From Eunapius fragilis (lineage: Eukaryota; Porifera; Demospongiae; Spongillida; Spongillidae), in contig OY811983.1 of assembly GCA_963681505.1 (NCBI GenBank), positions 2,542,518 through 2,606,517 on the forward strand: a stretch of 64,000 nucleotides of DNA, written 5' to 3'. The position numbers were made by a program, and so were the translations under genes. Below the pieces are notes generated by a model. The model saw only the letters and a program-made list of their open reading frames with translations. It made no database searches and was not told where the DNA came from. Within the stretch, counting starts at the first letter, position 1. Each line of letters begins with the position of its first letter. Shown one piece after another: positions 1 through 64,000 of this stretch.

Positions 1-23
1 GTTCTCACTTTCACACACATTAG

Positions 24-356
24 GGAGAACCTGACAAGCCAGGATGACTACGATGACTGCTGGGTTACTGTGTTTGGATTTCCTCCAGCAGCTAGCTCCT
101 ACATACTGGAGCAGTTCTCTCAGTACGGGACAATCCTGGAATATAAGGTACACAAGTGGGGGTGTGGCTGCATTATAAGCAGCATCAGTGGGGGTGTGGC
201 TACATTATAAGCAGCATCAGTGGGGGTGTGGCTATATTGTAGGGTGCACAAGTGGGGGTGTGGCTACATTATAAGGTGCACACGCTTGGGTGTGGCTACA
301 TTTTCTTTGTTGCCCTGTGTAGAGATCGTTGCTGAGGGTGCGTTTGCTGAACACAC

Positions 357-421
<65 letters not shown>

Positions 422-1167
422 ACATCCTGTGGTAACTGGATGCACATTCTCTATCAGTCAAAGCTGCAGGCAACAAAGGTAGTGTGACTAGTGTGACTGT
501 AGTGTGACTGTAGTGTGACGGGATAGGAGACCAGGGTCAGTTGCCATCTGGGATGGGTGGGTGGGGCCGTATGAATGAAAGTGTAGTGATGGGGTAAACG
601 TCTCTGTGCAATTCTGTTGGCTGCTTCGCTGTGTTCTGTTGTCTCACTTTCCTTTGCTCTCTACTGCCAGGCGCTTAGCAAGAATGGAAAAGTGTTTGGT
701 AATGGTATTATGGTTGGGGTACAACGTTGTATCGACAAGGTAACAAGAGTGTATTTTCCGGGGCCTTTACGTTCAGTCAGTTTTTTTTTGGTGGCACACA
801 CCTCTTTTGTCATTGACGTATGCAGTCTGTCATTGAGGGCCATGCCATGTTGGACAGTAGTGCAGTTGGGGGCCTCGTGAGACCTCCCACACCCACCTTT
901 GGTGGGCAGAGGCCGACCTCCATCAGACCCCTCACTGCTGCTTACCAGGCGGCAAGTGCTTCACACCAGGTGATGGCACCCACCCCTCTGCACCCCTGCC
1001 CCCTCTCTTCTCTCTCTTTCCCCCCCCCCCCCCCCCTCCTCTCAAGTTATTAACTCACTTCGTTTCAATCTGCCTCTACTTCTCAGGTTGTACCTGCCAA
1101 TCCCAATACTCCACAGAAGAGCTCTGGTCTATTTGCAAAGGCATTTGAGTATATATTTGGATGGTGA
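24..1167 (+). CDS. NUP35: NUP35 (nucleoporin Nup53/Nup35), 3' half
   Basis: Five exons are readable: 24-147, 419-478, 671-739, 826-969 and 1087-1167, all in one frame with GT-AG borders and a TGA stop. The encoded 158 residues begin inside the Nup53-type RNA-recognition fold (WVTVFGFPP, then GNWMHILYQSKLQATKAL and FGNGIMVGV) and end with GLFAKAFEYIFGW, the C-terminal amphipathic helix that in this family binds the nuclear membrane. The family scaffolds the nuclear pore by contacting Nup155, Nup93 and NDC1; the RRM-like domain dimerises rather than binding RNA. The 5' exons lie outside the window. The stop is 844 bases upstream of the NAMPT start on the same strand. Exon 2 is preceded directly by a long CA repeat. 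Identification rests on recognised motifs and the exact C-terminus. Confidence 0.93.
150..301. repeat. Minisatellite in NUP35 intron
   Basis: About five degenerate copies of a roughly 32-base unit containing GTGGGGGTGTGGCTACATT lie between NUP35 exons. No coding role is seen. Confidence 0.8.
351..417. repeat. (CA)n microsatellite at a 3' splice site
   Basis: The CA run ends in CACAG at the acceptor of the NUP35 exon starting at 419, so it takes the place of a normal polypyrimidine tract. Confidence 0.95.
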
Positions 1168-2011
1168 AGAGAGAGGCTTTCTCTTGTTTTATTTGTACTT
1201 TATTTCTTCTAATTTTGGTGGGTGGGGTCACTGTTTGTCCATCATCATCATATCCCATATTATCTTAACATATCATTGTTTTGGTATATTTTAAACAACA
1301 GATGCATTGTTACCAGTTCGGCGTTTTAAAAAATCGGACGCTTCCTGTCACGTGCTACACTTGAACCACTTGATACTCTAATCAAGCTGGTTGGGTGGCT
1401 TGAGTTATACGTTCGTGCATCAAACAGTTTACGTGGCACCAGAAAAAACTATGGAGAAGTGGAGCTGAGATGACTGAAACCCCGAGAGGAGTGCTAGTGT
1501 GAGTTTACTCATAGGTCTACTCTAATATCTATGGTTTACTATAATACTACACGCAATCCTATGCTTGTATACCGATATATGGACTTCCTGTAATTGAGCT
1601 AATCGTCATTCAGCCAAATGTTTACCTTTTCTCGCCGTATCTACAGTGCGGCATTTGAATCGCAATACATGCCCTACTCTAGATCTATAATAGGGAGTGT
1701 GGTCCACGGTGCACGTGCTGACGCAGCACTGGGATGGATAGATGTCTTCATAACCTGCCCGACAGTAGACTAGTATTGGAGCGTTGTATTCTATACCAAA
1801 GTCATTCGTAGGGCACGCTTTATAGCACGAATCCCAAGGTCGTTCAAATTTAATACCACAGGCAAGAAGCCATTCATCCTGCGTGGTCAGCATTGATTTC
1901 CTTCCGAAATTATTATTTATAGTGATTGCGTTGGCTGTCAAGGTTTAATTATTATTTTTTTGCACGTGCACCGTTAAAATTTGTTTGTTCGATCGCAATC
2001 TTTGCAACGTT
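1168..2011. other. Intergenic region NUP35-NAMPT
   Basis: It holds the NUP35 3' flank and the presumed NAMPT promoter. No TATA box is evident near 1980. One minus-strand cysteine-rich ORF lies inside it and is listed separately. Nothing else is recognised. Confidence 0.5.
1606..1941 (-). CDS. Possible small cysteine-rich ORF
   Basis: An open frame of 111 codons runs between NUP35 and NAMPT on the opposite strand. It has about ten cysteines, including a CC pair and spacing such as CCVSTC, concentrated in the middle 70 residues. No signal peptide is visible at its own first Met, but an AG acceptor precedes the cysteine-rich part (ACGCAG before GATGAATGG) and a GAAAAG|GTAAAC donor-like site lies near the end, so it could be an internal exon. 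I do not recognise the family. It may equally be a chance ORF: there is no second copy and no neighbouring exon I can join to it. Confidence 0.25.
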   Translation of the reverse strand: MTANAITINNNFGRKSMLTTQDEWLLACGIKFERPWDSCYKACPTNDFGIEYNAPILVYCRAGYEDIYPSQCCVSTCTVDHTPYYRSRVGHVLRFKCRTVDTARKGKHLAE

Positions 2012-10487
<8,476 letters not shown>

Positions 10488-10929
10488 ACTAGTGATGGGT
10501 TTAGTAACTATTTTACAATTGTTATAACAATCTTCAGAACCATGCATGTGTGTGTATATATATATTTTTTCAACTGTACCAAAATTTAACCATAGATCTA
10601 CCAATGTTATCTCCAGTTAACATTTGTTAACCGTGGATAATGTTTTTCCTTCCCTTTCTTTCAATCATATTCTAAGCATCTTTTGAAGCGTAGCAACCAA
10701 ACAACCACGGTTGTGATTAGCATCCATTTGGGTACTAGCGAAACATAATTTTTTACTTAACATGTCACATATAGCGTATGAAAATGTGCAATTACACTGA
10801 AGTGGTCACAATTGCCGTCGATTTACAAAATAAACATCCGTTGTTTTACAGACCAAAGCGGTTAAAATGTGGACAAAACCTAACAAATGCTGTTGTTTTT
10901 GCTTTCGCTAATTATAGTCTACACAGAAC
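10488..10929. other. NAMPT-A 3' flank
   Basis: AT-rich sequence following the NAMPT-A stop. No conserved element is recognised. Confidence 0.4.
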
Positions 10930-11265
10930 ATGGCTAAGCTCTTGAAAATCGGTGCTGCTATTACCACTCGTGCGGACAAAGTCATCGGCTCTCGCGCTGC
11001 AGCAGTACGCTATGGGAAGAATAGTAAGGCCAAGTGTGTCACTGGAACTATCACAGGTACCAACGGTAGAGGTCGGTCTCAAAAATGGGTAGTTTTTTTC
11101 CCTACCTTGAACAAGCGTACAGAGTTTTCATCTCGTACACTAGAAATGGTTGAATCAGGCTTGCCAACCCCTAGTAATTGCACTGATGCTGGTGTACAGA
11201 GTACGATTGAAATGACTCCTGCTGTGGATGATACACGTTTCTGTCGGTTGAGCAAGGTGAATTAG
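10930..11265 (+). CDS. Transposon-associated ORF, probably not a host gene
   Basis: A clean 111-codon frame starts MAKLLKIGAAITTRADKV and continues with AAAVRYGKNSKAKCVTGTI and SQKWVVFFPTLNKRTEFSS. The layout (small beta-rich segment with a V-x-G-T-I then W-V-V-F-F-P pattern) resembles N-terminal modules of transposon-encoded proteins seen in sponges and cnidarians. It ends with a TAG just before the recombinase remnant that starts near 11400, on the same strand, so both may belong to one element. No introns, domain hits or catalytic residues can be assigned by eye. It could be an intact accessory ORF or the 5' part of a dead transposase. Confidence 0.4.
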   Translation: MAKLLKIGAAITTRADKVIGSRAAAVRYGKNSKAKCVTGTITGTNGRGRSQKWVVFFPTLNKRTEFSSRTLEMVESGLPTPSNCTDAGVQSTIEMTPAVDDTRFCRLSKVN

Positions 11266-11399
11266 ACAGAAACTTAGCTCCCTCCCAAATGTGATTGGCT
11301 ACGCAGCACGTGATTCGGCCACGTGCTGGATGGGGTTTAAATGGGAATGTGCACGTTGGAATTGTCATTCTAAGTGTTGTGCACGTGCTGCAAACTTTG

Positions 11400-12372
11400 A
11401 GATGGGCACAGAAGGAAGCGCCAGTGAACGACATCAGGCAGAACTGTGAAGAGGCAACAACTTCTACCACTGCTGTCAACCTCATCCTTGAAGGCATGCG
11501 AAAGATGCAGGATGAGCTACTGAGCGTTCGACAGGGGCGAGAGGAGGCTGCGGAGTGCAGCGAAAGGAACGCCCGAAAGGAGAACTACTCGTTCAAGAGG
11601 AAAGGAAACGAGTTGCAGCATAAATTTAATGACAGGGTGGCGGACAAGTTCGCGGCGGCTGCTGCAGCTATATCGAAGGTGGAAACAACCTCCTCAAGTT
11701 CAAAGGCGCTCCTCGATCGTGCCACGAAGGAGCTGGAAGAAGGTGTCTTCAGATCAGGAGCTTGGCCTCTGCTCAGTAATCTGGAGGACCCCCGAGCTGA
11801 GAAGATTGGCCAAAGCACTACCAACAACAGTGCTGAGGAGCAAGGCGGACAGCACCACAAAGAAGTACCTCGGTGCATATCAGCGTTGGAAGACCTGGGC
11901 AGATGCAAAACAAGGAGTGCCGAGCTTCCCAGTACAGGAGCCCCACCTGGTGCTGTACATGCAGCACCTCAGTGAGTCCACAGAATCCAAGGCTGCAGTA
12001 GAGGAGGCAGTGCATGCGCTCTCCTGGTTGCATGGGTTAGCGGGGCTCCAGCCATTGGGTGGGTCACCCTTAGTTAAGGCTACCTTAGAAGGTTTGAGGC
12101 GCATTTTGGCAAAGCCTTAGGTTTGGAAGGAAACAGTTACAGCTGACATGTTGAAGGCCATGGTGGAGGCAGCCAGAGTAGCTCCATCCCTGACGGAGGT
12201 CAGGTTGTTGGCTGTGTGTCTTGTGGCTTTTGTGGGGTTTATGCGATGGGATGAGCTGATAAGGCTCAAGTGTGAGGACATAACATTCAATGCTGAGAGC
12301 ATGGTAATTAGAATAGTGTCCAGTAAGACGGACCAGTACCGGGAAGGTTCATCATTGGTTATAAATTTTAGC
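11400..12372 (+). pseudogene. Tyrosine recombinase (XerD-like integrase) remnant
   Basis: Three pieces read in order. First a charged, coiled-coil-like leader (MRKMQDELLSVRQGREEAAE, then YSFKRKGNELQHKFNDRVAD) in one frame. After a frame change near 11790 comes an N-terminal SAM-like core-binding domain (LRSKADSTTKKYLGAYQRW, FPVQEPHLVLYMQHL, STESKAAVEEAVHALSWLH). After an in-frame TAG at 12118 comes the start of the catalytic domain (LLAVCLVAFVGFMRWDELIR, holding the first catalytic Arg, and SSKTDQYREG). The rest of the catalytic domain, with the H-x-x-R and the nucleophilic Tyr, is missing. The family is widespread in sponges and cnidarians, possibly derived from DIRS- or Crypton-type elements. 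Frameshift, stop and 3' truncation make it inactive. Confidence 0.75.
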
Positions 12373-12695
12373 TCGTACGGGCTATGTGGTGTGTGTGACG
12401 CAGCGTGCACAATAGACTTGAACCAGATTGATGGTTGGGAGGGGGTGGGGACGTCACATGCTGTAGCGGCATGGGGAGGGAGTACGTGTGAATGAAGAAG
12501 TGAATGCTGTTGATGTAGGTGTGGATGGCGACATAGAGAGAGAGAGAGGAAACGTAAGCAAAATATAAGCTCATTCTTTGCTTGTATAGGTAATCCACTA
12601 TCCTGATATCCGTACTCCCTCAACATCTGTACTACATTGTCATGTTTTCTAGGTGTATTACCAGAAAGGGTGCCAATAATGTTAATTAATTAACC
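12373..12695. other. Unassigned flank of the recombinase remnant
   Basis: No coding signal is seen. A short GAGAGA tract is at 12534-12548. Confidence 0.3.
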
Positions 12696-12704
12696 GATAA
12701 TGGA

Positions 12705-12735
<31 letters not shown>

Positions 12736-13100
12736 AGAGGGGTCAGGCTTGTGAATTTTTCAGATGGGAGCAAAAAAAAAATGGCGTCCGGACTCCCACA
12801 ACCTTCGATATCAATGACATTATGAGGGGAGGGGGGGAGGGGGGTACAATGAAACGTTACAATGACGTTATCTTTTCCAAAATAGTTTGGAGACGCCCCC
12901 TTATTCAAAGAACGGTTCCAAAAGTTAACGTTCTAGTAAAACGAGCGTTTCACGCCATCGGGTTAGTGCGTGGCCGGTTCACTGTTTGGAAGTTGTTCAG
13001 CTGCAGTTTTTCTTCCACGTGCAGTCGGTTTTGCTATGATGTGCTTGTATTATAGCGGGTTCACACAATCGCCTTAGAACTTGGCCCCTCATCTCCCTTT
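12696..13100. repeat. Duplicon flank, matches 21866-22290
   Basis: It starts with a long poly-G tract (about 12708-12736), then shared blocks such as GGCGTCCGGACTCCCACAAC, TAGTTTGGAGACGCCCCCTT and TTGGAAGTTGTTCAGCTGCA. The same blocks occur in the same order downstream of array copy 2. It is therefore the 3' flank of the duplicated unit, about 200 bases beyond the stop of gene copy 1. Confidence 0.9.
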
Positions 13101-13297
13101 GTACGAACACGTGCTGAGAAAATGGGAATTCCACTTTCCTCCTGAAACCTAGCTTTTATATATCATCCCCCCCCCCCTCCCCTTACATTGCAACTGCTGG
13201 TGTGTTGTAAAATGAATACAATTGCATTCTATTCTAAGTAGCAGTGTGCACATAAACACACTTGCATCAGATTAAAAGTACATTGGTATTTTTATCA

Positions 13298-15429
13298 TTA
13301 TCCATATCGTCTTCCACCTCCTCCTCCTCCACCTCTTCCACCACCTCCTCCTCCACCTCTTCCACCTCCTCCACTTCTTCCACTTCCTCCACCTCTTCCA
13401 CCTCCTCCTCCTCTTCCACCTCCTCCACCTCTTCCACCTCCTCCACCACCTCCTCTTCCACCTCCTCCACGTCTTCCACCACCTCCTCCTCTTCCACCTC
13501 CTCCACCTCTTCCACCATCTCCTCCTCTTCCACCTCCTCCACCTCTTCCACCTCCTCCTCTTCCACCTCCTCTTCCACCTCCTCTTCCACCTCCTCTCCC
13601 ATCTCCTCTTCCACCTCCTCTTCCACCTCCTCTTCCACCTCCTCTTCCACCTCCTCTTCCACCTCCTCTTCCACCTCCTCTTCCACCTCCTCTTCCACCT
13701 CCTGCTTGTGGTTTTCCACCTGGTTTTTGAAGCTTTTTTCCACCTGGTTTTCCAGGTTGTTTTCCACCTGGTTCTCCATTGCTTGGTGATGGCTGTTCTC
13801 CTGGCTCTCCAACTTCAGATGGAGGGGACTGGTCTCCTTCAGATGGGCGGGGCTGATCTCCTGGCTCTCCAACTTCAGATGAAGGGGGCTGTACATCTGG
13901 TTCCTGTGGCTGATCTTTTGTTCGTTTGGGTTGATCTGTTGGCCCCTGGGGCTGATCTGTTGGCCCCTGGGGCTGATCTGTTGGCCCCTGGGGCTGATCT
14001 GTTGGTTCCTTGAGTTGATCTGTTGGTCTCGCAGGCTGATCCGTTGGTTCCTGGGGCTCAGGTAACTGAACTGGCTGATCAGCAGGATTTGATGGAAGTG
14101 GTTTCCGATTATTGGGCTTGCGTAAAGGAGGACGGGTGTGGAATCGTCTCCTGTTTGGTAACCTGGGTCTCCATCGGATGTGTGGTCTCCAGTTTGGTAA
14201 TCTGGGTCTCCTTTGGTTAAATCCTCTCCATAACATTGGTCTCCATCGATTGAATGGTCTTGAGTAAAGCCGTCTAGGTCGTGAGGGTCTAGCCAGAGTG
14301 TATTGTCTCTCTCCTTCGTGTACTTCTTCCATGTTATACTCATTGTACCTTTGACGTGCATAATCATAATCCCTTATTGCTTGAGGCCGTCCATTCTGTG
14401 GCCACCATCTTGCTGGCACCACATCTATATAAGCATGAGATATTGAGTGATGGATGGTACACGTGTACTAACATGTGACTGATACCTTCTGAGGAGCCAT
14501 CTTTATCCAGCACCTCTGTAGAGTCATCTTCACCACTCTCTCCTTTAGGTGTAATTAATGCTGTGGTAAGGTAATATTAAGTAATGTAAAGTTATGTGCC
14601 AACTGAAGAATGCAAGCTGCTGTTACCGTCTGATGAGACACCCAGCATTACATCCCCATAACTGTCCCTCTTAGATTGCTCCTCTGAATCGATGTCATCC
14701 ATACTGTCATCTTCAAGCTCCTTTTCATTGCCTGCATAGTGGTAGTGGGTTAAATCCATGTTTTGAGAATCGAATGTATATGCAATGTGAGCTACTGATC
14801 AGAGTACTAGCAACTACCCTATGGAAATGCCATCACCTTCTGCCAGTAATGCATTATCAAACACATCAACTTGAGATGACTCCTCTGGATCAACATTGCC
14901 AACATTATCCACTTCAAGTCCCTCTCCATCCTCTACATACAGTGAGGTGGGGGTGGAGTAAGGGAACGTATAAGTTCTCTTGGGTCCATTGGTACCATGG
15001 GCATTGATCAAAGCAGGTGCAACTAAAGATTACCTTCAGATGAAACATCCTCATAGCTGCCATCGTTAGACCACAGCTGTAAATCAGTGTTATCCATACT
15101 GTCTTTTTCAAGCCCCTCTCCATTGCTTACATCATCTTTACATACAACCAATAGCATTTTAGAGATGAGTGGTTATTTATGGTTACTGGTTATAACAATG
15201 CAATCATTTTACATTTGTACATCACCATATTAAATCTCACCATTTGACCACTCTCCTGTACTGGCATCATTGATGCTGCCTTTGTCAATCATCCCTTCAT
15301 TACCTAATGCACCATCTAATATTTGATGCTACAAAATTACATCTTTCAAAAAAACGTACTGTATCGGATGCTCTTGCAGTTGCACAACACTGCAATGGTG
15401 GACCAGACCACCCAAGCCTTCACCAGCAT
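13298..15429 (-). CDS. Array gene copy 1: secreted acidic/Arg-rich/Gly-Arg protein
   Basis: I reconstruct seven exons (minus strand): 15429-15360, 15315-15241, 15135-15034, 14932-14837, 14731-14627, 14560-14486 and 14424-13298; 549 codons plus stop. All junctions are phase 1 and all introns short (44-105 bases). Exon 1 starts MLVKAWVVWSTIAVLCNC, a good signal peptide. Exons 2-6 are acidic (for example GEGLEKDSMDNTDLQLWS, LEDDSMDDIDSEEQSKRD) and exons 3 and 5 look like duplicates of each other. Exon 7 begins VVPARWWPQNGRPQAIRD, carries Arg-rich repeats (RLPNRRRF), then Pro/Gln repeats (GPTDQPQ), then a long Gly-Gly-Arg tail ending GRRYG. Cysteines are almost absent after the signal peptide. 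I do not recognise the family. Alternatives are an extracellular matrix or mineral-associated protein, or a precursor of a cationic peptide. Best-preserved long form in the array. Confidence 0.62.
13304..13706 (-). repeat. Trinucleotide-like coding repeat (Gly-Gly-Arg tail)
   Basis: The minus strand is built of GGTGGAAGAGGA-type units. Its gene frame reads GGRGGGRGG; the next frame reads VEEEVEEE; no stop occurs in either. The frame joined to the upstream exon is the Gly/Arg one. Confidence 0.85.
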
Positions 15430-15466
15430 CCTGCAGCTATGGTGTGAGAATGACTGCACGCTCATA

Positions 15467-15476
15467 CTTATATATG
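15467..15476 (-). promoter_or_regulatory. TATA box of array copy 1
   Basis: The minus strand reads GCATATATAAG about 40 bases before the ATG at 15429. The element is kept at the same distance in all six copies, implying a very short 5' leader of about 10-20 bases. Confidence 0.6.
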
Positions 15477-15723
15477 CACAGTTTGCATGTGTCAAGAACT
15501 CTCAAGGAAGTATTTGTTACACCTTGTATAAACAGCTGGATGCTATCACTTCTGTAACAATGGCTGTGAATCTAAACATTCTCCTGCAGGCTGTTTTTGT
15601 TTGGTAGTAGAACATACAGTGAAAGTGACTTGTGTAGGCCCGTTTTGATATGTGCCACTATTACATATGGCAACTGGGGTCACACAGCTCTGGACATAAT
15701 TCTTTTTTCTTTTCCCCCCCCAC

Positions 15724-15925
15724 AGGCTGCTGAGGGAAAGAAAGTGTACAGTGAGATCTATAACAACATATCATACTCTTTCCATTCCATGGCCTTTGAG
15801 ACTTCTGGTATTATAGCCCCACCATTTCAGGTAGAGCTAGCTGCTCAGTGCCTCTCAGTCTCATCTTAGTCTACTGCAGCAATCCTCCATGATTATCCAA
15901 AAGGGAGAATTGCAGCTGTTCTAGT
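15724..15925 (+). pseudogene. Reverse-transcriptase-type C-terminal fragment upstream of each array gene
   Basis: An acceptor-like CACAG is followed by an open stretch AAEGKKVYSEIYNNIS, MAFETSGIIAPPFQ, and in the less damaged copies ELAAQCLSHLSLLQQSS and MIIQKGELQLFW. The pattern (M-A-F-E-T-x-G, then L-S-L-L-Q-x...Q-K-G) resembles the extreme C-terminus of non-LTR reverse transcriptase polyproteins. Equivalent pieces are at about 25413, 31292, 33680, 42912 and 51504, each 280-300 bases upstream of an array gene start except 33680, which has no gene. Function unlikely. Confidence 0.35.
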
Positions 15926-15929
15926 GGGG

Positions 15930-17677
15930 TCATTGCCCCACTTCAAATACCCTAGCTTGTTTAAGTTGGGATTGTGCATGGATTTGCATGTCCGGTAAAT
16001 GGTGTTATATGTTTTAATGGCTGATTCAAGCCCAACTCAACCGTCTCACAGAATTGATTATGTCAAAATTAACCACCTCATGTACGCATGCGTACGATGG
16101 AGCATGTTGCGTCATATCAGTTGGTATTTAATCGGTAGAGACGGATAAGTAGATTTTAGTAATGAGATTGATATTAATTCCATATCGTTACATTCATATT
16201 AATTGAGGTCACATATGGTCCTTGATCATGCATAGGCATTGGTGGCACGCATCGCATTTTATGGCGAATGAATGATAAACCACAAGAACTAGGTGGCTAA
16301 TTTTATATTACAAAGGCTGACGAAAAAGATTTTACAGATGTCATCTGAACAACGCAACTGCCTCCAAGCTCAATTACAAATAAGAAATTTAGAATGAAAT
16401 CAGAGATACATGCATGGATTGCATGAATGCATTAATAATCCATAGTTTTAAGATTTCTTGCTTACATTTTCTTGTTGGTTGGTTAGTTATTGAGCATAAC
16501 TGTTACTGATATTGAGAAGATTTTCCCAATATAAGTTTTATGTATAATAATGGTTGGTCCATTCAAATATATTACAAGCAATAACCTAAAAAGCAGACCC
16601 TCCCGCACCACCCCCTTTCGGTGAACCACGCCCATTTCTCACTTAATTCTAACTTTTCATTATTGGTGCCCCCCCCCCCCCCCCCCTTTCAAAATTCCTG
16701 GATCCGCCCCTGACAACTCAATACCATTTTGCTGCCCTCCACATCAATTATTCATCGTTCTAAGTCACGCACTTTTAGGGGGTACGCCTTCTCACGAAAA
16801 TCATCTATACCCGCTGTTAATGTGCAATACAGGCTTCATGTATATCATATGTGTTGTCTCATACATGTACATTGGATTTTAGGGTGGTTCAAAGCAGAAG
16901 AGATTGCTTTTGTGAAGGTTGAGAGTGATGTGGATGTGGATGGTGTACTGGTCGTATCTCGGTGTGTGGTACTGGATCATGACAGGTGCTACGGAACGTA
17001 GGTTCCGTATGTGTCATTTCAGCCACTTCGGAAGCTATATCTCAGCTTAGAAATGCTTCCAGCCATTCATTTCTATAAGCAAAACATTGCATCATTCCCT
17101 CTGTGGAACGAACCTATATCTGTTGTAAGGGGCTTCGGCGTGTTGGTACAACTGCTTGGTGAACAGGTAGCAGACCCATCGTGTTTCGGTACCTAGTGTG
17201 TGAGTTAATCACATGCAGCAAAGTCCAATTTTGTATTTAAATGTTAAGAATGAGTTTATGTGTGAAACGCGTACTGTCAAAGGTAGACCAAAGTTAGGCG
17301 TTATGTGCAAATGTCTTATAGTTTGGTGGGTTATATTCATTTAACTGGCCGCGGACCGACATATGTTTCGGTACCTCTCGTGCACGGAAAAGGCAAGCTA
17401 GATAGCATTTAGACACATCTACGCAGTTACTATGATCAGTTGAAGGGAACGCACGTACATGTATAGTGATTAAAGTTGTATCTAAGGCATATAACACCAA
17501 ATGTGTCACGTGCCGAAACGCGGATCATTTCTAATTATCTCCGCGTTTCATATCCAGGTATTCTTCTATCTATGGTTGAAGGAACAGATGGCTACTAGCA
17601 GTCTAAGTGACACTGCTTCAGATGATAGATCTATAGCTTATGTTCATCCTCCTGGGTCATTTGCACGTGTCTCTCTT
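15930..17677. other. Array copy 1 upstream flank and unique sequence
   Basis: 15930-16600 matches the flanks of other units (for example near 27850-28150 and 43380-43700). 16600-17677 is unique, with a poly-C run at 16670-16686. No gene is recognised. Confidence 0.4.
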
Positions 17678-17894
17678 TTATTTCTCTTCATTGACAGGAC
17701 ACCATGCCTCCAAGGTCTGCTTCAGAGCAGCGCATGTAAACTCAGACTCCAGTTGGAAAGCTTCGTCGGACTGTATCGCCAGAACCGCCTCTTTCATAAA
17801 GTCTTTCGATTCTAAATCACAATATAGTATTGTTTCAAAAAGAAAAACATCATATTTTATAACTGACTTACGTTCACATGAAGAGCTAGCCATT
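17678..17894 (-). CDS. Small ORF, uncharacterised
   Basis: An open frame of 71 codons starts MASSSCERKSVIKYDVFLFE in a good initiation context (GAGAAAATGGCT), continues ILYCDLESKDFMKEAVLA and ends with CAALKQTLEAWCPVNEEK. Composition is protein-like and not repeat-driven. A GAAC|GTAAGT donor-like site six codons in means it could instead be a first exon. No family is recognised and no second copy is present. It sits just outside the inverted-repeat element beginning at 17975. Confidence 0.25.
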
Positions 17895-17974
17895 TTCTCC
17901 CGTTTCCAAAAAGCGGGACGTATGACGTCATAATTACGGCGAAACCATGACGGTCTCAGTGCAATGTCAATCCG

Positions 17975-20900
17975 CATGGGCGTACGCAAGGGGGGGTCGA
18001 TGGGTTCGAACGATCCCCCCTCCCCTAAGCGAGGTCACCTTCACCATTGCGTACTAGTATTTAAATTACGCTAAGTACGATTGCAGTACCGGTAATGACG
18101 GTGTCAGGTAGAATTGGGGACCCCATAGAATAGGGGACCCCCCGTCCCTAATTCTATGTAGAATTGGGGACCCTTGCGTAGAAATGGGGACCCTTATAAA
18201 TTATACTTGTGAAGGGCTGCATGCATGGGAAGAAGTCCTTCTTGTATATACGCAACTAATGCTAGATCAACAGCCTCAATAGCCTGAGTCGAGGTGTTGA
18301 TTAATTCTATTCGTCGGAGGCCCACAACACCGTCGAAGAGTCTAGAAGGCTACTTTCTTTTGTGTCCATCGTTTATCTGGCCGCTGGGCCACTTTGTGTG
18401 CATGTATATGTGTATATATGGACACGTTTTTGTGTGTGCGGGAGCTTCTCTCTGTGCACGTGCTTATGTAGAACTTTGCTACTGCCCTGAGCCTGTGGCC
18501 GTGCGTACTTCAGATCTACCCTGCAGAAAAGCTAGTGGCAGACTGGCAGTACACGTAGGCTATGGTGAGTGACGATCAAAGACAGGCAGTTTACTTTAAG
18601 AGAAGATGTTTGGCTAGCTGTAAAAGGCGCGGACTTACCGTACTGGTATTCTACACGGGCGACGTGAGAATCTAAAACATACAAGGTTTGCAATTGCAAG
18701 GGTGCCACGTCACATAGTTTCTCTTTCCCTTCATGCAATGCGTAGACGATGGAAGTCAAGGTGCTGCTTACCTAGCAGAGACGTCATGATTGTTTGTTTG
18801 AAAGGTAGATAAATATAAATTTCTTTCAGATTTCAAACTGATAGGTAGCTGACAAGTTTTACTTTCAAAGTCTGTGAAATTCAAAGTTTGTAAGTGATGT
18901 TGTACGTTTTGTTCATATACACATATATTATTTCACTGTAGACTGCATCATGCAGAGTCAAAATGCTTATGAAAATGGTTATTTAAACAGCTGTTTTTGA
19001 GGTACCCACTCATTAATGCTAAATGTATAAATATTGTAGCAATTTCTCAAAAACCCTTACATGTGTACTGGAAAACACCCTGATATCACATCATATCGGA
19101 CATGCTAAAAGTGGAAGATGTACAGAAGTTCAAGGTGTCTGGACTTCATTTGAATGGTAAGCAAGCTTCATTCATTTGTTAATCATTGCATGCATATAAA
19201 TATATGGTGAGGAATCAAATAATAACAGCCATATAGCATAAGTAGGAATGTGTTTTTTAATTTTTTTATTTCCAACTCAATTTATTCCATTTTGATTTAT
19301 TTATTTTAAGTCAAAAATTTCAAGGACACAATCACAACATATAATGCCAGAGGCATTGATGAATTGGATGTGTGCAGTACTCAAGTGCTACAGCAAGTCA
19401 GCCAGGGTACCATAACCAGATCTACTCAGCAGGTTTATGCAGCCTCAACGTTTGATGCACAGTGAACAAAGCTGCTTTCTAAAGTGCACATACATTATCC
19501 ATCAAAGGAAACTTTCTATATCTGTTACCATTGCTAGTATATATTTTAAATATGTAGGCATGCACACATATAAACTGTTTTAAAGATGGAATGGTGGATG
19601 TTATGCTGGTGGAAGGAAATGTATTTGAAACCATAGGGCAAAATACCAAGTAGAACTGATATAGTAAAGCTGGCTGATACATGGCCAGTAAAGGTATTTG
19701 AACCTCTATTTGAACCTCTGCATGGTAAGATATTTCACTATGTATGTTTGGTCTATCATTTTGTTTATATAAATACATTTTCCTGCATGTCGTTTGAAAG
19801 CATTGAGCCTGAATTACACAGGAAATAAGCTCTCGCCTAAATATGGGCGGTATGCATGGTAACAAGCGGGATGGTACATTGGCGGGGTTGTGCTTGGTTA
19901 TTGGCGGGGGCAGCTGTAAGTGGCAGCTGACAGCACTGGTTAAAGCAGTTGCTGCATGGAGACTGTTGTTCAGTCTAAGCGTTCGTGCACAGCATAATAT
20001 ACAAGCACCAGAAAATTTTATTTGTATTTGTATTTCCTGTCCGTCAAGCGGGAGCATGATTATAGCTTAGCTATATTGCTTGGAATCCTTGGATACGCTC
20101 TTCCGTATATATAATATGCATAAGATCGAGGTGCACGGTCATCGAATCCGACTCATTGCAAGGTGACGCGTGTATACGATGTCATCCGATCGACCTACAT
20201 GTAGCTGATGCTGCACCTGGAGCCAGGGTTCCCTGTCAGTCAGCAGAATAACGCCTATTTGTTAGTGCTTCTATTGCTGTTTTTATTTTATTATCTGCTG
20301 TATGTTTATCAGTAATACAAACTCTGATGACTGTCCGCACTACTTGTGCTGGCTATACCGTTACATATTAGATGGGGTCCCTAATTCTACAGAGGGGTCC
20401 TCAAATCTCCGTAGATTTAGGGACGGGGGTCCCTAAATTTGGGGCCGGGGATCCCCAATCTCCGGAGATTTGGGGACGGGGGTCCCTAATTCTATGGGTC
20501 CCTAATTCTACGTGACAACGGCAAAATGTAACTTAATAACTTTGCCTCACGTCACACGTGCCAGGAAAAAAAGGCAGGAGAAAGAAAAAAAAGGAAAGAA
20601 GCGGCGGCAATGTGTCAAGACATTACAAGGTATACCAAGAAAGCAAAGCAGGTGGGGGTGGTTGGAGATGATAGTTTGACTGGTCCGGTTGCAGCTGGTA
20701 GGTTAGATGAGACAACGCGGCAAGCACAACTGATGATAGCGCTAGCATGAGCGGGAGTGTTTTTGAAGTGCCTTGCAATACGGTCGTTGTTGCTGATGAA
20801 AGAGAAACTGAGCATAGCCCTATTTTGTTTCCCGTACCACATAGCGATCAGAGAGATGCATCAGGGTCATTGTTGTCCAGTGAAGCGTGTGTCTATGACT

Positions 20901-21718
20901 TATCTGCGCACCCACCTACACCACCAGTTATTCCAATCATAACTACATCCATTGAATGTAATAGCAGAAATTGATGAGTTCAAAAATGATGCTTAATTGG
21001 TCATCAGCCACCATACGTACTCCAAGCAATGACTTTAGGCCAAAAGTATCATTTGCTTAAGCATCATTTTGTACTTTCTATTGATCATACTTTTCCTGAG
21101 GAATTGAATACATGAGAGGATGTAAGCGACGTTTTAACTAACATACTGAGATATGGATGAGGTTAATTGTCATTTGTCAATATGTTTGCACATATGGCAC
21201 CCAAGACGCCTTGAAATGGACAGTATAGTATACTACATTAGTTGATTAATTGTTCTAACAATCAATATGTCATCTGTTTTTAAATCAAATGTATTCAGTT
21301 ATCATTTTATGATATAGATTGATAATCCCATGTTTTAGAACCCCTCATGTTGGATGTCTTCATGATTCATGAATGCATGCACGAGCATATTCTAATCACA
21401 ATCCTAGCTGTGCCAATATTGTCATTATTAGTCAATGCAAGTGTATTAGATTGGTTTTCATGATGGAGTGGAAAGGTCAAAAATATTGATTATGCATGGT
21501 TGTAGTAATTAATCGGTCTCCCTTAGTTATGCAACTTACTTTTTAGCGCCAATCAGTGGATATTTATTATCCTGAATATAGCATCATATAACGCATCGAT
21601 GTACATGCACAAAATGGAAATAACACAAGTATATATTATTGTAATTAAGGTCACCTATTAAAAAAATTCGACCCCCCCCCCCCCCACCCTTTCCTGAAGG
21701 CTGCTGCGTACGCCCATG
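17975..21718. mobile_element. Outer element with CATGGGCGTACGCA termini
   Basis: CATGGGCGTACGCA at the left is matched by its exact reverse complement at the right, 3.74 kb away, each followed inward by a G/C homopolymer and GTCGA. Flanks read AATCCG at the left and AATCCCG at the right, a near-match that may be a decayed target duplication. No transposase is recognisable inside, so it is probably non-autonomous. It contains a second inverted-repeat element at 18096-20523. Confidence 0.6.
18096..20523. mobile_element. Inner element with GTAGAATTRGGGACCC termini
   Basis: Left TGACGGTGTCAGGTAGAATT pairs with right-end complement TGCCGTTGTCACGTAGAATT. Inward of this both ends carry repeated AATT-GGGGACCCC words (18107-18192 and about 20370-20513), so the termini are multi-repeat inverted arrays. 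The body (18.2-20.3 kb) has no recognisable ORF. Confidence 0.65.
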
Positions 21719-21865
21719 AATCCCGTTCCGTAAGGTCTTCAATCTATGGCTACATGTATGCAGTTGAAGTTATAAACACCGCCTTAAAGGTGGAGTTGCA
21801 GTTATAAGTGTGCTGCTGATGTATACGCATGCAATATGGAAAAGATAACGTCATCTTGACGTTAG

Positions 21866-22290
21866 GGGAAGGGGGGGGGGGGGGGGGGGGGGGTCAGGCT
21901 CGTGGTATAGTACTGAACAAAAAAAAAAGGCGTCCGGACTCCCACAACCTTCGATATCAATGACGTTATGGGGGGGGGGGGGGGGAGGGGATAATAATGA
22001 AACGTCAATAATGACTTCCAAAATAGTTTGGAGACGCCCCCTTATTCAAAGAACGATTCTGGAACCGCCAGAACCACTAAATATATCTCACTCAACAATT
22101 AACGTTCTAGTAAAACGAGCGTTTCGCACCATCTGGTTAGTGCGCGGCCGGTTCACTGTTTGGAAGTTGTTCAGCTGCAGTTTTTCTTCCACGTGCGCAA
22201 TCGGTTTTGCTATGATGTGCTCGTATTATAGCGGGTTCACACAATCGCCATATAACGTGGTCTCTCATCTCCCTTTGTAAGCTAGAACAT
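21866..22290. repeat. Duplicon flank, matches 12696-13100
   Basis: A long poly-G run (about 21869-21892) and the same ordered blocks as at 12696-13100, including GGCGTCCGGACTCCCACAAC. It lies 200 bases beyond the 3' end of array copy 2. Confidence 0.9.
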
Positions 22291-22489
22291 GTGCTGAGAA
22301 AATGGGAATTCCACTTTCCCCCTGAAACCTAGCTTTTATATAGCACCCCCCCCCCCCCCCCACCCCTCCCCTTTAAATTGCAACTGCTGGTGTGTTGTAA
22401 AATGAATACAATTGCACTCTATTTCTAAGTAGCGGTATGCACATAAACACGCTTGCAGCAGATTAAAAAGTACATTGGTATTTTTATCA

Positions 22490-25136
22490 TTATCCATATC
22501 GTCTTCCACCTCCTCCTCCACCACCTCTTCCACCACCTCCTCCTCCACCTCCACCTCTTCCACCTCCTCCACCTCTTCCACCTCCTCCTCTTCTACCTCC
22601 TCTACCTCTTCCACCTCCTCCTCTTCTGCCTCCTCCACCTCTTCCACCTCCTCCACCTCTTCCACCTCTTCCACCTCTTCCACCTCCTCCACCTCTTCCA
22701 CCTCTTCCACCTCTTCCACCTCTTCCACCTCTTCCACCTCTTCCACCTCTTCCACCTCCTCCTCCTCTTCTACCTCCTCCTCCTCTTCCACCTCCTCTTC
22801 CACCTCCTCTTCCACCTCCTTTTCCACCTCCTCCTGTTCCACCTGTTCCACCTTTTCCACCTCTTCCACCTCTTCCTGCTGGTGGTTTTCCACCTGGTTT
22901 TCGAAGCTTTTTTCCACCTGGTTTTTGAAGCTTTTTTCCACCTGGTTTTCGAGGTTTATTTCCATCTGGTTTTCGAGGCTTTTTTCCACCTAGTTTTCCA
23001 GGTTTTTTTCCACCTGGTTCTCCATTGCTTGGTGATGGCTGTTCTCCTGGCTCTCCAACTTCAGACGGAGGGAACTGGTCTCTTTTAGATGGGCGGGGCT
23101 GATCTCCTGGCTCTCCAACTTCAGATGAAGGGGGTTGTACGTCTGGTTCCTGTGGCTGATCCGTTGTTCGTTTGGGTTGATCTGTTGGTCCCTGGGGCTG
23201 ATCTGTTGGTCCCTGGGGCTGACCTGTTGGCCCCTGGGGTTGATCTGTTGGTCCCTGGGGCTGATCTGTTGGTTCCTTGGGTTGATCTGTTGGTCCCTGG
23301 GGCTGATCTGTTGGTTCCTTGAGTTGATCTGTTGGTCTCACAGGCTGATTCGTTGGTTCCTGGGGCTCAGGTAACTGATCAGTAGGATTTGATGGAAGTG
23401 GTGTCCGATTATTGGGCTGCAAAATGGAGGACGGGTGTGGAATTGTCTCCTGTTTGGTAACCTGGGTCTCCATCGGATGTGTGGTCTCCAGTTTGGTAAT
23501 CTGGGTCTCCTTTGGTTAAATCCTATCCATAACATTGGTCTCCATCGATTGAATGGTCTTGAGTAAAGCCGTCTAGGTCGTGAGGGTCTAGCCAGAGTGT
23601 ATTGTCTCTCTCCTTCGTGTACTTCTTCCATGTTATACTCATTGTACTTTTGACGTGCATAATCATAATCCCTTATTGCTTGAGGCCGTCCATTCTGTGG
23701 CCACCATCTTGCTGGCACCACCTCTATTTATTGAGTGATGGATGGTACACACGTACTAACATGTGACCAAACACGGGATACCTTGTGAGGAGCCATCTTT
23801 ATTTAGCACTTCCTTAGAGTCAGCTTCAGTGCTTTCTTCTTTAGGTGTAATTAATGCTATGGTAAGGTAATATTAAGTAATGTAAAGTTATGTGCCAACT
23901 GAAGAATGCAAGCTGCTGTTACCGCCTGATGAGACACCCAGCATTACATCCCCATAACTGTCCCTTATAGACTGCTCCTCTGAATCAATGTCATCCACAC
24001 CGTCATCTTCAAGCTCCTCTTCATTTCCTGCATACATAGGATTAAATCCATTTGTGAGAAGGTATTTTATGTGTATATGCGATGTGAGCTACTGATCACG
24101 GTACAACAATGTGAGCTACTGATCAGGGTACAATAATGTGAGCTATTGATCATGGTACAACAATATGAGCTACTGATCATGGTACAATAATGTGAGCTAC
24201 TGATCATGGTACAACAATGTGAGCTACTGATCAGGGTACAACAATGTGAGCTACTGATCATGGTACAACAATGTGAGCTACTGATCAGGGTACAATAATG
24301 TGAGCTATTGATCATGGTACAACAATGTGAGCTACTGATCATGGTACAACAATGTGAGCTACTGATCATGGTACAACAATGTGAGCTACTGATCAGGGTA
24401 CAACAATGTGAGCTACTGATCATGGTACAACAATGTGAGCTACTGATCATGGTACAACAATGTGAGCTACTGATCGTGGTACAACAATGTGAGCTACTGA
24501 TCATGGTACAACAATGTGAGCTACTGATCAGGGTTACCCTATAGATATGCTATCACCTTCTGCCAGCAATGCATCATCAAACACATCAACTTGAGATGAC
24601 TCCTCTGGATCAACATTGCCAACATTATCCACTTCAAGTCCCTCTCCATCCTCTACATACAGTGAGGTGGGGGTGGAGTAAGAGAACGTATAAGTTCTCT
24701 TGGGTCCATTGGTACCATGAGCATTGATCAAAGCAGGTGCAACAAAAGATTACCTTCAGATGAAACTGTATCATCATAGCTGCCATCATGAGACCACAGC
24801 TGTAAATTAATATCATCCATACTGTCCTTTTCAAGCCCCTTTCCATTGCTTACATCATCTTTACACATTACCAATAGCATTTTAGAGATGAGAGGTTATT
24901 TATGGATTACAATGCAATCATTTTACATTTGTACATCACCATATTAAATCTCACCATTTGACCACTCTCCTGTTCTGGCATCATTGATGCTACCTTTGTC
25001 AATCATCCCTTCATTACCTAATACACCATCTAATATTTGATGCTACGAAATTAAATCCAAAAAACGTACTGCATCGGATGCTCTTGCAGTTGCACAACAC
25101 TGCAATGGTGGACCAGACCACCCAAGCCACCAGCAT
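22490..25136 (-). pseudogene. Array gene copy 2, frameshifted in last exon
   Basis: The same seven-exon model fits: 25136-25070, 25029-24955, 24858-24754, 24652-24557, 24027-23923, 23856-23782 and 23723-22490. Exon 1 lacks one codon relative to copy 1 but keeps the signal peptide (MLVAWVVWSTIAVL). Exons 2-6 are open. In exon 7 the Arg-rich part (RPRLPNRRQFHTRPP) is followed by a one-base deletion near 23418 relative to copies 1 and 6. The predicted protein then runs out of frame and stops at 23338, losing the Pro/Gln and Gly-Gly-Arg tail, which remains open in the shifted frame down to 22490. Intron 4 is expanded by a 27-base minisatellite. Either a recent pseudogene, a short form, or a sequencing slip. 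Confidence 0.55.
24081..24536. repeat. 27-base minisatellite in intron 4 of array copy 2
   Basis: About 17 head-to-tail units contain AATGTGAGCTACTGATCATG. A single unit of this sequence sits in the same intron of the other copies, so the array is a local expansion. Units abut without spacers. Confidence 0.95.
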
Positions 25137-25172
25137 CTTGCAACTATGGTGTGAGAATGACTGCACGCTCAT

Positions 25173-25183
25173 ACTTATATAGG
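25173..25183 (-). promoter_or_regulatory. TATA box of array copy 2
   Basis: The minus strand reads CCTATATAAG, about 40 bases before the ATG at 25136. Confidence 0.55.
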
Positions 25184-25936
25184 CACAGTTTGCATGTGTC
25201 AAGTACTCTCAAGGACGTATTTGTTACAATTTGTAAACAGCTGGATGCTATCGCTTCTGTAAACATGGCTGTGAATCTAAACATTCTCCTGCAGGCTGTT
25301 TTTGTTTGATAGTAGAACATACAGTGATAGTGACTAGTGTAGGTTTGATATGTACCACTATTACATATGGCAACTGGGGTAATGCGGCCCTGGACATAAT
25401 ATTTTTTCACAGGCTGCTGAGGGAAAGAAAGTATACAGTGAGATCTATAACAACATATCATACTCTTTCCATTCCATGGCCTTTGAGACTTTTGGTGTTA
25501 TAGCCTCACCATTTCAGGGAGAGCTAGCTGCTCAGTGCCTCTCTCATCTTAGTCTACTGCAGCAATCCTCCATGATTATCCAAAAAGGAGAACCGCAGCT
25601 GTTCTAGTGGGGTCACTGCCCCACTTCAAATAGCCTAGATTGCTGAAGTTGGGATTGTGCATGGATTTGCATGTCCGGTAAATGGTGTTATGATACGTTT
25701 TAATGCCTGATTCAAGCCCAACTCGACCGTCTCTTAGAATTGATTATATCTAAATTTACCACCTCATATATGCATGCGTACAATGGACAGTGTGTTTAAT
25801 CGGTAGAGTATATTTTAGTAATGAGATTGAGATATCGTTACATTCATATTAATTGAGGTCACATGGTTATGGCAATTACAAAAAGCGACACACAAACTGA
25901 TACATTCTACAATGGTTGCGGTCCTTGATCAAAGTA

Positions 25937-27827
25937 CAGTAGCGGCTCGCACATTGCGACAATTTGCAATCCCACATTGGGAAAATATGCCCCATTCATA
26001 GTGATGTTAGGCTAGGTGTTTGTGTTCGTAGCAATCGCTGCAACCCACCACTAATGATTTCACTTGGTGATGGAATCTCATTAGAAGGTGGTTTATGTCA
26101 ACTATACCCCTGTTGATCCTCCCAGCAGTTATTGTGACGGATGCAAACGCGCCTTACCTTCACATACCCTTTGGCTGGAATGAAAACAAACTTACCTGTA
26201 CACACCTCACCCTTATATGTAAGGACTGGCTCTAGATGGGCAGCTGATGACAGATAGACAGGTTGCATATTAATGCCAGCTCCAACACCACGACTGCTAG
26301 TGTGAGACAGACAACACAAGTGGCATGATCGAGATGAATCGATCAGCGCGTAGACCACCTACATATGCATGCGTGTGCACATAAGGCACTGAAGGTGGTA
26401 AGGGCATGGTTGGGGTAAGTAAGCAAAGCCCTCGTGGCTTATAACATTTGAATGTCATGCATATGTACAAAATACTTTTTTGCACATGGCTAAATGTCTG
26501 AGCACGTACTGAACTGTTTTAGATTAGTTGATGTTAATATAGAGCTATGCACAAGTGTTGTTGGGTTCCTACACGTACAAAGAAGCAGCATTAGCTTAAA
26601 TCCCAGTGGCAACCAGCCTCATCTTCAGCATTTGTCAAAGTGCAACATCCATCTGTGAAATAAAAAGCAGAGACCTAAACGCAATTGATCGGTGTTATCT
26701 GCATGAATGGTTGGCAAAGCTGTCCAAAATATTTTCTGATGTCCCATTTTTGACATGTACATGTAATGCTGCAGCTACAAGTTGTATGAAACCATACACA
26801 TTTGTCAGACCAAATCACCATCATATCCATTAACATGCACCAAATGCATGAGCATAAAAAAGGTCATCATTTCACACACTATACCTCTTTCTTCTGTCAT
26901 GCTTTTCACCTTCGCACAGCTGAAAATGGTGTGCTCATTGCCAAAAAATGATGAGTTATTGTGTGGTATGGTGGAATTAGGATGAACTGCACTCCTCCTA
27001 TCTTAATGCACCAAATTTAGACATTCTGAACTTTATACAGCGAGTCTGATATTCCATGTACATCCTTATCGATCTATACCTACACTGGTCCTTTTAACCT
27101 GAGGTGTTTCATTGTTTTTTAAAAATTAAACGTATGCTTTGTTTGTCCAGGCGGCCTTAAGCTTCTTCAGATTCATAGCAATTGGTGTTCCTATGGCTAG
27201 TAACTGTGATTGGTTTGGTGGTACAGGGTAAATGATTTAAAGGACATGTGCATCCTCAGCTGGGGATATGCATCTGAGTAGCTTGTAGAACATGATTCTT
27301 GGTAAGGTACTATTGACACCGTTTGTATTGTGCTGTAACGCAGGCCACATCATATTGTACGCAGGCTGGCACTTGCACAAGATGCACATACCTTATGTGC
27401 ACATGCATGCATATGTAGGTTGTCTACGTTCTGATTGATGCATCTCGATCATGCCACTTGTGTTGTCTGTTTCACACTAACAGTTAAGGTGTTGGAGCTG
27501 GCATTAATATGCAACCTGCCTATCTGTCATCAGCTGCCCATCTAGAGCCAGTCCTTACATACAAGGGTGAGGTGTGTACAGGTAAGTTTGTTTTCATTCC
27601 AGCCAAAGGGTATGTGAAGGTATGGCGCGTTTGCATGCCGTCACAATAACTGCTGGGAGGATCAACAGGGGTATAGTTGACATAAACCACATTCTAATGA
27701 GATTCCATCAGTGGTGGGTTGTAGCGATTGCTACGAACACAAACACCTAGCCTAACATCACTATGAATGGGGCATATTTTCCCAATGTGTGGATATGCAA
27801 ATTGTCGCAATATGCGAGCCGCTACTG
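25937..27827. mobile_element. Tc1/mariner-like element with long inverted repeats, copy I
   Basis: Starts CAGTAGCGGCTCGCA and ends with its complement, flanked by TA on both sides. The inverted repeat continues inward for about 450 bases (25937-26390 against 27385-27827). Each arm carries the segment whose coding-like strand reads GVGAGINMQP, then HLEPVLTYKGEVCTGKF, minus strand in the left arm and plus in the right. The 1-kb centre holds no recognisable transposase. TA flanks and CAGT ends are typical of Tc1/mariner. Related copies are at 31806-33583 and 35391-37250. Confidence 0.6.
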
Positions 27828-29451
27828 TATAGACATTGATGACACGCATCGCATTTTATGGCGAATAAATGATAAACCACAAGAACTAGGTGGCTAATTT
27901 TATATTATAAAGGAAAAGGATTGTCCAGATGTCATCTGAACAACGCAACTGCCTCCAAGCTCAATTACAAATAAGAAATTTAGAATGAATAAACTGAAAT
28001 CAGAGATATATGGATTGCATGAATGCATCAATAATCCATAGTTTTAAGATTTCTTGCTTACATTTTCTTGTAGGTTAGTTATTGAGCATAACTGTTACTG
28101 ATATTGAGAAGATTTTACCGATAGAAGTTTTATGTATAATAATGGTTGGTCCATTCAAATATATTACAAGCAATAATCTAAAAAGCAGAAGGAAAAAATC
28201 CTTGTAAGGATAAGGGCATTTAACTATGATATGAAAATCAATGTGATATCTAAGCCCTTTCTTTCCAGCTTGGTCCCTTATGGTTGCGTTCATATTGCCA
28301 TCCTACAGAGCAGAAAGGCTAACAATGACTTCATGCAAAAGCTAACAATATTGTTTGCTAACGTATAATTATCAACAATAATATACAGAGACTACCTAGT
28401 ATTGCATATATTATTTTTGCATCTGTAACACTACTATTTCCCTACCCTGTGTCAACTTGAGATTGAATATACATAGGCAAAAAATTCTCTTGTAGCAATA
28501 AATCTGGTTGTTACTGAAGTCGTGTATAAATTGCAGCTTAGACCGGCTGCCCTTCAAAGTGGCAAGCTGCTGAACGTCGATGAACAAAAGATACAGCATT
28601 TCTAATGTTAGTTGCCTCAGTAGTTATGACTGCATTCGATGTCACAGACACAGTCATTGACTTGAATTATATAAGGATCATGCATAAATGCATTGACATA
28701 ATAAAGTCAAACATTTAACCTGACAAATGTTGCATAGCTCAACAATTCACTCAAACAGGCAATCTGCTTTGCCTTAGACACAGTACTCAATGAGTTCATT
28801 TTACAGATCACACATGTCAATGATAGTTTGCATGATGGAGAGAGAGGATAGAGAGACAGTAGGGTTCACATCCAATGAGGAGAAACCATTAGATGTGCAC
28901 TTGCGTTGTGGCATACCTAAAAAGACACGGTACATATAGTAACCACTAAATAGTGATTAGTGCAATAAAAAAAAACAAAGCGTTCCAGGCAGGTGGAGGC
29001 TATAAAAGTGTGTAACCCATAGCTATGAGTCATTCAATTATTCATTAAGCAGCACAAAATGTTTATGGAAATCACAAATCACAAATCACCTAGCCGGGAA
29101 TACTCTATTCTGTATCGCATTTAAATCTGGACCTTCACCCCAGACTCCTATCTAGGAATTGGTAGCACCCTCTTTAGCCAATTCCTGGATCCGCTGATGC
29201 GGGGTAACTCCACCGTTTTAGGTTCAAAATTAGCACAACAAAAATTTCCCACTTTCTGCTGTTTTGTATATGCGATGTAAACAATGTGCATTGCAACTGA
29301 GCATATGTACATAAAATATACTGCACCTACACTCTCTGAGTGCAACTACGTTGTTTGCAGCAGAGTATAAAATACACAAACAGTACCAGTCCTATTTCTT
29401 GTTTTTAGTTTTATCCAAGTCTGCTTCTTCCATCTCATCTAATTTCTCCGA
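27828..29451. repeat. Shared 3' flank of type-B array units
   Basis: AT-rich sequence repeated almost unchanged at 39668-41085 and 43380-45912 (the latter split by other insertions). It contains minus-strand open bits such as CDLYNELIEYRGTVSKAKQI in one copy, which do not assemble into a gene I recognise. Confidence 0.7.
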
Positions 29452-31002
29452 CTACACCTTATCCAACCTTCCAGTCAGCTGAAGTGGCTGAACAATAGGA
29501 TTCAGTGGTTCAGATGCAAGGGAGGTCTGGTTCCTGGGTAACCTAAGTTTCGATGGGTTGAATCGTCTCCGCCATGGTAGCCTGAGTCTCGATTGGTTGA
29601 ATCGCCTCCTGTTTGGTAACCTGGATCTCCTTTGGTTGCATCGTCTCCTATTTGGTAACCTGGATCCCCTTTGGTTGAATTGTCTCCTGTTTGGTAACCT
29701 GGATCTACATCTACATTGGTTGAATCGTTTCCTGTTTGATATCCCGCGTCTACATTGATTAAATCGTCTCCTGTTTGGTCTACATCGGTTAAATCGTCTC
29801 CTGAGTTTATATCGGTTAAATTGTCTCCTGTTTGGTATTCTGCATCTACATCGATTAGATCGTCTCCTGCTTAGTCTCCCTCGGTTGAAACATCTCCTAT
29901 TGGGTAAACAGGGTCTTCTTTGATTAAATCGTCTTGAGCAAGGTGATCGCTGGTCTCCTCTCGATGCAGTCCCCATGCTCTCTATATACATAAGCATGAA
30001 ACTATTGTAAACACGTACAAATTTGTTGTGACCAAAAAGGGATACCTTCTGAGGAGTCATCTTTATCCAGCATCTCTGTAGGGTCATCTTCAGCACTCAC
30101 TCCTTTAGGTGTAAGTAATGCTATGGTATTAACTATTTCAGTACTAAGATATGTACTACAACTGAAGGATGAAAAGTACGTGCACACACACAGAGATTGA
30201 AGGTCACCTTCAGACGAGACACCCAGCATTACATCCCCATAACTGTCCCTCTTAGTCTGCTCCTCTGAATCAATGTCATCCATACTGTCATCTTCAAGCT
30301 CCTCTTCATTACCTGCATAGTGGTAGAGGTTTAAATCCATTTTTGAGAGCGTATATGCAATGTGAGCTACAGATCAGAGTACAAGCAACTACCCTATAGT
30401 AATGCCATCACCTTCTGCCAGTAATGCATCATCAAACACATCGACTTGAGATGACTCCTCTGGATCAACATTGCCATCATTATCCACTTCAAGTTCCTTT
30501 CCATCTTCTACATACAGTGAGGTGGGGGTGGAGTAAGGGAACGTATAAGTTCTCTTGGGTCCATTGGTACCATGGGCATTGATCAAAGCAGGTGCAAGTA
30601 AAGATTACCTTCAGATGAAACATCCTCATAGCTGCCATCATTAGACCACAGCTGTAAATCGATGTCATCCATATTGTCCTTTTCAAGCCCCTCTCCATTG
30701 CTTACATCATCTTTACACATAACCAATAGCATTTTAGAGATGAGAGGTTATTTATGGACACTGGTTATAACAATGCAATATTTTATATTTGTACATCCCC
30801 ATATTAAATCTCGCCATTTGACCACTCTCCTGTACTGACATCATTGATGCTGCCTTTGTCAATCATCCCTTCATCACCTAATGCATCACCTCATATGTGC
30901 GATGCTACAAAATTAAATTCAAAAAAACGTACTGTATCGGATGCTCTTGCAGTTGCACAACACTGCAATGGTGGACCAGACCACCCAAGCCTTCACCAGC
31001 AT
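29452..31002 (-). CDS. Array gene copy 3: secreted acidic/Arg-rich protein, short form
   Basis: Seven exons: 31002-30933, 30889-30815, 30710-30609, 30507-30412, 30312-30208, 30120-30046 and 29981-29452, all phase 1 and open. Exon 1 encodes the signal peptide seen in copy 1. Exon 2 ends at a GC donor (GCGAGA) where the other copies have GTGAGA. The last exon differs from copies 1, 2 and 6: it starts ESMGTASRGDQRSPCSRRF, then repeats RLPNRRRFNQRR-type units for about 110 residues with scattered Cys, and ends NPIVQPLQLTGRLDKV without a Gly-Arg tail. Predicted precursor about 350 residues, acidic in the first half and extremely basic in the second. Function unknown. Confidence 0.58.
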
Positions 31003-31038
31003 CCTGCAACTATGGTGTGAGAATGGCTGCACGCTCAT

Positions 31039-31049
31039 ACTTATATAGG
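31039..31049 (-). promoter_or_regulatory. TATA box of array copy 3
   Basis: The minus strand reads CCTATATAAG about 40 bases before the ATG at 31002. Confidence 0.55.
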
Positions 31050-31805
31050 CACAGTTTGCATGTGTCAAGTACTCTCAAGGAAGTATTTTTTACACTTTGT
31101 AAACAGCTGGATGCTATCACTTCTGTAACAATGGCTGTGAATCAAAACATTCTCCTGCAGGCTTTTTTTGTTTGATAGTAGAACATACAGTGAAAGTGAC
31201 TAGTGTAGGCCCGTTTTGATATGTGCCACTATTACATATGGCAACTGGGGTCACGCTGCTCTGGACATAATTCTTTTTTTTTCCCCCACAGGCTGCTGAG
31301 GGAAAGAAACTGTACAGTTAGATCTATAACAGCATATCATACTCTTCCCATTCCATGGGCTTTGAGACTTCTGGTATTATAGCCCCACCATTTCAGGGAG
31401 AGCTAGCTGCTCAGTGTCTCTCTCATCTTAATCTATAGCAGCAATCCTCCATGATTATCCAAAAAGGAGAACTGCAGCAGTTCTAGTGAGGTCACTGCCC
31501 CACTTCAAATAGCCTAGCTTTTTGAAGTTGGGATTGTGCATGGATTTGCATGTCCGGTAAATGGTGTTTTAATGGCTGATTCAAGCCCAACTCGACCGTC
31601 TCTTAGAATTGATAGTATCTAAATTAACCACCTCATATAAGCATGTGTACAATGGACAGTGTATTTAATCGGTAGAGTATATTTTAGTAATGGGATTGAG
31701 ATATCGTTACATTCATATTAATTGAGGTCACATGGTTATGGCAGTTACAAAAAGCGACACACAAACTGATACATTCTACAATGGTTGCGGTCCTTGATCA
31801 AAGTA

Positions 31806-33583
31806 CAGTAGCGGCTCGCACATTGCGACAATTTGCAATCCCACATTGGGAAAATATGCCCCATTCATAGTGATGTTAGGTTAGCCTAGGTGTTTGTGTT
31901 CGTAGCAATCGCTACAACCCACCACTAATGATTTCACTTGGTAATGGAATCTCATAGAAGGTGGTTTATGTCAACTATACCCCTGTTGATCCTCACAGCA
32001 GTTACTGTGACGGCATGCAAACACGCCTTACCTTCACATACCCTTTGGCTGGAATGAAAACAAACTTACCTGTACACACCTCACCTTTATATGTAAGGAC
32101 TGGCTCTAGATGGGCATGCAGCTGATGACAGATCGACAGGTTGCATATTAATGCCAGCCCCAACACCACAACTGTTAGTGTGAGACAGACAACACAAGTG
32201 GCATGATCGAGATGAATCGATCAGCACGTAGACCACCTACATATGCATGCGTGTGCACATAAGGCACTGAAGGTGGTAAGGGTATGATTGGGGTAAGTAA
32301 GCAAAGCCCTCGTGGCTTATAACATTTGAATGTCATGCATATGTACAAAATACTTTTTTGCACATGGCTAAATGTCTGAGCACGTACTGAACTGTTTTAG
32401 ATTAGTTGATGTTAATATAGAGCTATGCACAAGTGTTTTTGGGTTCCTACACTTACAAAGAAGCAGCATTAGCTTAAATCCCAGTGGCAACCAGCCTCAT
32501 ATACAGCATTTGTCAAAGTGCAACATCCATCTGCGAATAAAAAGCAGAGACCTAAATGCAATTGATCGGTGTTATCTGCATGAATGGTTGGCAAAGCTAT
32601 CCAAAATATTTTCTGATGTCCCATTTTTGACATGTGCATGTAATGCTGCAACTACACGTTGTATGAAACCATAGACATTTGTCAGACCAAATCACCATCA
32701 TATCCATTGACATGCACCAAATGCATGATCATAAAAAAGGTCATCATTCCACACACTATACCTCTTTTGTCTGTCATGCTTTTCACCTTCGCACAGCTGA
32801 AAAGGGTGTGCTCATTGCCAAAAATGATGAGTTATCGTGTGGTATGGTGGAATTAGGATGAACTGCACTCCTCCTATCTTAATGCACCAAATTTAGACAT
32901 TCTGAACCTTACAGCGAGTCTGATATTCCATGTACATCCTTATCGATCTATACCTACACTGGTCCTTTTAACCTGAGGTGTTTCATTGTTCTTATGCTTT
33001 GTTTGTCGAGGTGGCCTTGAGCTTCTTCAGATTCATAGCAATTGGTGCTCCTATGGCTAGTAACTGTGATTGGTTTGGTGGTACAGGGTAAATCATTTAA
33101 AGGACATGTGCATCCTCAGCTGGGGATAGGCATCCGTGTAAAACATGATTCTTGGTAAGGTACTGTTGACACAGTTTGTATTGTGTTGTAACACAGGAGG
33201 CCACATCATATTGTACACAGGCTGGCACTTGCACAAGATGCACATACCTTATGTGCACATGCATGCATATGTAGGTGGTTTATGTGCTGATCCATTCATC
33301 TCGATCATGTTACTTGTGTTGTCTGTCTCACACTAACAGTCGTGGTGTTGGAGCTGGCATTAATATGCAACCTGCCTATCGAGCCACTCCTTACATATAA
33401 CGGTGAGGTGTGTACAGGTAAGTTTGTTTTCATTCCAGCCAAAGGGTATGTGCACGTTTGCATGCTGTCACAATAACTGCTGGGAGGATCAACAGGGGTA
33501 TAGTTTACATAAACCACCTTCTAATGAGATCCCATCACCATTAGTGGTGGGTTGTAGTGATTGCTACGAACACAAACACCTAC
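31806..33583. mobile_element. Tc1/mariner-like element, copy II, right end lost
   Basis: The left end CAGTAGCGGCTCGCA and the left arm match copy I. The right arm stops near 33583 inside the AACACAAACACCTA segment and is joined directly to the array-unit upstream segment (TAGTGTAGGCCCGGTTTGAT), so the outer 240 bases of the right arm are missing. Confidence 0.6.
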
Positions 33584-34430
33584 TAGTGTAGGCCCGGTTT
33601 GATATGTGCCACTATTACATTTGGCAACTGGGGTCATGCGGCTCTGGACATAATTCTTTTTTTTTTTTTTTCCACAGGCTGCTGAGGGAAAGAAACCGTA
33701 CAGTGCATGAGATCTATAAGAACATATCCTATTCTTTCCATTCCATGGGCTTTGAGACTTCTGGTGTTATAGCCTCACCATTTCAGGGAGAGCTAGCTGC
33801 TCAGTGTCTCTCTCATCTTAGTCTACTGCAGCAATCCTCCATGATTATCCAAAAAGGAGAACTGCAGCTGTTCTAGTGGGGTTATTGCCCCACTTCAAAT
33901 ACCCTAGCTTGTTTAAGTTGGGATTGTGCATGGATTTGCATGTCCGGTAAAGGTGTTATGATATGTTTTAATGCCTGATTCAAGCCCAACTCGACCGTCT
34001 CTATATCTAAATTGACCACCTCACATTCGCATGCGTACGATGGACAGTGTATTTAATCGGTAGAGTAATGAATTGAGATTAATTCCATATAGTTAAATTC
34101 ATGTTAATTGAGGTCACATAGTTATGGCAGCTACAAAAAGCGGCACACAAACTGATACATTCTACAATGGTTGCGGTCCTTGATCATAGTACAGTAGCGG
34201 CTCGCACATTGCGACAATTTGGAATCCCACATTGGGAACATACAGTATCCCTACCCTTATATCAACCCCCCTAATACCATGGGGGTTGATATGAGGGTAG
34301 AGTGCATGTGGGAAGGTTTTGTGTTCCTAGCGATGGCCTCAACCCACTTATGAGTTCACCTTGTGAAGGAATCTTATTAGAAGGTGGTTTATGTCAACTA
34401 TGCCCCTGTTGATCCTCCCAGCAGATATTA
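33584..34430. repeat. Gene-less fragment of an array unit
   Basis: 33584-34190 matches the region upstream of the array genes, including the reverse-transcriptase-type fragment (near 33680). 34191-34430 is a diverged left arm of the Tc1-like element. There is no copy of the array gene here. Confidence 0.65.
34251..34300. repeat. Hairpin
   Basis: CTACCCTTATATCAACCCCC is paired with GGGGGTTGATATGAGGGTAG across a 10-base loop with one mismatch. It interrupts the diverged Tc1-like arm. Confidence 0.85.
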
Positions 34431-34479
34431 ACGGAGTACACCAGGTCAATATGAGGTAAGAGGGTAGGGGCACAGCAAA

Positions 34480-35215
34480 CACTCGGGAATTAAGTGGACT
34501 TCATTAGCAACCAAATCTGTTTTTAGTCTGAGCTGGTCCTGAACCTTGCCAAGCAACTCAATGCTCCTTATGAGCTTGGTTTTGTCTGAAGTCAATGCGA
34601 GACTCAAGTAACACCATGAGCTCCCTCATCTTCTCGCGAGCCTGATTCAACAAAATAACAGCAAGCTTGTTCACTACCTCTACATCAGAATCACACTCTG
34701 AGTTCTCCTCCTCCACACGCTGCTCAGCCTCAATCTTGTCAAAACACCGCCTTCACGAAAGCATCATAATCATCAGTCTCACAATCAGCCTGTACCACCG
34801 GAGCCAACGCACCCAGTGCATCCATCTCCTCCTCTGTTAGCACGCAGAATCAAACTCACGTACAGCCTCCTCCTCAGATTCAGAGAAGACTATGCTCAGC
34901 TTTCCAAAAAGATCAGCAAGATGATCTGCTGCCTTCTGCACATGAGTATCGCCTTTACTGACCTTCTCCTAGTCCTCGATGTACCTCTGGTTCACCTCGA
35001 AGGGGAGGATCGATACCGGCCTTTCACCAGCAGTTCTTAATTACCTCATCAGGAATGCCTCTCAATGCATCCCGTGCCCACAACATAGCCTGCTTCACAT
35101 CTGGAGAAGCCAGCTGCCCTGCTTGTCCCGCCCCTGCCCCGCCTTCTTCATGCAGCCACGACACAAGCTTCGCTCGCCACTTGCGAGCAAGCGATGATAT
35201 CCTGATCGAGGGGCT
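34480..35215 (-). pseudogene. Pogo/Tigger-like transposase C-terminal remnant
   Basis: The minus strand reads ARKWRAKLVSWLHEEGG, then PDVKQAMLWARDALRGIPDE, then NCW, a TGA stop, and KAGIDPPL. The W-x-x-A-W-x-x-I...N-C-W-x-K-A-G-I pattern is the C-terminal end of pogo/Tigger/Jerky-type transposases (DDE_1 family). Further left the frame is broken several times, with acidic pieces such as LTEEEMDALGALAPVVQADC. No catalytic domain remains. It is wedged between two Tc1-like copies and interrupts the array. Confidence 0.6.
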
Positions 35216-35390
35216 GCACGACGGACGTTGTGTTGGGATGTAATGCTGCAGCTACAATTTGTATGGTACCGTACACATTTGTCAACCATATCCATCAAAA
35301 TTGTTGCATGATACACAGTACTGTACAGGTACGTACGGGTACTGTACAGGTAGTTTGTTTTCTGTGGAGCCAAAGGGGTAGGGATACTGT

Positions 35391-37250
35391 ATGCCCCATT
35401 CATAGTGATACAGTTAGGCTAGGTGTTTGTGTTCGTAGCAATCCCGCTACAACCCACCCCTAATGATTTCACTTGGTGATGGAATCTCATTAGAAGGTGG
35501 TTTATGTCAACTATACCCCTGTTGATCCTCCCAGCAGTTATTGTGACGGCATGCAAACGCGCCTTACCTTCACATACCCTTTGGCTGGAAGGAAAACAAA
35601 CTTACCTGTACACACCTCACCTTTATATGTAAGGACTGGCTCTAGGTGGACAGCTGATGACAGATAGACAGGTTGCATATTAATGCCAGCTCCAACACCA
35701 CGACTGTTAGTGTGAGACGGACAACACAAGTGGCATATAGAGATGTATGGATCAGCACGTAGACCACCTACATATGCATGCGTGTGCACATAAGGCACTG
35801 AAGGTGGTAAGGGTATGATTGGGGTAAGTAAGCAAAGCCCTCGTGGCTTATAACATTTGAATGTCATGCATATGTACAAAATACTTTTTTGCACATGGCT
35901 AAATGTCTGAGCACGTACTGAACTGTTTTAGATTAGTTGATGTTAATATAGACCTATGCACAAGTGTTTTTGGGTTCCTGCACGTACAAAGAAGCAGCAT
36001 TAGCAGTGGCAACCAGCCTCATCTACAGCATTTGTTAAAGTGCAACATCCATCTGCGAATAAAAAGCAGAGACCTAAATGCAATTGATCGGTGTTATCTG
36101 CATGAATGGTTGGCAAAGCTGTCCAAAATATTTTCTGATGTCCCATTTTTGACATGTACATGTAATGCTGCAGCTAAAGTTGTATGAAACCATACACATT
36201 TGTCAGACCAAATCACCATCACATCCATTGACATGCACCAAATGCATGAGCATAAAAAAGGTCATTATTCCACACACTATTCCTCTTTCTACTGTCATGC
36301 TTTTCACCTTTGCACAGCTGAAAATGGTGCATGTGCTCATTGCCAAAACATGACGAGTTATCGTGTGGTATGGTGGAATTAGGATGAACTGCACTCCTCC
36401 TATCTTAATGCACCAAATTTAGACATTCTGAACCTTACAGTGAGTCTGATATTCCATGTACATCCTTATTGATCTATACCTACACTGGTCCTTTTAACCT
36501 GAGGTGTTTCATTGTTTTTTAATTTAATTAAACGTATGCTTTGTTTGTCCAGGTGACCTTGAGCTTCTTCAGATTCATAGCAATTGGTGCTAATATGGCT
36601 AGTAACTGTGATTGGTTTGGTGGTACAGGGTAAATCATTTAAAGGAGATGTGCATCCTCAGCTGGGGATTGGCATCTGAGTAGCTTGTAGAACATGATTC
36701 TTGGTAAGGTACTGTTGACACAGTTTGTATTGTGTTGTAACGCAGGAGGCCACATCATATTGTATGCAGGCTGGCACTTGCACAAGCTGCACATACCTTA
36801 TGTGCACACGCATGCATATGTAGGTGGTTTATGTGCTGATCCATTCATCCCGATCATGTTACCTGTGTTGGTTGTCTGTCTCACAATAACAGTCGTGGTG
36901 TTGGAGCTGGCATTAATATGCAACCTGCCTATCTGTCATCAGCTGCCCATCTAGAGCCAGTCCTTACATATAAGGGTGAGGTGTGTACAGGTAAGTTTGT
37001 TTTCATTCCAGCCAAAGGGTATGTGAAGGTAAGGCGCGTTTGCACGCCGTCACAATAACTGCTGGGAGGATCAACAGGGGTATAGTTGACATAAATCACC
37101 TTCTAATGAGATTCCATCACCAAGTGAAATCACTAGTTGTGGGTTGTAGCGATTGCTACGAACACAAACCCTAGCCTAACATCACTATGAATGGGGCATA
37201 TGTTCCCAATGTGGAATATGCAAATTGTCGCAATGTGCGAGCCGGTACTG
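35391..37250. mobile_element. Tc1/mariner-like element, copy III, left end lost
   Basis: It matches copy I from the GCCCCATTCATAGTGAT block onwards; the outer 50 bases of the left arm are replaced by unrelated sequence. The right terminus is intact and followed by TA. Confidence 0.6.
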
Positions 37251-37430
37251 TATAGACATTGATGTCACGTATCGCATTTTATGGCGAATGAATGAAAAAA
37301 CCACAAGAACTAGGTGGCAAATTATATAATATAAAGGCAGACAAAAAAGATTGTCCAGATGTCATCTGAACAACGCAACTGCCTCCAAGCTCAATTACAA
37401 ATAAGAAATTTAGAATGAATCAACTGAAAT

Positions 37431-39667
37431 ACATGAACAGGAATACAAGATGCAGCAGAATACACTAATCAGAATAAATGCACTAAATAACGAATGCTAT
37501 TATTAATACATACATACATATCCAGACACACTGAGACACACTGGCTATGAAAGTGACAATGAGGAACTATCCCCCTCCTGAAGGGAACAGCCACATCGTA
37601 AGAGGAGGGCTCGGGCATTGGCTCGCACAAGAGTCAAATTAAGGCGGCCATACAAGCTGCAGACAACCTTGGACTTGGGGGAGTTGGTCCTTGTGGCAAG
37701 GTATGATGCAAGCCGTGAAAAAGCTTGCATCGCTTCGTTGCCCCAGGCTCCATATGACTCGGCCACAAGGGAAATACATGTCCACCCTAGCTCGGAACAC
37801 TTGGCATCATTGGCAGAGTGCTTCCTTAGCTCAGCAGCAACCGCTGCTGACCCTGCTGTGCGACCCGCTTCAGAGATAAGAGTAGGGTTAAGCGGAGACA
37901 CCACAGTAAGGTCAAAGGCAGCAGGCTTGCCACAGAGCCAATTGGAAGCTAGGATGTCAGCAGGGCGTGTGTTCCGAAGCTCATGTCCTAGTCCACTACC
38001 GGCCTCTGCCTTCGCGCTGATGCAGGCATGATGGCAGGTTTGAAGCACTACATCCCTGAGCTTGTTGTGCCTGGATACAGCATCACCACCTCTCTTACAT
38101 GTTATTGCATGGTGACCTAGGGGATCCAAGGGATGTTCTGGACACAATGCACAGGGAGGTGAGCCAGGTGAGGTGTTTAGCCCCAGCCACCACTTGATGG
38201 CCATTTGGTGCTCGTTGGGGTCTAAGCTTAGACCCAGGCCTGGAGATGGTACTACAGAGAGCCAAGCAGAGGCATGGGGAGAGGAGATAGATAGGAGACG
38301 AGCCTTGTCAGCCACAGAGCTCTGGGATAGAAGAGAGTTAAATTGAATGTTTTCTAATGCAGCTGATAGAGTGTGTTGTCGGCAAGGAGAAGATGCAAGA
38401 CTGTTAATATTAATTGCATTCTCAGGGGGAACACACCTATTGTAGGAATTGACCGCATCAGCCAGGAAATTATCTGATGGTGAGGCAAGGCCTGCAGTAC
38501 TGATGGAGGCGATAAAGGCTGCATTAGAGTGATGAGCTAGTGAACGAAGCCCCAGGCCACCTCTGCTTAAGCTCAACTGGGCCTGCATCCAAGAACTGTC
38601 AGTAGTGTCAATAGCTTGGCACTCTGTGAAGGTGCACCTAACCTGCTCATCAAAGGCATGCAACTCATCCAATGCCAGGGATGGGGGAGTGGAACGTGCA
38701 ATATGGACCAATTTGGTAAATCCACCACACATGCGTAGTAGAATGAGAGCAATCTGAGGATCACATGACCCGAGCTTAACCAGGGAGGATAGCAAAATGG
38801 AGGCAGCAGCACGTTGAGAGGCAATAAATGATGAACAAAATGCAACATCCCCTATGGGGGCTCCAAGGATGATAAGATTGGGAGTACAAGATTTGTTCAT
38901 CTGAGAAGGGAATACACTGAGGTCACCTTGGCCAAAAAGCTCACATTTAGATGGATTTAGATGGAGCCCCAATGAGGGACCTAAATCTTGAAGTAGACAT
39001 ACAACATGCTGGACAGAGGTAGATGGGCCGGCCACCACCCCATCATCCAGGTACCATGCATTGAAAAGTAAGTCTTGGCAACTTTCCTCCTTGGAGATGG
39101 AAAGGACCAGATGGTGCAGGACCAAGGCAAAGTAGAAGGGGCCTAGGGGATCCCCTTGCTGCACACCAGCCTCAGAAGTCAAAGCTCCCAAAGAATGCCA
39201 CAGGAAAGGGTGTTGGCCATAACACCATGTTGTCCATGGGAGGAGAAGGGGAAAATGTAGGGTGCATTGGTCAAGGAGGGACTGGCGAGACACTAGGTTG
39301 AAGGCATTTTTCATATCAACCTTCAAGCAGACAAATTCAGGGTCGTGCCAATGATTATCAAGACAACGTCTGAGGCCATGGATTACCTTCTCACATCCTT
39401 GGGGGAGAGCAACACCAAACTGAAAAGGTTGAAAGAAAGCAGAAGCATCTTCCTTAATCAAACTGCATAGACATTTGCTGGTGAGTCGGCGAAGTGATTC
39501 ACCCACTGCGATGGGCCTGATGTCCTGTGTACCTTTCCTTAAAGCAACTAAGCTGCCCCCGGCCATGTACTGGGAAATTGCAGCTGGGGCTTGTCCAGAG
39601 GCGAGGAGATTTATTATACCCCGAAGGAGGGAGCAGATGGAAGTAGGAACTGGAACTTCAGCCACAT
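37431..39667 (-). mobile_element. 5'-truncated non-LTR retrotransposon
   Basis: It splits a repeat that is uninterrupted at 27990-28010 and 43520-43540 (CAACTGAAAT followed by CAGAGATATATGG). Only AT is shared at the two junctions, so the target duplication is 2 bases or absent. The element's 3' end is at the left, with a TACATACATACATA stretch in its untranslated tail. Its 5' end at 39667 lies just before the reverse transcriptase domain, a typical truncation. Confidence 0.8.
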
Positions 39668-39698
39668 CAGAGATATATGGATTGCATGAATGCATCAA
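37545..39698 (-). CDS. Reverse transcriptase with C-terminal restriction-like endonuclease
   Basis: One uninterrupted frame of 717 codons. RT motifs run in order: RPIAVGE (61-67), KVDMKNAFNLVSR (126-138) with the first catalytic Asp, QQGDPLGP (180-187), WYLDDG (215-220) with the Asp pair, and LGLHLNPSKCELFG. A CCHC knuckle (516-534) follows, then SRHNKLRD (542-549), RPADI (578-582) and FDLTVV (595-600), the layout of restriction-like endonucleases in R2-type non-LTR elements. The first ten codons (MMHSCNPYIS) come from the flanking target repeat, so the Met is accidental and the true N-terminus was lost at insertion. The domains look intact, but without its own 5' end the copy is probably not expressed as in the full element. 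Confidence 0.82.
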   Translation of the reverse strand: MMHSCNPYISDVAEVPVPTSICSLLRGIINLLASGQAPAAISQYMAGGSLVALRKGTQDIRPIAVGESLRRLTSKCLCSLIKEDASAFFQPFQFGVALPQGCEKVIHGLRRCLDNHWHDPEFVCLKVDMKNAFNLVSRQSLLDQCTLHFPLLLPWTTWCYGQHPFLWHSLGALTSEAGVQQGDPLGPFYFALVLHHLVLSISKEESCQDLLFNAWYLDDGVVAGPSTSVQHVVCLLQDLGPSLGLHLNPSKCELFGQGDLSVFPSQMNKSCTPNLIILGAPIGDVAFCSSFIASQRAAASILLSSLVKLGSCDPQIALILLRMCGGFTKLVHIARSTPPSLALDELHAFDEQVRCTFTECQAIDTTDSSWMQAQLSLSRGGLGLRSLAHHSNAAFIASISTAGLASPSDNFLADAVNSYNRCVPPENAININSLASSPCRQHTLSAALENIQFNSLLSQSSVADKARLLSISSPHASAWLSVVPSPGLGLSLDPNEHQMAIKWWLGLNTSPGSPPCALCPEHPLDPLGHHAITCKRGGDAVSRHNKLRDVVLQTCHHACISAKAEAGSGLGHELRNTRPADILASNWLCGKPAAFDLTVVSPLNPTLISEAGRTAGSAAVAAELRKHSANDAKCSELGWTCISLVAESYGAWGNEAMQAFSRLASYLATRTNSPKSKVVCSLYGRLNLTLVRANARALLLRCGCSLQEGDSSSLSLS

Positions 39699-41085
39699 TA
39701 ATCCATAGTTTTAAGATTTCTTGCTTACATTTTCTTGTAGGTTAGTTATTGTGCATAACTGTTACTGATATTGAGAAGATTTTACAGATAGAAGTTTTAT
39801 ACATAATAATGGTTGGTCCATTCAGATATATTACAAGCAATAATCTAAAAAGCAGAAGGAAGAAATCCTTGTAAGGATAAGGGCATTTAACTATGATATG
39901 AAAATCAATGCGATATCTAAGCCCTTTCTTTCCAGCTTGGTCCCTTATGGTTGCGTTCATATTGCCATTCTACAGAGCAGAAATGCTAACAATGACTTCA
40001 TGCAAAAGCTAACAATATTGTTTGCTAGCGTATAATTATCAACAATAATATACAGAGACTATCTAGCATTGCATATATTATTTTTACATCTATAACACTA
40101 CTATTTCCCTACCCTGTGTCAACTTGAGATTGAATATACATAGGCAAAAAAATCTCTTGTAGCAATAAATCTGGTTGTTACTGAAGTCGTGTATAAACTG
40201 CAGCTTAGTCTGGCTGCCCTTCAAAGCGGCAAGCTGCTGAACGTTGATGAACAAAAGATACAGCACTTCTAATGTTAGTTGCCTCAGTAGTTATGACTGC
40301 ATTCGATGGCACAGACACAGTCATTGACTTGAATTATATAAGGATCATGCATAAATGCATTGACATAATAAAGTCACCTGACAAATGTTCCATAACTCAA
40401 CAATTCACTCAAACAGGCAATCTGCTTTGCCTTAGACACAGTACCTCTGTACTCAATGAGTTCATTGTACAGATCACACATGTCAAATGATAGTTTGTAT
40501 GATGGAGAGAGAGGATAGAGAGACAGTGAGGAGATACCATTATATGTGCACTTGCATTGTGGCATACCTAAAAGACAGGATACATGTAGTAACCACTAAA
40601 TAGCAATGACAAACCAAAGCGTTCCAGGCTGGTAGAGGCTATAAAAGTGGCTATGAGTCATTCAATTCTTCATTAAGCAGCACAACATGTTTATGGAAAT
40701 CCCAAATCACAAGTCACCTAGCCGGGAATACTCTATTCGGTATCACATTTAAATCTGGACCTTCACCCCAGACTCCTAGCTAGGAAATGGTAGCACCCTC
40801 TTTAGCCAATTCCTGGATCCGCTGATGCGGGGTAACTCTACCGTTTTAGGATCAAAATTAGCACAACAAAAATTACCCACTTTCTGCTGTTGTGTATGCG
40901 ATGTAAACAATGTGCATTAATTCAAAGCAACTGAGCATATGTACATAAAATATACTGCACCTAAACTCTCTGAGTGTATCTACGTTGTTTGCAGCAGAGT
41001 ATAAAATGCGCAAACAGTACCAGTCCTATTTCTTGTTTTTAGTGTTATCCAAATCTGCTTCTTCCATCTCATCTAAATTCTCCGA
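39668..41085. repeat. Shared 3' flank of array copy 4
   Basis: Matches 28001-29451 closely. No independent gene is recognised. Confidence 0.75.
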
Positions 41086-42626
41086 CTACACCTCTTCCAA
41101 CCTTCCAGTCATCTGAAGTGGCTGAACAACAGGATTCAGTGGTTCAGATGCAAGGGAGGTCTGGTTCCTGGGTAACCTGGGTTTTGATGGGTTGAATCGT
41201 CTCCGCCATGGTAGCCTGAGTCTCCGTTGGTTGAATCGCCTCCTTGGTAACCTGGATCTCCTTTGGTTGCATCGTCTCCTATTTGGTAACCTGGATCTCC
41301 TTTGGTTGAATTGTCTCCTGTTTGGTAACCTGGATCTACATCTACATTGGTTGAATCGTTTCCTGTTTGATAACCCGCGTCTACATTGATTAAACCGTCT
41401 CCTGTTTGGTCTACATCGGTGAAATCGTCTCCTGAGTTTATATCGGTTAAATTGTCTCCTGTTTGGTATTCTGCATCTACATCGATTAGATCGTCTCCTG
41501 CTTAATCTCCATCGTTTGAAACATCTCCTGTTGGGTAAACAGGGTCTTCTTTGATTAAATCGTCTTGAGCAAGGTGATCGCTGGTCTCCTCTCGATGCAG
41601 TCCCCATGCTCTCTATATCCATTAGCATGAAACTATTGTAAACACGTACAAATTTGTTGTGACGAAAAAGGGATACCTTCTGAGGAGTCATCTTTATCCA
41701 GCATCTCTGTAGGGTCATCTTCAGCACTCTCTCCTTTAGGTGTAAGTAATGCTATGGTATTAACTATTTCAGTACTAAGATATGTACTATAACTGAAGGA
41801 TGAAAGTACGTGCACATACACACACAGAGGTTGAAGGTCACCTTCAGACGAGACATCCAGCATTACATCCTCATAACTGTCCCTCTTAGATTGCTCCTCT
41901 GAATCAATGTCATACACACCGTCATCTTCAAGCTCCTCTTCAGTATCTGCATAGTGGTAGAGGATTAAATCCATTTTTACGTATATGCAATGTGAGCTAC
42001 TGATCAGAGTACAAGCAACTACCCTATGGAAATACAATTACCTTCTGCCAGTAATGCATCATCAAACACATCGACTTGAGATGACTCCCTGGATCAACAT
42101 TGCCAACATTATCCACTTCAAGTTCCTCTCCATCCTCTACATACAGTGAGGTGGGGGTGGAGTAAGGGAACGTGTAACTCTTGGGTCCATTGGTACCATG
42201 AGCATTGATCAAAGCAGGTGCAACTAAAGATTACCTTCAGATGAAACATCCTCATAACTGCCATCGCTAGACCACAGCTGTAAATCTATGTCATCCATAT
42301 TGTCCTTTTCAAGCCCCTCTCCATTGCTTACATCATCTTTACATATAACCAATAGCATTTTAGAGATGAGGGGTTATTTATGGATACTGGTTATAACAAT
42401 GCAATCATTTTACATTTGTACATCACCATATTAAATCTCACCATTTGACCACTCTCCTGTTCTGGCATCATTGATGCTACCTTTGTCAATCATCCCTTCA
42501 TCACCTAATGCACCACCTAATAATTGATGCTACAAAATTAAATTCAAAAAACGTACTGTATCGGATGCTCTTGCAGTTGCACAACACTGCAATGGTGGAC
42601 CAGACCACCCAAGCCTTCACCAGCAT
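41086..42626 (-). pseudogene. Array gene copy 4, one-base deletion in exon 4
   Basis: Exons by comparison: 42626-42557, 42516-42442, 42336-42235, 42136-42042, 41946-41842, 41751-41677 and 41612-41086. The signal peptide exon and acidic exons are like copy 3, and the last exon is of the short type (ESMGTASRGDQRSPCSRRF then RLPNRRRFNQRR-type units, ending TGRLEEV). Exon 4 is 95 bases instead of 96: ACTCCCTGG replaces ACTCCTCTGG near 42089, which throws the downstream exons out of frame. All other exons are open in the expected frame, so the lesion is recent, is bypassed by skipping exon 4 (which is phase-neutral), or is a sequencing error. Confidence 0.55.
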
Positions 42627-42663
42627 CCTGCAGCTATGGTGTGAGAATGACTGCACACTCATA

Positions 42664-42673
42664 CTTATATATG
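42664..42673 (-). promoter_or_regulatory. TATA box of array copy 4
   Basis: The minus strand reads GCATATATAAG about 40 bases before the ATG at 42626. Confidence 0.55.
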
Positions 42674-43379
42674 CAAAGTTTGCATGTGTCAAGAACTCTC
42701 AAGGAAGTATTTTTTACACTTTGTAAACAGCTGGATGTTATCACTTCTGTAACAATGGCTGTGAATCAAAACATTCTCCTGCAGGCTGTTTTTGTTTGAT
42801 AGTAGAACATATAGTGAAAGTGACTAGTGTAGGCCCGTTTTGATATGTGCCACTATTACATATGGCAACTGGGGTCACGCAGCTCTGGACATAATTATTT
42901 TTTCCCACAGGCTGCTGAGGGAAAGAAATTGTACAATGAGATCTATAACAGCATATCCTACTCTTTCCATTCCATGGCCTTTGAGACTTGTGGTGTTATA
43001 ACCTCACCATTTCAGGGAGAGCTAGCTGCTCAATGTCTCTCTCATCTTAGTCTACTGCAGCAATCCTCCATGATTATCCAAAAAGGAAAACTGCAGCTGT
43101 TCTGGAGTCATTGCTCCACTTCAAATACCCCCTAGCTTGTTTAAGTTGGGATTGTGCATGGATTTGCATGTCCGGTAAAAATGGTGTTATGATACGTTTT
43201 AATGCCTGATTCAAGCCCAACTCGACGGTCTCACAGAATTGATTATATCTAAATTAACCGCCTGCATGCGTACGATGGACAGTGTATTTAATCGGTAGAG
43301 ACGGATGAGTATATTTTAGTAATGAGATTGAGATTAATTCCATATTGTTACAGTCATATTAATTGAGGTCACATGGTTA

Positions 43380-44009
43380 TGGCAGCAACAAAAAATGATA
43401 AACCACAAGAACTAGGTGGCTAATTTTATATTACAAAGGCAGACAAAAAAGATTGTCCAGATGTCATCTGAACAACGCAACTGCCTCCAAGCTCAATTAC
43501 AAATAAGAAATTTAGAATGAATCAACTGAAATCAGAGATATATGGATTGCATGAATGCATCATGCAATAATCCATAGTTTTAAGATTTCTTGCTTACATT
43601 TTCTTGTAGGTTAGTTTTATTGAGCATAACTGTTACTGATATTGAGAAGATTTTACAGTTAGAAATTTAATTTATAATAATGGTTGGTCCATTCATATAT
43701 ATTACAAGCAATAATCTAAAAAGCAGAAGGAAGAAATCCTTGTAAGGATGTGGGCATTTAACTATGATATGAAAATCAATGCAATATCTAAGCCCTTTCT
43801 TTCCAGCTTGGTCCCTTATGGTTGCGTTCATATTGCCATCCTACAGAGCAGAAATGCTAACAATAGCTTCATACAAAGCTAACAATATTGTTTGCTAACG
43901 TATAACTATCATCAATAATATACAGAGACTATCTAGCATTGCATGTATTATTTTTACATCTATAACGCTACTATTTCCCTACCCTGTGTCAACTTGAGAT
44001 TAAATATAC
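43380..44009. repeat. Shared 3' flank of array copy 5, first part
   Basis: Matches 27870-28460. It is interrupted at 44010 by a foldback element and resumes near 44920. Confidence 0.75.
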
Positions 44010-44295
44010 ACAAGTAAAGAAAAACATTCTCCAACGAGAAAGTTGGTGGGATATAGGAATTGGAGGCAAAGGTGGTGTAAAAAGGAGGGGAACAAGGTTT
44101 TGAGAAAAGGGTAAATGAGACAAAAATCCTATATTTAGCACGTGTAAATGTAACAGAAAAGAAGTGCTAAATATAGGATTTTTGTCTCATTTACCCTTTT
44201 CTCAAAACCTTGTTCCCCTCCTTTTTACACCACCTTTGCCTCCAATTCCTATATCCCACCAACTTTCTCGTTAGAGAATGTTTTTCTTTACTTGT
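44010..44295. mobile_element. Foldback MITE, family 1, copy a
   Basis: Near-perfect palindrome with arms of about 125 bases. The outer end is ACAAGTAAAGAAAAACATTC and the arms contain TTGTTCCCCTCCTTTTTACA. A short loop lies around 44140-44175. No ORF. A related palindrome with the same outer 40 bases is at 54848-55138. Confidence 0.88.
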
Positions 44296-44331
44296 TTCCT
44301 CTATTTTTTCATTATCATTTTTTATCCATTA

Positions 44332-44358
44332 TCCCCCCCCCCCCCCCCCCCCCCCCCC
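44332..44358. repeat. Poly-C tract
   Basis: A run of about 27 C just outside the foldback element. Confidence 0.9.
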
Positions 44359-44574
44359 GCTTCAATTCCCGTCACGAGCAGACGCCCGCTTTTGTTTGGG
44401 ATCACTGTAAGGAACGCGGGAGAATTCTAACTCGTCGTCTGCTCTCCTATTTTGTTTGCACAATTCTAAATATACGTAAATGTCGCTAACACTAGGCATT
44501 ACGTAATGATTACGTATGTCCGTTTCATGCTTTATTCATATATATGATACCTGAAGATATCCTTCCAGGAGATT

Positions 44575-44644
44575 CTAAAGCGATTGGTATAATTTGCGCT
44601 CTTTAAAACCATTCCTATCCCGAGTTATACTCACCCGAGAAGAA

Positions 44645-44685
<41 letters not shown>

Positions 44686-44880
44686 AAAAGATTTGGCCTG
44701 GGGACGAGGTAAAACACGAACTTTTTTTGTTCTCTTAAAGCAAACAGTTTGAAGACTGAAATAAAGCATTAAAATGACCGTCTTTGCCTTTTGGTTCGAT
44801 AGCAACAAAAAGCAACACTATCCGTTTCTCGGTACGCGAGTTATACGCGGGTCGCGTTTTTTAATGATTTCACGACCCAG
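44575..44880. repeat. Interspersed repeat with (GAC)n core, copy a
   Basis: Blocks AAGCGATTGGTA, AACCATTCCTA and GAGTTATAC, then GAAGAAGACGACGACGAC (to about 44684), then ATCCGTTTCTC and TTAATGA recur in the same order at 57036-57310. Confidence 0.65.
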
Positions 44881-44919
44881 GTCAATTCCTATATAGGAAC
44901 TACTATCGTAATTCCTGAT

Positions 44920-45912
44920 AGGCAAAAATATCTCTTCAGTGTAGCAATAAATCTGGTTGTTACAGAAGTCGTGCGGCATAAATTGCAGCTTAGACCGGCT
45001 GCCCTTCAAAGTGGCAAGCTGAACGTTGGTGAACAAAAGATACAGCACTTCTAATGTTAGTTGCCTCAGTAGTTATGACTGCATTTGAAGGCTAGTACAA
45101 GGCACAGACACAGTCATTGACTTGAATTATATAAGGATCATGCATAAATGCATTGACATAAGTTTAACCTGACAAATGTTGTATAGCTCAACAATTCACT
45201 CAAACAGTCAATCTGCTTTGCCTTAGACAAGTACCTCTGTACTCAATGAGTTCATTGTACAGATCACACATGTCAAGTGATAGTTTGCATGATGGAGAGA
45301 GAGATAGAGAGACAGCAGGGTTCACATCCAATGAGGAGAAACCATTAGATGTGCACTTGCATCTAAAAGACACGATATATTGTAACCACTAAATAGTGAT
45401 TAGTGCAATGACAAAACAAAGCGTTCCAGGCTGGTAGATGCTATAAAAATGTATAACCCATAGCTATGAGTCATTCAATTCTTCATTAAGCAGCACAAAA
45501 TGTTTATGGAAATCACAAATCACAAATCACCTAGCCGGGTATACTCTATTCGGTATTACATTTAAATCTGTACCTTCACCCCAGACTCCTAGCTAGGAAA
45601 TGGTAGCACCCTCTTTGGCCAATTCCTGGATCCGCTGATGCAGGGTAACTCCACCGTTTTCGGTTCAAAATTATCATCAACAAGAATTACCCACTTTCTG
45701 CTGTTGTGTATGCGATGTAAACAATGATATATACAGTAGTATGATTGCATCAATTCAAAGCAACTGAGCATATGTACATAAAATATACACACTTTGAGTG
45801 TAACTACGTTATTTGTAGCAGAATGTTACAAAATGCATACAACAGTACCAGTCCTATTTCTTGTTTTTAGTTTTATCCAAATCTAATTCTTCCACTCATC
45901 TGTATTCTCCGA
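44920..45912. repeat. Shared 3' flank of array copy 5, second part
   Basis: Resumes the flank match (AAATCTGGTTGTTAC onward) to the 3' end of array copy 5. Confidence 0.75.
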
Positions 45913-47368
45913 CTACACCTCTTCCAACCTTCCAGTCAGCTGAACAACAGGATTCAGTGGTTCAGATGCAAGGGAGGTCTGGTTCCTGGGTAACCTGGGT
46001 TTTGATGGGTTGAATCGTCTCCGCCATGGTAACCTGAGTCTCCGTTGGTTGCATCGCCTCCTGTTTGGTAACCTGAGTCTCCTTTGGTTACATCGCCTCC
46101 TGTTTGGTAATCTGGATCTCCTTTGGTTGCATCGTCTCCTGTTTGGTAATCTGGATCTCCTTTGGTTACATCGCCTCCTGTTTGGTAACCTGGATCTACA
46201 TCTACATTGGTCGAATCGTTTCCTGTTTGATAACCCGCGTCTACATTGATTAAACCGTCTCCTGTTTGGTTGTATGCATCTACATCGATTAGATCGTCTC
46301 CTGCTTAGTCTCCATCGGTTGAAACATCTCCTATTGGGTAAATAGGGTCTTCTTTGATTAAATCGTCTTGAGCAAGGTGATCGCTGGTCTCCTCTCGATG
46401 CAGTCCCCATGCTCTCTATACATAAGCATGAAAATTGTACACACGTATACAAATTTGTTGTGACTAAAAAGGGATACCTTCTGAGGAGCCATCTTTATCC
46501 AGCACCTCTGTAGGGTCATCTTCAGCACTCTCTCCTTTAGGTGAAACTAATGCTGAAAGTACGTGCACGCACACACAGAGATTGAAGGTCACCTTCGGAC
46601 GAGACACCCAGCATTACATCCTCATAACTGTCCCTCTTAGACTGCTCCTCTGAATCAATGTCACCCATACCGTCATTTTCAAGCTCCTTTTCATTACCTG
46701 AATAGTGGTAGAGGATTAAATCCATTTTCTATATGTATATGCAATGTGAGCTACTGATAAACAATATCCTAATTACCTTCTGCCAGTAATGCATTATCAA
46801 ACACATCAACTTGAGATGACTCCTCTGGATCAACAGTGCCAACATTATCCACTTCAAGTCCCTCTCCATCCTCTACATACAGTGAGGTGCGGGTGGAGTA
46901 AGAGAACGTATAAGTTCTCTTGGGTCCATTGGTACCATGGGCATTGATCAAAGCAGGTGCAACTAAAGATTACCTTCAGATGAAGCATCCTCATAGCTGC
47001 CATCTTTAGACCACAGCTGTAAATCGATGTCATCCATATTGTCCTTTTCAAGCCCCTCTCCATTGCTTACATCATCTTTACACATAACCAATAGCATTTC
47101 AGAGATGAGGGGTTATTTATGGTAATTGGTCATAACAAAGCAAACATTTTACATTTGTACATAACCATATTAAATCTCACCATTTGACCACTCTCCTCTA
47201 CTGGCATCATTAATGCTGCCTTTGTCAATCATCCCTTCATTACCTAATGCACCATCTATTATTTGATGCTACACAATTACATCTTTCAAAAAACGTACTG
47301 TATCGGATGCTCTTGCAGTTGCACAACACTGCAATGGTAGACCAGACCACCCAAGCCTTCACCAGCAT
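45913..47368 (-). CDS. Array gene copy 5: secreted acidic/Arg-rich protein, short form
   Basis: Seven open exons: 47368-47299, 47255-47181, 47075-46974, 46872-46777, 46697-46593, 46552-46478 and 46415-45913, all phase 1; 341 codons plus stop. Signal peptide exon as in copy 1. The acidic exons include EDGEGLEVDNVGTVDPEESS. The last exon is of the short type with four consecutive 13-residue units (RLPNRRRCNQRRS), more regular than in copies 3 and 4, and ends VVQLTGRLEEV. Intron 5 is only 40 bases. No disabling lesion is seen; with copy 3 this is the best-preserved short form. Function unknown. Confidence 0.6.
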
Positions 47369-47405
47369 CCTGCAGCTATGGTGTGAGAATGACTGCACGC
47401 TTATG

Positions 47406-47415
47406 CTTATATATG
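47406..47415 (-). promoter_or_regulatory. TATA box of array copy 5
   Basis: The minus strand reads GCATATATAAG about 40 bases before the ATG at 47368. Confidence 0.55.
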
Positions 47416-47654
47416 CATAGTTGCATGTGTCAAGAACTCTCAAGGAAGTATTTGTTACACTTTGTAACCAGCTGGATGCTATGCTTGATGGGTAAGTACA
47501 CATTGTAATTATGAATAGCAATAAACAACTTAATTTTGTTTCCTGCGCTGGCCATTATTTTTTATTTGGTAATTTATGTGGGATCGAAAGGGGCCTTAGC
47601 GCATTTTTTTTCGAATTTCATATTCTAAGAGGCACCAAACGTCATCTACAACTT

Positions 47655-47912
47655 CCACCTTACGCATTGGAAATTTATCATGGAGTTACAGTGGTCTGAA
47701 TTTTTAAAATTTATACATGCATTTTAATAGCACGAATTAAATTTGATGCTCCTTCCTGGAATATGTGCTAGGTATCTTTTCGCTGTCTCGATCCCATAAT
47801 TACCATTACAATATTTTAGTGTAATTAAATGTATACTTTAATATTTTCAAAACAATACATGTACAATACAGATATGTTATTGCTATAATATTTATTTTAA
47901 TGAATCTATAGG
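47655..47912. repeat. Direct repeat flanking array copy 6, left
   Basis: About 255 bases (from TTACGCATTGGAAAT to TTTTAATGAATCTA) recur in the same orientation at 51806-52057. The pair brackets the unit carrying array copy 6. Confidence 0.85.
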
Positions 47913-48255
47913 AGGCGGGTGGCTAAATCATTGGTGCGAATCGAGCGGGGGACCGTGCACGCACTTCACAGCTATATCTCCGTAACGGATGAAGTAAAAA
48001 TTAACAAACAGAACTTATCAATGGCGACAGGACCCTTCTAAGTACGTACCCTATTTGAAGCGATTCGAACGCTCCCTACACGACGATGTGGCCGTTTGGA
48101 ACCTATGGGGTATTGGACCTTGTAACATCCGCATGAATAAGACACCAAATTTTAGATACCAATAACACACCAAAGTGTATTTTCACGTATATAGTAATGG
48201 TGCTGTATGTTGTGTCAGTTAAAAATAGGAACCCGATAGTGTTAACATTTCGGAA

Positions 48256-48487
48256 TGTATATAAATCCACAAGGAACGTTCCATATATAGGAAGTCGATG
48301 ACCCAAAGTGTTTGAAGATACACAGTATCAATTGTAACATAAAGCATTTTATTACTGAGGAAGATAAATCAATGTATAAAAATCCACAATGTATATAAAT
48401 CCGCAAGGTTCGTAGAACGTTCCATATATAGGAAGTCGATGACGCAAGGTGTACAGTACCAATTGTAACATAAAGCATTTTATTACT
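48256..48487. repeat. Tandem duplication of about 130 bases
   Basis: Two copies contain GTTCCATATATAGGAAGTCG and CATAAAGCATTTTATTACTG, at 48256-48358 and 48389-48487. Confidence 0.85.
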
Positions 48488-48775
48488 GAAGGGTCATTTT
48501 CTCTGGAACTGTTCCGTTTATTTATTTTATTGCTCTATACATCAATATAATATGGATCAGGGTAGATTGTACACAACAGTCAATGATGAGAAGAAACCTT
48601 TTCCAACTAAATTAACAGTTCTGTTGCAACTATCTGCCAGGGGAATTTATATAATGCAGTAAGAAGCCATTTTCAACAGAAAGTTCTGGTACCACCTGAT
48701 TCAATACAGCCTTTACAAGACTCCGCTTATCAGGCGAATCACCTTTAGTCATTCCTCATTGTTTTGCTGTACCCG

Positions 48776-48845
48776 GCATATATATATATATAATTATATA
48801 TATAATTATAATTATATATAATTATAATTATAATTATATATATAT
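48776..48845. repeat. AT-rich palindromic tract
   Basis: Alternating TATATA and ATAATTAT blocks with self-complementary symmetry. Confidence 0.85.
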
Positions 48846-49020
48846 GAAACACGTTTTTAATACAGAGATGTTAAAGTATCTAATTTCAACCTTCAACTTT
48901 CTGGAGCAGCACTGCACAAATGCCATATACACATATATGAAGAGGCATGCGCTAACACATGATTATAATATGACGTTAGCGCAACGTTACGTCAATGTTG
49001 ACGTTGGATTAGAAGTATAA

Positions 49021-49174
49021 CACAGCAAAAAAAAGAGGGTCGAATCAAATTTTGATTTGCATTTGATTGATCAATGACATTCTGATACAGGATTGATACA
49101 ACATTCTGTATCAGAATGTCATCGATCAATCAATTGCCAATCAAAATTTGATTCGACGCGTTTTTTTTGCTGTG
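49021..49174. mobile_element. 154-base MITE with TAA target duplication
   Basis: Termini CACAGCAAAAAAAA and the complement, arms continuing with TCGAATCAAATTTTGATT, flanked by TAA at 49018-49020 and 49175-49177. No ORF. Confidence 0.85.
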
Positions 49175-49536
49175 TAAATGAATCGCGTTTATGTTTATAT
49201 GACGTCACCGCGGGTACGGCTACGCAGTTGAAGTTATAAACACCGCCAAAAAGGTGGAGTTGAAGTAATTTTTCTACTATACTTGAAGTATATTCCGGTG
49301 TGCTGCTGGTAAATACGCATGCAATACCGAGTTCACATTATCGAGATTAGAATGGTTCTGGAACCGTTCTTTCACGTGCTACATATAGCATCTCCCCCTT
49401 TAAATTGCATCTGGTGGTGTGTTTTTAAATGAATACAATTGCATTCTGTTTCTAAGCAGTGGTGTGTGTATTAAAAAGTACATTGGTATTATCATTATCC
49501 ATTTCTTCTTGTTCCTCTTCTTGGTTTTCCACCTGG

Positions 49537-51214
49537 TTATTTTCCAGCTGGTTTTCTAGGTTTATTTCTAACTAGTTTATTTCCACCTGGTTTTCTAGGT
49601 TTATTTCTAACTAGTTTATTTCCACCTGGCTTATTTTTGCCTGGTTTTCCAGGTTTATTTCCACCTGGTTTTCCAGGTTTATTTCCACCTGGTTTTCCAG
49701 GTTGTTTTCCACCTGGTTCTCCATTACTTGGTGATGGCTGTTCTCCTGGCTCTCCAACTTCAGACGGAGGGGACTGGTCTCCTTCAGATGGGCAGGGCTG
49801 GTCTCCTGGCTCTCCAACTTCAGATGAAGGGGGCTGTACGTCTGGTTCCTGCGGCTGATCTGTTGTTTGTTTGGGTTGATCTGTTGGTCCCTGGGGCTGA
49901 TCTGTTGGTCCCTGGGGCTCATCTGTTGGTTCCTTGGGTTGATCTGTTGGTCTCACAGGCTGATCCATTGGTTCCTGGGGAGTACCTTCTGGTTCCTGGG
50001 GAGTACCTACTGGTTCCTGGGGCTCAGGTAACTGATCAGCAGGATTTGATGGAAGTGGTATCCGATTATTGGGTTTGCGTAAAGGAGGACGGGTGTGGAA
50101 TCGTCTCCTGTTTGGTAACCTGGGTCTCCATCGGATGTGTGGTCTCCAGTTTGGTAATCTGGGTCTCCTTTGGTTAAATCCTCTCCATAACATTGGTCTC
50201 CATCGATTGAATGGTCTTGAGTAAAGCCGTCTAGGTAGTGAGGGTCTAGCCAGAGTGTATTGTCTCTCTCCTTCGTGTACTTCTTCCATGTTATACTCAT
50301 TGTACTTTTGACGTGCATAATCATAATCCCTTAATGCTTGAGGCCGTCCATTCTGTGGCCACCATCTTGCTGGCACCACCTCTATATAGGCATAAGATAT
50401 TGATTGATGGATGGTACACACATACTAACATGTGACCAAAAAAGGGATACCTTCTGAGGAGCCATCTTTATTTAGCACCTCTGTAGGGTCATCTTCAGCA
50501 CTCTCTTCTTTAGGTGTAAGTAATGCTATAGTCAGGTAATATTAAGTAATGTAAAGTTATGTGCCAACTGAAGAATGCAAGCTGCTGTTACCGCCTGATG
50601 AGACACCCAGCATTACATTCCCATAACTGTCCCTCTTAGACTGCTCCTCTGAATCAATGTCATCCATACCGTCATCTTCAAGCTCCTCTTCATTACCTGC
50701 ATACATAGAGGATTAAATCCATTTATGAGAAGGTATATGCAATGTGAGCTACTAATCAGGGTACAACAATTCTCTTGGGACCATTGGTACCATGAGCATT
50801 GATCAAAGCAGTTGCAACTAAAAATTACCTTCAGATGAAACATCATCATAGCTGCCATCATTAGACCACAGTTGTAAATCGATGTCATCCATACTGTCCT
50901 TTTCAAGCCCCTCTCCATTGCTTACATCATCTTTACACATAACCAATAGCATTTTAGAGATGAGAGGTTATTTATGGATAACAATGCAATCATTTTACAT
51001 TTGTACATCACCATATTAAATCTCACCATTTGACCACTCTCCTGTACTAGCATCATTGATGCTACCTTTGTCAATCATCCCTTCATCACCTAATACACCA
51101 TCTAATAATTGATGCTACAAAATTACATCTTTCAAAAAACGTACTGTATCGGATGCTCTTGCAGTTGCACAACACTGCAATGGTGGACCAGACCACCCAA
51201 GCCTTCACCAGCAT
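49537..51214 (-). CDS. Array gene copy 6: secreted acidic/Arg/Pro-rich protein, exon 4 lost
   Basis: Six exons: 51214-51145, 51101-51027, 50930-50829, 50696-50592, 50525-50451 and 50381-49537; 423 codons plus stop. The signal peptide and acidic exons match copy 1. Exon 4 is physically missing: a deletion joins the intron 4 minisatellite unit (GTACAACAATT at about 50760) to intron 3 (CTCTTGGGACC). Because exon 4 is symmetric phase 1 the frame is kept. The last exon has the long-form start (VVPARWWPQNGRPQAL), Arg repeats, Pro/Gln repeats, then PGGNKPGKPGGNKPGKP units and ends RKPAGK, so the Gly-Gly-Arg tail of copy 1 is replaced by a Gly-Lys-Pro tail. Flanked by 255-base direct repeats. Confidence 0.6.
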
Positions 51215-51251
51215 CCTGCAGCTATGGTGTGAGAATGACTGCACGCTCATA

Positions 51252-51261
51252 CTTATATAGG
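51252..51261 (-). promoter_or_regulatory. TATA box of array copy 6
   Basis: The minus strand reads CCTATATAAG about 40 bases before the ATG at 51214. Confidence 0.55.
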
Positions 51262-51805
51262 CACAGTTTGCATGTGTCAAGTACTCTCAAGAAAGTATTT
51301 GTTACACCTTGTATAAACAGTTGGATGCTATCACTTCTGTAACAATGGCTGTGAATCAAAACACTCTCCTGCAGGCTGTTTTTGTTTGATAGTAGAACAT
51401 ACAGTGAAAGTGACTAGTGTAGGCCCGGTTTGATATGTGCCACTATTGCATATGGCAACTGGGGTCACGCGGCTCTGGACGTAATTCTTTTTTTTTCCAC
51501 AGGCTGCTGAGGGAAGAAACTGTACAGTGAGATTTGTAACAACATATCATACTCCATCCATTCCATGGCCTTTGAGACTTGTGGTGTTATAGCCCCACCA
51601 TTTCAGCGGGGAGAGCTAGCTGCTCAGTGTCTCTCTCATCTTAGTCTACTGCAGCAATCCTCCATGATTATCCAAAAAGGAAAACTGCAGCTGTTCTGGG
51701 GTCATTGCTCCACTTCAAATACCCTAGCTTGTTTAAGTTGGGATTGTGCATGGATTTGCATGTCCGGTAAATGGTAATATGATACGTTTTAATGCCTGAT
51801 TCAAG

Positions 51806-52057
51806 CCCTCTACTTACGCACTGGAAATTCATCATGGAGTTACGGTGGTCTGAATTTTTAAAATTTATGCATGCATCTTAAAAGCACGAGTTAAATTTGA
51901 TACTCCTTCCTGGAATATGTGCTAGGTGTCTTTTCGCTGTCTCGATCCCATTATTAATATTTAGTGTAATTAAATGTATACTTTAATATTTTCAAAACAA
52001 TACATGTACAATACAGAAATGTTATTGCTATAATATTTATTTTAATGAATCTACAGT
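51806..52057. repeat. Direct repeat flanking array copy 6, right
   Basis: Second copy of the 47655-47912 sequence; the end of the array. Confidence 0.85.
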
Positions 52058-52690
52058 TCTAGTGTATGTATTTCAGTTTTTAAACATAATATTGCCAGAG
52101 AAAAATAACACACGCCCATCAGCACAACACGCACACCTACAGCTATATCATCAGTGATGGAGCATTCATGGCGAAGGGCTCATGACATGTTTCATGCAAG
52201 GATAATGCTTGCTTTCAATTCTAAAGAGACTAACACTACTGATTAGAACATCCACTCTCACTATCAGTTGTTTGGTCACTCCATGTTCCACCTATATCCA
52301 TGTATAACTAGCGAGCGCTTCCTACAGACACTCAAAACCATTCTTTGCCCAACAACAGCGATGTTACAACTGTTACTTCCTGCTTTCTACCTCAATGGAT
52401 TAGATAAGAAAGTGCGTTTTGGAATAATAACTATAGCAAGTGTTTCTACTGACAGCTGCACGTGATCATTTGAGAAAAACATCCTGCATGCTATTACAAT
52501 TATTCATTCTCAAGTCTTATCTTTTCATGGTTTACCACATTAAAAAAAAACTGTGCATAGTTTTCACTACTGGTAATCAATTATTTCCTATACTAGCTCG
52601 TGGTCACACTCCATTGACTATAGGTAGCCAGGTTATGATTGCACATCTTTACACGTGAAAAATACTATTGCTAGAGATAATGTTTATATA
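52058..52690. other. Unassigned spacer
   Basis: No gene is recognised. The last part (TAGCTCGTGGTCACACTCCA near 52590) also occurs upstream of NAMPT-B near 57597. Confidence 0.4.
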
Positions 52691-53300
52691 GATAGGTACA
52701 GGATTATTGAGAGTCGCTGTATTTGGAAGGTGACAAGGCATCAATGATTAGGGAAGCTGGAGGTGACGTAATTGAGCAGTCATGGCCGCTCGCCTGAACA
52801 ACAACCTACTTCTAGCAACCGATTCTTACAAGGTGCGTGATAGTACAGCAGAGGTGACACACCTCTTCGATTCATTGGACTCCGTGCCCAAATCAAAGCT
52901 TCCCTCTTTCATCGGTTAACTCTAACGGCCTGGACTCTACGTATTTTGTTTCTGATCTAGGTGTATTAAGCCAGGCGAACCCTTGTCTATAGCACCCGTT
53001 CCTCTAAAGGGAAGGATATGGAATCATATTATGATAATAGCCAGACAATGGTGTGTGTGGGCGGGGCTCGACTCGAGCCCCCCCCCCCCCGGCCATTAAA
53101 CCGTCAGGGCTTTGTGACCCCACGCATGCACCATTAAACTCCTCCACCTCCGTGCTGAGTGCTTGTGTAGATAAATTAAATAATTAAGATATAAATTTAA
53201 AAAGTTATGTGGACAATTCCCCTGAAGGTCAGGTTTTCAACTTTCTTTCCATTAATTAACACATTACCGTCGGTACCCACCCATCTGATACAGAGGGTTA
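52690..53300 (+). pseudogene. Duplicated 5' end of NAMPT (promoter, exon 1, broken exon 2)
   Basis: Exon 1 at 52782-52832 reads MAARLNNNLLLATDSYK with a good GTGCGT donor. The following intron matches that of NAMPT-B (57838-58257). At 53268 the start of exon 2 appears as ACACATTACCGTCGGTACCC, then loses similarity, so the coding sequence ends there. No further NAMPT exons follow before 57787. The upstream 60-90 bases, including AGGTGACAAGGCATCAATGA, also match NAMPT-B. It could still drive a transcript that splices into NAMPT-B exon 2 across its exon 1. Confidence 0.85.
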
Positions 53301-53336
53301 TTTCATTTTTTCCTTTTCAATCAGAAGCCTTTTCCC

Positions 53337-53428
53337 CTTGCGTTTTGCACCACCACCATCGCCTTTGATTCCTATGTACCACCAACCTTCTCGTATAGAG
53401 TATGCTTTTATCTCTTGTTTCATTAACT
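53337..53428. repeat. Solo arm of foldback MITE family 1
   Basis: Resembles one arm of the 44010-44295 element (CACCACC, CCTTTGATTCCTAT, CACCAACCTTCTCGT); the partner arm is absent. Confidence 0.6.
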
Positions 53429-54847
53429 TAAAAAAAAAATTATTCTCATGCTTCTGTATGTTTATAATTACATTTTATTTTCATACCATGAAATCATGGA
53501 TGGTGTAGTATCAGAAAAGTAATTATTACTGTGTTATCATAAAGCCGTGATATAGTGTGTAGCTGGGCATACAGGGTGGTCATCGCTCCGATCAGATAGT
53601 AGAGCTCTATAACTATCTGGGCTAGCCTAACTAATAGTTATACTTGAATAGAGTCTCGTTTTAAAAGTCACGCATCGTTGTATGGACCACACTGACTTAA
53701 ACCGTTTGTTTGATTGCCAACTGCTTTAGTTTGGTCCTCTGCATGGACTGGAGGCAACCGATGCGTAATGAATCAGTGTTTCCTTCTGCACACTGTAGGT
53801 GTACGAGTGGCTAGATGTTGCCGGGTTCACGATCATATAAATATGGAACCCACTCTCGTAGGTTCCATATATATGTTATCGATGCAATCCTAAGTTGTAC
53901 GTGCATCCTTCCCCCATGCCATTTGTTTTAGCTACATTCATTGTAAATGAAATCACAGTGGTATCGAATATATAATAGAGCCACTAAAATATGGCGGTAC
54001 AAGCATTGTCAGTAGACTTCAACACGCGTGGGGAGGCGGTTTTGTTGACGGGCTATTGTTCAAAAAATATTTTTGAAGCCGAACTGATATTGCATGTAAA
54101 TGAAGGCAAGCAGCTAAGCCACCGACGCGCGTAACATTTTTACAACCCCGCCCACTTTAGTTACATCACTATTGGACTGAACCAACCAACGCCCCGCCTT
54201 CTTCCCAAAGGCGGCTGAAAGGATCAGGTAGGTAATTTGATTCGCTGATGAAGTGGTATGAGGACTGTCACTCCCGATTAAAAAAGCGTGTTAACTTTTG
54301 CAATTAAAGATAGTTGCCGGGCAACATAGTATCCTTTTCTGCATGCTGGTCTTGGTAATTGCGCAGCGACATTATTTGGCTTGATTGGCACAGATGAATC
54401 GGGCTGTGAAGGATATCCCAGAAAATGCATGCATGGAAAATTCAGTCTTCCGGCTGGTATACTGAAAAACTATACGTATACGGAATACACCGGTAGAAGA
54501 AATTGTAGACCGCTATTATACTGAGTAAATGTTACATCTACCAGATATCAGTTCTGGATATCTTCTAGTGGAACAACTCAGTCTTTAGGCTTTATTGGGG
54601 GAGGAGGAGGAGGAGGAGGAGGAGGAGTTACTGTAGTATACCACTTCCAGAGTAGAATTCCTCCCACGACGAGTACACTCACGATTGTACTCACGACCAG
54701 GTCCTCTTTACCACCCATTTGACAAGCCAAGTAGTTGATGACTTCAGAGTCAACAACTGCAGCTTACGCGCCCACTTTGTGTTCGCGTATAAAATATTCA
54801 TCGTGAGCGTAGTACCCATGCATAGTAAAACTACGTTTATAAAAATT
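53429..54847. other. Unassigned spacer
   Basis: No gene is recognised. A (GGA)n tract lies at 54598-54627. Confidence 0.4.
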
Positions 54848-55138
54848 ACAAGTAAATAAAAACATTCTCTAACGAGAGAGTTGTTGGTATATAGGATTGA
54901 CCAATGGTGGTGTAAAAAGCATGGAAACAAGAGTGACAGAAATATTATTGGAAAATTGAAATAGGCCTATATTTAGCCCATTATTCAGGCATGTGTGTTG
55001 TATTGTGTGCTAAATATAGGCCTATTTCAATTTTCCAATAATATTTCTGTCACTCTTGTTTCCATGCTTTTTACACCACCATTGGTCAATCCTATATACC
55101 AACAACTCTCTCGTTAGAGAATGTTTTTATTTACTTGT
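54848..55138. mobile_element. Foldback MITE, family 1, copy b
   Basis: A 291-base near-perfect palindrome. The outer end ACAAGTAAATAAAAACATTC and the motif TCTAACGAGA match copy a; the middle of the arms differs (CACTCTTGTTTCCATGCTTT). Both share CTAAATATAGG near the loop. Confidence 0.88.
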
Positions 55139-55216
55139 TTCATAAGTTTTTTTTCACCCTGTCATAGCAGTATCATAGTCAATAATCAAATGTAGGAAGA
55201 GGATGGATGATCTCCT

Positions 55217-55450
55217 TTATCTCTTAATGCAAGAACAAATAACTTTAATAGTACTGCTGGTGGTGGGGGCAGCGCTGGTGGTGCCGGTGGGAGTAGCTGC
55301 TGGTAGTGGTGTGGGCAGTGCTGCTGGTGTTGGTGGCAGAAGCGGGGCTTCTGGAGGTGGTGGGGTGAAGGGGAGAGGAGTTGGAGGATGAATGTACTCT
55401 TCCTCCTCCAACCCCTCGTTGGTGAAAAACCCGCAAAGGTCGTCAGCCAT
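55217..55450 (-). CDS. Proline-rich ORF, possible first exon
   Basis: Seventy-seven codons start MADDLCGFFTNEGLEEEEYI and then become Pro/Thr/Ala-rich. The start is in a reasonable context and the first 20 residues look protein-like, but the remainder is low-complexity and there is no partner exon or family I recognise. It lies about 1 kb downstream, on the same strand, of the repeat-protein remnant at 56384-56865 and could belong to the same dead element. Confidence 0.2.
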   Translation of the reverse strand: MADDLCGFFTNEGLEEEEYIHPPTPLPFTPPPPEAPLLPPTPAALPTPLPAATPTGTTSAAPTTSSTIKVICSCIKR

Positions 55451-56250
55451 CTACATATACGTAACAGAGAGTATGATTAAATTTTTACTTCTTTATTTTT
55501 TAAAGCAAAGTGCAGAGCCTTTACACATCTACATAGAGTATTATTAAATTTTTACCTCTTTTTGCTAGCGGATGAGTGGCTTTTATACCTGCAAAGCCTT
55601 ACACGTGTGCAGACTGTGCTATAATTATATTAGTCCAATTCCATCATATTAATGACAGGGAGGGAAGGGGTGTATGCGTGTCAGTTGTGCTAAAATTCTA
55701 TTGGTCAAATTTGATCCAGTAAAAATGGTCCCATCTAAACATGGAGGCGTAGCCTACATGCAGTTAAGTTGTATAGATGGGTAGTGTGGGAACTAAGGAA
55801 GTGAACTACATGGCAGTACATGGCAGCATGTAGATCGATCGATAAGGATATGTTCTCAGGTGAGGTCCTATCTGTGGACAGGGTCTGCAGCTTTATAAGT
55901 GTGGGCAGAAGGTCTGTTTTTATTTCACTACATAAATGTGAGTGTGCTGCTAGAAGTACCTGATGGTGGCTTATCTTACTTGACCACCATTATACTCCAT
56001 TGGTGCATGAGATTTGGGTTTATACAAGGAGTAGCTATATGGGAAAAGGATACAGTTGCAGCTATTTAGTTCTCAGCCCTTGCAACTGTAACTATATTCA
56101 TACAGTTGCAACATTCACGGCTAGACAAGGATGTCTTCAGATAAGGAAGCTTTATCAGATTAAAACAATAGACACTACTGTACACAACAGTTGAGTCACC
56201 ATGCATGCTTTACATGTAAAGTGAATGGTTTTGTGCAGATCCGTGCTGTA
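55451..56250. other. Unassigned spacer
   Basis: No coding or structural signal is recognised. Confidence 0.35.
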
Positions 56251-56331
56251 CATAGTCGGGCGGGCCCTACTACCCACAGGTAGTAGGGTGACAAACCCGA
56301 CCAAACGCGGTAGTAGGGCCGCCCGACTATG
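56251..56331. mobile_element. 81-base inverted-repeat element
   Basis: CATAGTCGGGCGGGCCCTAC pairs with the complement at the right end. With the terminus drawn at ATAGTCGG the flanks are GCTGTAC on both sides, a 7-base target duplication. GGTAGTAGGG blocks recur inside. Confidence 0.75.
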
Positions 56332-56383
56332 CTGTACAAATGCTGCATGCACAGCTTTTTAATGTTAATACAACATGCCATAA

Positions 56384-56865
56384 CATACCTTTGGGTGGTA
56401 GTGGTAGTTCTGTGACCCCTGCGGTACCGCGTCCTCTCGGCAGCACATTTAGCCAATCAGACAGCGGGATCATTTCAATACCGACTCCTTTCAGATGCTT
56501 TAATGGTAGCTGATATTTCTCCCTATTAGCAGCGCGATTTCCCTCGAGGTCCTCTTCATATCGCCGCCTTTAGTTTTAGCAGCACGGTTCTCATCGAGGT
56601 TCTTCATATCGCCGCCTTTGAGCAGCATGGTTCTCCTTGGGGTCCTCTTCGTATCGCCACCTTTTAGCAGATCGCTTAGATTCAATATCGGCCTTGTAGC
56701 TGTCGCGTACAGAGGCCTTCTTCATTTCGGGATCGGCCTTGTAGCTGTCGCGTACAGAGGCCTTCTTTTTTTGGGATTGGCCTTGTAGAGCGCTCGGGCT
56801 TTAGCTTTGTTCTCGTATTGCTTTTGGAGGTATTCCGCTCGTTGCTTAGATCTCTTCTTTTGCAT
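56384..56865 (-). pseudogene. KASVRDSYKADPE-repeat protein remnant
   Basis: The minus strand starts MQKKRSKQRAEYLQKQYENK. After a one-base slip in an A run it reads KKASVRDSYKADPEMKKAS, SVRDSYKADIESKRSAKRW and RYEEDPKENHAAQRRRYEE, then more frame breaks, then AANREKYQLP and LAKCAAERTRYRRG in alternative frames. Such tandem lysine/arginine-rich repeats head large mobile-element proteins (Helitron or Pif1-helicase type) that are abundant in sponge genomes. At least two frameshifts or stops make this copy inactive. Element ends are not defined. Confidence 0.6.
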
Positions 56866-57035
56866 TTTTAGAAAAAGAACTTCACTATTAGCCAACGTAA
56901 CAACTAATATATTAAACTGGATAAATTTAGTGCAGGTTAGAGTATTTATAACTGCCTAAAATTATTAATAAATAGAACTTGATATATGTATGTCTATATG
57001 ACATGTAAGGATAACGTGCCGGTAAATTTCGAAGC

Positions 57036-57310
57036 GATTGGTACTATTCCCGTCCTCCAAAACCGTTCCTAGCTCGAGTTATACCTTCCTAAGAAGAAGA
57101 AGACGACGACGACGACGACGATGGAGAATTATTTTGGGACTGGGCACGAGAAACAGGAAATTGTTTGTTTCTCTATAACCACACCGTTTTATGACACGGA
57201 ACAAACGTAGAACTGTAGATCGTTGTGCTCTCATTCCATCGCGATATAAAGATAAGCGATCCGTTTCTCCGTTGTCCCTCCAGACGCTAGTGAAGTTTTA
57301 TTAATGACTT
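57036..57310. repeat. Interspersed repeat with (GAC)n core, copy b
   Basis: Same ordered blocks as at 44575-44880: GAAGCGATTGGTA, CCGTTCCTAGC, GAGTTATAC, GAAGACGACGACGACGACG, ATCCGTTTCTC. Confidence 0.65.
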
Positions 57311-57786
57311 CATCAACCCTCAATCAATCCTATATTGAACCTGCTGCCGCAGGTTCAGATAATTATAATTATAATTATAAAGTTATAGAAATGATTCACT
57401 TTAAAATCTCTATATCTCCAAAACGGTACACGTTATTGACTTCCTATTTGCAACACTTCATACTACACCATTTCTGTATGGTAAAAATAGATGTTGGAGT
57501 CTAGCATTAGCTTCGTGCCAGTGTTGCAACGTCCGATACCCCCTTGGGATTCAAACCCGCCATATCTTTTCCGGTAATCAATTTTTTTCTATACCAGCTC
57601 GTGGTAGCTGCCCAGAGCGTCGCCACACTCCAGTGACTATGGCGGCACAGTGCAGCCAGGTTCTGATTGCACATCTTTACACGTGCTAGAGATAGTGTAC
57701 AGGATTATAGTGAGTCGCCGTATTTGGAAGGTGACAAGGCATCAATGATTATTAGGGAAGCAGGTGACGTACGTAATTGAGCAGTC

Positions 57787-60700
57787 ATGGCCGCTCGCAT
57801 CAACAACAACCTACTTCTAGCAACCGATTCTTACAAGGTGCGTGATAGTACAGCAGAGGTGACACACCTCTTCGATTCATTGGGCTCCCTGCCCAAATCA
57901 AAGCTTCCCTCCTTCATCGGTTAACCGCTAACCTGGTCTCTACGTATTTCGTTTCTGATCTAGGTGTATTAAGCCAGGCGAACCCTTGTCTATAGCACCC
58001 GTTCCTCTAAAGGGAAGGATATGGAATCATTGATATTGTATGATGATAGCTTGACAATGGTGTATGTGGGCGGGGCTCAATACGAGACCCCCCCCCCCCC
58101 GGGGCCATTAATTATAAACCATCAGGGCTTTGTAGCCCCACGCATTCACTATTACACTCCTCCACCTCCGTGCTGAGTGCTTGTATAGATAATAAATGAA
58201 AAAGTTATGTGGAAATTCCCCTGAAGGTCAGGTTTTCATCTTTCTTTCCATTTATAGATAACACATTACCGCCAGTACCCACCTGGTACAGAGACGGTGT
58301 ACTCGTATTTTGAAAGCAGAGGTGGAAAGTTTCCGGAGGTAGTCTTCTTCGGACTTCAGTATATCATCAAGGTACATAACAAGCTGTCCAGTACTCTCAC
58401 TCCTTGGCACTGTTATGGTTACTTATAGAGAGGTCAATCAGTACGGGGGTACCGGTACCTATACAGAGGTCTGTATGGGGGTACCTATACAGAGGTCTGT
58501 ACAGGGTACCTATACAGAGGTCTGTATGGGGTACCTATACAGAGGTCTGTACGGGGGTACCTATACAGAGGTCTGTATGGGGGTACCGGTACCTATACAG
58601 AGGTCTGTACAGGGTACCTATACAGAGGTCTGTACGGAGTACCTATACAGAGGTCTGTATGGGGGTACCTATACAGAGGTTTGTATGGGGGTACCTATAC
58701 AGAGGTCTGTATGGGGGTACCTATACAGAGGTCTGTATGGGGTACCTATACAGAGGTCTGTACGCGGGTACCTATACAGAGGTCTGTACGGGGTACCTAT
58801 ACAGAGGTCTGTACGGGGGTACCTATACAGTGGTCTTTACGGGGGTACCTATACAGTGGTCTGTACGGGGTACCTATACAGAGGTCTGTACGGGGGTACC
58901 TATACAGTGGTCTATACGGGGTACCTATACAGAGGTCTGTACGGGGGTACCTATGCAGTGGTCTGTACGGGGGTACCTATACAGAGGTCTGTACGCGGGT
59001 ACCTATACAGAGGTCTGTACGGGGTACCTATACAGAGGTCTGTACGGGGGTACCTATACAGAGGTCTGTACGGGGTACCTATACAGAGGTCTGTACGGGG
59101 GTACCTATACAGAGGTCTGTACAAGGTACGGGGTGCCTATACAAAGGTCTGTACGGGGGTACCTTTAGAGAGGTATACAGAGTAGGTACCTATATAATTT
59201 ATAATAATTATATAGTGTTCTGGGTAGTTGCAGAGAACTAGCTTCCTAAAATAGTAAAGGTTTCTGTTTCAGAGATGGCTTGTTGGTCAGGTGGTGACCA
59301 AAGAAAAGATCAAAGAGGCCAAAACCTTCTCTGATGCCCATCTTGGCCCAGGTCATTTCAGTGAAGATAGTAAGGCATCAATGCTGATGTGTCTAAAGAC
59401 ATGAGATCCTTATAAGAATACACCACTTTATGTGCCTTTCTATCTCCCTCTCTCCCCCCCCCCCCATCTTGTCCACCCTTGCACTCCCCTTTCCCCCCTT
59501 TCATATTCTATCCCACCATCTCTCTTTCTCTCCCCACCTTCAGATTGGATGTACATTCTTGAAAATCATGGCGGCCGACTGCCTGTAAAGATCAAGGCTG
59601 TTCCTGAGGGTACAGTAGTCCCTTACAAGAATGGTGAGCATTATATAGGGTAACATAGCATGATGTAATGTTATGTACACACAGTGATGGTGACAGTGGA
59701 GAATACAGATCCAAAGTGTTACTGGCTTACTAACTATTTGGAGGTATGTAGGTATTGTATGGAAAGGGTATTAGGATAGGGGCTAAGTAGAAGGAGAAAG
59801 GATGCACATGCACACAGTACCTCCTCCCCAGACCCTCCTAGTTGAGGTTTGGTATCCCTGTACTGTGGCCACAAACTCCAGAGCACAGAAAGGTGTCATT
59901 GCTGAGGTAAGGTTATGGTGACAGGGAGCATCTCAGTGACCATTATGTCATTAAAGATGTCAACTTGTCATCTCGTTTTCAGTATCTAAATGAAACTGCT
60001 GACAGCCTTAGTGGTCTACATTCCAAGCTGCGAGACTTTGGTTGCCGTGGTAGCACATCCATTGAGGTATCTCATATCTAGTGCCTGAGGTATTGTTTGA
60101 AAAGTGTCTTCTTATAAGAAACAAGGACTAGAATATTTACATTGGCTACTTTATGCTGCTGCAGTTATCCCTCCATGTATTTATAGTTTCAGTTTTGATT
60201 CTTTGGCCCGTGATTTCATGTTCCATTTGGAAACCCATTTAGGGGTGGTGTAGTGGGAGGAGGAAATGATGTAATGGTTTTCTCCTATGCAGTCAGCTGC
60301 AGTGGGTGGGGCATCTCACCTGGTCAACTTCAATGGCACGGCGACTATTGCAGGAGTCATCCTAGCCAGGCAAGTTGACAGATGGCCTGATGTGAAAGGC
60401 CTAGTAAGCATACCAATGCATGTGAGTGGTTGTGGGGGTATGGGGGGCGGGGCTGGGGGCTGGGGTGAGATACACACATACATTGACACAATATTATTAT
60501 ATAAGTTTAATGATATATATATAATACGCAGGGATTATTATGGATGTAAGATGGCTGGATTTGCTATTCCAGCAGCCGAGCACAGGTAAGGTTGCTCAAA
60601 CACTGATGATGTGGGGTTAGGTGTGCTCTGTTCTTAACAACCTTACTTGGCCTGCACAAGTACCATTACATCATGGACCAAGGAGAGAGAAGCGGAGGCA

Positions 60701-62822
60701 TACAGACACATGCTCACCACTGTATGCCGTTTGCCTTTGCTGTTAATCAACCATCTCAAAGTCTGTCCATTATATCCTCCAGTTTCCAGAGGGCACTGTG
60801 GCCTGTGTTAGCGACAGCTATGACATCCTGTAAGGCAGGTTTTGTGCACAGCTAGTTTTGTGGGGGGGGGGGGAGTGGGGTTTGACCCTTGTTGTTGATT
60901 TTTCTCTATAGGAATGCTTGTGCAAACATCTGGGGTGGAGAACTGAAGGACATGGTTGAGGACAGAGGCGTGAGAGGTAAGGGCCATTTAGCCCCTCTGG
61001 TGTTTGTCTATTGTGTCATCGACGTGGCCACACCCAGTAACTACTCACGCGAGAGAGAACGCTCCAACACTGGCATATGATTTCCATAATTCCTTCTCCC
61101 TTCCCCTTTCCTTGTAATGGTAGCCCCCCCCCCCCCCCACCCCACCCCCCCCCCCCCCCCCCCCGGCACAATTCCCTTTCATGTACTTAGTGAAATACAG
61201 CATTTGTGCCACATCCATGCACTGCTTCATAGCATATAGTCTTTTTTATCTTTCACTTTCAACAGGTGCTGGTCCACTTGTAGTAAGACCAGACTCAGGT
61301 GATCCAGCCACAATAGTTGTGCAAGTCTTGGATATCTTAGGTAACTAAAGATGTCCTTGTCATTAAACATTGTGCACACGTGATCCCCTCTGTTGTCTTG
61401 CCAGGGTCAAAGTTTGGTTATGAGACCAACAGTAAAGGCTACAAGGTGCTTCCCCCTTATGTCAGGATACTTCAGGTAATTACTCTAATTAATACCCCTC
61501 ATTAGTTGGGGTCTGGGAACTGTACCATCTCCTAGGGTGATGGAGTGAGCTATGAATCGCTGAAGGACATCCTTGCAAACGTTAAGAAGCATGGCTGGAG
61601 TGCTGAGAATGTTTCCTTTGGCAGTGGAGGTGAGGTGGTGAGGGGGAGTGGTGGGAGGGTGGAGCTTGTGTGGTGAGGAAGATGTAGCTTGAATGGTGAG
61701 GGATGTAACCCTTGGGTCTGGACCTGATGCACTATGCAACTTTGGGTCTGGACCCAATGCACTATGCAGCTGCCTTGGGTCTGGACCCGATGCACTGGGT
61801 CTGGACCCAATGCACTATGTAGTGCTTGGACCTTGGTCTTGTGCTGAGTTTTGTATTTGGTAAAGTGAATTCAACATAGTTGAAAAATGTATACAAGTGC
61901 AAATTTTTTTTTGGTACTCAGGGGGGCTTCTGCAGAAGTTGGACAGAGACACACAGAAATTTGCATTCAAGTGCAGTCATGCTACTGTTAATGGCCAGGC
62001 GGTAAGGGGAGTGTGTGCAGTCATGCTTCTGTCAATGGCCAGGCGGTAAGGGGAGTGTGTGCAGTCATGCTACTGTTAATGGCCAGGCAGTAAGGGGAGT
62101 GTGTGCAGTCACGCTTCTGTCAATGGTCAGGTGGTAAGGGGAGTGTGTGCAGTCACGCTTCTGTCAATAGCCAGGTGGTAAGGGGAGTGTGTGCAGTCAT
62201 GCTACTGTCAATGGCCAGGTGGTAAGGGGAGTGTATGGGGTAAAATGGCTGTGGTGGTGGTGGTGGTGGTGGTGGTGGTGGTGGTGGTGGTGGTGGTGGT
62301 GGTGGGGGGGGGGTTAGTCATGAGTAGGGCACAAAGGAGTGGCTTGAAGTAGTCATGAAGGGTCTGCATGTAGTGTTGCCATGTGGTATATGATTTTAAT
62401 CAATCACTGTGTTGCTGACAAATGAGAAGTGTGCTTTTTTCATATGGTTTTGTGCATGGGTTTGCAATTATACATGCATAGGCAGGACGGTGATGAGAGT
62501 CAGGAGGGTTAAATGAACTGTTCCCTGTGTGCATACAGGTGAACGTGTACAAGGATCCAGTCACTGATCACGGCAAGATATCCAAGAAAGGACGCCTGAC
62601 ACTGGAACTGGACGCAGAGGGCCACTACTTCACCACCACAGAGGGCCATGGTGATGTCACAAAGGTGGGCATTAAATGGAGTAGCTGTGCACTAAGGCCG
62701 TCATTTTGGTTGTGCTTATGCAGGATTTGTTGGTGACTGTGTTTGAAAATGGTGAGCTGTTGAAGGAGTATACATTTGAGGAGGTCAGAGCCAGAGCAGA
62801 GATTCCACTGTGCAGGTCTTAA
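57787..62822 (+). CDS. NAMPT: Nicotinamide phosphoribosyltransferase, copy B
   Basis: Eighteen exons: 57787-57837, 58258-58371, 59273-59369, 59544-59633, 59685-59743, 59832-59906, 59983-60066, 60293-60369, 60532-60585, 60661-60721, 60783-60829, 60912-60976, 61266-61340, 61405-61475, 61536-61629, 61922-62001, 62539-62664, 62724-62822. Every exon has the same length as in copy A, giving 472 residues. The N-terminus is MAARINNNLLLATDSYK. Active-site landmarks are kept: PAAEHSTITSW, VVRPDSGDPAT, GDGVSYESL, GSGGGLLQKL (Gly 373, unlike Ala in copy A). Intron 8 uses a GC donor (CCAG|GCAAGT at 60370). Exons 2 and 13-15 are almost identical to copy A at DNA level, while exons 3, 7 and 10 differ clearly, for example GPGHFSED here against GPGLFNYA. 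Both copies look functional. Confidence 0.95.
58440..59185. repeat. KpnI-site minisatellite in NAMPT-B intron 2
   Basis: About 29 units of 24-26 bases read GGTACCTATACAGAGGTCTG then TACGGG. Each unit contains TACAGA-GG-TCTGTA, a small hairpin. Three plus-strand frames stay open for 186-256 codons only because of the repeat. Confidence 0.95.
61124..61166. repeat. Poly-C tract in NAMPT-B intron 12
   Basis: C-runs broken only by CACCCCACC. Confidence 0.9.
61973..62236. repeat. 44-base minisatellite seeded from NAMPT-B exon 16
   Basis: Six units start at 61973, 62017, 62061, 62105, 62149 and 62193. The first unit is the end of exon 16 plus its splice donor (GGCCAGGCG|GTAAGG); the others repeat both, giving five additional candidate donors inside intron 16. 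Confidence 0.92.
62253..62304. repeat. (GGT)n microsatellite
   Basis: About 17 trinucleotide units in NAMPT-B intron 16. Confidence 0.95.
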
Positions 62823-63117
62823 CTGAAGACTAGGCCATAGAGGAAGGGAGGAAGGGTTACCAATTGAGGCAATCACTTATGTGTTTTTAATCATGTGCAT
62901 GTTTTCAAGTATTTTAAAAAATTTATTTTGGTGGATCACCAAGCCTTAGGTTGTGGGACCTTGCACCATGCAATCCACACAATGTGCTGGCACATGCAAG
63001 GGTTCACACACAACCGGGGCAATTTTAGAGTGTCGTGGGTTGGGGGTGGGTGCAATTGGCCAGATTCAGATTCAGCGGGGGGGGGGGACGAAAGGTTGAC
63101 CTCTCTGGACGAATCGA
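62823..63117. other. NAMPT-B 3' flank
   Basis: No gene is recognised. Confidence 0.35.
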
Positions 63118-63596
63118 ACAACCCTAACTACTACAACCCCCAGCCCTATGCAACCCTAACTACTACAACCCCCAGCCCCTATGCAACCCTAACTACTACA
63201 ACCCCCAGCCCTATGCAACCCTAACTACTACAACCCCCAGCCCTATGCAACCCTAACTACTACAACCCCCAGCCCTATACAACCCTAACTACTACAACCC
63301 CCCAGCCCCTATGCAACCCTAACTACTACAACCCCCAGCCCTATGCAACCCTAACTACTACAACCCCCAGCCCTCCCTAACTACTACAACCCCCAGCCCT
63401 ATACAACCCTAACTACTACAACCCCCCAGCCCCTATGCAACCCTAACTACTACAACCCCCAGCCCTATGCAACCCTAACTACTACAACCCCCAGCCCTAT
63501 GCAACCCTAACTACTACAACCCCCAGCCCTCCCTAACTACTACAACCCCCAGCCCTATACAACCCTAACTACTACAACCCCCAGCCCCTATGCAAT
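63118..63596. repeat. 32-base minisatellite downstream of NAMPT-B
   Basis: About 15 units of CCCTAACTACTACAACCCCC plus AGCCCTATGCAA. Some units lack the last 8 bases. Confidence 0.95.
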
Positions 63597-64000
63597 CACT
63601 TGTGTCACAATCTCTTGTCAATTGAGGCTGTAGTCAATGCACAGGTGAGAATATGTACACATGCACCACCTCATAGTTTCAGTTGCCCTCCAGCTACACT
63701 TCACTGATCACTTAACCTATTCATTAGATTCATTAGTGGCTCTCTAATGACCCTCTTGATTAGTGTACCAATGTTACCTCAAAACCCCCCCCCTCCCCCC
63801 CCCCCCCCCCCCCGCCTCTCTGCGAAATAGATGGCAGTATCATCTTTGCAGTTTGACTCTTTTGATCAATACCTTTGCCTCAGCATCAGTGTGTGTGTGT
63901 GCTAGCCATACACATGTTCTCTGGTCAAGGGGTGTGGCATGCTGTAGCAAGCTACGGCAGTGCGTAACAGAGCAATGGCTGTAACACTCTGTATGAAAAC
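63597..64000. other. Window end, unassigned
   Basis: A poly-C run (63785-63813) and a possible acceptor (GAAATAG at 63830) lie before an open stretch MAVSSLQFDSFDQYLCLSIS. This could be an exon of a further gene but cannot be confirmed within the window. Confidence 0.25.

Follow-up and report, generated by a model that had tools for sequence, protein, structure and literature searches.

What kind of protein is encoded by an array of sponge paralogs in which acidic exons precede an arginine-rich end? The question arises from contig OY811983.1 of Eunapius fragilis, of which a stretch of 64,000 nt (the window, to which all positions refer) was analyzed. Six minus-strand paralogs fill positions 13298-51214, boundaries that the first-pass annotation had drawn exactly, 13298 being the last base of the stop codon of copy 1 and 51214 the first base of the ATG of copy 6. 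The gene structure, as read from the sequence, is also the one proposed there, with a signal-like exon 1 (E1), small acidic phase-1 exons, and a basic last exon (E7) in all six copies. E1-E6 were located in every copy, with the sole exception of E4 in copy 6, and the suggested seven-exon model thus holds for five of the six copies but not for copy 6. The phase-1 rule likewise applies to all junctions of copies 1, 2, 3, 5, and 6 but not to copy 4, where the loss of 1 nt in E4 throws the downstream junctions out of phase. Among the 35 introns listed, a set that leaves out the 132-nt E3-E5 intron of copy 6, the donor is GT in 34 and GC in one (intron 2 of copy 3), and the acceptor is AG in all 35. 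Copies 1, 3, 5, and 6 were correctly recognized as fully open after splicing (549, 350, 341, and 423 aa, respectively). The damaged copies are the other two of the six, namely, copy 2, whose model stops at 302 aa due to a frameshift in the last exon, and copy 4, with one base lost in E4.

The last exon comes in two types that have one 39-nt unit in common, A in copies 1, 2, and 6 and B in copies 3, 4, and 5. The exons, the TATA box, and the repeats with coordinates given below are all on the minus strand. Copy 1 (type A) spans 13298-15429, with exons E1 15429-15360, E2 15315-15241, E3 15135-15034, E4 14932-14837, E5 14731-14627, E6 14560-14486, and E7 14424-13298. Copy 2 (type A, 23338-25136) consists of E1 25136-25070, E2 25029-24955, E3 24858-24754, E4 24652-24557, E5 24027-23923, E6 23856-23782, and E7 23723-23338, and its Pro/Gly-rich frame runs on, out of phase, to 22490; the 529-nt E4-E5 intron of this copy contains a 27-nt minisatellite of 16.8 units (24082-24534). 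In copy 3 (type B, 29452-31002), the exons are E1 31002-30933, E2 30889-30815, E3 30710-30609, E4 30507-30412, E5 30312-30208, E6 30120-30046, and E7 29981-29452, and in copy 4 (type B, 41086-42626), E1 42626-42557, E2 42516-42442, E3 42336-42235, E4 42136-42042, E5 41946-41842, E6 41751-41677, and E7 41612-41086, the last of which is open by itself (174 aa). Copy 5 (type B, 45913-47368) comprises E1 47368-47299, E2 47255-47181, E3 47075-46974, E4 46872-46777, E5 46697-46593, E6 46552-46478, and E7 46415-45913, and copy 6 (type A, 49537-51214), E1 51214-51145, E2 51101-51027, E3 50930-50829, E5 50696-50592, E6 50525-50451, and E7 50381-49537. A TATATAA box lies 45 nt upstream of the ATG of copy 1 (15468-15474), and this box and a TCACACC motif at -18 recur with identical spacing in 6/6 copies, which presumably are transcribed. 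At 33677-33963, an upstream unit stands as an orphan, with no gene attached. No AATAAA is present within 800 nt past the stops of copies 1, 3, 4, 5, and 6.

The arginine-rich RLPNRRRFNQRR-type repeats that had been ascribed to the whole array are typical of copies 3, 4, and 5 but not of copies 1, 2, and 6. Type B E7 consists of Arg/Cys-rich repeats of 13 residues (39 nt), with 6.1 units at 29537-29779 in copy 3 and further arrays at 41190-41410 and 46008-46270 in the other B copies. Type A E7 combines a short Arg/Trp/Pro core (14135-14424 in copy 1) with Pro- and Gly-rich repeats, PTDQPQG and GEPG/GGK(N), to which GGGR repeats are added in copies 1 and 2. The PTDQPQG repeats have a 21-nt period (13898-14058 in copy 1, 7.7 units; elsewhere, 23144-23367, 10.7 units, and 49843-49980, 6.6 units), and the Gly/Arg repeats a period of 12 nt in copy 1 (13310-13703, 33.1 units) and of 9 nt in copy 2 (22533-22876, 38.2 units). 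The long G-X-Y runs of collagen-like proteins are lacking, the sole run among four copies being one of 42 residues in copy 1. E7 contains 0 or 1 Cys in type A and 10-11 in type B; Ser accounts for 3-8% and Lys for 1-7% of E7 in the open copies (1, 3, 5, 6). The portrayal of the basic C terminus as fast-changing was only partly right, given that the type A core varies least of all stretches compared: 4/290 nt differ in each of the three pairs among copies 1, 2, and 6, compared with 3.9-8.2% for the E1-E3 genomic stretch (15 pairs) and 3.2-10.1% for B E7 (3 pairs).

In another frame, the 39-nt unit of the Arg repeat reads as a Gly/Asp-rich sequence (GDPGYQTGDDATK), and the basic block may therefore stem from an acidic repeat by frame change. 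Whether this acidic frame (offset 0) is the one used in E7 was considered, and it was rejected: although most of the repeat is free of stops in it, a TAA interrupts each of the three B copies and stops also occur in copies 1, 2, and 6, and in type B it is reachable only via a later AG. By contrast, 5/6 copies have an open Arg frame, to which the first AG gives a phase-1 junction. Synonymous changes in B E7 do not separate the two frames (Arg frame, 17 vs. 15.9 expected; acidic frame, 15 vs. 15.8), and the single apparent stop change there is an artifact of two adjacent changes in one codon.

As a check on chance, each sequence was shuffled 2000 times with its dinucleotides preserved; E7 remained open in 1, 0, 0, and 0 of these shuffles for copies 3, 4, 5, and 6, respectively, the 288-nt core of copy 1 in 10/2000, and its joined E2-E6 in 0/2000. 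The reading frame is protected in this family. Exons E1-E6 contain 3 distinct gap runs vs. 32 in the introns (Fisher p=3e-8, with site totals entered by hand); gaps in multiples of three amount to 2/3 and 10/32, respectively, so that the evidence lies in the low number of exon gaps, not in the multiples. Stop-making changes are absent among 77 changes, with 3.5 expected (p=0.027). Amino acid selection was not demonstrated: the pooled Nei-Gojobori pN/pS is 0.58 in frame vs. 0.80 and 0.83 out of frame, the polarized ratio is 0.70 (p=0.064), a permutation test gives p=0.155, and variable columns are spread evenly over the codon positions (21, 23, 24). In the full A-type E7 (copies 1 vs. 6), pN/pS is 0.97 in the coding frame, above the other frames (0.82 and 0.68). 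Nor do the 53 nonsynonymous and 24 synonymous substitutions (19.8 synonymous expected) include a nonsynonymous excess, hence no sign of diversifying selection, and charge-changing substitutions are not depleted in either E2-E6 (28 observed vs. 25.9 expected) or B E7 (16 vs. 13.8).

The charge split is pronounced in the open copies. After removal of the predicted signal peptide, the acidic part comprises 119-151 residues with net charges of -40, -46, -38, and -31 in copies 1, 3, 5, and 6, respectively, whereas the E7 part carries +36, +55, +51, and +16. Charge segregation exceeds the maximum of 200 shuffles in 4/4 open copies, with moderate kappa values (0.27-0.38). The hydrophobic N terminus common to the six copies (mean Kyte-Doolittle hydropathy of 1.99 over 11 residues) would be compatible with secretion, the putative signal peptide having been called from this hydropathy window. 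Fold prediction for copy 3 E7 yielded no fold (mean pLDDT 39.9), which, with 3 input sequences, is weak evidence of disorder. An RGD adjoins the acidic/basic junction in 3/3 B copies, a weak lead, all three residues being frequent in these proteins. The idea that the acidic front neutralizes the cationic back until processing found little support, with an R-X-[KR]-R convertase-type site in 1/4 open copies and the first dibasic run of E7 only at residue 51 (copies 1 and 6) or 17 (copies 3 and 5).

Searches of the genome recovered no member of the family outside the array. With E values of up to 1 allowed, Pfam gave no match for copy 3 or the first 430 of the 549 aa of copy 1, NCBIfam no match, and Rfam 0 matches; a PDB search returned none for copy 3 and five chance-level matches for copy 6 E7 (E 0.16-0.38). 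Collections of bacterial/archaeal and viral contigs yielded 62 and 8 pattern matches, respectively, none of them relatives, a result with no bearing on other sponges. Among the titles listed by literature searches, in which no peptide strings were used, none concerns such a family, from which we do not claim absence from print. Mammalian salivary proline-rich proteins, a tandem family in which an acidic N-terminal part is followed by Pro/Gly/Gln repeats of varying number, resemble the sponge proteins in layout but lack the Arg-rich core. The assertion that no family with this layout has been described was too strong, because the layout, though not the sequence, appears in PMC10945409, PMC3820600, and PMC11794139. 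It is known in matrix or adhesive and antimicrobial proteins, which makes the array a candidate well worth testing for either putative role.

Tentatively, and at somewhat less than an even chance, we favor a disordered, charge-split secreted matrix protein, that is, a block polyampholyte. The opposite charge blocks would drive self-association by coacervation, and the Arg block could anchor the protein to extracellular polyanions, be it proteoglycan or spicule silica; cysteines might cross-link type B, and in type A, the Pro- and Gly-rich repeats would be added as spacers. The hardly constrained residue order and variable repeat number follow the pattern of disordered repeat proteins. A parallel in charge layout is the tick salivary adhesive GRP77, which is described in PMC11794139 as coacervating, with a strongly negative N terminus and a positive Arg/aromatic C terminus; like the predicted sponge proteins it is secreted and glycine-rich, but it has only 77 residues, aromatic stickers, and no Arg-repeat block, and coacervation, shown for GRP77, is a prediction for the sponge family. 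A more specific version, a demosponge counterpart of silaffins in which secreted acidic-then-arginine blocks organize silica beside silicatein, with A and B as exchangeable modules on an acidic chassis, seems to us a long shot. In keeping with the matrix reading in general, the silicatein position is Ser in 6/13 distinct C1-peptidase active-site strings of the genome, which has silicatein-type genes and therefore belongs to a siliceous demosponge. An acidic region precedes basic repeats as in the diatom silaffin precursor sil1p. However, sil1p, in PMC3820600, has KK/RR motifs and RRIL repeat ends, in place of which the sponge family has Arg/Pro/Gly/Cys chemistry; Lys/Ser-rich KXXK/RRIL repeats are missing (KXXK 2, 0, 0, 5 and RRIL 0 in copies 1, 3, 5, 6). 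Suberites silintaphin-1 (PMC2755733, PMC3820600) shares Pro/charged repeats but has a PH domain, which Pfam did not detect in copy 3 or the searched part of copy 1; silintaphin-2 shares alternating charge clusters but is a 15-kDa protein (same sources). Glassin and perisilin of glass sponges, according to PMC10772126 and PMC10282587, are secreted, repetitive, low-complexity proteins with fast-changing repeats, both silica-associated; yet, they are His-rich, whereas the mature sponge chains contain 3/526, 0/327, 0/318, and 3/400 His (copies 1, 3, 5, 6).

A close rival, which we regard as possible, is a secreted protein of the Hydra periculin/arminin kind with an antimicrobial or microbiome-shaping role. 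Its cationic C-terminal part would disrupt microbial membranes or bind nucleic acids, kept in check by the acidic part during synthesis. Hydra antimicrobial proteins are described, in PMC10945409, as small, charge-bipartite, and Cys-patterned, with clustered, genus-restricted paralogs, and the predicted signal peptide, the acidic and basic halves of the four open copies, the clustering without a match elsewhere in this genome (the scope of the search), and the Cys of type B E7 agree with that description, as may the TATA promoter of all copies. Still, the sponge proteins are not small (341-549 aa) and differ by their repeat arrays and two types of C terminus, a complex Cys pattern does not extend to type A, and tails of such length, rich in Pro and Gly, are uncommon; the scarcity of convertase-type sites and the lack of any sign of diversifying selection also speak against this explanation. 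Less plausible, indeed unlikely, is a young, weakly constrained family near neutral drift, once real genes but now of little function and open mainly because they were recently duplicated and converted. The nonsignificant amino acid constraint (p=0.155), the unconserved charge, the two frameshifted copies, the near-identical A cores, which point to recent homogenization, and the orphan upstream unit fit such drift; the paucity of exonic indels, the missing stop-making changes, and the retention in 6/6 copies of splice sites and of the distances of the TATA box and TCACACC do not. Highly improbable, finally, is a basic protein of RGG-like type that stays in the cell or its nucleus to bind RNA or DNA, with a hydrophobic N terminus other than a signal peptide: the long RGG-type Gly/Arg tracts of copies 1 and 2 and the Arg-rich cores would suit it, but the shared N-terminal hydropathy, the Cys-rich type B, and the failure of Pfam to find an RNA-binding domain in copy 3 or the searched part of copy 1 argue against it.

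If the matrix reading is correct, the family would be a concrete candidate for silica shaping, where few demosponge proteins are known besides silicatein; PMC10282587 suggests that, in demosponges, further scaffold proteins of repetitive sequence, as yet unknown, may be required to shape the spicules. Should the proteins instead be antimicrobial, the charge-bipartite design of Hydra would extend to a sponge. Under either reading, a single array in which the same acidic chassis carries one or the other of two basic modules would be a tractable system for studying how young, predicted secreted proteins exchange modules.

All six genes of the array (copies 1-6) lie on the minus strand and comprise a signal-like exon (E1), acidic exons (E2-E6) and a basic last exon (E7). 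The E1 peptide is MLVKAWVVWSTIAVLCNCKSIRY, with the Lys missing in copy 2; in undamaged copies, E2-E6 measure 75-105 nt each and every exon junction is in phase 1. Introns are 40-132 nt long, the exception being a 529-nt intron of copy 2 that contains a 27-nt minisatellite. The E2 acceptor lies ~13 nt past a first TAG, and a 2-nt insertion near this site in copy 3 is intronic, so that the phase is retained. All six copies share TATATAA at 45 nt and TCACACC at 18 nt upstream of the ATG, and the in-frame upstream ATG found in five of them likely precedes the inferred transcription start. Pairwise comparison of the acidic exons against 500 shuffles shows a common origin of E3 and E5 (local score 39, shuffles reaching at most 14); E3/E4 (17 vs 13) and E4/E5 (18 vs 15) barely exceed the shuffle maxima, and the remaining 7 of the 10 pairs do not score above shuffles.

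Taken together, gap runs, stops, synonymous changes and pN/pS show that the reading frame is kept, whereas the sequence hardly is. Open frames extend far beyond shuffle expectation. Exons contain 3 distinct gap runs and introns 32 (counted without copy 2 for the E4-E5 intron; p=3e-8, resting on hand-entered site totals). Among 77 changes in E1-E6 (copy 4 E4 excluded), 53 are nonsynonymous and 24 synonymous, the latter vs 19.8 expected (p=0.155), and none creates a stop, vs 3.5 expected (p=0.027); out of frame, synonymous changes fall below expectation (13 vs 20.4 and 17.9). The pooled pairwise pN/pS, calculated over non-independent pairs, is 0.58 in frame vs 0.80 and 0.83 out of frame; one pair of copies reaches 1.41, and variable columns are spread evenly over codon positions. 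For E7 with Arg/Cys-rich repeats (type B; copies 3, 4 and 5), the Arg frame has a pN/pS of 0.65, compared with 0.87 and 0.83 for the two other frames. For the full type A E7 (copies 1 and 6), the coding frame gives 0.97 vs 0.82 and 0.68 elsewhere, which speaks against a coding reading.

Types A (copies 1, 2 and 6) and B diverge from E5 onward, with E5-E6 genomic divergence of 6.5-8.9% within and 10.2-22.4% between types. In type A, a core precedes Pro-rich and Gly-rich repeats, which vary in number. The 39-nt units of the two types agree at 32 of 39 positions at the best rotation (2000 shuffles give <=23), and both basic blocks therefore derive from one repeat. Another frame of the type B Arg-rich repeat (29452-29981, 41086-41612 and 45913-46415, minus strand) is strongly acidic, GDPGYQTGDDATK, and is broken by a conserved TAA in all three copies. 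Acidic parts carry net charges of -31 to -46 and E7 parts +16 to +55, and the mature proteins of open copies 1, 3, 5 and 6 sum to -4, +9, +13 and -15. Charge segregation exceeds that of 200 shuffles in all four (kappa 0.27-0.38); the substitution test revealed no avoidance of charge change. AlphaFold2, given the three B copies as input, yielded a mean pLDDT of 39.9 and pTM of 0.12 for copy 3 E7, with none of 175 residues at pLDDT >=70.

Copies 1, 2, 3, 4 and 6 share an upstream sequence (at 15725, 25408, 31287, 42906 and 51497), and an orphan copy without a gene (33677-33963) is perhaps the remnant of a lost unit. On the plus strand, this repeat (15725-16011 and five relatives) includes a stretch that is open and resembles an exon (in copy 1, AAEGKKVYSEIYNNISYSFHSMAFETSGIIAPPFQ); it may belong to another gene or to a mobile element. 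Copy 5 lacks it, its upstream 600 nt being unrelated to the others (43-47% different). Between copies 3 and 4, the array harbors a retroelement, a minus-strand ORF of 717 codons (37545-39698) that encodes a reverse transcriptase domain (PF00078, E 2.3e-17). The plus-strand ORF at 11629-12120, which matches the N-terminal domain of phage integrases below threshold (14.7 bits vs cut-off 27; E 0.043), is perhaps a tyrosine-recombinase element. Two short plus-strand first-exon-like stretches, MAAR(L/I)NNNLLLATDSYK, at 52782 and 57787 resemble the nicotinamide phosphoribosyltransferase N-terminus; all 23 matched PDB sequences are that enzyme, at E of just 1.2-1.5. For the long plus-strand tandem repeat at 58404-59241, open in several frames (GTYTEVC.GVPIQRSV), a Pfam search gave only a chance-level match.

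The window spans positions 2542518-2606517 of one of the 24 contigs of the assembly (218,937,333 bases). Genome-wide searches of this assembly with type A E7 (4 matches, namely three copies with copy 2 split in two pieces), type B E7 (5 matches, three copies), acidic-exon (22 matches, all within the array) and promoter-E1-E2 DNA (6 matches) queries returned nothing beyond the array, these counts being lower bounds since scoring covers the best candidates only. Searching with the C1 peptidase family yielded 84 matches, 30 of which were retrieved as loci; among 13 distinct active-site strings (61 loci), 7 have Cys and 6 have Ser, the latter of the form …CGASYAFA…. Ser at this position is the mark of silicatein, and the animal is thus most likely a siliceous demosponge. 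The presence of these silicatein-type genes is the whole of the array's tie to spicules.

Two readings of function are live: the product may be a polyampholyte with a matrix or adhesive role, or it may be an antimicrobial protein. The Cys residues of type B, the clustering of the genes and a parallel with Hydra antimicrobial proteins, as described in passages of PMC10945409, lean toward the latter. Against it, a convertase site is not conserved, although this counts for less than is implied by the first-pass annotation, in which the acidic front neutralizes the cationic back until processing, because signal-peptide cleavage is the sole processing mentioned for the Hydra proteins in those passages (PMC10945409). 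The repeat-rich tails, the RGD in the B copies, the low sequence constraint and the parallel with tick GRP77, as far as passages of PMC11794139 describe it, lean toward the matrix reading, with silica as one possible polyanion partner.
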